DNA from: Chrysomallon squamiferum
Taxonomy: Eukaryota > Mollusca > Gastropoda > Neomphalida > Peltospiridae
Direction: 5' to 3'
Assembly: GCA_012295275.1 (NCBI GenBank)
Contig: CM022679.1
Location: 310,001-374,000, forward strand
DNA: 64,000 nt
Made by a program: the position numbers and the translations under genes. Each line of letters starts with the position of its first letter. The first letter of the stretch is position 1. Positions 1 through 64,000 of the stretch are shown here, piece by piece. The notes beneath the pieces are model-generated. The model was not told where the DNA came from, made no database searches, and saw only the letters and a program-made list of their open reading frames with translations.

Positions 1-333
1 TTTGTTATGAGAAGCAGGCGCCACCTTCCGATTATCATTTCGATAGGCTGTCAAAATTTTGAAAAGACTAACAAGAAACATAATGATAAACACAAGTCCA
101 CTTGCGAGGAGAATGGCGCCGATTAAAATCAAGTCCTGAATTTGTTTTTCTTTTTCACTGAAAATAATTATTAAAGCAAGTCCTCCACTAAACAAGAGCA
201 TAGCGACGACAGCAAGGAAGAAACTGTTCCAGGAGGCTGTCGCCGTTACATCAGATACCAACTTGTTGCTGTGTAGTCGGCTGGACAGGTAATGGCGCGC
301 TGCTGTTGTTCGAGGTTTCTTGTTTTCTGGCAT
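1..333 (-). CDS. Two-pass transmembrane protein, N-terminal part (runs off left edge)
   Basis: A reading frame starts at an ATG at 333-331 and stays open for 111 codons to the window edge. The protein begins with a basic, hydrophilic stretch of about 34 residues (MPENKKPRTTAARHYLSS...). Two strongly hydrophobic segments follow at about residues 37-58 and 68-91, joined by a short charged loop (SEKEKQIQD). Then comes a basic tail. This is the pattern of a small two-pass membrane protein with both ends probably cytoplasmic. I do not recognise the family. The frame has no stop and sits at the left edge, so the C-terminus is missing. The start is the first ATG seen in this frame in the part I translated; transcript ends are unknown. 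Codon use is balanced, unlike the AT-rich flanks, which supports real coding. Confidence 0.7.
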   Translation of the reverse strand, partial: MPENKKPRTTAARHYLSSRLHSNKLVSDVTATASWNSFFLAVVAMLLFSGGLALIIIFSEKEKQIQDLILIGAILLASGLVFIIMFLVSLFKILTAYRNDNRKVAPASHNK

Positions 334-731
334 CGTCAGAACTCCTAGTGACGGGTAGCTGTTACTAAAGACGCCATTGATACACACCAGACACGTTCAT
401 ACTAGTCACTTCCCATACACGACCGCAAAGAAGAGATAACATCAGTCAAAATAAGGCCACAACATTACTAACAGTCTAATTTCTCACTCCGAGCTTTAAA
501 CAAGTACACAGTGTAATAGCAATAGGTTCTTTTTAGTAGTCATAAAAAAAAAAAGACTCAACAGTACACAGCACAAACTGGTGTTGTGTGATTATCTGTT
601 CAAAACCAATCAGTCGATAGCGTGTGCTGTTATTTATAGAACTGTAGAGCGAAGTAAATTTAGCAATTCAACAGAACTGAATCGTACTCCAAATTCCATT
701 GTTAATAAAATAATTAGTATCTATGACCAAT

Positions 732-852
<121 letters not shown>

Positions 853-1877
853 ATTATATTTTTATATTTAATAAATACTGCTCACATCTCTGACGAGACA
901 TTCACACAGATAAGTTAAATATAGATCTCTGTTGTGCTGTAGCCACTGACAACAAGGTAAGCAGAATGAACACAGGTAACATACCTGAAATCACGTGACC
1001 AGTCGATACAACTCAGAACTGACGTTTTATCAACAGCTATTTAAATCAGCTCTCTTAGACACCTGATTTATAGTGTAATCAGGCTAAGCTGGCTGTGTAT
1101 ACACCACAGTGTGAAAGTTTCATAACAATACAACAGGTCAACACAGTGTGTATTTAACTAACTGAACAGCCATCCCGTATATATAAATGTATGAATAAAT
1201 GTATATACATATGTGTGTATGTGTGTATGTATGTGTGTGTGTACGTGTGTGCTACGTGTACATGTATGTACATTTATGCATACAAGAACATGTTGAGTGT
1301 TTTATATTTATGTGTTTTTATATATAATTATGTTGCATGTATGGTCTGTACAACAAAAATGTCTGAGAGAATAATTATGTGCATTCTGCGAGATATTTCA
1401 CACAAGAAAGGTAACTCTGTTAGGAGTGTGGTCAAAACGTTCATATAAGTAGCAATTAAAAAAATAGTTAAGTGTTAGCTTTTAAGTGGCTTTCTTCTTT
1501 AGTAATGTACTAGAGCACACACATGTACACACACTCATATACACAAACACACACAGACAGAGAAAAATTCTGGCTTGATTGAGGATAAAGCATAAGAAAT
1601 CTGTCGATACTTTCCTGAGGGCAATTAGCCTTGCCTCAAATCAATATGCTTGCAGCGGACCACCATTATCTGGCGTGACATATCTATTACAGACGTACTG
1701 TCGAGCAAGCGATAATGTCGTATTGAGTTTGACCTCAGAGTAACGTTGTAATAGGTTTAACTGCACGTCGTTTATGATTGGCTTTCAGTGAGCCTATATG
1801 CACTGACGTTTTTTATCTGGCGACTATACTTAATTTAGAGTGAAAAAAACTTCTACAGTGAAACTAGAAACAAAAAA

Positions 1878-1906
1878 AACAAAAATAATAATAATAATAA
1901 TAATAA

Positions 1907-1939
<33 letters not shown>

Positions 1940-1985
1940 TAGTAGTAATACTAATAATATAATAGTAGTTGTAGTAGTAATAATT
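1878..1985. repeat. Trinucleotide repeat (AAT)n/(AGT)n
   Basis: AAT units grade into AGT/TAG units and then into interrupted AAT-like units. Simple-sequence DNA with no coding sense. Confidence 0.9.
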
Positions 1986-2024
1986 AATAATCAGAATGAC
2001 AGTGCATAAAATAACTTGACATAC

Positions 2025-2205
2025 ATATATTTACTTACAGCATGACATACATACATTTATTTACAACATAACAAACACACATTTACTTACAAAATAACAT
2101 ACATTCACTTACAACATAACATATATACATTTACATACAATGTAACACACATACATTTACTTACAACATAATATACATTTACTCACATCGTGACATACAC
2201 ATTAG
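2025..2205. repeat. Minisatellite, about 33 bp unit
   Basis: Five or six degenerate copies of a unit of the type ttacttacaacataacatac with variable spacer. Intergenic. Confidence 0.75.
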
Positions 2206-2401
2206 TATTTTATATAACTGAATAAATTGTCTGTAACTGATAACTGAAAACAACGAACTGTTTAAATAAAAACAAAACAAAGATTCATTATTAAATATGT
2301 ATTTGTGAACTCTTAGACAATCAAATCTATAAATAGATGAAATTTATTTACTACTTGTTGTTATTTACAAAAAAAATGAAGTTTTAATGATAATGCATTA
2401 A

Positions 2402-2404
2402 TTT

Positions 2405-2491
<87 letters not shown>
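2402..2491. repeat. Compound microsatellite (CT)n(CA)n
   Basis: A C-tract leads into about 20 CT units and then about 20 CA units, ending near 2491. Confidence 0.95.
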
Positions 2492-2492
<1 letters not shown>

Positions 2493-2984
2493 CACACACG
2501 TGGATGAAATAAATATATTTTATTATTCAATGTCTATAAATATCAGAACCCTTGGAAGGCACAAAATTAATCACGTGAAAATATAAATAAATACAAATTT
2601 ATTTGTGCAAATCGTACTGAGTAATTGTTCAGTTGTTCATAAAATATAAAATTTTATGAGATTACCAAGAATTGTAAAACACTTGATGTGTGTGAAATAT
2701 TTTATGAGATAATCAAGTATTGTAAAACACATGATTTGTGCAGGACATAAATAAAATTATAAAATATTTGCCATACCAACATAGTAGAATGATTTCAGTT
2801 AAATTATGTAGTCACTATATACATTCACGTTTTTGTCTGTCGCGTGACAGTCTCTGTAACAACACTTTGTTCGTAGCACCATATAGTACTTTTTTTCATT
2901 TTTGAATATAAAATATATAGTAAATATAAAGTAAATCTAGATTATAACAGCATCATCAATTCCAGAATAAAACGTTTAGATAAT

Positions 2985-3345
2985 CTCATGTAAATTCAGA
3001 CATTACAAACACGCTTTGTTCAACTTTAGACATTACAAACACCTTTTGTTTTATTGCAGATGTTAGAAACACTTTTAGTTTTACTGTAGACGTTAGAAAC
3101 ACTTTTAGTTTTACTGTAGACGTTTCAAACCTTTAGCTTAACTGTCGACGTTTCAAACAGTTCTTGTTTTATTGTAGACGTTACACTTTTTGTTTTATTG
3201 TAGATATTACAAACAACTGTTTAAGTGTAGACGTTATAAACGTTTTTTTTTAACTGTTTACGATGTAGACACTTTTTAACTGTAGACATTACAAAGTCTT
3301 TTTGTTTTACTATAGACTTTACATGCAAATGAAGTGACATATTTA
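2985..3345. repeat. Minisatellite, about 30 bp, in the 3' flank of the coiled-coil gene
   Basis: About ten degenerate copies of a unit containing tgtagacgttagaaacac and a T-rich half (cttttagttttac). The array lies about 130 bases beyond the stop codon of the minus-strand coiled-coil gene, so it is probably in its 3' UTR or just downstream. Copies near 3060-3120 are the most alike. Confidence 0.8.
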
Positions 3346-3475
3346 TAGACATTTTTGATGTTTACATTCCTTTTCACTGTCATCTTATTTAACGTGGTCA
3401 TATATATGTTGCTGTGTCTACTGTTGTCATGTAAACTGTTGTTATATCTACTGTTATGATTACCGATTTCTCTGG

Positions 3476-6190
3476 CTACCTTCTGTCTTTAATAAGTTTC
3501 ATTTTCTGTTTGTAGATTTGATAGTAACTAGGACGAATTGTTGTCTGCAAACTTTCGTCTGTGATGGAGGGTAGACTGGGGGTGGGTTTAGGACTATCCA
3601 CTGGCACCGATTGTCGTATGTCTTCGTAGCTGGCTGCTTTGTCATCCCTCAGTCTGGCCTGCTGCAGTTTTTTTCTCTTCACTGGCAGACTGTGGGGAGA
3701 CTTGCCTTTCAGCAGACCAGCCGTTGGAGACGTCGTTACTAGAACTACGGGGTTGTTGTCACGCACATCCAGTGCGCCGCTGACCCATCCCTGCAGTTGT
3801 TTCACTTTTATCTCAGAATCTTTCTGCTTCCGTTCGAGCGACTCGAGCCTCGATGTGAGGACGTTTTTCTCCGTCTTTCTGTTTGTCACTTCGATGTTTC
3901 TCTCCACCAGCATCTGTCGAAGTCTGCGGTTATCATCCAGCAGATTTTTGTTGCTCTCTTCTAGCTCAGCAGCTTGGCTCACCTTCACCTCCATATCTTT
4001 CTTTTCTCGCTGCAGTTCTCGCATTTTCTCGTTCTGAGACTCAACTTTCATGTTGATTTCAAAGAGCTGAGTTTCCAGTTTAGAAATTTCATTTTGTTTG
4101 TCTTTCAGTTCTGTTTTCAGTTGTTCACTGGCTTCACATTCCTTCTGCGCCAGCTGTTTTAGATGTTTAGTTTCAGACTGATTTGCCGTGATTGCCAGTT
4201 CCAGCTCCTTTTTCAAAGCATCTATTTCACTTTTAGCATCAGACTTCTCACGTTTTAGTTTTTTGTTAATTTCTGTTCGTTTCGCTAAATCCTCGCTTAA
4301 CGTTTTAATTTTCACTTTGAGTTCTTCAGTGTTGATCTTCACCTTCTTCAACTCTTCGTTCTCTCGCCTCAGTTTTTCTATTTCACTTTTCAGTGATTGT
4401 ATTTGTTGCTGCAAATCAGCAACAGACGTCTTCTTCTTGTTTAACGTCTCTTTTACAATTTTAATTTCTTTTTCTTTTTCAGCTAACAGCTCTTTATGCG
4501 CGTCAGTCTGTTCAGTGAGTTGTTTCTCTCTCATATTCAGTTCCTTTTCTTTCTCCGATATTTCTCTGTCTTTGTCTAAGACTTTCTTTTCAACTACACT
4601 TTTCTCTTTCTCTAGTGTGACATTTTTGTTTCTCAACTCTTCAATCTCTCTGACTATTTTCTCGTTATTTGATCGAACCAATGCTAACTCTTCTTCCACT
4701 TTACTCAACACTTCTCTCAATCCCTTGTCCGTTTGTACCGTTGTCTGTAACTCGCGATTTTCCTCACTCGTTTTATCCAAACAAGAACCAAGACTTTTGT
4801 TTTCAGCTTTCAAAGAATTCACTCTTAATTCCAATTCTTCATTTGCAGATTTCAAAATTTTAAAATCATTTTCTATTTTAATTTTTTCTATCGCTAATTG
4901 TTTTTCCTTAGCTGCACTCACTGATTCAAGTTCTTTCAACTTTGTCAAGATTTTTTCGTTTTGCTTTTCAAGCAATGAGATCTTTGATTGGTAATTATCA
5001 TTAGTTGATTTAAGTTGCTGATTTTCAGTCCAGACATTTTGGTTTTCATTTTCCAATTTTTGGTTTCTCTCCAGTAAGTCTCTGTTCTCACCAGTCTTGA
5101 TTTGCTGAGCAGATGAGAAATCTGTTGATTTTTCTCTCAAAATTCTGTTCTCGTCAGACAGCTCTTCAATGTTTTTGACAAAACCTTTCAGCTCCTCTTC
5201 TAGTTGTCGAATTCTCTTTTTGTAGGCGTTCTCGGCTCGGAGCAAACCATCTCGTTCTAAGCGAACATTTTCAAACGTTTCCATTCTGTTTGTTTGTTTA
5301 TGTACTGTTTTGTTCGTGTTACTGACTTTAACTTGGGCAGTTTTGTTTTCACTGGAAGGAGATTCTTTTATACTTTGACTAACAGACATTCTGTCCGGAT
5401 GTCCTGAATCTAGCGTCCGTCTGGAAAATGTTTGGCTTTTAAACGACGGCACGACAACGTCAGATTTATTGTCACTGTTTTGTTTTTCTGCCTGACGAGA
5501 AGGTAGTGAGATTTCTTCATAACGTGATGGCGTGGGTGACACGTGACCTCGTTTATAACTGTTTTTAGAATCAGAATTATTTTTATCACCAGTGTAATCT
5601 ACAACTATTCGAGGTTTGCTTGACTCTTTTTCTTTCTCAATCTTCCTGGCGAGAGAAGGAGAGAGTGTTGACATGAAATGACTTCTGGGAGGAGGACTGG
5701 TCTGTACATTGTGTTCATTCAGGACTGGCACCGTGTCGATGTATGACGCTGTATGGGACGCAGTGCTTGACGTAGAGTTTGTCGCCATTCGCGACTCCAC
5801 GGTTTTAGTGTCAGCTATTTTGTCCTCATTTCGAATTCGTTTTCTACTCGGACTAGGAGATCGTTTTCTCTTACTTTCCTCTGACTTGAGTTTGTTCGAC
5901 ATTGACTTTGACAGTTTTGGTACATCATCATCGTCACCATTTTGTTTCCTTTCGTCTGCTCTAGTTAATAAGCTTGTGTTGCGTGTTCTTCTCGGCGAGG
6001 CTCCGTGGATTCTGTGTTTAGGACTGGATGACCCGTCTACGACTGGGAACTCGATGTCCCCTCTCCGGATACTGGCCCCACACACAGAGTCTGCAGGGGC
6101 GGTGTCAAACGTCGCTTGTCGCACATGGTTACCGGACATTCTAATTCGTTCTGTACATCTTTCTTCTAATTCATCTAAAAGAGATTTCAT
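3476..6190 (-). CDS. Long coiled-coil protein, intronless reading frame
   Basis: A single open frame encodes 904 residues, from ATG at 6190-6188 to TAG at 3478-3476. An in-frame TAA at 6202-6200 and no acceptor in front of the ATG support this start. Residues 1 to about 300 are hydrophilic, rich in Ser, Arg and Lys, with runs such as KRKRSPSPSRKR, and look disordered. About 300-780 is a nearly unbroken heptad-rich coiled coil (repeated EKE, LKSE, LRREN types). The last 120 residues turn basic and proline-rich and end in a Tyr/Lys-rich tail (SYYQIYKQKMKLIKDRR). I recognise no catalytic domain and cannot name the family. A cytoskeletal, centrosomal or scaffold role is only a guess from architecture. 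It is the only intronless gene here; every other complete gene has three or more coding exons. Confidence 0.85.
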   Translation of the reverse strand: MKSLLDELEERCTERIRMSGNHVRQATFDTAPADSVCGASIRRGDIEFPVVDGSSSPKHRIHGASPRRTRNTSLLTRADERKQNGDDDDVPKLSKSMSNKLKSEESKRKRSPSPSRKRIRNEDKIADTKTVESRMATNSTSSTASHTASYIDTVPVLNEHNVQTSPPPRSHFMSTLSPSLARKIEKEKESSKPRIVVDYTGDKNNSDSKNSYKRGHVSPTPSRYEEISLPSRQAEKQNSDNKSDVVVPSFKSQTFSRRTLDSGHPDRMSVSQSIKESPSSENKTAQVKVSNTNKTVHKQTNRMETFENVRLERDGLLRAENAYKKRIRQLEEELKGFVKNIEELSDENRILREKSTDFSSAQQIKTGENRDLLERNQKLENENQNVWTENQQLKSTNDNYQSKISLLEKQNEKILTKLKELESVSAAKEKQLAIEKIKIENDFKILKSANEELELRVNSLKAENKSLGSCLDKTSEENRELQTTVQTDKGLREVLSKVEEELALVRSNNEKIVREIEELRNKNVTLEKEKSVVEKKVLDKDREISEKEKELNMREKQLTEQTDAHKELLAEKEKEIKIVKETLNKKKTSVADLQQQIQSLKSEIEKLRRENEELKKVKINTEELKVKIKTLSEDLAKRTEINKKLKREKSDAKSEIDALKKELELAITANQSETKHLKQLAQKECEASEQLKTELKDKQNEISKLETQLFEINMKVESQNEKMRELQREKKDMEVKVSQAAELEESNKNLLDDNRRLRQMLVERNIEVTNRKTEKNVLTSRLESLERKQKDSEIKVKQLQGWVSGALDVRDNNPVVLVTTSPTAGLLKGKSPHSLPVKRKKLQQARLRDDKAASYEDIRQSVPVDSPKPTPSLPSITDESLQTTIRPSYYQIYKQKMKLIKDRR

Positions 6191-8660
6191 ATGAAAATGT
6201 TAGAGATATTTATGAGAAATAATAAGTGACTTGTTTTATAATTCGTCTGGAGAAAGCTCGGCTTGCTCGGCGTTTTTGATTTCGTAGATTAATTAACATC
6301 TATAATAGTTAGTTAAACTTACTGCATGAACGACTAGTTTAAAAATGAATAAAGGTAATGAATAAAGTGTGAAATAGTGACAGTAAAGGTCTATTACGTT
6401 ATTTTAAAGTTAAATAATTTTTTTATTAACTCAGTTTCACTGTCATTTAATTATAACTAACCTTGTTTACATACACTCACGTGTTATATATACATATACT
6501 TAAAGAAAATGTGAACAAAAATTTAAAAAATTAAAAACGTAATTCTAAAAAAATTAAGAATTATATGATTCATCTGCTTATTAAATATATTTACTCAAAC
6601 AGCATTAAGTAATAATTATATAATGTCAACACATTTATATTTTGTCAATATTATATTCTTCTTTTTCAAAACCACAAGAAAAAAAAAAAGAAAGACAAAT
6701 ATTTAAAAACAAAATTAAATTAAAAAAGCATAAAAAATAGAAGATAATAATAATAATAATAATACTAATACTACTACTACTAAATAAATAAATAAATAAA
6801 TTAATTAATAAATAACTATAAAGGAAAAGAAAATAAACCCTGTCAGTTATTAAAATAAAACTGAAAACAAAAATTACAAGTTTATTTGTCAACAACAACA
6901 ACAACAACAACATTATTATTATTATTATTACAACAATATTGTTATTATTATTATTATTACTGCAATACCTGCGTGATTTAAAAAGGTTTAGGACTCACGT
7001 ATAAACTGAAGTGATTCATTGCCGCTAATCGATGTTCTGAATTAAGTCGTCTTGATCTCAAATTAAATATTTAAATTACAGCACGCGCTCGTAATGTCCC
7101 GTCTCCCCCGGGATTTACCGTGTTTCATGAATGTGAAATAAAAACTGACTGAATGTACTCATTACACGTTACTTTAACGTCAAGTAGCTCTGTTGTATTC
7201 AACTCTAGTTTTCACTTGTATTCAACTGCACTATATTGTATGGCATGGTATTATATTGTACTGAACTATATTGTATTGTATTAGATTGTATTACCACGTA
7301 TTCTGCTGTATTCTCTCCTGTTGTACTGCACTTCATTATATTGTATTGTAGTGTATACTGCTATACTTTATTATATTGTATTATAATTATTAATTATAAT
7401 TTTGCTCTTTCGTGAACATTATAATCAGTAATATATTGTGTATAATTAATTAACTGATTTAAATGCAATTGTAATTAAGTAATTTAAAAAATAATACTAA
7501 ATAAATAATAATAATAAAAGAAATCAGCAGATACAAAACCTAGAATCAGAATAAACTAATTTTATTTAAAATCTACAAATAAAATAAAGATATAAATGAT
7601 AGCAAGTAAAAATAATCAAGTGAGTAATGTACTGTGTTGATATCAAGTGTTGTTATGTCTTCGAAGTAATCAGCTAAATTAAAATGATTTTTATTTATCT
7701 TATCCATTTACAGAATAAATCAGAAACTGATGGCTATATAGCAAGAAAATTACGGATATTATTTTGTTTTAAATATTCTTAAAGTACAATAATCTAAAGT
7801 TTCACATAAGAAAAGATAATTTTGTTAATAATAAAACAGTTATATACCGTACACTCACCTCAGCTCATTACAATAAAATACATTCACTTCAAGTATATCA
7901 GTGTTTCAGTCTATCCAAACTGGGAGAAGCTGTAAAGACGGACTGTGTGACTAAAAACTCCCTTGGAAACGGGAGAGGGTGGCGTACAATGTTAACAAAC
8001 ATTTTCTTTGTTAATCGTACATATGTTCTTTTTATCGCCTGATAAAGAAAAATCATCGACCCCACAACACACAGGTCACGCCAAATTACAAGCTGATTGT
8101 GTCTTATTACCCCTGTTTCTCAATGTCGTTTTCACTGCACGCATAACATTCATGTAGCTAATGTCATAAAGCATATTTTAATAAAAACTAGATCTGTTTA
8201 GTTGTATCAGTTTAACAAGTCTACCGTGTAGTCCGTGGGAACACTGTCATAAAACAACAATATAGAAACTCGTCCAAGCATATAATGTTTAGAAATGTGT
8301 ACATCATAGAAATTTAAGTGAGGTTACCACAGTTGTGGTAGTATTTGTATGTTTACATAAGCAATACAAACTGAACACACACACTGGCAATGTTTGTATA
8401 TTTTACACGAACACAGTCTAGATGTACCACGAATTTTGTATCTTTACACAGAAAATTTAAACAAACTTATTTAGGATTTGTATGTTTACCTGGATAACAA
8501 ATTAAATAGATACCTAAAAGAATATATTTACGTGTTAATATATACAATACAAATCAAGAATATTACTCTGTTTATATATTTATGTAGACAATACAAACCA
8601 AACACTAAATATTCAAGCACTGCCCGAACGGAGGTTTATATACGACTTGTAGACTATTAT
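6191..8660. other. Intergenic, AT-rich, no gene recognised
   Basis: Holds the probable 5' region of the coiled-coil gene, ATT and AAC trinucleotide runs (6745-6790, 6890-6960) and a degenerate ttgta-type repeat (7195-7390). No frame with family resemblance was seen on either strand. Confidence 0.55.
7195..7390. repeat. Degenerate pentanucleotide-like repeat (ttgta-type)
   Basis: Many imperfect copies of attgtatt/ctgtatt words without a fixed period. Low-complexity DNA. Confidence 0.6.
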
Positions 8661-8664
8661 GATA

Positions 8665-9530
8665 ACTGACAGTATCAGTTGTAAATTATATATAACTTTT
8701 AGACTATTGACACAATCACTTGATAAGGTGACAATATCAAGTACTAACTGTCTTGTAAGCTGTTGTAACAATCACTTTATAACGTGACAGTATCAAGTAT
8801 TATGTCTTGTAAGCTGTTGTAACAATCACTTGATAACGTGAGAGTATCAAGTACTAACTCTGTTGTTTTTTGTAACGCTAACTTGATAAAGTGACAGTAT
8901 CCAGTACTAACTCTGTGTCTTGTAACCTTGTAACAATCACTTGATAACGTGACAGTATCAAGTTCTCTGTGTTGTGTAACAATAACGTGACAGTATCAAG
9001 TACTAACTTTCTTGTAACGATCACTTGATAACGTGACAGTATCAAGTACTAATTTTCTTGTAACAATCACTTGATAATGTGACAGTATCAAGTTCTCCGT
9101 GTTGTGTAACAATCACTTAATAACGTGACAGTATCAAGTTTTAACCCTGTATTGTGTAACAATCACTTGATAACGTGACAATATCAAGTTCTAACTCTTT
9201 CTTGTAACAATCTCTTGATAACGGGACAGTATCAAGTAGTAACTGTGTCTTGTAACAATCACTTGATAACGGGACAGTATCAAGTACTAACTCTTTCTTG
9301 TAACAATCACTCGATAACGTGACAGTATCAAGTACTAACTTTCTTCTAACAATCACTTGATAACGTGACAGTATCAAGTAGTAACTGTGTCTTGTAACAA
9401 TCACTCGATAACGTGACAGTATCAAGTAGTAACTGTGTCTTGCAACAATCACTTGATAATGTGACAATATCAAATACTAACTGTGTCTTGTAGTAATCAC
9501 TTGATAATGTGACTGTGTCAAAGCTAATTA
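8665..9530. repeat. Minisatellite, about 45 bp, each unit with an inverted repeat
   Basis: About 18 copies of a unit reading taacaatcacttgataacg, then tgacagtatcaagtactaac, then a short variable tail with cttg. Within each unit acttgata and tatcaagt are reverse complements separated by about 9 bases, so single-stranded units could fold into an 8-bp-stem hairpin. Several copies change one arm (tcgata, tctctt) and break the stem. No gene is adjacent. Confidence 0.9.
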
Positions 9531-9539
9531 GGTGTGATT

Positions 9540-11100
9540 TCCGTAAGAGTGGAGCGTGGATGACAGAAAATCAATACACGCTTAAATAGTAACTATAAAT
9601 GTAGCTGAGAACATATCTCTTTAATGGTAATAGTAACACAACAACAACAATAATAATGCACGTATAGAAAACATCTAGTAAACAAAATACACTAATAAAT
9701 TTAATAAAATAATAATAATAGAATTAATATTAAAATTAAAAAGATAATAAGATGTAGTAGTTTTTAGATAACTCTTTGCCATCTTTTCACCAATGACGTC
9801 TTCTATTATGACATTATGGTAATTAGCATTTTGTGTTACGTCATACTGCTGTCATAACGTGATGCATCATCACATAGTTACAAATGACATATATAGACAC
9901 AAAGTATTAACCTCGATCTGTCCTCGGGTAACAAATGAAAATATCTGCTGGTGGAATGTAACTCATATTTATGAAAAAGTGATGTTGTCATGACAACTGC
10001 TTGTACGATTATCACTGACATTATTCTTGTCACGGTAATTTACTTTTATAGTTTGTTAACCATGGCAACTGTGTTACTTCAGTAATTTTACCATTTCTTA
10101 TCAGAAAAATTCAAAACGATACTGCAAAATGTTCAGCTTTAAAAAACTCAACAAAAGAAAAGACGAAAAATAACGTGTGTATTATTATATGACATAACTG
10201 TTATATCACTGTACTGTGTGTTAAATATTATTATGTGACATAAGTGATACAACCTCTGTATTGCACGCTAATTATTATACATTATTGTTATATACCACCG
10301 TATTGTATATTAAATATTATGTGATATAATTGTTATATATTATTATATTGTATAATTAATATATAACTGACATAACTGCTATATATCACTGTATCGTCTA
10401 TTAAATATTATTATATGAATAATTATTACATATTATTGTATTGTATATTAAATATTATTATATGACATAATTATTATATATTACTGTATTGTATATTAAA
10501 TATTGTTTGTTACGTGGTAGATACTGAAAGAACAATTTGATATACATTTTATATTGTAATCTCTGCTGTCGATATTACAAGTTGTTACACTGTTATGTGT
10601 TACTTACCATGTTTGTGTATGACACAAGCTGTGAAAACCAGTCTAAAACTGCACACTTAATTCCAGTGTGAGAATTCTCCAGTGCACACACTTCAAAGCG
10701 TTCATACTTCTCCAGAAAACGTTTTATTGCAAGTTATCGCTTCTTCATGAAAAGCGTGCATGCGTGTAGTAGTCCGTGCGCCTTCTCGACTGCCATTTGA
10801 AACGATCAAAGCCCATTAATACTGGCATTTCTGTAGTTTCTTTTTTTCTTAGCCACGTTTGTTATCGATACAACAACGATAGTTGGCCAAGTGAATTGAC
10901 AAAAAACAAATCGGATTAAGTGTGACACAGCTTTGCTTGGTAATCTCTGTCAGAACTTGACCTCTTACACCACACAGTCTGCATTCTGTAATTAATGCAT
11001 TATTATCAGCTTTCTTTTCTTTCTTTCTTTTCGTTTTTTCTGTGTTACTCTTCTAAATGGGTTTTTAGTTTCTTTCATAATATATTTTTATTTTTTTTTT
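9540..11100. other. Intergenic, AT-rich
   Basis: No gene recognised. The stretch includes a 10165-10510 array of about six AT-rich units of the type ttgtatattaaatattatta followed by tgacataattgttatatatt, with a period near 60 bases. Confidence 0.55.
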
Positions 11101-11111
11101 TTTATTGTAAT

Positions 11112-11190
11112 AGCCGTTGTAGCTCAGCAACCAGTGACATAACAGACACCGGTTCAACCTTCCTTAGTGGATTTATTGGATTATTTCCCG
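11112..11190 (+). mobile_element. Possible tRNA-derived SINE head
   Basis: The stretch reads gttgtagctcagcaacc and then ccggttcaacc about 30 bases later. The first resembles an RNA polymerase III A box (TRGCNNAGYNGG type) and the second a B box (GGTTCRANNCC type) at about tRNA spacing. It is followed by a short unrelated body and a trinucleotide tract, as expected for a truncated SINE with a simple tail. No target-site duplication was confirmed. Confidence 0.4.
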
Positions 11191-11194
11191 GCCC

Positions 11195-11395
11195 TACTAC
11201 TACTACCACCACTGCTACTCCTATACTACTGCTGCTAGTACTGTTACGACTACTCCTAGTACTAGTACTACTACAACTACTACTATTACCACTACTACTA
11301 CTACTATTACTACTATTACTACTAGTACTACTACTACTATTACCACTACTCCTACTACTACTATTATCACTACTCCTACTACTACTTCTACCAAA
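11195..11395. repeat. Trinucleotide repeat (TAC/ACT)n
   Basis: An interrupted run of ACT/TAC units with CCT, GCT and ATT variants. Frames through it give Leu-, Ser- or Val-rich nonsense proteins on both strands, which is why it looks open. It is not coding. Confidence 0.9.
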
Positions 11396-11924
11396 AATAA
11401 ATGACAATAAAATACCAATAATAATAAAATCAGTACACAAAACTATACATTATTTTACACAAAACAACACATTAAACTGAAAATTCTAAAAGAAAGAACA
11501 AAAAGCCAAAGATGTTGTACAACATTTTATTAATAGGCAAGATATGATCTTTAATAAGACACAGTTCTATGAAGAAAAGAGTATAAAACTGTTTACAGCA
11601 GAACATATCAATATATTGCACATAAATACTGTAATGAAAATATTTACACGAAAGCTGTCTAGGTGTTTAGTTAGTTCAAATTTGATTGAAGGCACATGAT
11701 ACATTGACAGCAAAGTCCACTTTGTGTTTATCATAACAAACACAACAAAAATATAAATGAAACTTTTCAAAACAGCTTCAGGTACAAAAAAAATAAATAA
11801 ACAGATGAATGAAACCATGGTATTAAAATGTTACTATAGTAACAAGAATAGAAAAAAAAAAACTTGAGAGAATGAAATACAAAAAATATTGTTAGGAACA
11901 GAGGCAAGAACAGCATTTAACAAA

Positions 11925-12350
11925 ATCTAGAATTTATCTCAACATTTTATTTTATAAATCTAGAATTTATAAAATAAGATTTTATTATTTAAATCTAGAA
12001 TTTATAAAATAAGATTTTATTATTTAAATCTAGAATTTATCTCAACATTTTATTTTATAAATCTAGAATTTATATCACAAGATTTTATTATTTAAATCTA
12101 GAATTTGTATCACAAGATTTTATTATTTAAATCTAGAATTTATCTCATTATTTTATTTTATAAATCTAGAATTATATCAAGATTTTATTATTTATATCTA
12201 GAATTTATCTAAACATTTTATTTTGTAAATCTAGAATTTACATCACAAGATTTTATTTTTTAAATCTAGAATTTATCTTACATTTTATTATATAAATATA
12301 GAATTTATATCACAAGATTTTATTTTTTAAATCTAGAATTTATTTTTTAG
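11925..12350. repeat. Minisatellite with taaatctagaattta core
   Basis: About 13 copies of a 30-35 bp unit: aaatctagaatttat plus either ctcaacattttattttat or atcacaagattttattatt. Two unit types alternate along the array. The core tctaga is palindromic. Confidence 0.85.
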
Positions 12351-13044
12351 TTTAGAAGTTGTCAGCTTCCTGTCAGCCTGAACATATAATATTTAAATAA
12401 AAATATATGTCGGTAGTTTAAAAATACAAATCTATTACTGTTGTCAATTTGTTGCTGTTCTCAATCTCAGTGTTGTTTATCAAATTATTGTATTTAATAT
12501 CTCAGTAACATAACATATTATTGTTTTTATGCTTACAATTGTTGAATTTAAAATTAAAATATGCTCAATTAAATGAACAAGTGATATTTCTTATTTATTT
12601 GGATTTTAACTCCTCTCTTTCTTCTCATTCTGATATAATTTTGTTTTTAAAATGCCATAGCAATTGTAATAATTTTTTTTTTTTTTTTAATGTTTAAAAA
12701 GGCAAAAATATTTCATTATAAAAGTTAAAAAATAAAAGTATTTGGTTTTGTTAGCTGACAGTATTGTATCATAGATATTAATCTTATCAAGCATCTTTCT
12801 ATTTTACCATTACAAATTTTATCTTCGTTTTAACATAGTACTAATATGTAAAATTCTTATATCCAAAATAATTTCACAACATTCTGCCATGTTTATTTTG
12901 ACATTGTTCATGTAATTCAACTATTTTTATACTGAAAGTAATTAAATATATAATTAATATTTAACAAAGTTAACATTTTTATAATTAATTATGTACAAAT
13001 CAAATTTACAGTTGGACAATGGAAGAAAGGTTGTAGCTGTTGTT

Positions 13045-14557
13045 TTAATAAGCTTCAAAAACTGCTTTACGAGCTTCTTGACATCTCTCATCCAACTCTC
13101 CATCTCCTCCTGAAATTAAAACATCATTTAAACACTTAAAAATATTATTAAACACTTAAAAATATTATTAATTACTTAAAAACATCATTTAAACACTTAA
13201 AAATATTATTAATTACTTAAAAATATATTTAAACATTTAAAAAAAGAACCCCCCCAAAACAACCTTTATTTCAACATTAAAAATAATCATTTAAAATGTT
13301 TAAAGCATAATACCAAGACTTTACATCATAAAAACACATTTAAACATCATGTAAACGTGTGTGTGTTGCTATACTCAGTGTTTGATTCTATGCACACACA
13401 CACATGCATATAGACACATGCATACATACTCTAATACAGACATACACACAAACACATACTGAATTGACATGTTAAAAATCGTAAAAAAAAAAAAAAATGA
13501 AATAAAGATACATTTAAAACAATCAATAAAAACATATTTTATAATAGACATTACCATAGTCCAGTGATCTGATGTCACATGTGTAAATCATTTCTCCATT
13601 CACCCAAATTTCAACAACATTCCAGTCTTTTATCCGCACCAGGTGCACATTGTGCCCATCTCCTTGTAACACAGCTGTAAATATTATACAAATCTTGTAA
13701 CACAGCTGTAATTATTATACAAATCTTGTAACAGCTGTAAATATTATATATATCTTGTAATGCAGCTGTAAATACAATACAAATCTTGTAACACAGCTAT
13801 AAATATTAATATTGTACCAGTCATAAATAATTTATAAATCTTGTAAAAGCTGTTAATATTATATATTTTAACACAGCTGTAAATAATATATAAATGTTGT
13901 AACACAGCTGTATATATTATATTAATATTATACCAGTCATAAATATTGTAACATAGCTGTAAATAATATATAAATCTTTTAACACAGCTGTAAATAATAT
14001 ATAAATCTTGTAACAGCTGTAAATAGTATATAAATCTTGTAACACTGCTGTAAATAAAATAAAAATCTTGTAATACAGCAGTAAATATCATTATATAAAT
14101 CTTGTACTGCTATAAATTTTATAACATGTTCCTAATACTTACTTAAAAAATAATATATGTAAAAGTTAATATTTATATCATTAATAGTTCAAAAACAAAG
14201 GTCTTATTCATTATTTTTTTCTCATTTAGATCATTACAGATAAATATAGATATTATTTTTGAAGTGGGTATACTATATATAAACACAGATATTAATATTT
14301 TACATGTAGATAAATTATGTCTATTATATTTGTTATACACAGATGTATTATTATTTTACATGTGGATAAATTATAACTATTACATATAGTTCTTAAAATG
14401 TTATCACACACATACACACGCACACTCACACATATTTTATATACATCACAAATAAAAACTTACTTAAGAGACCAAGTAGTCGGAATTCTTTGTGATCTAC
14501 AATACCACATGTATCATATGGACCATATCGGACAAAAACTTCAGCATTTTGTGGCAT
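13045..14557 (-). CDS. C10orf53: UPF0728 family protein (C10orf53-like)
   Basis: Three coding exons: 14557-14464, 13674-13555 and 13109-13045. Phases match and the joined frame is 92 residues plus TAA. The start MPQNAEVFVRYGPYDTCG, the central DWNVVEIWVNGEMIY and the C-terminus GGDGELDERCQEARKAVFEAY fit the UPF0728 family pattern I remember (MP..A.V.VRYGPY, EDWNVVELVVNGE, GGDG.LDP.C.EAR.AVL.AY). Length also fits, about 90 residues. Function is unknown. The ATG lies one base inside an exon with a good acceptor (ttttttacag), so an upstream 5' UTR exon must exist, probably near 15000, close to the NFU1 start. The 3' splice site of exon 2 lies at the edge of a minisatellite that repeats that same site (see 13661-14115). 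Confidence 0.92.
13661..14115 (-). repeat. Acceptor-derived minisatellite in UPF0728 intron 1
   Basis: About 14 copies of a roughly 31 bp unit. Read on the gene's strand the unit is tttacagctgtgttacaag plus an AT-rich half. The real exon 2 junction is tttacag|ctgtgttacaag followed by gagatggg, so the unit contains the true 3' splice site plus the first 12 exon bases. The copy at 13663-13680 is the functional one. Two copies carry a different variant (accagtcat). Confidence 0.88.
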
Positions 14558-14732
14558 TCTGTAAAAAATAGAAATCATTAAAATATAGATATAATGATGT
14601 AATGTAACACACACACACATACCAATATATTGAAGTTTGATTACTGTAACAACATTTGCATAACATAAGCTAGCTCTGTTAAATATTTTGTAAGTTATGT
14701 TCAAAATGCTTAATTATATATATAATTTCTAA

Positions 14733-14763
<31 letters not shown>

Positions 14764-15259
14764 TGTTAGCTTATTCAATAGACTGCACCTAAAGTAGTAA
14801 AATATGTGTATAGATTAAAATTTGGTTATGAGATTTAAGAATAAAATGCTTAATGCCATAAAAATGAATATAAACTACGATTAATTAAACAGTATCATTG
14901 ATCTGGCATTAGAGGTATTTTATTAAATACAACTTTTTTTCTCTCTTCTGTATTCGTAGCTATATTTACAATGTGACTTAATGTCTTATCGACTGTCGCT
15001 TGATAACTGATTAACTCGTGTGTAATTTTCTTACTTTTTAAGCTCTTCTGCGTTTGAAACTGTTTCTAGGGAAGCTAAAACTGTCCCGCACTCAAAGTTA
15101 AAAGGAATAAAATAAAACAATATAGTTTTGTTAATAACATGTAACTTATAATAAATATTGCGGTGTTTGTTTAACGTATTTTATACTTGTATATTTTGTA
15201 AATTCATTTATAATGATTTTGTTTGTCTCGCTTCTTATAATTCAATGCATGACAGAAAC
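14558..15259. promoter_or_regulatory. Divergent intergenic region between UPF0728 gene and NFU1
   Basis: About 700 bases separate the two start codons on opposite strands. An (AAT)n run is at 14735-14760. The proximal part (about 14990-15260) is less AT-rich and probably holds both transcription starts and the untranslated UPF0728 first exon. No TATA box or defined motif could be assigned. The shared promoter is an inference from the layout. Confidence 0.45.
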
Positions 15260-18200
15260 ATGGCTGCTAAAAGCATTTTCCGTCTTTTGCAGCGACCACT
15301 GTTTGTTCAAAATAATATTTTTAGGCAAGTTATTCTTTAATTCTTAACTAAGTCGTCATATAATTATTATTATTACGATATGTGCTGTGCCATTTTTTTT
15401 TTTTTGTCCTACTCGGGCATCATTTTAAAACAATTTTACTTAACTGTTTGTTACGTCGGAGTAAACTTACTACTTAGTCGAAAGAATAAAGTTTAGTCAT
15501 TACATGATTACTGATTTATATGATCATAATGCCTGCTGAATACAGTTTACTGTATTATGCGTATACATTAATGCTTGCAGCATTATTAAACTGACTGAAA
15601 TAAATAATAATTTTTCATTAATAGATTTATAAATTCGCAACCTGTTTTGGTGTTTATGTATCAACTTTAAACCAAATCGTGAAATATGTTAACACTAACA
15701 GTAATACTACTTACAGTTTGTTAATTTTTTCTTTCCATCATTGAATATCTCAAATTCATAAATAAATAAGACATTTATATATTTTGTATAGCTTTAAAAT
15801 TATTGTTATTATTATTATTATTATTATTAATATTATTATTATAGCAGTATCACAGCTGCATTGTTATAGTGAATTAAAATAAGCTTTGACAAAGATGTAT
15901 ACATTAAAAAACAGATTAAGAATAATTATTTCTAGATGATAATGTATTTTTTGTTCTCTAAACAATACTAGATATTTAAAAAAAAATGTATGCTGTTTGT
16001 TGTATTTCTGTACATGCATATGTGTGTTTTGTGTGTGTGTGTGTCCAAAGAATAATTATATATGTAAAACACTTGATAACACTGAATATGTTTGCAGGTC
16101 ACGAATAATGACACCAGTGTTGATAAAACAAAGCTGTTGGTGTCAGACTAGATTTTCTTTCTCCAGTGCCTTGCTGAAGAAGATGAAAGCAGCAGTGTTG
16201 ACATCACAGGGTAAAAGAGAGTTTAGTAGACTGAGTCATAGATCACAGAGAGAAATGCAGCTTCACCTGACCCTGTAGCTGATCATTTCGCACACTGATG
16301 CAGTGCATAAGAAACTGATTAAATTATTGTCCAAACAGTTTGAAAATTACATTTTTTTTTTCTCACAGATGTATGCTATGCAATTAGTTGTAGGTTGGTC
16401 TAGCCAATTTCTTAAGTTACAAAAACATCAGTACTAATTATCTTCATCAGGAGGGTTTACTTGAACTAGCCTTCATGTAAAAAGTTCAGTTCTGTACCTT
16501 TTCAGTTTCTGAAATGCAGCAAATAAAGACAAAGATTTTTTATTTGAAAATGTATCAGATTGTTAATAACCTGATTTGTTTTATGCAGTGTTTACATTTA
16601 ACTGAATTTTATTACTCTTTATTAATTTGGAAGGTATGCAACAACAACCCCATCCAAAAAATCAAAAAAACAGAAAGGAAAAAATTCTGCTTGTCCAATT
16701 AAAGAAAATATCCACGTATTGCACATAATAATTCATAATTTAAAAATGCTTACATTTGTAGATAATGTTTTTATATGTAAATATTCAGTGTAATATGAAA
16801 AATAAATTAGTTGTATAATTATGATTGGAAAGTTTCTTCTATTCTTACACACCTAAGTTTAACAAAACAGGTTTAAAAAATAAATTATACAAAAGAAATA
16901 AAAAATAAAAAATTCAAAGAAATTCAATTGAGAAAGTAGAAATTACTCAATTAAACAGCCTGTGAAATTACCAGACAGCAGCATTTACCCACTCAGTATA
17001 AGTTGTAATTTTTAAAGAATTTTTTATGACAAAGTGTTGTGTTGATATTTATCTAAAATAGAAGGGTACTTTTTAATGTATAAATGGGACAGAAATCGAT
17101 GCATCAGCTTCCACTTGATGTTTTATTTAGTTTTGAAATCATAATTTTATTTCTGACAATCTGGGTGTTTTATTTACTTTTAAAAATATTTTATTTACAA
17201 CAATGTGTTTTTTTTGTTTACAGTTAGAACAATGTTTATTCAGACTCAGGATACACCCAACCCAAACAGTTTGAAGTTTGTTCCTGGTGTGTCAGTCCTA
17301 GAGTCAGGCACCTATGACTTTCCTAACCCACAGTCTGCTCACTGCTCTCCCCTCGCTCGGTGAGTACTTAGTTGTATGAGTAAGTAAAGAGGTTCAGCTG
17401 TGAGTAGTTAGGAAGTGAGTCAGTGAGTGGACCTTTCTCTGTCTTCAGCCATAATTTATTTAACTCTATTGTGAAAAACTGTTTTTAGATTTCTCAAAGT
17501 GTTAAAGTTTGTATCATGACAAGAAAATGTGGCGTGCTGTAAAATGTATATTTGGAAAAATATTGTACTGACATGTAAATAATGTAAATATTTGTTTTTC
17601 AGACAACTTTTTAAAATTGAAGGAATTAAAGCAGTTTTCTTTGGCACAGATTTCATAACTGTTACAAAAGTGAGATTTTTTTGCTATATATAATTTGTTT
17701 TTATTATGGTGTAGATGATTAATCTTGTGATTTGCACATAAATTGTGCTTTTTATTAAGATACAGAAGATTAATGTTATTTGTAAAAATGTTGTTGAATG
17801 ATTTAATTATCAAAATTGGAGTTAGCTAGTCACTATAATATTACGATAGCAGCTTAAGATTTCAATTTTCATGGGAAACACTTTTTCTGGTTCTCTGCCC
17901 TCTCATGTGAAGGAATCAAAAATTGTTTTTTAATTTTGTGAAAACAAGCGAAGTGAGCTCGTTTCTGACAGTATGGATACATGTAAGTGAGTAAATGATG
18001 GGACTGACAAGGTTTGTGTTTTGCATAATGAAATTGCAGTTGTATTTTAGCAGAGCTGAGTTAACTACAGTCAAAACTGACTATTGGCATAAAATATTAA
18101 ATATTTGGCATGATTATGACATTACTGGTGAAAAATACACAAAATGTCTTATTTGTGCTTGTGCAGATGGAACAAATGTTAATGTTTGTAAACTGAATGG

Positions 18201-21200
18201 TGCTCTAACTGTAATGAAAACTTAAGGCAGGAAATGGTTGCAAATAATTCATTGCTCTGTACACAGAATTGAATCAAAGATGCATTTGCTGAAATTGGTG
18301 ACTTTGCAAAAGTGGATGACATGATGTTGAATCTGTTTACATTTTTCAAGAATTGTGGCAAGTGTTGCAGAGTGGTTAGGGGTTCTAGTCCAACGTATAC
18401 CAAAAGCTTCTGGTACACTATTAAATGGGTTACCAGACATGATTCTTATTTCGATGCCTGCATTTTCACACAGATCTTTCACTTAAATGACAAGAAGTGT
18501 ATTTGATATTTCATTTGGAATTTGTGTTGTAAGAAGGCTGGACTTGGTAAGCTGGGTTTCAGTATTTGGGTTAATGCAGTGTTAAATAAAGTTTGCAACT
18601 GTGTGTCAGATGCTCTAGTCGGAGAAGCACACATCACCTTTCTTTTGTGTTTTTCTGCTTCTGCTTCTTTCTTTCTTCTTCCCTCCCTTCTTCTTATCTG
18701 CTGGTCTTGTTTTTGCATGGAACAAAGTTATTTTGTCATATAAGATGTCAGGTATCAGTAATATTTTGTTTCCACCATATTTATATTAAAATATTCGAAA
18801 ATATAATATAAAATACTGAAGCTAATTTTCTTCAAGCTTCCACCATCATGACATGCACAGTTGGTTACAGTAAGTAATGATGTTATTGAACTGTATTCAA
18901 ATTTCTAAACAATACTCTACAAAAGATTTGTTATTGGAAGCTGTGAGGTTTTTGACTCTGTACTATTGTTTCTTACAGCTGGATGATGATGTTGACTGGG
19001 CGATTCTTAAACCAGACATCTACGCCACCATCATGGACTTCTTTGCCAGTGGTCTTCCTGTTTTCACAGATGAACAACCTTCAGCAGATTCAAGTTAGGA
19101 CTTAAAATAAATAGCTGATTAAAACAATTAGAAATTTTCTTGTAAATCAGAATATTTAAGAAAAAAAGAAAATTATTGTTTCCAGATTTCTGTTCCAAAT
19201 TATTGACCCACATGATGATGATGACAGATATTTTATTTTAGTTGACCTAGATGATGATGATGATGGTGATTGTGATATTCTATTTTAGTTGTTGATCTAG
19301 ATGATGATGAAGATGATATTTTGTTTTTGTTGATCTATATGATGATGAAGATGATATTTTGTTTTAGTTGACCATGATGATGATGAAGATATTTTGTTTT
19401 AGTTGACCTAGATGATGATGAAGATATTTTGTTTTAGTTGACCTAGATGATGATGAAGATATTTTGTTTTTGTTGACCTAGATGATGATGAAGATGATAT
19501 TTTGTTTTAGTTGGCCATGATGATGATGAAGATATTTTGTTTTAGTTGACCTAGATGATGATGAAGATGAAATTTTGTTTTAGTTGTTGACCTAGATGAT
19601 GATGAAGATGATATTTTGTTTTAGTAGTTGATCTAGATGATGATTAAAATGATATTTTGTTTTAGTTGTTGATCTAGATCAGTAGTTCTCAACCTTTTTT
19701 TGCTAATGGCACAACTTGGCACACCTGGTTAAATATATATGGAAAATATTTGAATTTTGCAAAATAAAAACATGGCATGTCATAGACAACATAGAACTAA
19801 CTGAAGTTCAGTGTTGAAAGAATGATTTATGAAAGGATCTGTAAGCCAAGCATACGTTTCTGTCTTTAATGACAGTAAATAATTGTTAATGCTTTCGTCC
19901 AGGGCTGTCAGATGAGTAAACACAATAGGGATCATTTCTCTAAAGCAGGTAGAATGCAATACAGGGAACATATCAAGATTGCCTGTGATTGCTCTTTTTT
20001 TCCAAATCACAATTTTCTTTTTGAGGGCAACTAACTTGTCTGCTGAAGTGAGAATATTTTCGTTTTTACCTAGCATACTACTGTTTGTTTTATTTAGTGC
20101 ATTAAATATTTGTTAGGTATTCCATTTTAGACATCCAAAGATGCAACTAAGGTATTCACAGAATTCCTTGTGCAGTTTGTACTTTGCCTTTTGACAGCCA
20201 GCAAATCTCAGTGTGCATTAATAACTTAACATGCTGAGAGTCCATCTCTCTGACCATTCCAATAACTTGATGTGACCTTTAAATCTTCCAGTGATATTTT
20301 TGAAACAAGAACGTCTCTATGTAGAAAGCAATCAGTACAAATGAGATTTGGATTTTCTTTTTCTACAACATTTTGCAGCACACTTAGGAAGATCTCGCAG
20401 CACACTGGTTGAGAATCACTGATCTAGATGATGATAAAAATGGTATTTTATTTTAGTAGTTGATACAGATGATGAAGAAGATGATATTTTGTTTTAGTTG
20501 TTGACCTAGATGATGATAAAAATGATATTTTGCTTTAGTAGTTGATACAGATGATGAAGAAGATGATATTTTGTTTTAGTTGTTGATCTAGATGATGATG
20601 AAGATGATATTTTGTTTTAGTTGTTGACGTAGATGAAGATGAAGATGATGATATTTTGTAAGATTGTTGAGCTAGATGATGACGAAGATGATATTTTGTT
20701 TTAATTGTTGACCTAGATGATGATGATGTTGATGATGATATTTTGTTTTAGTTGTTGATCCAGATGATGATGAGACTGTGGTTATGATCAAGGAATTGCT
20801 GGACACAAGAATTCGACCGACTGTACAGGAAGATGGTGGAGATATAGTGTTCATGGTAACTGTGTGTTTAAAAATCTTAAACATTCATTTATTGAATACA
20901 AATAACAATATACTTTGTACTTGTATATATTGGATCCAAATTTCAGCTGAATGAGATAGCTTTAAGTATTTCTATATTTCTATGTACTGTATATATATAT
21001 GTATTTCTATGTCTAAACAGTTACAATCACAATTTACTGAAAGTTTTGTATTTACTTAGAAAATTCCTGTTTTACAAAATCTCATCAACAAATATACAGG
21101 TGTGAGAGAAATGAACTGTGATTTGATAATAAGTTAAAAAAGTTGTGTCACTCAGGGTTTTGAGGATGGTGTAGTCAAACTGAAGATGCAGGGATCATGT

Positions 21201-21859
21201 ACAAGTTGTCCCAGTTCAGTGGTGACACTGAAAAACGGAGTTCAAAACATGTTACAGTTTTACATACCTGAAGTAAAAGAAGTCCAACAGGTAAATGTGT
21301 ATTTTATAATAATACATAAATCTTCATGTATTTTATGATTAATACTAAAATCTTTGTGTATTTTATAATCAAAAGGTTAATATTCGTATGTTTTATACCT
21401 ATAAGAGGTTATAAATTGTGGGTTTTTGTTGACAAGTAATATTTTCTGTTGTGTTATCAAAGGTAATAGTTTATGATATGAGGTATTAGCTTTATTTTTT
21501 TCAAGTACATAAAATAATGTTAAAAAAGAGAACATGAAAAATGAAGATTTATGTGTTAGTGGAGATAGATGTGGAGTCTGATGTGTTTGTGGAGATAGAT
21601 GTGGAGTTTGATGTGTTTTGTGGAGATAGATGTGGAGTCTGATGTGTTTGTGGAGATAGATGTGGAGTCTGATGTGTTTGTGGAGGTATATGTGGAGTTT
21701 GATGTGTTTTGTGGAGATAGATGGGAAGTCTGATGTGTTTTGTGGAGATAGATGTTTTTGTAATGGTGACATTTTATGTGATAGGTTGATGATGAAGCTG
21801 ATAGTGTTGCTGAAGCAGAGTTGAAGAAACTAGAGGAGAAACTTGGAGATAAAGACTGA
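15260..21859 (+). CDS. NFU1: NFU1 iron-sulphur cluster scaffold, mitochondrial
   Basis: Eight coding exons: 15260-15324, 16098-16210, 17224-17359, 17603-17669, 18979-19093, 20752-20855, 21156-21290 and 21785-21859. They join without phase error into 269 residues. NFU1 hands [4Fe-4S] clusters to mitochondrial targets such as lipoyl synthase. The N-terminus is Arg-rich and unacidic, as in a targeting peptide. The Nfu N domain starts near residue 63 ([16 protein letters not shown]) and includes [20 protein letters not shown]. The NifU-like domain holds [19 protein letters not shown] and the cluster-binding Cys pair C-T-S-C at about 215-218. An acidic helical tail follows. Intron 1 begins with GC (AG|GCAAGT), required by phase. 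An in-frame ATG at 15245 would add five residues. Introns 5 and 7 and the stop region carry minisatellites. Confidence 0.95.
17990..18350 (+). pseudogene. Possible decayed hAT-type transposase fragment in NFU1 intron 4
   Basis: Broken frames read [19 protein letters not shown] and then, after a stop, [12 protein letters not shown] and a further helical stretch. The order of an Asp-Gly motif, a Leu/Thr helix and I-H-C-x-x-H-R resembles the RNase-H-like region of hAT transposases, where a DG..., then HC.IHR.AL pattern is common. It is too short and damaged to be sure. No terminal repeats were found. Confidence 0.3.
18361..18460 (+). repeat. Dispersed repeat, possible SINE fragment
   Basis: The last 40 bases (gggttaccagacatgattctt, continuing atttcgatgcc) recur at 43811-43850 with about six differences. 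The first part contains ggttctagtcc, which fits an RNA polymerase III B box. This would suit a tRNA-derived SINE, but an A box and target duplications were not established. Confidence 0.4.
19680..20421. mobile_element. Non-autonomous or truncated hAT transposon
   Basis: The left end is cagtagttctcaacc and the right end reads, reversed, cagtgattctcaacc: 13 of 15 bases match. The element is flanked by a perfect 8-bp direct repeat, atctagat (19672-19679 and 20422-20429), the target duplication length of hAT transposases. The CAGTG-type TTCTCAACC terminus is known from hAT families. It is 742 bp and sits inside the NFU1 intron 5 minisatellite, so it arrived after that array formed. Confidence 0.88.
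19780..20076 (-). pseudogene. hAT transposase fragment inside the hAT element
   Basis: An open stretch of 98 codons reads, in part, [20 protein letters not shown], then MFPVLH, and later WLTDPF. That order (a Lys-rich helix with LELW-like core, G-N-x-x-x-F-P, then W-x-x-D-P-F) is what I remember from the middle of ZBED5/SCAND3/GTF2IRD2-like hAT transposases. It lacks the DNA-binding N-terminus and the catalytic and dimerisation parts, so it is inactive. Confidence 0.55.
21545..21765. repeat. Minisatellite, about 30 bp, in NFU1 intron 7
   Basis: Seven copies of gatgtgtttgtggagataga followed by tgtggagtct, differing by single-base indels. It lies 20 bases upstream of exon 8. I see no copy of exon sequence in the unit. 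Confidence 0.9.
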
Positions 21860-21995
21860 ATTTATACAAACATTTGTGTTAAAGACTGAATTTATACAAA
21901 CATTTCTGTTAAAGACTGAATTTATACAAACATTTGTATTAAAGACTGAATTTATACAAACATTTGTGTTAAAGACTAAATTAATACAAAATGTT
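21841..21995 (+). repeat. Stop-codon-anchored minisatellite at the NFU1 3' end
   Basis: Five copies of a 30-bp unit, aaagactgaatttatacaaa then catttgtgtt. The first copy starts in the coding exon: its aaagactga is the last two codons and the stop. Each later copy repeats Lys-Asp-stop in the 3' UTR. Copies differ by only one or two bases except the last. Confidence 0.9.
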
Positions 21996-24206
21996 TATGC
22001 AATATCAAGCAGAGATAATTATGTGATTAGTATAGTCTGTTTTCAGATGTTTAGGTAATTTCTGCTTTTAGTACATTCTGTATTATACAGTTTGGATGTG
22101 TGTGTGTGTGTGTGTGTGTGCATTTATACTTACGTGTTTATTGTGGTGAAAATACATGTTAATACAGAACAGTTTTACTACAGAGTTGTTTGATTTTTTT
22201 AGTATCAGGATAACGTACACACTCACCTGAACTTAACCTGACTATGAATCACACTTTCAGTAATATCAAAATTGTAAAAACATAAATGTGTTAAAAACTT
22301 CACAATTAATTGTTGTACATTCACATTTTAACAATATTAACATTGACATATTTATGTTGTAAAAGTATGTTTTGGAAGAATGTTCCAGAAATAGTCATTT
22401 GGTGAGGGTGAGGCAAAGAAAAGTAGAAAGTCAACCCATTTTCTGGGTTGAAGAATATGACAAATTAAACAGACTAAAAATAGGTAAAAATATCTTTGAC
22501 TTTTAATTTTGTTAATATGACATTCTATCAGATATAGAAAGATGAACAGAAGTTTGTCTACTTTACCCATCAGAAATGAAAATGAAACATCTATGTAAGA
22601 GAAAAAACCCAAACAATCAGTAAAAGAAAAAAAGAAGAAGAAGAAGAAAAGAAACATCTGGGAAAGGGAGAAAACAAAGGAAGAGGTGAGAAGATGCAAG
22701 CAGGGCATGTTACAGAATAACCACATCACTTATCTCCACTTGCAAACTGTAAGAAGGGAAGTAATCTAGATAGATAAAGTCTGCGACAGACACGCCCGCT
22801 GACCTCTCAGAAAGCGTGCCTGTCACAGACGTGCATCACAACAGCTTGCTCTGATTAGCACGTTCATTTGTTCAAGGTTCAAGATAGATGAACTAGGTGA
22901 ATATTGGAAAGGAACCATCTGGCAGGTGATAACCCAAGACACAAAGATAAGAAAACATGCTGAGGCTTTCACATTACAATAGAATGATGATGATGATGTA
23001 TTAAAGGGCATTTAAGAAGATGTCAGTTTATACATTTTCTTTAGTGTTACACTGATCACTGACATCCTCAGAATGTTGTTGCAAAACTGCTTATGTCTTT
23101 TGTACCTTTTCACAGGTCAGTTCCATGCAGATCATGTCTACAGTTCCAGTAAAACCCATCTATAATAGCAACATTTTTGTTGTATAATTTAAAAATTAGT
23201 AAAATGTACTAACATGATATGTAATAGTAAAGTCTTTGTTGTCTAATTTAAAATAACTAGAATATACTAACATCATCTGTAATAGTAAAATCTTTGCAAT
23301 ATAATTTAAAATAAGTAAAATGTACTAACATATTCTGTAATAGTAATATTTGTTGTATAATTTAAAAATTAGTAAAATGTACTAACATGATTTGTAATAG
23401 TAACATTTATGTTGTATAATTAAAAATAACTAAAATGTACTAACATGTTCTGTAATAGTAAAATCTTTGTTGAATAATTTAAAATATACTAACATATGTA
23501 ATAGTAAAGTCTTTGTTGTCTAATTTAAAATAACTAGAATATACTAACATCATCTGTAATAGTAAAATCTTTGCTGTATAATTTAAAATAAGTAAAATGT
23601 ACTAACATATTCTGTAATAGTAATATGTGTTGTATCATTTAAAATAAGTAAAATGTACTAACATATTCTGTAACAGTAATATGTGTTGTATCATTTAAAA
23701 TAAGTAAAATGCGCTAACATATTCTGTAATAGTAATATGTGTTGTATAATTAGAAATTTGTGGGATAGTAACTGCTGATATATTATGATGATAAGGTACA
23801 TCAACATGAAATGGGTTTAGATGAACTAGTTACAACTTAAATATGTTATATCTAGTATTAATGTACAATAAATTATTTTTAGTTAAATTGAATTTTTTTT
23901 ATTGTTTTGGACTAAACAGCACTGATCAAGTATTTTAAAAAAGATATAATTAAAACATGGTAAAATTAAATGTATGTTTTTCATGTAGAAATGTCAGAAT
24001 CAAATTAAATATTGCAATTTGTTAGGAAATATAACGAAGCGCAAATATTTTAAACTTGATAGTCATATAAATATATTAACAAAGTTAATGCATGTGCAAA
24101 CATCATGTTTAACGTACGTGCAATACGCGACATAAAGTTGTCAGGAACGTCCGTCAAATGACCCCAAACAAATGATCACAGAAATCTTCTTATCACATAT
24201 CTAGAA
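21996..24206. other. Intergenic region between NFU1 and the Kazal gene
   Basis: Holds a (GT)n run at 22094-22122, then about 1 kb of unique DNA (22130-23130) with no recognised gene, then a minisatellite (23155-23755). Short open frames on the minus strand at 22352-22729 and 22823-23011 show no family resemblance. Confidence 0.55.
23155..23755. repeat. Minisatellite, about 58 bp
   Basis: About ten copies of a unit containing ttaaaataagtaaaatgtac, then taacatattctgtaatagta, then an aatctttgttgtataa half. Copies 23590-23740 are nearly identical; copies at the left are more diverged. There are also signs of a higher-order duplication: the pair at 23221-23330 recurs at 23510-23620. Confidence 0.85.
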
Positions 24207-24354
24207 ATGACTGCACGCGAAACAGGTGTGAAAATGTTCCTCTGGTTTTGCCTGTCCTTGTTAACAGGTACGCAAATCACTTTAATTTTGTTCTTCAGTT
24301 TTTACGTCTAAAACTTAGTTGTAATTCCAAAACGGTATCCTGATATCAGAAATA

Positions 24355-24407
<53 letters not shown>

Positions 24408-27400
24408 AAAATAAAAAATAAAATAAAATCCACTACAATAAATGTTTTATGGATAATCTACATGTAAATAATATATAGAATAAATTTAATTAAAAAAAAA
24501 AATATATATATTTATATATTGTTAATATTATAAATTACAGAAATAGTACAATTTTATTACCTATGTAAATAAAATAAATATTAATAATATGAAGTAAAAA
24601 GAATGTGTTCTACTACAGGAGTGACGTCACAGGTGTTTAATAACTGTAACGTACTTTGTGCTGACGTGTACAGACCAGTGTGCGGCTCGGACGGACGAAC
24701 ATACAGTAACTTTTTATTCAAATGTTTTTTCATACATATACATACATACACACATATATATACATACATATACATACATACACATATATATACATACATA
24801 CACATACATACACATACGTACACATATACACATATATATACATACATATACATACACATACACATACATACATACACATATACAGACATACATATACATA
24901 CACATACACACACATACACATATACAGACATACATAGACATACATATACATACATACACATACACATATATACATACACATACATACACATACATATACA
25001 TACATACACATACGTACACAAACATACACATACATATACATACATAGACATACATACATACACATACACATATATACATATACATACACATGAATTCTTT
25101 TTTCCAAAACAATAAAATACGATACTGTTTTTTATTTGCTCACATTTCGTTCATTTTTATCAGTTAGAAATGTGTGTTTGGATGCACGTTCTTGTTTTTG
25201 ACAGGAATTCCCTATTTGTTTTAAATTTAGAGTGATTTTAGAAAGACATGTTTAAACCTACTTAAAATATTTAAAAGGTCTATGTAGATATGTATGTATC
25301 TACGCATGTATATGTATGTAAGTATGTATCTGTCTACCTTTCTACATAACACTTAAATTTTTTATTTATTGTAAGAAACCTTTACAAAAAATTTTAATGT
25401 AAAAGGAAACTCATAAAATTCTTTTTTCCTCGAAAGACTCGTATTTTGAAAACGATCTATTTCTCTTTCATTAATATATCGCTCATAACAGATTTGAAAA
25501 TTATTTTTCACGGCAGTTTTCGAAGGGTATATAATATTTTGTTTCTTGGGACAAACGTTAAAGAGATTGGCTGTTTGTAAACACGTGATATCAGTCTACG
25601 TGATGTGATTTAAATGTTGTGGACGGTTAAACAGTGGTTGTTTGTTAACAAGCAACGTCATATGATTTACACCTCAGGCAATCAGTGTGAGTTGGGTGTG
25701 GCCGCCTGCAGCGCAAGGAAGCACGGGAGAACTATCTATCTGGTACATGACGGTCGGTGCGGAAGTACAATACAGGCATCTGGCTGTAATCAGATTTGTG
25801 ATGAGGAAAGAGAACCAATTTGTGCTACAGATGGTAAAGTATATGGTACGTACGTTTTGAAAAAAATGTATATATGTTCTGAATAGAAAAAATGAATTTA
25901 TCTTTTTAATAATAAAATATATTCTAAATATGTATATATATGTATGTTACTTACAGCAGTCGTGTGTAGTACGTGTATGTTACTTACAGCAGTCGTGTGT
26001 AGTACGTGTATGTTACTTACAGCAGTCGTGTGTAGTACGTGTATGTTACTTACAGCAGTCGTGTGTAGTACGTGTATGTTACTTACAGCAGTCGTGTGTA
26101 GTACGTGTATGTTACTTACAGCAGTCGTGTGTAGTACGTGTATGTTACTTACAGCAGTCGTGTGTAGTACGTGTATGTTACTTACAGCATTCGTGTGTAG
26201 TACGTGTATGTTACAGCAGTCGTGTGTAGTACGTGTATGTTACTTACAGGAGTCGTGTGTAGTACGTGTATGTTACTTACAGCAGTCGTGTGTAGTATAT
26301 GTATGTTACAGCAGTCGTGTGTAGTACGTGTATGTTACAGCAGTCGTGTGTAGTACGTGTATATTACAGCAGTCGTGTGTAGTATATGTATGTTACAGCA
26401 GTCGTGTGTAGTACGTGTATGTTACTTACAGCAGTCGTGTGTAGTACGTGTATGTTACTCACAGCAGTCGTGTATAGTACGTGTATGTTACTCACAGCAG
26501 TCGTGTGTAGTACGTGTATGTTACAGCAGTCGTGTGTAGTACGTGTATGTTACTCACAGCAGTCGTGTATAGTACGTGTATGTTACAGCAGTCGTGTGTA
26601 GTACGTGTATGTTACAGCAGTCGTGTGTAGTATATGTATGTTACAGCAGTCGTGTGTAGTACGTGTATGTTACAGCAGTCGTGTGTAGTACGTGTATGTT
26701 ACTTACAGCAGTCGTGTGTAGTACGTGTATATTATTACAGCAGTCGTGTGTAGTACGTGTATGTTACAGCAGTCGTGTGTAGTACGTGTATATTACTTAC
26801 AGCAGTCGTGTGTAGTACGTGTATGTTACAGCAGTCGTGTGTAGTACGTGTATGTTACTTATAGCAGTCGTGTGTTGTACGTGTATGTTACAGCAGTCGT
26901 GTGTAGTACGTGTATGTTACTTACAGCAGTCGTGTGTTGTACGTGTATGTTACTTACAGCAGTCGTGTGTAGTACGTGTATGTTACAGCAGTCGTGTGTA
27001 GTACGTGTATGTTACAGCAGTCGTGTGTAGTACGTGTATGTTACTTACAACAGTCGTGTGTAGTACGTGTATGTTACTTACAGCAGTCGTGTGTAGTACG
27101 TGTATGTTACTTACAGCAGTCGTGTGTAGTACGTGTATGTTACAGCAGTCGTGTGTAGTACGTGTATGTTACTTACAGCAGTCGTGTGTAGTATATGTAT
27201 GTTACTTACAGCAGTCGTGTGTAGTACGTGTATGTTACAGCAGTCGTGTGTAGTACGTGTATGTTACAGCAGTCGTGTGTAGTACGTGTATGTTACAGCA
27301 GTCGTGTGTACGTACGTGTATGTTACAGCAGTCGTGTGTAGTACGTGTATGTTACAGCAGTCGTGTGTAGTACGTGTATGTTACTTACAGCAGTCGTGTG

Positions 27401-28902
27401 TAGTACGTGTATGTTACAGCAGTCGTGTGTAGTACGTGTATGTTACTTACGGCAGTCGTGTGTAGTACGTGTGTGTTACAGCGGTCGTGTGTAGTACGTG
27501 TGTTAGATGCAGTCAAAATATGTAGTATATGCCTGTTACATATAGTAATATATGTTTATTACATGCAGTAAAAGTGTGTAGTACATGTATATGTTACATA
27601 TAGTAGAGGTGTATAGTACATGTATATGTTACATATAGTAAATGTGCAGTATGTGCGTGTTACATATAGTAAAGGTGTATGTGTTACATACAGTAAAGGT
27701 GTATATTTTGTGTATATGTTAGATGTAATAATTCTGCAGTATGTATAAAATTTAAAGAGTATTGTATATATATGCTACGCAAAACTTTGTTCAGTTAATA
27801 GATAAAACAACTTTTCCTATTATTTATTTTCTCATATATTTTACAGCTTTTGTTTTAGCAGAGACTAGACTCGAGAGTTTAAAAAACAAATAAGTAATAA
27901 CATTTATAAACTTGATTTATAAACTGCAATGGACAGTCAAAATAACTTTTTGCAGCAAACAAATGTCGGTTCACTTTGGCGCAATGTGAACATGCAAGGA
28001 ATGGAACAACACTGGGTATTCTGATGTACGGAGACACCTGTCCACATCCACGAGAAGTTAGTAAATACTCTTACTACAGCCACAACAACATGTTACTATT
28101 ACAACCACAACTACGTTACTACTACAGCCACAACAACATGTTACTATTACAACCACAAGAACATGTTACTACCACAACCACAACTACAGGTTATTACTAC
28201 AACCACAACTATGTGTTATCACCCCAACAGTTTATCCGGCCTTTTATCCGGCAAGCTTGGGACTGGACTGACTCGAATTTGTCACTCTACTTCGTTCACT
28301 ATTTAGAGCTGCCAAGCTGCCTTTCTGTTGTTGTTGTTTTGTGTGATAAAACAAAATTACCATAAATTCGTATAAATAATAACAAAAAACAGGGTAAGTG
28401 TGTGCAGCAGTTGACCTAATGAAAATGACCATAAATTCGTATAAATAATAACAAAAAAGAAGGTAAGTGTGTGCAGCAGTTGACCTAATGAAAATGACCA
28501 TAAATTCGTATAAATAATAACAAAAAAGAAGGTAAGTGTGTACAGCACTTGACCTAATGAAAATGACCATAAATTCGTATAAATAATAACAAAAAAGAAG
28601 GTAAGTGTGTGCAGCAGTTGACCTAATGAAAATGATGCGAGACTCGCACACAAAGGCCAAACGGAGAACTTAAAAATAGCCATTACAGACCCCTTTCAAA
28701 ATTAACCAGTTTAAAAATAGCTAGTTTCTTTTTTCTTTCTTTCTTTCTCTTTTCTTCTTCTTCTTCTTTTCCCTATCTTTGTAAACAAATAGCTGGCTTT
28801 AAAAGCAGCCACTGCTGAAAATTGTAGGTTATTATATCATACTTTTATATCAGTTGTACTGGAATAACTACACTCTGCATTTTCACTGCTGACATTTTTT
28901 AC

Positions 28903-28949
<47 letters not shown>

Positions 28950-29233
28950 CAGCCTGACTGTGAGAAATATAAAGTGGACACTTCAGATCTCGCTCTCGAA
29001 ATCACTTCCGGCGGGAACATCATGATGCACTGTCCGCCCGGGCATCACTACGTGTGTGTATCTACAGGCGCCTCGTTTTCAAATGAATGTCAGCTCTGTC
29101 ATTTCATCAATGCTCAGTCAGGAAAACCAGGTTCGTTAACATTTAACTTTAAAAATAAACACTGAACCCAGATATGTACTATTATGCTTCATTTTTGTAG
29201 ATATTTAAATAATAATAATAATAACTTGCTTTA

Positions 29234-29319
<86 letters not shown>

Positions 29320-29514
29320 GCATTTTAAAATTAAGAAAACCCAAATAAAAACTAAATATTAATTTGAATCATATTTAATTAATTTTGTATTTATTTGTAT
29401 TTTATTTCACACACAGCACCACATATAACAATTTTATACGATGGAGTGTGCCACAGACCAGGGATGAACCGTCCGAAGATTCGTGAAGAACCTGCCGTCA
29501 CCTTCCATGTTTAA
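24207..29514 (+). CDS. Secreted multi-Kazal-domain protein (putative serine protease inhibitor)
   Basis: Six coding exons: 24207-24267, 24619-24705, 25678-25845, 27956-28056, 28953-29130 and 29417-29514. Phases match and the protein has 230 residues. A hydrophobic signal peptide (MFLWFCLSLLTG) follows a short basic lead; the in-frame ATG at 24234 is an alternative start and gives 221. Domain 1 fits the Kazal spacing C-x3-C-x7-C-x10-C-x6-C...C (CNVLCADVYRPVCGSDGRTY). Domain 2 (CNQICDEEREPICATDGKVY, ending GDTC) has the same spacing. A third, divergent Cys-rich region has CPPGHHYVCV, SNEC and YDGVC. In both typical domains an intron falls right after the conserved G-R/K-x-Y. The residue two after the second Cys, the usual P1 site, is Asp in domain 1 and Glu in domain 2. 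Inhibition of a protease is inferred from the family only. Confidence 0.9.
24358..24402. repeat. (CA)n microsatellite in Kazal gene intron 1
   Basis: About 22 perfect CA units, followed by an A-rich (AAAAT)n-like tract. Confidence 0.95.
24728..25095. repeat. (CATA/CACA)n low-complexity block in Kazal gene intron 2
   Basis: About 370 bases of imperfect cataca/cacata/tatata words starting 22 bases after the exon 2 donor. It stays open in several frames on both strands (His-Thr-Tyr or Met-Cys-Val-Tyr repeats) without coding meaning. Confidence 0.95.
25937..27530 (+). repeat. Large minisatellite in Kazal gene intron 3, unit with paired splice-like signals
   Basis: About 50 copies of a unit, cagtcgtgtgtagtacgtgt then atgttacttacag (33 bp), or the same without ctta (29 bp). 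Every unit has a 3'-splice-like (t)tacttacag or gttacag followed 12 bases later by a 5'-splice-like gtacgt. The array starts about 90 bases after the true exon 3 donor, which is itself gtacgt. The 33-bp units keep one frame open; 29-bp units shift it. Copies are over 90 percent alike until 27480, after which the repeat decays to a tagtaaaggtgtatgtgtta type (to about 27740). Confidence 0.95.
28057..28215 (+). repeat. Donor-proximal minisatellite in Kazal gene intron 4
   Basis: About five copies of a 31-36 bp unit of the type tactacagccacaacaaca followed by tgttactatt, beginning within 15 bases of the exon 4 donor (gttagt). The unit includes a tactacag acceptor-like word. Confidence 0.7.
28362..28645 (+). 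repeat. Minisatellite, about 71 bp, four copies, Kazal gene intron 4
   Basis: Almost identical copies containing accataaattcgtataaat, then aataacaaaaaagaa, then ggtaagtgtgtgcagcag and a ttgacctaatgaaaatg tail. Each carries a consensus-like donor ggtaagt and, a few bases later, a gtgcag acceptor-like word. Confidence 0.9.
28905..28947 (+). repeat. (TTA)n microsatellite forming the pyrimidine tract of Kazal exon 5
   Basis: About 14 TTA units end five bases before the exon 5 acceptor (ttaatcag|cctgac). The repeat therefore occupies the place of the polypyrimidine tract. Confidence 0.9.
29236..29320. repeat. (TTA)n microsatellite in Kazal gene intron 5
   Basis: About 28 uninterrupted TTA units in the last intron of the Kazal gene. 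Confidence 0.95.
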
Positions 29515-29720
29515 CTCAACCCGCTAGTAAACATTTGTTAGTAAACATTAACTTGTAATTTTTATTACAGGACATTTAAATACAAAAATGTAGTTTACTT
29601 CTTTGTAAACATTAACTTGTAATTTTTATTATAGGACATTTAAATACAAAAATGTAGTTTACTTCTTTGTAAACATTAACTTACAATTTTTGCTATAGGA
29701 CCTTTAATACCAAAATGCAG
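29515..29720. repeat. Minisatellite, about 63 bp, three copies after the Kazal gene stop
   Basis: Copies of gtaaacattaacttgtaatt, then tttattacaggacatttaaa, then tacaaaaatgtagtttactt. The first begins about 20 bases after the stop codon, in the 3' UTR. Confidence 0.85.
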
Positions 29721-29814
29721 TTTACTTGTTTATACAAAATATGCACATAATATACGTATGGGTATAAATCAGGTTTGTGTTTATGTATGATGTGTATATT
29801 TGAATACTTTATTT

Positions 29815-32293
29815 AACAGTAGAACTAAATGTTCTATCAGTAGAAATAGATCACAGTAGAACATAACTAAATACAAAATGTTTTAACAGTAGAAATAAAA
29901 TGTAGGAGTACATAAAACACAAATACTTTTTTTAACAGTGGAAATAAGACATAGGAGAACATAACTGAAATATAAATACTTTAACAGTAGAATAAAACGA
30001 GGTCTGGATAACCAGTCTTATCTCCTACAGTTGGCTTTTTCCACGTAAGTACTCAAAAATGTGTTTTCTGTTTTCGAAATGCAAGTTGACTTAACTATAA
30101 TATATGAATTTAATTTCAAAGGGCCATTTTGAAGAAATCTCGACTTTTGAGAGCCCGGTCTAAAGCCAGATTGTCTCTGACAAAGCTTATTTCATAAAAT
30201 ATTATACTATGTTCTCCAAATATTTAGTGTAATATTTTTCTTATCTAGTATATTTAGATTTATATGTGAAGCCAAAGTTGGTAAAAAAAATCATTTATTT
30301 GCGCTAGATATAAAAAAAAAAAAAAATTAAAAAAATCTTTGAAAATTCCTAACTTCACTTATACTTATACCTCAAACGTGTTTTTATACCGAATTAATCA
30401 GAGTCAAAAGATCTTTGACGATGATGAAATACGTTTAGTAGGGATAAATTAGAAAATCTGAAATGTTAAATTTTAGGAGGTTCATTTTGTTTTCTTTTAA
30501 CAAGTTGCAGTTTACTGTAACATCGAGTTAGTCTTAGTGCTAGCAAAGGCTATAATATTATAATAAGTACACTTTCCTCAAAGCACTTTACAGTGAGAGT
30601 ATATTAAGAACACATGGTTTGGTGATGAGAATATAAATGGAGTTGAAGCTGAATTTCACTTGGATAGGATTTAAGAAGTGATTTTGAATACGTGATTCTG
30701 AGAACCTGTTTCAATGTGTCAGTGGACTTTATGAAGCAAATATCACCAAAGAGGATATTGAATAAGAAAATTTAATTTGTACTGAGTGATCTATAATATT
30801 ATTTTTTAAGTATATAGTACGTACTAGTGTGTTTTGAACCAAATTCCAAACAACAAACTAAATGTTTCCTACTAACTAAACATATTTATTCTGTCATCAT
30901 TTCCAATATTTTTTCCAAAGCATAACCACAAAAATCAAATAAAAATAAATTCTACTGAACAATCACAAATGAGAAAGCTATTTTTAAATCACAACACCAG
31001 TTGAGAAAATGAAGTCACGTGACCGCACTATTTTCGCTTTTTCGTCCATCAAAAATAAAGTGCTCGAAATTTTTCAAATTTTGTGCTGAACGCCTCCAAA
31101 CAGTCTGTAACTAAGTGATATGTTAAAAAACTATAGTAAGAATATTAACCATGATGGAGGCACAGACGGTGTATATGTAACCGACTTCGATGTCATTTCA
31201 ACAGAGATTAAATCACTAAAATAGTAATTTTATGAGGGTCAGCTGACATGAAAAGAATGATCAGATTGATCACACCCAAGAACATTCAGAGACTTCAGGA
31301 CGTTCTGGTTGCACAGAATCGGCCTGATCAGTCGCTTTCTCTTATCGGAATGAACTGGCTTCAATGGCCACGAATTAACACGTCATTCGGCAGAAAACAC
31401 GATCTGATGACTCGTCTCTTGTGTACGGAGCATCGTCTTCTAGTTGCTTTAAGCTTCAGTCTTTCTGTTTTTTAAAAGATGAAATATTTCTCTCCCCGGT
31501 GATAATTTTTGAAAGGGGTCTGTTGTCCGAAAATAGACAAGAAACCTTATCGAAGTTTTTTCATCATGGTTTTGTATGGACAGATTTTTTTTATATAAAT
31601 GAAGCTATTTAAATGAAGCAAGCTCGTAGAGCTAGCGCTATGAGTGTCAAACTAGTATATGAATGACATTCGCGAACCACGTTCATAGAAATATAAAGAG
31701 ACGGCCGCTACTCCAAAGCAGTTCCGACTGATTTTAAACTCTTTTTCACAATACAAGTTAATATTCGTGCTATAAAAACAAAGATAAGACTTCAAACTAT
31801 CAGTTCTTGCGTTTTTTTTTTTTTTTATTCAGATAGGACCTTAAAAAGAAAATAAATCAAGTGTTGAAAGTCAAAATTAAGTCAGAACAATATGGCGGAT
31901 TAAACATAGAGGCTCTCTTAAGTGCCTAGTCCATAACATCACCATAAATTTAAAAATAAAATAAAATAAACTTGTCATCTCATAATTTGGTTAAAATCTC
32001 GTTAGTGGATTATTTGAAAGTCAGTCAGTGCTTTGAATAAAAATATTCTATGGCTTACAGTTTTCTAGTTAAGTGGGATGAAATTTAGGGAAATATTGTA
32101 ACAGCATGCTTGTTGCTTCTAGAGTTATGAAGTAAAACAGAAACGACCACTGTCATATAATATTTGGTTTCAGACAAATACGAAAAGACAGAACAGGTCA
32201 TTCAAAACATTTCCCCCTGGTTTTTATGTACTACTGTCATAAGAAAGATTACTTGCAATGTCATATGTATCCCTACATTCTAGTACGTACTAG

Positions 32294-32340
<47 letters not shown>

Positions 32341-32661
32341 TATTTTCCCCACGTTTTTATGAACTATTGTCATATGAGAGCTTCCTTGCAATGTTATATA
32401 TATATATATATATATAATATAGAATGACACATATGTACGTACGTATGTATATTTCATTGTTTTGAAATTGTACATTTTCCACACTGTGAAATTAACAAAG
32501 AACAAATAATAAGTCAACAAAAAACATGTTTATTAACAACAAAGTGTTTCATATATAAACTATATAGACGCTTCTAAAGCTGACCACTTGTAAGAAATAT
32601 GTATAGTAAATAACCAGTTTTAATCAAATCTGTATTCAGATTTATATAATAATAATAATAA

Positions 32662-32692
<31 letters not shown>

Positions 32693-34290
32693 AAGAAGAA
32701 GAAGAAGAAGAAGAAAAAGAAGAAGAAAAAAAAAGAAGAAGAAGAAGAGACAGGAGAAGAGATGTAGTAAAAGACAAAGACAAAGACGGACAAATACAAT
32801 TACTAGAACTAAAATAAAACATGTATGCATATTGCGCAGGAATATAATTCAGTGTATATCATAACGTAATTGGGATTCACTCATGACTTTTGTAAAAATG
32901 TCAAACAAAATATTTAACAAAACATCAACTAACACATCAGTGTTGTCTGTAATATTTATTAACATATCACTGTTTTCTCTGACGTTTATTAAAATTTCAG
33001 TTTTCTGCAACATTTATTAACATTTCAAAGTATTAACATTTGTAAAGCGCAGTAACATTCAGTGTTTCGTGTAACTTTGGTAACACTTCAGTGTTTTTGT
33101 AACGTTAGTAACACTTCAGTGTTTTTGTAACTTTAGTAACACTTCAGAGTTTCATGTGACAGTAGTAACACTTCAGGATTTCGAGTAACTGTTGTGTAAC
33201 TTCTGTTTATCTGTTAGGACATAACAAAGCAGACGGTGTGTCTTAGTGCTGTAAGACTACTATAATAAACAAATACTTACACACCTACTCTGAGTATATC
33301 ATTTCACTATTACGTGAATTGAGTATATGTCATATCACTATTACGTGAACTGAGCGTCATTTCACTATTACATGAATTGAGTTTGTATGTGTTTCATTAT
33401 TACGTGAATTGAGTGTGTCATTTCACTATTACATGGACTGAGTATGTATGTCATTTCACTATTATGTGAATTGAGAATGTATGTCGTTTTACCATTACGT
33501 GAATTGAGTATGTCTTTTCACTATTACGTGAATTGAGTATGTCGTTTCACTATTACGTGAATTGAGTGTCGTTTCACTATTACGTGAATTGAGTATGTGT
33601 CATTTCACTATCACGTGAATGTAGTATGCCATTTAACTATTATGTAAATGTAGTATGTATGTCATTTAACTATTATGTAACTATTACATTTTTTCCTCAA
33701 AACAATAATTTGTATAGAAGTGTGACTCTTAAAGGTCACCAATGTATCCCTATGAGATCTGCACTACAGGTGGCTGATTGTTGGCCTGATGGTATTGCCA
33801 GTCCTAATTAACTATCATTTTTTTCTGAAACTAGATTTCATTTCACTATTACATGAGTTTGATTTTACCATTATATGAATTGTCAATGTGAGTTGAATAT
33901 TATATAACTTCATTTTATTTCATTTTGAGTATATTTTTGAGAAGCTATTTTTCCTGGGGACTTTGCTATATGAGCAAACTGTATGTAATCCCAATTTCAG
34001 TGTTGACATTTCTGTTAAATGAGTTTTCCAAAGAAGTGAATTTAAGCAGGTAAAACAGAAAATAACTTCACAATATATAACTGATATCAGAAAGTAAGAT
34101 TATGTACAATACAAAATATATGCAACATTTATTAACTGATGTCAGGAACTGTACAAATCACAATATATTTCACATGAATTAAATATCAGTCTAGTTACTT
34201 TACAATATGCAGAAGATTTAATACATTCTAATGATAATAAAAAAAATTATAAACAATATATAACATTATCTGTACAATATTCTTGTAAGT
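29815..34290. other. Intergenic region with repeats, no gene recognised
   Basis: Contents: a repeat of about 55 bp around tagaaataaaatgtaggagaa (29815-30000); about 2.2 kb of moderately AT-rich unique DNA (30000-32250), possibly old transposon remnants; (CA)n at 32298-32338; (GAA)n at 32665-32755; a repeat of about 28 bp at 33050-33190; and the array at 33280-33640. A 75-codon frame at 31248-31475 has no recognisable domain. I could not support a gene here. Confidence 0.5.
33280..33640. repeat. Minisatellite, about 30 bp, with ttcac/gtgaa arms
   Basis: About 12 copies of catttcactattacgtgaat followed by tgagtatgt. Each unit has ttcac and gtgaa as an inverted pair around tattac. Most copies keep both arms; some change acgtga to acatga. 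Confidence 0.85.
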
Positions 34291-34605
34291 GTACAGTGTA
34301 TTGTAAATTTTATATTTGTATATAGTAAGTGTAGTATATTGTAAATTTAATATTTAAATATAGTAAGTGTAGTGTATTGTAAATTTTACATTTGAAGATA
34401 GCAAATTTTATATTTTAATGTAATAAGTGTAATGTATTGTAAATTTTATATTTGAATGTAATAAGTGTAGTGTATTGTAAATTTAACATTTGTATATAGT
34501 AAGTGTAGTGTATTGTAAATTTTACATCTGTATATAGTAAGTGTAGTGTAATGTAAATTTTACATTTATATATAGTAAGTGTAGTGTATTGTAAATTTAA
34601 CACTC
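34290..34605 (-). repeat. Stop-codon-anchored minisatellite at the PPxY gene 3' end
   Basis: About nine copies of a 38-bp unit. On the gene's strand it is tgttaaatttacaatacac then tacacttactatatacaaa. The first copy begins inside the coding exon: its tgttaa is the last Cys codon and the stop. Later copies have tgttaa, tgtaaa, tattaa or tataaa at that place. One copy is truncated (22 bp). Confidence 0.88.
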
Positions 34606-36067
34606 ATCAACTGTAGTTTGTGTTTCCTTGTATTCTGGGAGGGGTGCAGAGATGTCATCGTATTTTGGTGGTAGAATCATCACGTGGTGTATGTTGTTGT
34701 TGATGTTTTCAGCTTCAAGCAAACCTGTGGTTTGAACTGCATGTATGTTGTATGTGACAACAGAGTCGTATGCTGGGGGAGGGTCTGACACACCCACCTG
34801 TGTCAGTTGATCCTGTGATGGTGTGTATATTACTGAAAAAAACAAAAGTCAGTGTTAGTCTTTGTAAAACAATACAAGTATAATTTTTTTTAACCTGCAC
34901 TGGTATTTTGTAACATAAACAATACAAATATCATTTGTTACTTGAAGAGATGTTTTTATAACATCAACAATATAGGCATAATTTTTACCTGAACAGGTGT
35001 GAAAGCAGGCAGCAGGTGGGTGGTGAGGTTCTTCACCTCTACATTCTCGCCACTTCCGTGAAATGAACAACTTGCCGAGGATTATTGTTCCAACTATAAT
35101 TATCAGTCCACAAACTGAATAAAAAAAACAATAATAATAATAATTAAATAATGAACCACATTAAAAAGGCAACTTTATTATTACTGTTGAGAATAAGCAA
35201 CCATCCAGAGAAAACATGATCTAAAATCTACTCCACTAAACATGACACGGCAGTGGTAATACTGTTATTGTTGTAAAAGTAAAAATCATATTTACTGCCA
35301 CAGCTAATTAAATCATTGATTTAATTATATTTGAAACATGAACTAATTGTTTTATGTTTGAAATATTACCTCAATTTAAATTTTGAAATATTAACAATGT
35401 TGTATTAAGAAAATAACAGTTAATATCTGTATATTCATGCAGTGGCTGTTTTACTGAAGTTTTAATCATTCAGCCATTACCTCAAATTAGCAGCATTTGA
35501 AAAAGGTGAAAATTATTAAAGACGTTAACAGACAGACAGAGCAATAGTATGAATTAGGTGAAAATAACTGCCTGAAAAAGTTAAAAGGAATTATTAAATA
35601 AGATGGATGAAATTTTAAGAAGATGATAGTTATGTAATTGATAAATATTTGAATAAAAGATTAGCTATATATGAATAAGTTGGCAGCTAAATATTTGAGT
35701 AAGTTGATAGCTGAATATTTGAATAGACTGATAGCTGAATATTTGAATAGACTGATAGCTGAATATAAGAGCAGGCGAACAGCTGAACATAAAACACACC
35801 CATTCCCATGACACACAGCATTATGGTGGCAGAATATTTAAGCTGCACAGCCTCAGTGATGAAGATTCCTCCGAGGATGAACATGATGAAGCCGACACAA
35901 GCAGCACAGATAAAACCAATCACCATTTGACGCCAGAGTTTTGGTCCGCCAAGTTCAGAATGTTTTGACATGGCAAGCATCTGCTGCTGTTCCACATAGT
36001 GATGGAGAGGATGTTGCTGTGGCCTTGTTGTCACTGGTGATGACTCAATGATGTCTTCTTGAGTCAT
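34597..36067 (-). CDS. Two-pass membrane protein with C-terminal PPxY motifs
   Basis: Three coding exons: 36067-35800, 35114-34989 and 34832-34597. Phases match, giving 209 residues. Two hydrophobic segments (about 48-70 and 82-105) are separated by a short polar loop; the second is interrupted by intron 1. A basic, Cys-containing stretch follows (SRKWRECRGEE), then a soluble tail with PPAY (150-153), PPKY (186-189) and LPEY (196-199). PPxY motifs are ligands for WW domains, for example in NEDD4-type ubiquitin ligases. A role as a membrane adaptor or ligase target is inferred from these motifs. I do not recognise a named family. The next gene, in the opposite direction, encodes WBP2, another PPxY protein. 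The start is the ATG giving a hydrophilic N-terminus; upstream exons are not excluded. The 3' end lies in a minisatellite. Confidence 0.82.
35690..35795 (-). repeat. Donor-proximal minisatellite in PPxY gene intron 1
   Basis: Four or five copies of a 24-bp unit, tattcagctatcagtctattcaaa on the gene's strand when read as two halves, beginning about 12 bases after the exon 1 donor. Exon bases are not included. Confidence 0.75.
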
Positions 36068-37088
36068 TTTTGTGTTTTAATCAACTCAGATCATGTTTGG
36101 ATGAATCCTGCTGAAAAATGTTAAAAATTTGTCACTTATGGTAAATTGGTGGCCATGTCTTTTAAAATATGGATCTATTATTGCAGTTATAAATTATCAT
36201 ATTTTAGTAATATGAATTTAAAAATAACAAATTTTATTAAAAAAAGAAAAAAAAAAAATTTAAATGCAAAAAATGTTTACATATATGACCAAACTTTTAA
36301 TATTTATTTGTTCAGTTTTTAGCTGTTCATTCGAAAATGACAGAAATATATTTCTGATGTCTTTCTACATTTGTACTTGTGTTAAAGCATTTAAATGTTT
36401 GAGAGAAACATGAGAACTGGATTATGGACAGTTAAAAACAAGTTAAAAAAACTTTGTCTTTTTCAAAACTGTCAGAAAACACTGACAGTGTGTCAAGAAA
36501 TCTATCAACACCAAACAGTTAGGCATTTTGTTTTATTCTTTGTTGATCTGTATTTTATGTGGAATGTTAATAATGAAAACATTTGTTTAATCAAACAGGT
36601 CACAAACAGAATAATAATTATTTACCTCTTTTTATTATTAATTTTTATTAAATTAATTATTTATTTTCAAGATTCGTATTAAATATTGTTTTACTGAAAA
36701 TTACATACAATGTTTGTCATCTGTACAGAAAAAAATATAACATTTTTAATTAGAGGTTGATTCAAAATCCAGTTAGTAATCCCCTAAATATTCATCTAAT
36801 TAATAACTACCTAAATTTGAACATTATAAAAAAAAACAATATTGGATTTATGATTATAAAATAAATGTGTATGTACAAAATGTAGGTACTCTTCTATTGT
36901 TTAGTCAGAAAATATATAAAATTGAGTTTCTGAGAATTCTATCGATATTGTCTGCAACAGCATAAAAAACCCAACCAACTTAATAAGTTAATTTGAACCT
37001 TTCACGTTCTTGCATTAATAATAACAATAGTGTAGCATTAGGTAATACCTTATTACAAATAAATACCAAAATAACATGTGAAATATTG

Positions 37089-37123
<35 letters not shown>

Positions 37124-37608
37124 TTTATTTTTATTTTGCTGCTAATTAGTAAACAGTTTTCATTGTAGAATGATTTCAGTTTAAATAATCAATAATTACT
37201 TTTATTAATTATTTATTTAACCTAAACGTATCACAACATTAGAAAGTATACATTACCGTAAAAAAATAAATACCATGATAACATTATTATAATCAACATC
37301 CGATACCCACATACTTTCTATTAACATTCGGAGTTATGTCCCTTTAAATTGATTGCTACGTCCGTCTTTCTGTTTTTCTTTTAGAATTTTGTTTTTCCTT
37401 TAATGACAAAGCATCGCATGTAATTTTCAGTTAACAATATTTAATACGAATCTTGAAAATAAATAAACAATTTAATAAAATTAATAATAGAAAGAGGTAA
37501 TTAATTATTATTCTGTTTGAGATTAACAAATCCCAAAATCGATGACGTCAGTTTGTTTATCACGAAAGAACACGCCAAGAAAAGAAAGTGTGGTGTTCTG
37601 CTAATATA
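36068..37608. promoter_or_regulatory. Divergent intergenic region between the PPxY gene and WBP2
   Basis: About 1.5 kb between two start codons on opposite strands. Most is AT-rich with an (ATT)n run at 37090-37122. The segment 37440-37608 repeats, inverted, a stretch near 36610-36690 (ttattttcaagattcgtatt against aatacgaatcttgaaaataa), so the region contains a large inverted repeat with arms of at least 70 bases. No core promoter motif could be fixed. Confidence 0.5.
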
Positions 37609-40600
37609 ATGTCGTTGAACACTGCTCATGCTAATGGTGGAGTTCTTCTTTTTGCTGGAGAAAGGTATTTGACTATATTTTGTTAAACAGTATAAAATTA
37701 TATAATAAATGTCACTCTGTTATTGTCACAAAATATGGATTTACTTTCCGGATGTAGTTGACAAAATTCAGTCATCATTCATTAATAATTGCATAACAAA
37801 TGAAAAGCCAACCAGAAATTATTATTATTATTGTTTAAAACATATAAAAATAAAGAAAATTAAGAAATAATAATTAAAAAACATTAAATTCAAGACGAAT
37901 CAGTTTTTATCTTACAATATGAATATCCATATTTATGTAACGGTATCATTCACAATCACATGATCATATGATGATGATTCATTCAGTAATAAATAAACTT
38001 TTAGATTTAAGTGGGAATCATACAATTACAGAATTAGTTGGTAATCACGAAGATGTCATGTTTTTGTTTAACAGAAATATTTCAAACAGTCTCAGATTAT
38101 GAATAATCAGAATATACAATTGGACTAATTTTGTTCAAATCTCTAATAGAGATAATAGAAAACTTAATCGTAAATTCTTTTCCCGTTTTCTTCCAGAATA
38201 CTTATATTTTATGATGGAGTTGAAATGACTTTTGAAGGCCCTAAAGATATGCCCCATTTTAAAGGGAAGAAACATGGTAGAGCACTGTTGACAACTCATA
38301 GAGTAAGAATATTGTATGACTGCTGTAATCAAGAAATATTAAAGTGAATTGTTTATATTTTGATATAAGTTCACCCACAACAGCATTTAAACATTATATA
38401 TTAACAGTTTAAAATAATAATAATAAAAAGAAGAAAAAAAACAAGAAATAACCCACATAACTACAAAAAGATATCTAAAGAAGAAAAAAGAAAAACCAAA
38501 AGAAAAAAAAAAGGCATCTGTTGTGATAAAAATTAATAAATTAACTGCAGATAAGCATATGTGAAAAATGTGTGTGTGTGGTTTGGATTTAAGATTTTCT
38601 TGTGTATGAAAAGATGAATCTATAGTTAATTTGAGTAGTTTTTATTTATTTATTTTTTTATTATTATTAATGTATAGTTTCAAAATGAACTGTGATTTTG
38701 AGTTAGTTTTGTTTCTCAAACTGACAAAATTCTCTGCAGTAAATATAATAACTGATTGCCTCAAACTGTTTGAATTTTTCCTTCATACAGAAGTTAGTTA
38801 CTGAATAATTTTGCTATTGATTGTTAATAAATATTTTTGACTACTTTTTTCTGTATTGGATTTGCTTTAGATATAATTAACTTAGCATAGTCTTCCTTGG
38901 AAAGCTTTTAAATGTTGTTCACTGATACAAATGTTGTTAACTTCATACTCTGTATACAGTACATGTTATAAATGTAATTTATTTATATTATTTGTTACAT
39001 AAAAGTACACCACAAATAATTATATATTTTATACAACAGATATTATGTATTTTATACAAATGATATTATATATTTTATACAAATGATGTTATATATTTAA
39101 TACAGGTAATATTCACCAGCTCAAACCCTAAAGACATTTTCCAGTCATTTAGTATCCCTTTCTACACCATGCGAGACATGGAACTGGAGCAGCCCATATT
39201 TGGAGCAAATTACATTAAAGGACGTGTGGTTGCAGAACAAGGAGGTGAACATTTTTTTAATTAATAGCACAAACAACTGGATAATAAAAATAAGTAAAGT
39301 AGAATAGTAACTGAAGTCTCAGTTGATTGTAGAAGTATACAAACATGCTGCTTGGCTCAGTTAGAAAATAAATAATATGAAATGTGTTGCTAGGCTGTAT
39401 TAGATTAGTAATTATTTGCTTATATATTTAAATATCTATTGCATTCAGGAAATTGGAGTGGAGAGGCAAAATTCAAGATGTACTTCAACAAAGGAGGAGC
39501 AATTGAGTTTGGTCAGGCCATGCTGAGGGCAGGACAGCTGGGTAGATTTTGTTTATAGTATATGATAGAATCTGATAGAATGTAATATTTAGTAATTTAA
39601 TGTAGTCAACTTTATAATTATTTGGCTGTCAAATATATATTCCACTCTTAAAACTGTGGTTTTTAAAGATATTGTTTTTGTACTGCATAATGAGTTAATA
39701 CCATTTAATTAGAGACTTAATATTTCAAAGTGGCAATATGTAAATCTCTTAATTTGATAAGTTAATTATGATTTTGTAGAAAAACAGTAAAACAAAATTG
39801 TCTTTTTTATACAGCGATGTCATATCGACAGCCACAGCAGCCTCCTGCATACAGCCCTCCCACAGGTAACATTTACCCTGCTCCACCACCATCGTACCAG
39901 GCCCCCCAGACACCTTACTATGACTGGGTTCCATATAACACATTCCCGAATGCACCACCTCGTAAGTTGTATCTATGTCTACATCCTAACAGTATCAGCT
40001 TGTAATTGTTATATCTGTGTGTGAAGGTGACAACCTGTCTCCTCGTTAATATGTAAGAGATGTTAGATTTCCTTAAAAATTATATAAGCTATGGTAAAAT
40101 GTTGTTCTGTGGTAGTCACTCTGTTTACATCATAGCATATAACCTTGTCATTTGGTATATCTGTGTCTACATCATAACATGTAATCTTGTAATTTGTGTT
40201 ATATCTGTTTACAACATAACAGTATCACTTTGTAATTTGTATTGTATCTGTTTTGACATCATAGTATAGAACCTTGTAATTTGTATTACATCTGTGTTTA
40301 CATCATAATATATCACCTTGTATTTTGTGTTATATCTTTGTTTGCATTATAGCAGTAATTTGTGTTATATGTGTCTCCATCATAAAATCTTATAATTTGT
40401 GTTGTATCTGTATATACATGATAACAGTATCACCTTATAATTTGTTACATCTGTGTCTACGACATAACAAGTGCAGTTTGTAATTTGTGTTATATATCTG
40501 TCTAATCATAACTACAGCTTGTAATTTGTTTCCTGTTTTTTGCACTGGCATCATCTGTAAGTTGTTACATTTGTATTTAATATTAAAAGGATAAAATTTT

Positions 40601-41938
40601 ATACATGTTTACATGATAAAAGCATATCTTCATAAGTTGAATTATATCTCTGTTAAAACATAACTTTATAAGTTGAATTATGCTTACATTTATGTTATAA
40701 TAAAATGCCTTGGTAAGTTGTCTCTTCTTTTTACATCACCGTGGCACCAGCTGGTAGGTTCTAGAAAGCTGTCATTTCACTTTTTTATTGTTGTTGGATT
40801 AACAGAAAATGTTCTGTTACAGTTAGGAAATGATTTACTTTTACTGCTCTCTCCATTTAGTTTCATTTGTTACAGGCAAAATGATTAATTCTTGTTCATT
40901 TATTCCAGCAAATTATGTTTACACAACAGAAGCACCTCCACCCTATCCTGGTGTGGATCCTAATATGACCCCATATCCCCCACCACAGGCTTCTGGAACA
41001 GGAGCAGCAGGTAATTAAAAAAAAACATATGTAAACTTGTGGTTGTATGTTGCTAATAAAGAGAGAAGCAGTGATATTAGCATACAATCACAAATTTGTC
41101 AATTAAATTGCTGATAGCGTATTAATAAATTAATAATTTTAATACATAACTGAGACTTTTATTTAAACTTAACTTTTTTATGTTTTCCTCTGGCTAAAAC
41201 AAGTAATCTTTATTTCAAAACATTTATTTTGTTCTCATTTTATTAAGTTCTTCTGTCAATTTGTGTGGCAATGTCTTTACTGCCATCTCTTTGTACTCTA
41301 TTTTTATCTTCATGTTTTGTTTTTCATCTCACTTTGTACTGCCATCTCTTTGTACTATTTTTATCTTCATGTTTTGTTTTTCATCTCACTTTGTAATGCC
41401 ATCTCTTTGTACTCTATTTTTATCTTCATGTTTTGTTTTTCATCTCACATTGTACTGAAATCTTTATCTTCATTTTGTTCTTCATCTCAGTTTGTACTGA
41501 CATTTTTTATCTTCAGCTCAATGTGTATTAAAATCTTTTTATCTTCATCTCACTTTATTTGCATTTCATTTTATCTTCATGCTCTGTTCTTTATCTCACT
41601 TTATTTTGTAATGTTGCATTTTTCCAGTTCTTTTTCTTGTTTGTTTTGTCTTCCTCTTTCATCTTTAATTCTTTTGAGTTCAGTTTTGCTTGTTTTTGTT
41701 TTTTTTGTTTTTTTGTGAACTTGAATTACACAGTTGATTGTACTCTGATTGAAAACAGTTGTGTGTTAAATATGTGGTTACAAAGACATGCTCTTGTTTA
41801 GATGCAAAGGCTCGTGAAGCCAGTGCCAGTGCATACTACAACCCTGCAAATCCTCACAATGTGTACATGCCTGAGGCAACAGCACCTCCATATGAGCCAC
41901 CCCCCTCATATGACCAGGCAACAAAGAAGACCAACTGA
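37609..41938 (+). CDS. WBP2: WW domain-binding protein 2
   Basis: Seven coding exons: 37609-37664, 38197-38302, 39106-39244, 39449-39541, 39815-39961, 40909-41010 and 41802-41938. They join in phase into 259 residues, close to the 261 of human WBP2. The GRAM/PH-like domain covers about residues 1-131 and contains the family signatures [23 protein letters not shown] and [11 protein letters not shown]. The rest is Pro- and Tyr-rich with PPxY ligands (PPAY, PPSY, PPPY, PPSY) and the conserved block [18 protein letters not shown]2 is a transcriptional coactivator that binds WW-domain proteins such as YAP, TAZ and NEDD4-family ligases. All introns from 3 on are phase 1, which would tolerate exon skipping in the proline-rich part. 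Candidate poly(A) signals lie at 42443-42448 and 43293-43298. Confidence 0.94.
38980..39105 (+). repeat. Acceptor-proximal minisatellite in WBP2 intron 2
   Basis: Four copies of a 28-bp unit of the type tattttatacaaatgatatt then atatat, ending at the exon 3 acceptor. The junction tatttaatacag|gtaatatt resembles the unit's tattttatacaaatgatatt, so the array may again derive from the splice site, with more divergence than elsewhere. Confidence 0.65.
39962..40700 (+). repeat. Donor-proximal minisatellite in WBP2 intron 5
   Basis: About 14 degenerate copies of a 40-50 bp unit of the type cttgtaatttgtgttatatc, then tgtgtctacatcataacagt, then atcac. The first copy starts at the donor itself: gtaagttgtatctatgtcta then catcctaacagtatcagc. 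Some later copies again carry taagttg (near 40558 and 40712). Confidence 0.8.
41260..41640. repeat. Pyrimidine-rich minisatellite in WBP2 intron 6
   Basis: About six copies of a unit of about 58 bp containing ctgccatctctttgtactct, then atttttatcttcatgttttg, then tttttcatctcacttt. The first three copies are nearly identical; the others are shortened. Open Phe/Ser-rich frames through it are by-products. Confidence 0.85.
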
Positions 41939-43947
41939 ACTGAACTACAAGTGATTTTCCACTCTGTTGTTTAAAAGTACTGCTATACTGATTAGCTTGC
42001 TTTTCATTCTGCAGTTTTACATTTCAGTTTTGTCTTACACATTGATTATTTCAAAATATTCAGGAACAGTATGATCGTGGGTGTAAAATGTTGAATACAT
42101 AATAAGAAAATTTGTTTTTACTTTGTGCTGGCCTACATCTTAATTACTTCTAAATATAATAATCCTTGATTTCATTTCGTGTAGCCTAATATTATATTTT
42201 TTATTTATCTTTGTATCTTTTTAATAATGCTGTTTTAATTATTATTATTTTTCTCTGATATATCAAATTCAAATAATTGTTGAACTTTTGTAGGTATCAG
42301 TCCAGTCAGTAAAGCAATGATGAAGTGGTAGCTCCTGTTTTACTTATCATACTGTCTATCTTTGTTTATTACAAAACTGCAGCAACACCTCAGACACTTT
42401 TCAATGTACAAAAGAGTTGTTATGTTTAACAATTATTTCTAAAATAAAACCATTAAATACAAGGAACTTTATTACATTGTATAATATACACAGAGGTATA
42501 TGACTGCCATTTTTTTCTTTTAATTTATTTATTGGAATTGGTAATATTTTAAATTTATAAAAGTGTTGTTATTTGTAAATATAACAAACTATTATGTATC
42601 TGTTATTATTTGGAGGTAGTAATATTTAAATTATTACTTACCTTGTGAATAAGTTAATAAATATTTTGGATTTCTGAACTTTGTGCATTTAGTGAAGTTG
42701 TTTGTGATTTACTTGTGACAGATATTAAGTTTAATTTCAAACTTGTATGTTTAATACAAAATGTCCAAAAAGATGTCTGTTTTCTTCTTACAATTTTTAA
42801 CATAATGAGTGAGTATATAGAAATAAGTTATTATGTAAATACCTGAAAATGTTTAAAATGCATCATACTAAATCAATAATATACAGTTCACAATCAAATT
42901 TTTTCAGATAATAAGAAATTATAAGAAATGAACAGGTTAATCAAATTTCAGTTTTAAGCATACTTCTTTTCAATATTACTGTAAATAAATGATTATACAT
43001 TTAAAAAAAAAATTGATTGGCATGTAGTATTGAAAGTAAAATGATTACTATTTATTTGTTTAGTTTACTTATTAAGTTCTATTTAATTTTTCATCTGTAG
43101 ATAGGGGAATTAATTTCAGTTTCAAAAATTGTAAATTGCTTATTTTAATTGTTTTTTTAACATAATTCTAACATTTCTTGATTAAGTAAATGATTATTTT
43201 GGAAGAAATGTTAATTATTGGTGTTTTTTTTAAACTATATTTAATATCTCAGTTATTCACTTGTATTTGTTAAATTCTGGGAAATCTTGAGAAATAAAAA
43301 TACTGTTAATATTTTAATATTTTGTTTGTTTTGTTTACCTTTTTTACAACTGTAAACGGAAAGCAAAGTTTGAAGAATAATATTATATGTGGACGTTAAC
43401 AGTTGAGGAATTCAATGTTTACAGATACAAGCACAATATACAACTGGAACTCAATTGGATGATGCTCGAAGTGAAACTTTTGATACTTCAGACACTGACT
43501 GACAGTGACTACTCACAGTGCTAACTGAAAAAAGTTCATCATTCAGATTCTCATATCAGTATTGTTTGATGAGTTAAGTAAAACAATAAAAACAACACAA
43601 ATTGTCATGATTTGTTTTATTGTACTGTTTAGTTATTAAAAGAAGTATACTATACCTATGCACAAATTATTAATACAACGAGAACAGTGATATGGATAAA
43701 TAACAAATATATTATATTATTTGGGATTTCACAACAATAATAATGGAAATCTTAAACTTGATAAATTTGTGGTAACCTATAGGTTACTAGGTCCTGTTTT
43801 GTGGTAACCTCTAATTGGGTTACCAGACACGATCCTTATTTCGATGCCAGTAATAATACAAAAAAAAGAGTAATCGCATAACTTTTCTCTCTGTCGTCTA
43901 TGCCTATCTGTTTTAGGGAGGAAATTAAAAACTAGTTTAAAGTAAGA
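41939..43947. other. WBP2 3' region and YARS2 upstream region
   Basis: AT-rich DNA with the WBP2 3' UTR in its first part. The dispersed repeat shared with 18421-18460 lies at 43811-43850, about 100 bases before the YARS2 start. No other gene seen. Confidence 0.55.
43811..43850 (+). repeat. Dispersed repeat copy upstream of YARS2
   Basis: Contains gggttaccagacacgatcct then tatttcgatgcc, nearly the same as 18421-18460 in NFU1 intron 4. Probably the 3' part of a retroposon family. Confidence 0.5.
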
Positions 43948-46900
43948 ATGGCTGCGCCCATACGATCTACCATTAAATGTTTAACCAGACGAATATTCAA
44001 TGTAATAAGAAGGCACGTATTTTTATATATCATAATTTGTCAGTTTTATTTAATATTCCTTGAAATTTTAGTCTTACATGTATTTAACAGTGCATTTTGA
44101 GTAACTGGTTAACCGTGACAGTCGATTGATTGTTCAATTTGTTGTAAGATGTAACACAATCATGATAATCATTTTATCATAATGACATACTAACAGTAAT
44201 CCTAACAAGAACAGTGTAAGTCGAGGTATGGATAATCAAAAATATATGTCTTCAAATTGGCATGCAGTTTTGCCATTGGGTCATTCCGTGTCAATTCACC
44301 CCCCAAAAAAAGAAATTTAAACCCGACCGTCTCAGATTTTTGTAAAACTTGTTATACTTGTTGACTGGGATCCCACAGTACCAAATCTGAAATGTTAGCC
44401 CAATCAGACCAGTGGCGTGGGAGATATGGCCCACCGAATTTTGAGATTTTTGTCAAAAATGGGTGTGACCACCAACCTTAGAACCCTTATATCTCAGGAA
44501 CTACTGGGCCAATCTTCATAAAATTGGTATTGTTAGAAAGGCAAAATGACAAGGATTCCAAATCTGCCATTTTTGTTTAGTTTGGAAAATATTGGAGTAC
44601 CTTGACCTTTTGACCTTTGCTATGACCTTGAAATTGACTGTGTGGATCACGTGATCTTGAGATGACCTTTATTAAAATTTAATCTCCCACATGTTAACTA
44701 AAACATATAAAAGTTTCCTGGGTGTAATATTTTTTGTTTAGCCACAATATAGATTTAAAAAATGCACATACATGAAAATAACACCTTTTCAGCCATTAAC
44801 ATCTGATTAACTAAAACCTGAATGATCAATTCTGGATGCTAGGGATCACCATCTTTCTTGATCATCGAGTAAGACATTGTAGGCCTACATGTATGCATAA
44901 AGTTCACATAAATTTGAGAGAACTAGGTGTTTCTGATGCTTAACCTTCTCACTATGTTTGTTTCAAATGCTCACTGTATCCTTCATTCCCAGACACATTC
45001 TACTGTTCTCATCACTTTCATAAAATTGGATTATTTCCTCCTTCAATTCATTGTCCTTTCAATGGTAAAGGGTGACAAAATCAAGATTTGCACACGCTCT
45101 GGATAGGATTCAGACATTAAGATGTCATTTTAATGTTACTGTAGCTGATGCTAGTTTTTTTCTGTCCTTTCATTCATTTACTGGAACGTGCTAGTGAATG
45201 GAGTTTGACAGGAGTTTCGCCTAAACTCGACAGAATAGAATTCAAATCAAAGTCCTTTTCTGGGGAAACAACAACCAGCGGTTTGTCTGGCAAGTTATCA
45301 CCAAATTCTCCCATTGTAATACCACCCATACTAAAGCCATCCTCTGCAGGACCTTTGATTTCTGAAGGGTAATCAGACAGTCACAGCACAACTTGTCTCC
45401 TGGCACTAGTGTGTTTGGAGGATTTGCTAAGCATTTGTAAGTGCCCATGCTAACAATTCTTAAAGATCTAGTGCATGCTTGCTCAGGGTGGTGATTAAGG
45501 GGATCACAACAGTTTTTCTGCAATGTTGAAAATTTGATGAAAAGTTCTTGTTCATGATACTCTTGATGTCCCGTGTTTTGATCCCACTTCAAAGAGTGAG
45601 GAGTTTGACTTCCTCAGTTTTTCATGCACTTTGCAACAACTCCTTTTTGATATGATGGTGTTGATAACACACATTTTCAGGAGAGTTAAAGCTGCAGTTA
45701 GCCCTGGAAGAAATAAGGATTTTCAGTATTGGCCTGCACCTTCAATTCAATAGAACAAAGTCAGTGCTTTCCTAAATATTAAATCAAATCCTGAAACCCT
45801 TTCAGTAAAGTTAAGCAGGTCATAAAATGGCAGCAGAGTACATGTGTTATTGCCAAAGGCCCACAAGTCTTGGGCATTTATGTCAATCTTCTCAAGTATA
45901 AATCACAGCTTATTAAGGTGAAGTAGACCTTGTTCATACTCTGTGCTGAAGACTGGGTGTACAAATACATTATGCAGTACATCACTTGATGATGTCTGAT
46001 TTCAGACTGGGTTGTACTGTTGTTGACTGAAACCTTGTTCAAAACCAATGGCAAGGCCCACATGACATGATAAAATTACTTAATAGGTTTTATGAAATAA
46101 AAATATTGTTTATATATCAACATCTGACATTGTGTCCAACTTAAAAAGCTTCAGATTGTCAAAGAAATGCAGATGAAGAAACTTCTTTGTCTTAAACTTC
46201 TAATTGCCATGTGCTCAATGGGGATTGCACCAGGGAATCTAAAGGTGTTCCTGACCTGCCTGAAGCATCACTTCCTGTTAACCCTTTGAGCCTGATTGTG
46301 TAGAACATGTCATGTCATTTGGTATCTTTTCATATCCTTCAGGCATTCCTTCAGACATGTCAGGTGGGTTTTAACTCCAAAGATGAGTTTTTAGTCTCAG
46401 AGAAAATGTACATTGTAATGCATTGTATCAATCATCCATGCAGGTATGCATTTTTTTAAATCTCTATTATGGCTAAACAAAAAATATTATACCCAGGAAA
46501 CTTTTATATGTGAACTTTATGCATACATGTAGGCCTACAATGTCTTACTCGAAGATCAAGAGAGATGGTGATTCCTAGCATCCAGAATTGATCATTCAGG
46601 TTTTAGTTAATCAGATGTTAATGGCTGAAAAGGTGTTATTTTCATGTATGGCAGATTTGGTATCCTTGTCATTTTGCCTTTCTAACAATACCAATTTTAT
46701 GAAGATTGGCCCAGTAGTTCCTGAGATATGAGGGTTCTAAGGTTGGTGGTCACACCCATTTTTGGCAAAAATATCAAAATTCGGTGGGCCATATCTCCCA
46801 CACCACTGGTCTGATTGAGCTAAAATTTCAGATTTGGTGCTGTGGGATCCCAGTCAACAAGTATACCAAGTTTCATAAAAATCTGAGACGGTCGGGTTTA

Positions 46901-49900
46901 AACCATTGGGTGATTTGACACGGAATGACCCCATTTCATTTTGTTTTTGAAAAAGTCACAAAAAGCCTCTGATGAGTCTTTATGAAAGTGTTTATGATTT
47001 ATGATTTATGTTATCAAAGTTATGTTTCGAATATTTTGCCATGTCTTGGATAAACCGACAGACTAAATACTGTATTAGGAATATAAGATTTCTCCGAAAT
47101 ATTACACTTTTCCTAAAATTTTATTGTTTCTTAAATCTTAATCTGCATATTAAGATTTAAGAAACTTTTTATAATGACTAAACAAACAAATAAACCATAA
47201 TTATAAATGCCCTATTAAAATGTCAAGTGTTTAAATAGTTCTGAAATAACTTACAGGAGAAATATTCATTCTGGGACAACTTACAGAAATATTCTGGATC
47301 TTCACAACAGAGGATTGTTCCATAGAATCTTTCCTGAAGGCAGGTACATAATATTTAAAAAATTTAAATTTTTTTTTTTTTTTTTTTATAATTCTTTTTA
47401 ACAGATGTGTTCACAATAAAACATTTCAGTAGATGTATTAATATTAAAACACTTAAATAGATGTGTTCACAGTCATACATTTCAATACGTGTGTCACAAT
47501 AAAACATTTTAACAGATGTATTCACAGTCATACATTTCAATAGATGTGTTCACTGATAATTTCAACAGATGTGTTCACAGTGATAATTTCAACAGATTTG
47601 TTTACAATAAAACATTTTAATAGATGTGTTCACAATAAAATATTTTAACACATGTATCAGGAATAAAACATTTTAATAGATATATTTACAATAAAACATT
47701 TTAACAGATGTATTCATAATAAAAACATTTTAATAGATGTATTTACAATAAAACATTTTAAGAGATGTATTTACAAAAGCAGATTTTAATAGATGTATTC
47801 ACAATAAAACATTTTAACAGATATACTTACAATAAAACATTTTAATAGATGACCTTACAATAAAACATTTTAACAGACACTTTGATTTTATTTAATTGCA
47901 AATAAAATAAACTTGTTAATAGTTAATGTGTTTGATAGGAGTATTTTTGACAAACAAGTAATTTGAACATTGTAGAATGAACAATATTCTCAGTACCATC
48001 CCTTCGTTTAATTTGCACCAGTTACGCTGATACTCACCATCCCTTTCACAATGCTGGCAAGACCACTGGATGTATTCATAATAAAACATATTAATAGATA
48101 CATTTACAATAAAACATTTGATGTGTTGACAAGTGATACTGATGATTTACAATTTGTTATAAATCTGAATGTTTTATTGATTATTCACAGATGTTTGTTT
48201 TTATTTGGTTATTCACACTTTTTGTTTATTTACTCATGTTTCTAATTGCTATGCAAAGTATGTTTCATTATTATTATTATTTTCTTCATATTATTAAGGT
48301 GAACATTTTCTAAAGTTTTTAAATTATCAAATTGTTTTATTTTGTGAAAGTTTCAAAATCATGTTTTTTCTTAATGTAAAGTTTCAAAATTAAAAATTAT
48401 TTTCAGTACGGCTGAACTATCAAGACTTGTGTCAAGTCCGCAGTGTGTGTACTGTGGCTTTGATCCCACTGCTGACAGTCTTCACATAGGAAACCTGTTA
48501 GCCATCGTCTCATTACTTCACTGTCAGAGAGCAGGCCACAGCACCATTGCTCTGGTGAGTTTTACACACGTTTTAAAAAATACAGATAATCTGAGTAAGA
48601 ATACTGAGATTTTAAACAAGGAATTCATTTCATAATGTCAGGTAAGAGTTTATTAAAGAAGTGATTTAATGATAATTTTATTAATTTTGTTTGAGGTGGG
48701 AGGAGCCACTGCTCAGATTGGTGATCCTAGTGGCAAAACAAAAGATAGAGAGAGGATTGGAGTGTCAGTGGTGGAAGAAAATGTTGTCAAGATAACAGAA
48801 AATATCAAGCGAGTTGTTGATAATCACAAAACTTTCATTTGGAACAGTGAGAAATCATTACCATCTATAAGGTAAACATGAAACATGAAAACATTGTTTT
48901 GTAACATGATTATATTTAATATTACAACATGAAATAATCCATTTAATTACTGTTACAGTCACAGTACAGGTTGTGAAAACAATAAATTAAAACAATTCAG
49001 TATTGAATGAAAATATTTTATTAATAAATAGTTTTATAACTAACTACTTTTTAGTTGTTTATTTAACTTTAAAGTAAAGTAAGTTAAAATATCTTTAAAA
49101 AAATTACCAGTCAACATTATTATGTGTTTATAAAATGGATTATTTTTCACAGGGTGTTAAATAACATGGACTGGTACAGAGAAAGAAACGTCATTGAATT
49201 TTTATCCACAGTTGGCAGAAATTTCAGAATGGGCTCAATGTTGTCTAAACACAGGTAAATGTTTTTTTAACACTTGTATTTACTTGTTCTTTTTTTAACA
49301 CATGCATTTACTTATTGTTTTTTTAACATGTATTTACTTATTGTTTTTAAAACTCATTATTTACTTATTGTTTTTAAAACTCATTATTTACTTATTGTTT
49401 TTAAAACTCATTATTTACTTATTGTTTTTAAAACTCATTATTTACTTATTGTTTTTAAAACCCATTATTTACTTACTTGTTTTTTAAACAAATGTATTTT
49501 AAACAAAATTATTGTACTGGAACAACTTGTTTACCTTGTTAAAGAAAATGATACAATATATTGTTTTATTTTTATGTTATAATCATTGAGTATGTATTTT
49601 AATACTAAACTGATGTGTATTTTGTTTTGTTTGGAGTGTTCAGAGTCGACTGAAGAGTGCAGATGGAATGAGTTTCACTGAGTTTACTTACCAGATCTTC
49701 CAGTCATATGACTGGCTTCATTTAATGGAAAAATTCAACTGTTCTGTTCAGGTTTGAGATAAAATGTTTGTTTTTTTAAACTTTTCTCTTAAATCAAAAT
49801 AGTTATTGCATCCTCACTGTGAATAAACATAAGTACTCAGAATAAAAAGAAAGTAAAAGTCCTTTTCTTAGCATTTATATATTTAAGGTATATTGTGTTA

Positions 49901-52636
49901 CTGTCACTTAGTTTTCACCAATAATTAAAATTTATCTTATAAAAGCAAATAAAATATGGCATCTGTAGAATGTTTGTCAACAGAGTCCTCTTTATTAAAT
50001 GAAAGAGAAAATATAACTTTAGCAACTATAATAAGTAAAGTGAATCTGTTGTTACAGATTGGGGGCAATGATCAGCTGGGAAATATTTCTGCTGGCTATG
50101 AATTGGTGACAAGAGTGACAAACCAGCCAGTGTTTGGTGAGTATGTTTAACTCTTTACCTATATTATCTCTTTACTTACACTACATAGATTTATCTCTTC
50201 ACTTACATTATATAAATTTATCTCTTCACTTACATTATATAAATTTATCACTTTACTTACATTATATAGATTTATATCTTTACTCACATTGTATAGATTT
50301 ATATCTACTCACACTATATAGATTTATCATTTTACTCACACTTTATGGATTTATCTGTTTACTTACACGTTATGGATTTATCTCTTTACTTACACTTTAT
50401 GGATTTATCTCTTTACTTACATTATGTATATTTATCTCTTCACTCAAATTTAATGTATATATTTGATTTGATTTTAATTTCATTGTGTCTTACAAACTAG
50501 GAATAATGGTGCCGCTGATAACAACAGCCAGTGGAGATAAGCTAGGAAAGAGTGCTGGCAATGCTGTGTGGCTGGATCCAGTGAAAACTTCTCCATACGA
50601 ACTCTATCAGGTGAAATTCACTTCAGTAACAACAAACACTCATCTAGTGACTTATATCTATATGATAATGTTTTGCTTTATTTAAAAAGTCTTTATATTA
50701 AAATTAAATTGTTGGTTTGTTGAAATCACTGTACTTGATGAAGTATTTTGTTAAAGTAAAAATAATTTTTGTTTATTATTTCAGTATTTTATTAATTTGC
50801 CAGACACTGATGTAGAAACGTATTTGAAGTTGTTTACATTTCTTTCTGACAAACAAATAAAGGAAGTTGTGGAAAAACAAAAGGTTTTGTATAACTTCTG
50901 AACATTTACTTAAATAGACAAATATACTGAGATTAACCAGCATATCTATATTACAGTGATAACAAAGAGCTGAAGGTTTAGTTAAATAGACAAATATAGT
51001 ATGTTTAAACAATGTACCTATATTAGAATGATATTTAAGTACTGTGAGTAAAATGAACTTGTAGAAACGTGTAATAAAAATATTTAATAAAACTAATTTA
51101 TTTATTTTATGAAATTATAAGAAAACAATAATAAATACCAAGTAAAAGTTTTTATTTTCAGAAATCACCAGAAAACAGACCTGCTCAGAAGAAAATAGCA
51201 GAACAAGTCTTGTTGCTGGTTCATGGAGGTAGCATTTTAGCTAATCTCTAATTATTGCTTGTTCATGTAGATGGCATCTTATATAATTCCTAATATTACT
51301 TGTTCATAGAGAGCATTTTATATAATTCCTAATACTACTAGTTTATGAAGATAAAATTTTATATAATTCTTAATGTTAGTAATAAGGAGGTTTATCTCAG
51401 TTAATGATAAATGGTTGTGTTTAATACAGAGGAGGTTTATCTCAGTTAATGATAAATGGTTGTGTTTAATATAGAGGAGGTTTATCTCAGTTAATGATAA
51501 ATGGTTGTGTTTAATACAGAGGAGGTTTATCTCAGTTAATGATAAATGGTTGTGTTTAATACAGAGGAGGTTTATCTCAGTTAATGATAAATGGTTGTGT
51601 TTAATACAGAGGAGGGCTTATCTCAGGCAAAGCAGTGGACAGAGGCTTTGTTTGGGAAAACATCATCAAGTTTGGAGAAACTGAATGAAGGTGAACTACT
51701 ACAGTTATTTCACAATGCAGCATCATGTACAATGATGTATCAGCCTGGTACAACTGTACTCCAGATGTGTATGAAAGCTGGTTGTTTTCCACGTGAAGGT
51801 TTCAGCTTTGTTAATTAATGTTATATTTAAAAAAAAAAAAAATCTGTGTGATCAATCTCTGCTACTAATCTAAAATCATGAAAAAGCACTAGCAGGTCTT
51901 CTCTGTCTGTAAGATAAAATACTGCATCATGCTAATTTAATTTTATTATTCTAAATAAAATTTGTTACTGTAGAAAGTTAAAATAATTTACTGTTTTAAA
52001 TCCATTGTATAAAAACAATTTAAAGAATGTGCTTTATTTGCTTCCGAGTTCAACCAGTGACTTAAAAGTAATTTTAAAATCTTTGAAAGGTTTACTGAAT
52101 CAATAAATTGTCTGAATTTGCCATTAATTTAATTTCTTCTTTTATAAAAGTTATTAACTAATAGTTTGAAAAAATATTTAGTGAATATATATTTATTTTG
52201 TTGTCATGGTTACAGTGGATGGTGAGAGGATAATTAAAGCTGGTGGTTTATACATCAACCACTGTCGACACAATCAACCACAGCTGGTTGTTGTTCCTGA
52301 TGAGCACATTTTGTCAAATGGTATCACACTGCTCAGAGTTGGTGAGTTGACAAGTTTTTCAAAATCCACTTTCCAAACATTAAATAGAAACATAACAACT
52401 GCAGTACAAACTGTCCTGTAATTATTAGTTAACTTAACAGTTAAATTAAAAACTGTTAACTTTACAGCATGGGATAATAACTGAAAAATAATTTTAAAAA
52501 AAACATTACATTCACATGACATATATTTGTTTAATATCTTGTATTTTCTTATATTAGATGATTAAATATTTTAAAATAATAAACAGAACAATTTTTCTCT
52601 TTATGTTAATTAAAATAAATAATCCCCTACTAATAG

Positions 52637-52684
<48 letters not shown>

Positions 52685-52816
52685 AAAGTATGAATATAAA
52701 ATGTCAGGCATTGAAGAATGATTTTACTATTTTAATTTTTCACATTAAACATAAACATTCTGACTTTTGTATTTTCAGGGAAAAAGAATTACTATGTGGT
52801 GAAGTGGATGAATTAA
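43948..52816 (+). CDS. YARS2: Tyrosyl-tRNA synthetase, mitochondrial
   Basis: Thirteen coding exons: 43948-44012, 47287-47343, 48407-48554, 48696-48871, 49153-49254, 49637-49751, 50058-50136, 50501-50610, 50785-50883, 51162-51228, 51610-51798, 52216-52341 and 52779-52816. They join in phase into 456 residues (human about 477). The enzyme charges mitochondrial tRNA-Tyr. The N-terminus is Arg-rich like a targeting peptide. Class I signatures are present: [15 protein letters not shown] (HIGH-type, about 67-70), [22 protein letters not shown] (about 222-230) and the KMSKS-type KLGKS (261-265). The C-terminal S4-like part contains [10 protein letters not shown]. Exon 1 ends at a GC donor (AG|GCACGT), the only choice that keeps phase; this junction is the weakest part of the model. 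Exon 2 has a second acceptor 30 bases upstream (exon from 47257) in the same phase. Confidence 0.94.
44278..46931. mobile_element. 2.65 kb element with long terminal inverted repeats in YARS2 intron 1
   Basis: The two ends are reverse complements: gggtcattccgtgtcaattc on the left and the same with one change on the right. The match continues for at least 300 bases (to about 44580 and 46640) at high identity. Further inward blocks also match, but in changed order, and the left arm has about 190 extra bases. A 4-bp repeat, catt, flanks both sides (44274-44277, 46932-46935), a possible target duplication. The centre has broken frames only, including a minus-strand stretch with [11 protein letters not shown] and PGDKLCCDC that looks like a Cys-rich zinc-binding motif. 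The superfamily was not identified. Confidence 0.85.
45242..45592 (-). pseudogene. Decayed Cys-rich protein fragment in the long-TIR element
   Basis: A 116-codon frame contains [13 protein letters not shown] and, about 30 residues on, P-G-D-K-L-C-C-D-C. Spaced Cys/His pairs like these suggest a zinc-binding domain of a transposon-encoded protein. The rest is not recognisable, and no transposase catalytic motif was found. Confidence 0.35.
47390..47875. repeat. Minisatellite, about 28 bp, in YARS2 intron 2
   Basis: About 17 copies of aataaaacattttaacagat then gtattcac. Each unit contains ttttaacag|atg, an acceptor-like word. The array starts about 50 bases after the exon 2 donor. Confidence 0.88.
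49255..49490 (+). repeat. Donor-proximal minisatellite in YARS2 intron 5
   Basis: Eight copies of a 27-30 bp unit, tttttaaaactcattattta then cttattg. The first, diverged copy begins at the donor (gtaaatgtttttttaacact then tgtatttacttgttc). The central copies are almost identical. Confidence 0.85.
50137..50450 (+). repeat. Donor-proximal minisatellite in YARS2 intron 7
   Basis: Ten copies of a unit of about 29 bp, tttatctctttacttacatt then atatagat, beginning within 15 bases of the exon 7 donor. No exon bases are included. Confidence 0.85.
51211..51380 (+). repeat. Donor-derived array, left half of YARS2 intron 10
   Basis: Four copies of a unit of about 40 bp. Copy 1 is ttgctggttcatggag|gtagcatttta, which is the last 16 bases of exon 10 plus the donor. 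Later copies read ttgcttgttcatgtagatgg, then catcttatataattcctaat, with increasing divergence. The gt of the donor is lost in the later copies. Confidence 0.85.
51385..51609 (+). repeat. Acceptor-derived array, right half of YARS2 intron 10
   Basis: Five copies spaced exactly 45 bases (51385, 51430, 51475, 51520, 51565) and nearly identical, followed by the exon start at 51610. The unit is gaggaggtttatctcag, then ttaatgataaatggttgtgt, then ttaatacag. The real junction is ttaatacag|aggagggcttatctcag, so each unit holds the 3' splice site and a copy of the first 15 or so exon bases. Because 45 is a multiple of three, all acceptors are in the same phase, but an early TAA follows in each copy. 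Confidence 0.93.
52630..52678. repeat. (GT)n microsatellite in YARS2 intron 12
   Basis: About 22 GT units, about 100 bases upstream of the last exon. Confidence 0.95.
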
Positions 52817-52919
52817 GATAGAAGATTGTCATTTACAAAGTTGTCTTCAGGGTGGAAAGATGGGCAGATGAATAATATTTAAAAAAACTTGGCCAGCTTG
52901 GACTTTCAAACTACTTGTC

Positions 52920-52950
<31 letters not shown>

Positions 52951-55900
52951 ATAATAATAATAATAAATAAAAAAATAAATAATTAAAAAAATAAAAAAAA
53001 TTAAAAATTATATATAGTAGAATTTTTTTTTTAATCTGACTACTGTCTGAAAAATACCCTTGCAAACCCCTATCTGACCATGAAGTTTCTGGCTTGTTTT
53101 GTAAATTCCATAATTATATTGTTAGATCTCCTCATCTACAAATGGCACCATTCTCTTTTCTTTTTTTTGGTTAATATATCGTTATATGTGTCTGTTCTAT
53201 GTGTGTATGCATGTATAATTGAATACCTATCAATGTTAGACATGTAGTAACAGAAAATGTACAATATATATTTTTTTTTTTTTTTTTCTTTCATTTTTCA
53301 TTAATACATAAGTAACATTTTTCACTTGTAAATGATTAAAATGATGCAAACCATCTTGGATGGTAGTAAAAACCTGCATTATGTGAAAATGTAGTTTATC
53401 TCACTTTATCTCTAACCTTCAATTTTCATTCTGACTTGTTGTGTATATTCAGATATTTTATAGAGCACATTTTGCCCAGCTTTGTAAACCATTAATATTT
53501 TATATACATGATTTAGAAAATTTTACAAACGTATATTTGTAATATTTGTAACAAGGATTGTAACATGTCTGTTAACAAATATTTCTGTTCATTACTACTG
53601 ATTCAGTGCTGAGAGGGGGAAAAAAATAAAAAACATAATTTTTATAGTAGATTAACTAAGTATGTTCTCTTTTTTAATTATTAGTTATTCTTCTTCCTTC
53701 ATATTTTATGTTATATGTATCTAATTAATGAATGTGTGTGTTTAGTAACAATTTTTTTTTTTATTATTAAATAATACAAATTGAATAGAAATAATAAAAC
53801 CAGAAAAATCAGAACATGCCCCACTCATGCACACACTCTAAAATTAAAAATTAAAACAAAATGGGAAGAAACAGTAAGAAAGTAAAATGACAGAAAAATA
53901 ATTTAAAAAGTGAGAGATCCATTTTATGTTGGTTATTTAGGAACTTTGACTGCTTGTGTGGAGTGATTCATTCACCTAACTGAACTTTGTTTAAGTTAAA
54001 ATAATTTAAATACAATGTAGATTTCTTTTTTCAAGACTGACTTTGTTTTATAATACTCTATGATAAACCAGAAGGAAACATTAAATTCTGAACAAAACAA
54101 AATATGTATTTTCATCATTTGTACAAATAAAACAGTTTTTATTTTATTTTTTTTAAATATGTGAAGTGGGATTTTTAGGGGGAGTTTTTGAGGTGGGTTT
54201 TTTTATGTATCTTGGATATTATTACTCTTCATAAATATGCACTGAACTCAGCTGAAGATAATTCTACATCATCACAAAGGTAAAAAAAAACAAAAAAAAA
54301 ACATGTGTAACAATAACATGAGTAGATAACTAGAGTGCTATTTTAGACATTAGCTGTTTAAATTCACAACAAAACTTGTTTTTGTTATCTTGGAGAGACT
54401 GACACGCTGAGTATTTTATAAGAAATGTGACTAACTGATCACACATTGTAAATATATAAGTTTAACTTTCAGTAAATCTAGCTAATTATATTTAAATGAA
54501 TTAATTTTCTTTTTTACCCTTATGAAATGTTTATAAATGTTGTGAGTATGCAAACAGAATGAAGCTGTTGTTGGTGTATTACTTGAGCATTTATTAGACA
54601 ATGTACACACCAAACCTTATAAGAAATTTAATCCGAGTATCAGTCTTTGATATTTCTATTCTGTGCACTCTTCATCTCTGCCCTTCTCTACAGTGTAGTT
54701 ACATTTATTTACATTTAATATGCCAGTGTTTCTCTTGGTGTGAATAAGTGAGATGTCAAAGCTAAGGTTCTCTTTGGATTTTAGCACATGCTCCATCTAT
54801 TACTGTTTCAGGGACAGACTAAATAAAAACATAAATTGAGTATAAACATAACTGATTTTATTGAAAACGTTGAATCATTTAATCTTATGTGCTTTATTTT
54901 AATCAAAGCAGTGTTGCATGAAACAGAAGCTACACTGATAACACATTTTTTATATTTTAATTTTTGTTTCATTAATCAAGGACATTAATAGATGAAGATG
55001 TTGACCCATGTAATAATAATAGTTATTTATTTTCATTATTATTATTATATAAAATGAATCAAATCAAATAAAAAAAAGTCCTCCCCTGAGAAACAATTGC
55101 TTGATGCGTAATTCAGTAAAAAGATTTATTATACAGTCTGAAGCTTTTTCCAGTGACAGAATGGTTAGTGTGAAAACAAGTAACATAACTCTTGATCACC
55201 TGCCTGGTGTTATGAAAATGTTGTCAGTCGTGAATATAAATATAATATGATAGTAACAAAAACAATTACATCTGACATAACCATCCAAAAATCTTTTAAA
55301 ACAAAACAATTTTACATCGCATTTGCAAAAAACGGTAAGCCCAATAGCATTTTAAATTTATCAGATCGGAGTGAAAATGATAAAGTTATCGACAAATATA
55401 CGTTTAGTTATTTGGCATTGTCGCTGTTTATCGTTCATGTTTGTCTATATCATTTCAGTCTCAGGAAGTTTGATCTGACTGGCCATGGTTACCGATGAAA
55501 TGTTCATAGTTCGTTGAGCACGTAAGGTTATCTGACGAGCGGTGCTATGGACAGAAAGGTGGAAATACAGAAAAACAATGTAATACTTGGTTCGTTGTGA
55601 AAAGTGAAAGCATTTTTGATAATTCGAACATCGCAATACACTATACAGATAATATAAAAAGTACATTTTTATTCTTTCTTTCATTGTGCATTTTTATTTA
55701 TTTATTTTATTATTATTATTTTATTTTTGTTTGCTTGTTTTAGGGAATCGACCGACACGCATGTAATGATATGCAATTTAATAAAACTCGCAGAATGAAA
55801 AGCCAGGTTTAGGTTAGTAACTTCGTTCAGATATTATCATACTCTGTCAACAAACAGTTTCAAATAAAATTAGTTTCCACTGTCTGCAGCAAATTAGAAT

Positions 55901-56203
55901 TTCAACAAATATATTTGTAAGTTTATAAACATTTAATTTGTAAAGTAAAAACAAGATAGAATTTAATTTCTTAAATACATTTGAGATAACTCCTGTCAGT
56001 ATCACAGAGGTTGGTTTCTTGTGGATACAAAAGTTAGTCACAGAAAAAATAACTTTTTGTTTAATTTTATAGATATATATAATTTTTATTATTATTTGAA
56101 CATTAACAATAAGTGATACTTTTGTGTTGAAATGCTAATAGGTAATTAATCAAGTTTTAATTCTTTCTCTATCTAGTGATATTGCTGAGTTTACCAGCAG
56201 AAG
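52817..56203. other. YARS2 3' region and POLR3D upstream region
   Basis: Contains an A-rich tract with AATAAA words (52921-53010) just after the YARS2 stop, then AT-rich DNA without recognisable genes. POLR3D must have a 5' UTR exon in the right part, because its start codon follows an acceptor (tctatctag at about 56176). A donor-like cacgtaagg at about 55520 is a candidate end of that exon. Frames at 55247-55498 and 55445-55684 overlap on opposite strands and look spurious. Confidence 0.5.
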
Positions 56204-59200
56204 ATGGCATCAGGATCAGGTGACAAAACTCCTCAACTTCCACGTGGTTTGATAGGTCGTAGAGGTGCTCCGACTGGCAAAGCAGCACGGTGACTTTTCA
56301 TTTCTTACTTTACTTAAAAAACACAGAAACATTTCAACAGGCATAAAATATATTTTTTAATGTTACTAAATAATGGCAGCAAAAGAGAAAGAGGAAATAA
56401 ATGGTTTTATAACCATTAATATACAAAGTATTAATTAGTGTAAAACACATAGCCCCAGAAAATGTCACCTGCTAACACCAGTTTATTTGTTTTTTATGGC
56501 GGGGAAGAGAAATGTGCAAAAACTGTGCATGAACAGTGTGTGGTTGTTGTAATATGTAAAGTTTTAAAATAATTGTAGTGATAGGTAAAAGAGCTACTAT
56601 TGTTCTAATATTTTAATTTTTAGTCTGCCATCTCTGAAAGGACCAAGGGACTTAACCCTCGGTGGTGTTCCGAAAAAGGTGTTTACACCAAATATACCAT
56701 CAAGAAAAGATAAAGCTAAGTAAGTATTAATGTTCAATTTTTCTTTTATGTATTTATTTTATTTCAATTGTTAATTTCCTTAAATCTTTTACTAAAATAT
56801 TTTGGTCTTCTTATGGTTTTCTCCAGTCTAAATATTAAAACAAGAAATCAATGTTTTTTAATGTGATTTGTTTAAAGCAGTGGTTTGTTTATTTGACAGT
56901 TGTAGTTACTAAGTGTATTTGAGATAATCACTCAGTGTTAATGTTCACATGTGTCTAGTATTTTAATACATGGAGTTATGTACACAAAATCATTACAGTA
57001 CCTGATACTTATTTTAATTTCCAGTAGTAAAAAATCAGAAATTTAAATGAAAACTGATCTAAATCAGCAGTTAAACACAAAAAAAATATCTCTGAACAAT
57101 ACCTTTTAACAATGTGTGTGTGTGTGTCAGAAAATAAAAATGAAGTTATTCCTACATTATTTTTATTTATATCACTTAAAAGAATTCAGATTGCTTGTTT
57201 GTACACACATGCATGCAGCAAACATTTAATGACTTGAAGTGGAATTAGAATAAACATCCAATTAAATGGGAGTATTTTGATGAGGTGATCTAACTCAAGG
57301 TGATAAGAATTTGTTTATAGACTTTACATCCGAAATGTGTTTTTTTATAGAATGAAGAAAACAATTTTGACTTGATAGATTTTGATGATATTATTAAGTA
57401 ACTGAAATTTCTGAAAATTTAGTGTGTTACACCCTTAGATATGTTAACAAGCACTGTAAGTATTGGCACCGTGAACCATCTGTTAAACTGTTGTATAATG
57501 ACTGTTAATTATGTGACTTGTTTTATTCAGATCATCTCCAGTAGTCAGTACACCACGACATACTTCTGCTGAGACAAGTTGCCACAGTAGAGAGGAGTCT
57601 CATAGAGACAGGGGCAGGACCAGAGGTCGAGGTCGGGGCAGGGGTCAAGACAATGTCATCCAGTCTCATTCCATATTTGAACAAGGTCCTGGAGAAAGAC
57701 ATTTACCTAAAGGTGGTAAGTGTCTTTTAAAAAATTCTGTTTCATATATAAACATTTTTAAAAATTTCAAATCACTTTCCAAGAGTGTCTGAAATAAAAT
57801 TTGATTTGCTGGTTTACCAAACCAAGGAATTTGAGATAATGTGTCAGAAAGAATGATTTACATATTAAAGATTGTCTGTTTGTTTAAATATTGCAGGAAA
57901 CACTACATATGATGGCGGTGACAGGATTCCAACATCACGAGTGACAATCAAAAAAGAGAAGAAAGATGCAGAAAGATCAAAAGAAATTTTGGATCATCTA
58001 CTAAGAGATGATGTATGTAATAACTCTCAGACTTTAGTCCATATATTGTATGTTAGATTACTTACACATCTTTTAATAAAACATTTTACTGTGTATAATA
58101 CCACACATTAATGTAAAGAGCATACTAGATTACATATATATTTTTATAATACAACACTTTATTGTATAGTGTATACTAGATGACATACATATTTGTATAA
58201 TACCACACATTTATGTATAGTGTATACTAGATGACATTATACAAATACATATGTAATTTAGTACACAGTGTGGTATTGTGCAAATATACTTTACAGTATA
58301 CTAGATTACATACATATTTGTGTAATACCACATTTTACTGCGTAGAATATACTATATGATGTACATATTTGTTTAACACACTTGTTGTGTGAATTAGTTT
58401 ATTTCAGATGTACCAGAAGGTGATCCCAATATGATACCTGTACACCTCCCTCTTGAAGCAAGTGTTAAAAAAGAAGAAAGAATTGAGAACATTCCTAAAG
58501 TGAAGTCAGAATCTGGCGGTATAAATACTTTTATCCTGTTGTAATCAGTATATTAAATACTATTTGTTTATAATATTACATTAATTATTATCTGTATATT
58601 TTACTTTTCTACTCCAATTTTAATACATTATTATCTTTTTATATTGTTTATGCTGTTACAATCAATACATTACCTGTTATCTTTGTATATTACTTTATAC
58701 TGATATAATCAATATGTATCTATTACCTTTATATATTTGTTTATAGCTTTATAATCAATACATAACTGTTGTCTTTGTATATTACTTTATGAATACTGAT
58801 TTTTTATATCAATACATTTAATATTAACTATTAATTTTATATAATAATATAACCAGAGGTTACATGTATCAGTTAACATGGATATTTTGTGCACAAAATC
58901 TGAATTAAGACAATACCTCGTCCTCTCATATATCATTGATAGAGATATGGCTGATATGGAAGATACAGCAGAGAGTACAATGAAGGTCCCCTCAGAGTTT
59001 ATAAAAAATATTCTAATTGTTTTGGTTTCTCTTATTTCAAAATTACAGATATTGCTATGGAATCTGATGAGAGTTCCAGTCAGAAATTATCACAGAGAGT
59101 GCAATATAAAATAGACAGTGGTGTTTTCACAGCACGAGACCTGCTTTCAAAATGTGCCAAAACAGGTAAATACATAGACCTTCTTTCAAAATGTGCCAAA

Positions 59201-60362
59201 ACAGGTAAATACATATACCTTCTTTCAAAATGTGTCAAAACAGGTAAATATAGACCTTCTTTCAAAATGTGTCAAAATGGGTAAATATATAGACCTTCTT
59301 TCAAAATGTGTCAAAACGGGTAAATATGTAGACCTTCTTTCAAAATATGTCAAAACAGGTAAATATAGACCTTCTTTCAAAATGTGTCAAAACGGGTAAA
59401 TATGTAGATCTTTCAAAATGTGTCAAAACAGGTTAATACAGACCTTCTTTCAAAATGTGCCAAAACAGTTAAATACTTAAAGATCTATTTTCAAAACAAG
59501 ACAAATCATGTAAATAAGTAGATCTGTTTCCAAGATAGGACAAAAAGATAAATGTATTGATTTGCTTTCAGTATGTAATCATAACAGGTTAATTTGTAGA
59601 CACTGTTTTTGCTGTACATTTATTATTAGCATTATTCTTTCTTTTTTCTCTTTTTCACTGAGCATTTGTTTAGTTATCTGTAGTTACATTATTTTTATTT
59701 TCAGAGAGTGGAGAACAGTTGTTATTTTTTCATCTGCCTGATGTTTTACCTGGACTTCCCCCCAGCAGGGATGAGCAGCCCAGAAAGAAATCTCAAACTG
59801 AGCAGACAAAACCAGATGAACGCAATGAAGACTCTGTACGTTGTTAAAAATTAGCTGAGTAACAGAAAGATAAGTTTTATTTACATGTGTCTTGTTTAAT
59901 ATAAAAACTGTTTTTATTGCGTACATTGAATACTTTATGTTGTAGGAAAATATTTCTAAGAAGTTGGCAATGTGTTCTCTTTCTGACTTCTCTGAAGGTT
60001 TTATTGGCAAACTACAAGTACGGAAATCAGGGAAAGCTCAGCTTGTTCTGGGCAGCGTTAAACTTGATGTGTCTGTTGGGACTCCATGTGGATTTCTACA
60101 GGTAAAATTCAGTTTTCTCTATACTCTTAACTTTCTTCTATCTTAGTATTTCAGTACTTGCAATCTACTTACATCTTCAGTTTCATTCAGTTAGAAGTGT
60201 ACTTCACTTGTGTACCTCTAGAAGTGTGCTTGCACTCTACTTCACTATAATTTATTCAGTTTCAAATCTCAACTATTTACTGACTGACAATACAAGTCCT
60301 ATATTCTGTGGCTTGTGTAGCATTTTATTTTTCCTACAGTAACATTAGAAAAGAAAATCAAA

Positions 60363-60407
<45 letters not shown>

Positions 60408-60755
60408 ATTATTATAAAAATAATAAAAACCGCTAAACAATCACTTTTAAAAGAAAACATTTAATTTCAAAAAGATTTAAAAAATGATTCAAGAACAAAT
60501 TTTGTTACAGTTGTTCATTGTTGCAAGCATGAACTGTTGTAGTTTATCCAGTTCTAGAAAGTCACAGCTTTTTTCACTGAACTTAAAAAAACTTACAATT
60601 TATGTTTGTCTTTATTTTTCTGATAAAAATTGTCTTTCTTTCAGGATCTTGTTTGTATACGTACAGAGGGAAATTCAGGTCACATGACCATGCTGGGCCA
60701 CATTCGAGATAGACTTGTTTGTACACCAGACTTTGAAACACTACTTCATTCATGA
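56204..60755 (+). CDS. POLR3D: DNA-directed RNA polymerase III subunit RPC4
   Basis: Nine coding exons: 56204-56289, 56624-56719, 57531-57715, 57897-58016, 58408-58518, 59049-59165, 59705-59835, 59946-60101 and 60645-60755. They join in phase into 370 residues (human 398). RPC4 pairs with RPC5 in a TFIIF-like subcomplex of RNA polymerase III that acts in initiation, termination and reinitiation. Family signatures: RGLIGRRGAPT, RDLTLGGVPKKVFTPNI, an RGRGRG tract, VIQSHSIFEQGPGE, VTIKKEKK, LPLEAS, LLFFHLPDVLPG and the C-terminal domain GKLQVRKSGKAQLVLG, then TPCGFLQ, ending RDLTPDFE-like (CTPDFETLLHS). Intron 4 uses the donor at 58017; the stronger-looking gtatgt at 58013 breaks phase. The ATG context gaagATGGC resembles the TISU element. 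The exon 6 donor lies in a repeat of itself. AATAAA is at 60812-60817. Confidence 0.94.
58030..58385. repeat. Minisatellite with one inverted unit, POLR3D intron 4
   Basis: About five copies of a 50-60 bp unit containing tatactagatgacatacata, then tttgtataataccacacatt. The copy at about 58228-58285 is inverted (tacaaatacatatgtaattt then agtacacagtgtggtatt), giving a local inverted repeat. Confidence 0.8.
58530..58830. repeat. Degenerate minisatellite in POLR3D intron 5
   Basis: About five copies of a unit of about 60 bp containing ataatcaatacattacctgt then tatctttgtatattacttta. It starts close to the exon 5 donor but does not include exon bases. Confidence 0.7.
59138..59600 (+). repeat. Donor-derived minisatellite at POLR3D exon 6
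   Basis: About nine clear and three decayed copies of a unit of about 39 bp: gaccttctttcaaaatgtgc, then caaaacag, then gtaaatacata. Copy 1 is the end of exon 6 (gacctgctttcaaaatgtgccaaaacag) plus its donor gtaaat. Copies 2 and 3 keep a 39-base period, so exon frame and splice phase are preserved; copy 3 to 4 is 37 bases and shifts frame. Several copies keep acag|gtaaat or acgg|gtaaat. Confidence 0.93.
60358..60402. repeat. (AAAT)n microsatellite in POLR3D intron 8
   Basis: About 11 units of aata/aaat in a row. Confidence 0.92.
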
Positions 60756-60811
60756 TGACACTTCAAAAATATGAAGTGTATATTTTCATGAGGGAAAAAA
60801 AAAAAGTGACA

Positions 60812-60817
60812 AATAAA
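60812..60817 (+). terminator. Candidate POLR3D poly(A) signal
   Basis: AATAAA lies 57 bases after the POLR3D stop codon, followed by a T/G-containing stretch. Cleavage site not determined. Confidence 0.6.
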
Positions 60818-61109
60818 TATCTAAAAACTAAAAAGGTTTTATTATAATTGCACGTGCATCCCTTGTTTGTTCTTTATTATCATTATTTCAAACTAATGTC
60901 TGTCACATAATAAGAAAAATAGTAATAACACTTAATCATGTATTTTTAAATTTTTATTCACTTCTTTTTTTTCTTTTTTTTTTCTTTTAAATTGTGCTAT
61001 TTAATTATGTCATTTGTATCCAGAAATTTGCGTACCAGTACTATTTTAAATAACACTATAATAAAAACGTTAACTTATTTGTATTCAACTGAATACATTT
61101 AGAAAACAT

Positions 61110-62035
61110 TTCTAACACTGGTGTATTGACTGTGACGTGAACGTTTCTAACACTGGTGTATTGACTGACTTGAACGTTTCTAACACTGCTTGCTGTATTG
61201 ACTGTGACGTGAACGTTTCTAACACTGGTGTATTGACTGTGACGTGAACGTTTCTAACACTGCTTGCTGTATTGACTGTGACGTGAACGTTTCTAACACT
61301 GGTGTATTAACTGACGTGAACGTTTCTAACGCTGGTGTACTGACTGACGTGAACGTTTCTAACACTGGTGTATTGACTGACGTGAACGTTTCTAACACTG
61401 CTTGCTGTATTGACTGTGACGTGAACATTTCTAACACTGCTGTATTGACTGTGACGTGAACGTTTCTAACACTGCTTGCTGTATTGACTATGACGTGAAC
61501 GTTTCTAACACTGCTTGCTGTATTGACTGTGACGTGAACATTTCTAACACTGCTGTATTGACTGTGACGTGAACGTTTCTAACACTGCTTGCTGTATTGA
61601 CTGACGTGAACGTTTCTAACACTGCTTGCTGTATTGACTGACGTGAACGTTTCTAACACTGGTGTATTGACTGTGACGTGAACGTTTCTAACACTGGTGT
61701 ATTGACTGTGACGTGAACGTTTCTAACACTGGTGTATTGACTGACGTGAACGTTTCTAACAGTGGTGTATTGACTGTGACGTGAACGTTTCTAACACTGC
61801 TGTATTGACTATGACGGGATCGTTTCTAACAGTGGTGTATTGACTGTGACGTGAACGTGTCTAACTGCTGTATTGACTATGACGGGATCGTTTCTAACAC
61901 TGCTTGCAGTATTGACTGACGTGAACGTTTCTAACACTGCTTGCTGTATTGACTGTGACGTGAACGTTTCTAACACTGCTATATTGACTGACGTGAACGT
62001 TTCTAACTGGTGTATTGACTCACGTGAACGTTTTA
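61110..62035 (+). repeat. Intergenic minisatellite with repeated tgacgtgaacg
   Basis: About 26 copies of tgacgtgaacgtttctaaca then ctgcttgctgtattgac or the shorter ctggtgtattgac, with and without an extra tg before acg. Variants of about 31, 35 and 39 bp alternate. Copies are very alike. It lies between POLR3D and CSNK1, 300 bases after the POLR3D poly(A) signal. Confidence 0.93.
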
Positions 62036-63313
62036 TTATTCGTGGCTTTATTATTCGCATATTGCACTAAAACAATGTTTAAACGAAAATAAACACAAAA
62101 ACAAACAACACACAAGGGACGTGCACAGATTCGCAGAAATTTAAATCCTATGTAACCCTCAAAATGTTCGCCGTACCCTTTTCATTTGCGTAACCCTATA
62201 TATATATATATCAGTAATAATTCACATACAATAAGGATTGTGACTGAGATAAATTAATTAATACAGTTATCATGAGTTTCTTTATTATCTGAAAGAAAAT
62301 AGCATTTCGTCGCGTTCGGTTAGTCGCGGTTCGGGAAAAATCTGAATAAAACGCACGCAATCGTCATATTACTGCTTTCTTTTTTTGGGTTTTCGTTACA
62401 AAGTTTAAGTAATTTAGATACACGGCTGAAGGCGGGAGATTGTTATGCTACTGATAATTAATGGGTGGTTGATAATTAGTAATTTGTGACATTGTTAAAT
62501 ACCACAGGAAAGGTTACATCGCAAATGGATCGAAATCTGTTGATTTCCAGTTTACCCAATACAAGTAACAGATAATTCTATATCCCAGACAACTAAAACA
62601 ATTTTTCATGAAAGAATGTCGTCACTCACTGGCCAACACTGCTGATGTAGTGAATGGCGTTTTATTTACAACGATGAGCAAACTGTCGTTCAGCATAGCA
62701 CAAAAGTGCGCTTTGCAAGGACGGTTTTGTGCGATCATCACGCGAATGAAACGATCGTATGCGCAATTTCTGCATCCCTGTGTGCGCGCGTGTGTGTGAA
62801 CAAATTAAACAAACAAAATACATATATTTGTGTGTGTGTGTATTTGAATATGTGTATGTTTATATAAAAATTAAGAAAAAACAAAGCAACTAAGAATAAA
62901 ACAGTAACTTGATATTATAATTATACAAGCTTGACGAGTTCGGCTTGGTTGAGCTACAGTACCTTTGGGCAATTAGTACCAGGAAGTGGAAACATCGCGC
63001 CTGCGTAGAGTAGCAACCGAAGAAAAGAAGTAAATAATGGCGGATATATAGGAGAAAAGAAAGGCGAAATTTATCCGCAACATCTTTCGAATATTTAATA
63101 AAATATTAGATGTCTAACGATGTCAATCGATGGATGAAAGTTTTACTTTCCAAAATAAAGTAGTATTATAAAATCTAGTCGGAGGTAGGTAAGATGAATT
63201 AAGTGAAAACATAGCTACTGTACAGTGAAGTTTTGTTTATTTAGATAATCCTTCCCAGTGGATCACGTATTCAGTATTTTTATATCACTAATTCTGATTT
63301 GTTTTCAGTTAGA
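62036..63313. promoter_or_regulatory. Upstream region and 5' UTR of the casein kinase 1 gene
   Basis: Less AT-rich than the rest. Near 62985-63050 it has gcgcctgcg and taaataATGGCGGat; the latter fits a YY1-type element often found at transcription starts. That ATG (63037-63039) would open a four-codon uORF ending in TAG. A good donor (gag|gtaggtaag) at about 63187 and an acceptor at 63307-63308 suggest a 5' UTR intron. A 63-codon frame at 62608-62799 shows no family likeness. Confidence 0.45.
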
Positions 63314-63389
63314 ATGGAGCTTCGGGTTGGTAACAAATACCGACTAGGCCGCAAGATTGGAAGCGGATCATTTGGAGACATCTATTTAG
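63314..63389 (+). CDS. CSNK1D/E: Casein kinase 1 delta/epsilon, first coding exon (gene runs off right edge)
   Basis: The exon encodes the first 25 residues plus one base: M-E-L-R-V-G-N-K-Y, then [16 protein letters not shown], with Gly completed across the splice. This is the invariant N-terminus of casein kinase 1 delta and epsilon, including the Gly-rich ATP-binding loop I-G-S-G-S-F-G (15-21). The kinase phosphorylates many targets, among them PERIOD proteins of the circadian clock and Wnt components. The acceptor (tttgttttcag, 63298-63308) lies five bases before the ATG. The donor is gtaagc at 63390. No further exon is seen up to 64000, so intron 1 is longer than 610 bases. Delta and epsilon cannot be told apart here; invertebrates usually have a single such gene. 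Confidence 0.92.
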
Positions 63390-64000
63390 GTAAGCAGTAT
63401 GTTCTTTATCTTTCTTTTTGACATTTGTCAGCTGTCACTGAAAAAGGAGAGAGAGAGAGAGGAGAAAAAACGAATAACTCTACCATTAAAAAACAAAACA
63501 ATTAAAAACAAGTTAAAAATTAAAATAAAAAATCTAATAATAAAAAGAAGGAAATAAATAATTACAGTTTTACTGTTACTTATTTAGGATTATGGTGATA
63601 AAATATTTTTACATGTATAATATTGATTTATTGTTACTGATCATTTTGGTATGTATAATTTTGAATTAAAATAATGAAAATACAATGTATATGATCTCAT
63701 GTTCACTTTGTTCATATAATTTAATAAATTAAAAATTGATGACATTCAGGAGTGAACTAATCACTGAAGAAAAAAAAAGTATTTAATTGTTAATGTCACA
63801 GAGATGATTGGGAAAAAAATAATTTACAGTTTCAGTGGTAAAAACGTTTTTTGACATATTAAAAAGTTGAATGTATTTCAGTAATTTCATGAATAAAAAT
63901 ATTACACAACACTATAAAGAACAATCTGCATCCTTCAAATCTTGAATTGATTTTAAAAATTGTTTTAGCTGACATATATTTTTTTTAAATCATATTTTCA
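63390..64000. other. Casein kinase 1 intron, start
   Basis: AT-rich intronic DNA with a short (GA)n run at 63450-63463. No exon recognised. Confidence 0.6.

What the first reader, a model, noticed from the sequence alone, without database searches (positions are those of the whole stretch)
13045..59600. Minisatellites anchored on exon boundaries: repeat units contain the splice site or stop codon plus exon bases
Seven arrays in five different genes have units that include functional boundary sequence plus adjoining exon bases: UPF0728 exon 2 acceptor, NFU1 exon 6 acceptor, NFU1 stop, PPxY-gene stop, YARS2 exon 10 donor, YARS2 exon 11 acceptor and POLR3D exon 6 donor. At least five more arrays begin right at a donor or end right at an acceptor (WBP2 introns 2 and 5, YARS2 introns 5 and 7, PPxY gene intron 1). 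In each case the boundary copy must be the source, since it is under selection. This suggests that exon edges act as seeds for local tandem amplification, for example through replication or transcription-linked slippage, and that introns grow by copying their own ends. The caution is that minisatellites are also common away from genes here, so overlap by chance must be excluded.
Basis: partly seen in the sequence, partly recalled or inferred. Interest (0 to 1): 0.88.

Follow-up and report, generated by a model that had tools for sequence, protein, structure and literature searches.

The report
Tandem repeats crowding at exon edges
In a repeat-rich stretch near a chromosome end of what is probably the scaly-foot snail, short tandem repeats sit at the edges of coding exons about twice as often as random placement predicts, and several of the repeat units are copies of the exon edge itself, splice site included.

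Summary
All seven arrays said to contain a splice site or stop codon do (one, a YARS2 donor, only by unit similarity). Of five said to abut an edge, four lie within 30 bp; the fifth rests on one outlying copy.

The window holds 7 modelled genes with 34 introns. Of 24 intronic minisatellites, 16 end within 30 bp of an exon edge; random placement gives 6.8-9.5. The 30-bp limit was chosen on the window.

Same limit, three neighbouring genes (31 introns): 8 of 16, against 3.1 (p=0.001-0.002) to 5.2 (p=0.07) as the null allows more overhang. New cases appeared; one array repeats 53-58 coding bases plus the donor.

Three of 6 stop codons checked also carry an array (p=0.0002, partly post hoc).

Limits: crossing of edges is not in excess; compact ancestral introns (150 bp unique DNA or less) would explain the clustering; 150 kb elsewhere shows no peak (1 seen, 0.8 expected, low power).

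Best reading: ordinary local duplication, tolerated at edges because one copy keeps working, plus a probable, unproven bias toward coding edges.

The parts
13663..14117 (-). 31-bp array over UPF0728 exon 2 acceptor (exon 13674-13555); unit = TTTACAG|CTGTGTTACAAG plus intron
   Evidence: (12 exon bases, p=0.023); genome search finds only itself and its own extension
13116..13243 (-). 20-bp array ending 6 bp from UPF0728 exon 3 acceptor
19259..19679 (+). distal part of the NFU1 acceptor array, separated from 20420-20773 by a hAT-type insertion (19680-20421) flanked by an 8-bp repeat ATCTAGAT
   Evidence: sequence; one search lists 13 junction-like copies on this side; 77-88% identity to the proximal part
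20420..20773 (+). 35-41-bp array over NFU1 acceptor of exon 20752-20855; 22 exon bases in unit
   Evidence: (p=0.008)
21298..21369 (+). array 7 bp inside NFU1 donor at 21290
21551..21755 (+). 30-bp array 29 bp from NFU1 last acceptor at 21785
21850..21990 (+). 30-bp array over NFU1 stop codon (TGA 21857-21859)
24731..25091 (+). array 25 bp inside donor of Kazal-like gene intron 2
   Evidence: simple sequence, weak case
25860..25922 (+). array 14 bp inside donor of Kazal-like gene intron 3
28071..28228 (+). array 14 bp inside donor of Kazal-like gene intron 4
29541..29731 (+). 64-bp array 25 bp after the Kazal-like gene stop codon
34285..34602 (-). 38-bp array over PPxY-gene stop codon (unit TGTTAAATTTACAATAC...); 3 coding bases
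35667..35787 (-). 24-bp array 12 bp inside PPxY intron 1 donor
39012..39104 (+). 23-bp array ending 1 bp from WBP2 acceptor at 39106
40120..40354 (+). 44-bp WBP2 array, 158 bp from the donor at 39961; one outlying copy adjoins the donor
49260..49513 (+). 27-bp array 5 bp inside YARS2 donor at 49254; unit similarity extends into the exon
   Evidence: (p=0.008)
50164..50444 (+). 27-bp array 27 bp inside YARS2 donor at 50136
50898..51033 (+). 72-bp repeat 14 bp inside YARS2 donor at 50883
   Evidence: p=0.031
51230..51378 (+). 39-41-bp array on YARS2 donor at 51228; unit matches 16 exon bases
   Evidence: (p=0.038)
51385..51626 (+). 45-bp, 97% identical array over YARS2 acceptor at 51610; 17 exon bases
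   Evidence: (p=0.008); genome search finds only itself
59137..59476 (+). 39-bp array over POLR3D donor at 59165; 29 exon bases, copies of CAG|GTAAAT
   Evidence: (p=0.008); genome search finds only itself and its own extension

Best explanation
These are minisatellites born by local tandem duplication of 20-85-bp pieces; those searched for are private to their locus (four of five).

Shown: in this region their ends lie at the edges of coding sequence 1.6-2.4 times as often as random placement within introns gives, and 3 of 6 stop codons checked carry one too. In at least nine arrays the unit contains the edge itself with 3-58 coding bases. Where an orthologue could be compared (two arrays), the copy at the edge is the ancestral, selected one. 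The other copies lie in the intron or 3' UTR, and in the five arrays counted several still carry a good splice site.

Inferred: such duplications survive because one copy of the edge goes on working (first donor, last acceptor, first stop), so introns lengthen by copying their own ends. Beyond that tolerance, coding edges attract duplication, plausibly because they are sharp transitions (exon GC 43%, intron GC 28%) at which replication or repair restarts. That last step is a proposal.
For: Edge clustering: window 16 of 24 arrays; flanking genes 8 of 16; together 24 of 40 against 9.9 expected (no overhang), 12.7 (half a unit) or 14.7 (a whole unit), p<=0.00025. It holds when any one of ten genes is dropped and over five TRF thresholds (half-unit overhang, p<=0.0004).

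Unit similarity runs into the exon at p<0.05 in 11 of 24 edge arrays, about 1 expected (one of the 11 is simple sequence).

New cases in the flanks: PhoPQ-like gene A repeats 53-58 coding bases (LDNPHYYFNQLTGPSYI) plus GTGAGT in an 81-bp unit over 1,159 bp, and duplicates another acceptor once.

Source direction: exon parts conserved in other snails for POLR3D and gene A; paralogue B has no array at gene A's donor position.

Stop codons: 3 of 6 against 2.3% per random non-genic point. Spare splice sites within one bit of the real one: POLR3D 4 (0.02 expected), gene A 16 (2.5 expected).

Four of five arrays searched match only themselves or their own extension in the 404.6-Mb genome.
Against: Crossing arrays are not in excess (6 of 40 against 6.0-8.9). 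With a whole-unit overhang allowed, the flank result alone is p=0.067; at a 60-bp limit it is p=0.12-0.23.

If unique intron DNA was 150 bp or less when the arrays arose, 21.5 of 40 are expected (p=0.25) and the excess vanishes; at 200 bp p=0.03, at 250 bp p=0.006.

The random 150-kb sample has 1 array end at 0-30 bp against 0.8 expected.

No general polarity: edge arrays are not consistently less diverged toward the exon (11 of 17 positive, p=0.38). In YARS2 exon 9 the copies share differences from the boundary copy.

Everything comes from one 104-kb region, and the pattern was first noticed in the window itself.
Confidence: 0.55

Rival explanations
1. No seeding. Duplications arise anywhere; introns were short when the arrays formed, so an array had little room and lies near an edge by default. 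Later insertions lengthened the other side.
For: Array-free introns here have median 258 bp. Capping unique intron DNA at 150 bp makes 24 of 40 unremarkable (21.5 expected, p=0.25). Drawing free space from array-free intron lengths raises the expectation to 17.6 (p=0.02) if capped at the actual value, 13.3 if not. Random sample elsewhere shows no peak.
Against: Needs 150 bp or less of unique intron, below the lower quartile (178 bp) of array-free introns. Does not explain stop codons, where no intron confines the array: 3 of 6, p=0.0002. Does not by itself explain unit similarity running into exons in 11 of 24.
Confidence: 0.3
2. Border-induced selection: deletions that would remove an array next to an exon often hit the exon and are purged, so arrays at edges simply survive longer.
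For: The process is modelled for human introns (PMC9748784, passages read).
Against: Predicts older, more diverged arrays at edges. Here edge arrays are if anything less diverged (median match minus indel 84, against 79 interior and 80.5 non-genic; edge against the rest p=0.18). A null result of modest power.
Confidence: 0.1
3. The arrays are kept because spare splice sites help, making splicing robust or giving alternative isoforms.
For: Many copies keep strong sites (splice matrix trained on the window introns, these included). In POLR3D the first two extra donors would add 13 or 26 residues in frame. A human minisatellite with multiple splice donors is on record by title. A C. elegans minisatellite is over-represented near alternative splicing regions (PMC4039745, passages read).
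Against: Extra sites in gene A and YARS2 exon 9 lead to in-frame stops. Stop-codon arrays have no splice role. Far copies decay in UPF0728 and POLR3D.
Confidence: 0.05

Closest known systems
Human interferon-induced 6-16/IFI6 minisatellite providing multiple splice donor sites (Nucleic Acids Res 1995, doi 10.1093/nar/23.11.1854; only the title seen, in a reference list; the paper is not held; details recalled)
   Same: A minisatellite that supplies repeated splice donor sites
   Different: One human gene; here at least nine edge-bearing arrays in several genes of one region, on donors, acceptors and stop codons
[quoted passage not shown] potato RdRp case, PMC4974935, passages read)
   Same: In the potato case the duplicated piece crosses an intron-exon boundary and carries splice signals with it
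   Different: There a new intron arises; here an existing intron is lengthened, in some arrays by many copies
Variable internal tandem repeats at exon-intron boundaries in human segmental duplications (PMC2812944, passages read)
   Same: About 30-bp units altering gene structure at boundaries, sometimes with new introns
   Different: Comparison of recent human paralogues; no test that arrays cluster at exon edges in the passages read
CeRep25B minisatellite of C. elegans (PMC4039745, passages read)
   Same: A minisatellite over-represented in introns near certain splicing decisions
   Different: One repeat family at many loci; here four of five arrays searched are private to their locus
Subtelomeric minisatellite-rich DNA (recalled)
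   Same: Region lies 0.3 Mb from a contig end with 19% minisatellite cover, against 5.4% in 15 random stretches
   Different: The edge preference is a further property on top of density

Membership tests
Minisatellite (VNTR) | Head-to-tail units of about 10-100 bp | tested here: met
   140 TRF rows of all periods; 57 merged arrays with period 10 or more
Minisatellite (VNTR) | Copy number varies between individuals | not testable with these tools
   one assembly only
Splice-site-bearing minisatellite (IFI6 type) | Unit contains a splice site joined to exon bases | tested here: met
   UPF0728, NFU1, YARS2 acceptor, POLR3D, two in PhoPQ-like gene A; YARS2 donor by similarity only, its copies mostly without a good donor
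Splice-site-bearing minisatellite (IFI6 type) | Several copies are used in splicing | not testable with these tools
   no RNA data held; strong spare sites only
Intron gain by tandem duplication (Rogers AGGT model) | A new intron is created from exon sequence | tested here: not met
   arrays lie within or beside introns between separate exons; where an orthologue was aligned (POLR3D, gene A) the coding sequence continues without an added exon
Dispersed element or introner | Same unit at many places in the genome | tested here: not met
   four of five arrays searched match only themselves or their own extension; the NFU1 unit has six weak matches elsewhere; the search skips very common words
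Border-induced selection | Arrays next to exons are older (my prediction from the model) | tested here: not met
   edge 84, interior 79, non-genic 80.5 median match minus indel; edge against the rest p=0.18

The most novel reading that the evidence does not exclude
Edges of coding sequence, splice junctions and stop codons alike, are mutational seeds for tandem duplication in this genome, so that introns and 3' UTRs grow largely by re-copying their own borders, leaving trains of spare splice sites.
Probability: 0.3. Interest if true: 0.85.

Novelty: new variant of a known kind. Interest (0 to 1): 0.6.

Why it matters
How introns lengthen, and where new minisatellites come from, are both open questions. 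If exon edges are preferred birthplaces, it links the two, predicts trains of competing splice sites, and gives a directly countable test in any annotated genome. It also warns that gene finders may choose the wrong donor in such trains: the simple finder used here picked the second POLR3D copy.

Tried and rejected
A polar age gradient from the exon outward: visible by eye in UPF0728, POLR3D and, less evenly, gene A, but not general (11 of 17, p=0.38). An older age for edge arrays: not seen. Ab initio chaining of whole genes over-linked, so single predicted exons were used for the random sample, and homology-anchored models for gene A and gene B; CK1 exons came from the ab initio finder plus reading.

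Literature: ten searches. In what was listed (titles and starts of abstracts, several lists cut) the nearest was a C. elegans minisatellite over-represented near alternative splicing regions (PMC4039745); none reported clustering of minisatellites in general at exon edges. Absence from print is not shown.

Dropped before counting: arrays under 60 bp (with a 40-bp limit 24 of 48 lie near an edge); arrays with half or more of their length outside an intron; gene A's last, truncated intron with one array (L020:1-135); two arrays beyond the last CK1 exon found; stop codons of YARS2, POLR3D, CK1 and genes A and B (uncertain or not located). Approximate: boundaries of CK1 introns 7-8 and gene B's first intron. 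In one search array overlaps deeper than 60 bp were excluded, which removed one array lying 838 bp into a predicted exon. About 10.5 kb of the 150-kb random sample reads N. Other limits for the flank genes, no overhang: 5 bp 5 of 16 (p=0.0002), 15 bp 6 (p=0.002), 60 bp 8 (p=0.12).

CK1, Kazal-like, hAT and ZBED labels are recalled from motifs, with no family search run. The species name rests on contig counts, not on a sequence match; the paper gives 444.4 Mb for the genome, the assembly here has 404.6 Mb.
Full report
WHERE. The window is bases 310,001-374,000 of a 31.7-Mb contig of a 404.6-Mb genome in 22 contigs, 15 of them chromosome-sized. The best RPC4 hits are abalone and limpet. The published scaly-foot snail genome has 15 linkage groups and seven unanchored contigs, 22 in all, though the paper gives 444.4 Mb (PMC7142155, passages read). 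Chrysomallon squamiferum is therefore very likely; this is an inference. Minisatellites (TRF period 10 or more) cover 20.3% of the window and 34.6% of its modelled introns. With arrays of 60 bp or more only, cover is 19.2% in the window, 35% in the 10 kb before and 15% in the 30 kb after, against 5.4% in 15 random 10-kb stretches. So the window lies in a repeat-dense segment 0.3 Mb from a contig end.

GENES. Seven genes were modelled so that each reads in one frame: UPF0728, NFU1, a Kazal-like gene, a PPxY protein, WBP2, YARS2 and POLR3D; 41 exons, 34 introns. Pfam supports five, on draft models. The WBP2, YARS2 and POLR3D models lack their first exons.

THE SEVEN JUNCTION ARRAYS. Aligning each junction to its array shows trains of copies carrying the splice site and exon bases at the UPF0728 exon 2 acceptor (12 exon bases), NFU1 acceptor (22), YARS2 acceptor (17) and POLR3D donor (29). 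The YARS2 donor (16) is weaker: its copies are 68-76% identical and most have lost the donor. NFU1 and PPxY stop codons lie inside their arrays. The NFU1 array is one array split by a hAT-type insertion with an 8-bp target duplication.

CHANCE. Each array was placed at random within its own intron, keeping lengths. Window: 16 of 24 arrays end within 30 bp of an exon edge, 6.8 expected, or 9.5 when a whole unit may overhang (p=0.0006). Because the 30-bp limit came from the window, I fetched its flanks and modelled three more genes: CK1, and two PhoPQ-related genes, A and B, anchored on their Gigantopelta aegis relatives. There 8 of 16 arrays lie within 30 bp: 3.1 expected with no overhang (p=0.001-0.002), 4.4 with half a unit (p=0.022), 5.2 with a whole unit (p=0.067). 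Both together: 24 of 40, p<=0.00025 under all three overhangs. Fourteen of the 24 are at donors and ten at acceptors.

A NEW EXAMPLE. In gene A, 4.6 kb before the window, the array after the seventh modelled exon has an 81-bp unit, about 14 copies in 1,159 bp, with 53-58 coding bases (LDNPHYYFNQLTGPSYI; the exact join is ambiguous by 5 bp) plus GTGAGT. Paralogue B has no array at that donor; the nearest in that intron lies 363 bp away. The exon is 92% identical to its Gigantopelta relative. So the exon is the source, and the array is probably new to gene A. An acceptor of gene A is duplicated once.

HOW FAR INTO THE EXON. Extending each unit across the edge and comparing with the 129 other exon edges gives p<0.05 in 11 of 24 edge arrays, about one expected; one of the 11 is simple sequence. 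Crossing itself (6 of 40) is what tolerance alone predicts (6.0-8.9). The excess is at 0-30 bp inside the intron.

STOP CODONS. Three of six stop codons checked have an array end between -20 and +30 bp; a random non-genic point has 2.3% (p=0.0002). Splice sites alone therefore are unlikely to be the cause.

RIVALS. Compact ancestral introns would suffice only with about 150 bp or less of unique DNA; at 200 bp p=0.03 and at 250 bp p=0.006, while array-free introns have median 258 bp. Border-induced selection predicts older edge arrays, which are not seen. The random sample, with ab initio exons, shows 1 array end at 0-30 bp against 0.8 expected, while the same crude method on the 104-kb region gives 9 against 1.9; the contrast between the two is not significant (p=0.095). 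A genome-wide rule is therefore not established.

SPARE SPLICE SITES. Within one bit of the real site there are four further donors in the POLR3D array (0.02 expected), eight acceptors in UPF0728 (0.8), three in YARS2 exon 9 (0.06), 16 donors in gene A (2.5) and 17 acceptors in NFU1 with its insertion (4.2) (the scoring matrix was trained on the window introns). Molluscan RPC4 proteins align across the POLR3D junction with no repeat-sized insert, so the first donor is the conserved one.

VERDICT. A real local pattern, repeated in adjoining genes; ordinary duplication with tolerance explains its existence, but probably not all of its density at edges. The mechanism of that extra bias is open.

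Noticed in passing
window 19680-20421: hAT-type insertion (ends CAGTAGTTCTCAACC / GGTTGAGAATCACTG, 8-bp target duplication ATCTAGAT) inside the NFU1 acceptor array, with a fragment of a ZBED-like reading frame on the minus strand; labels recalled from motifs.
   Followed up: partly
window 1-64000 and L017-L020: Subterminal segment with 15-35% minisatellite cover against 5.4% in 15 random stretches.
   Followed up: partly
window introns: Minisatellites cover 35% of modelled intron DNA but about 15% of the rest of the window outside modelled introns and exons (from the counts).
   Followed up: no
window 59137-59284: The 39-bp POLR3D unit is 13 codons with no stop in the first copies, so use of the second or third donor would add 13 or 26 residues in frame.
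   Followed up: no
L020 and L017-L019: Two PhoPQ-related (PF10142, autocrine proliferation repressor A-like) genes lie about 86 kb apart with similar exon layouts; their arrays differ.
   Followed up: partly
window 25941-27501: Largest array of the window, 33-bp unit x 50, 90% matches, 95 bp inside a donor of the Kazal-like gene.
   Followed up: no
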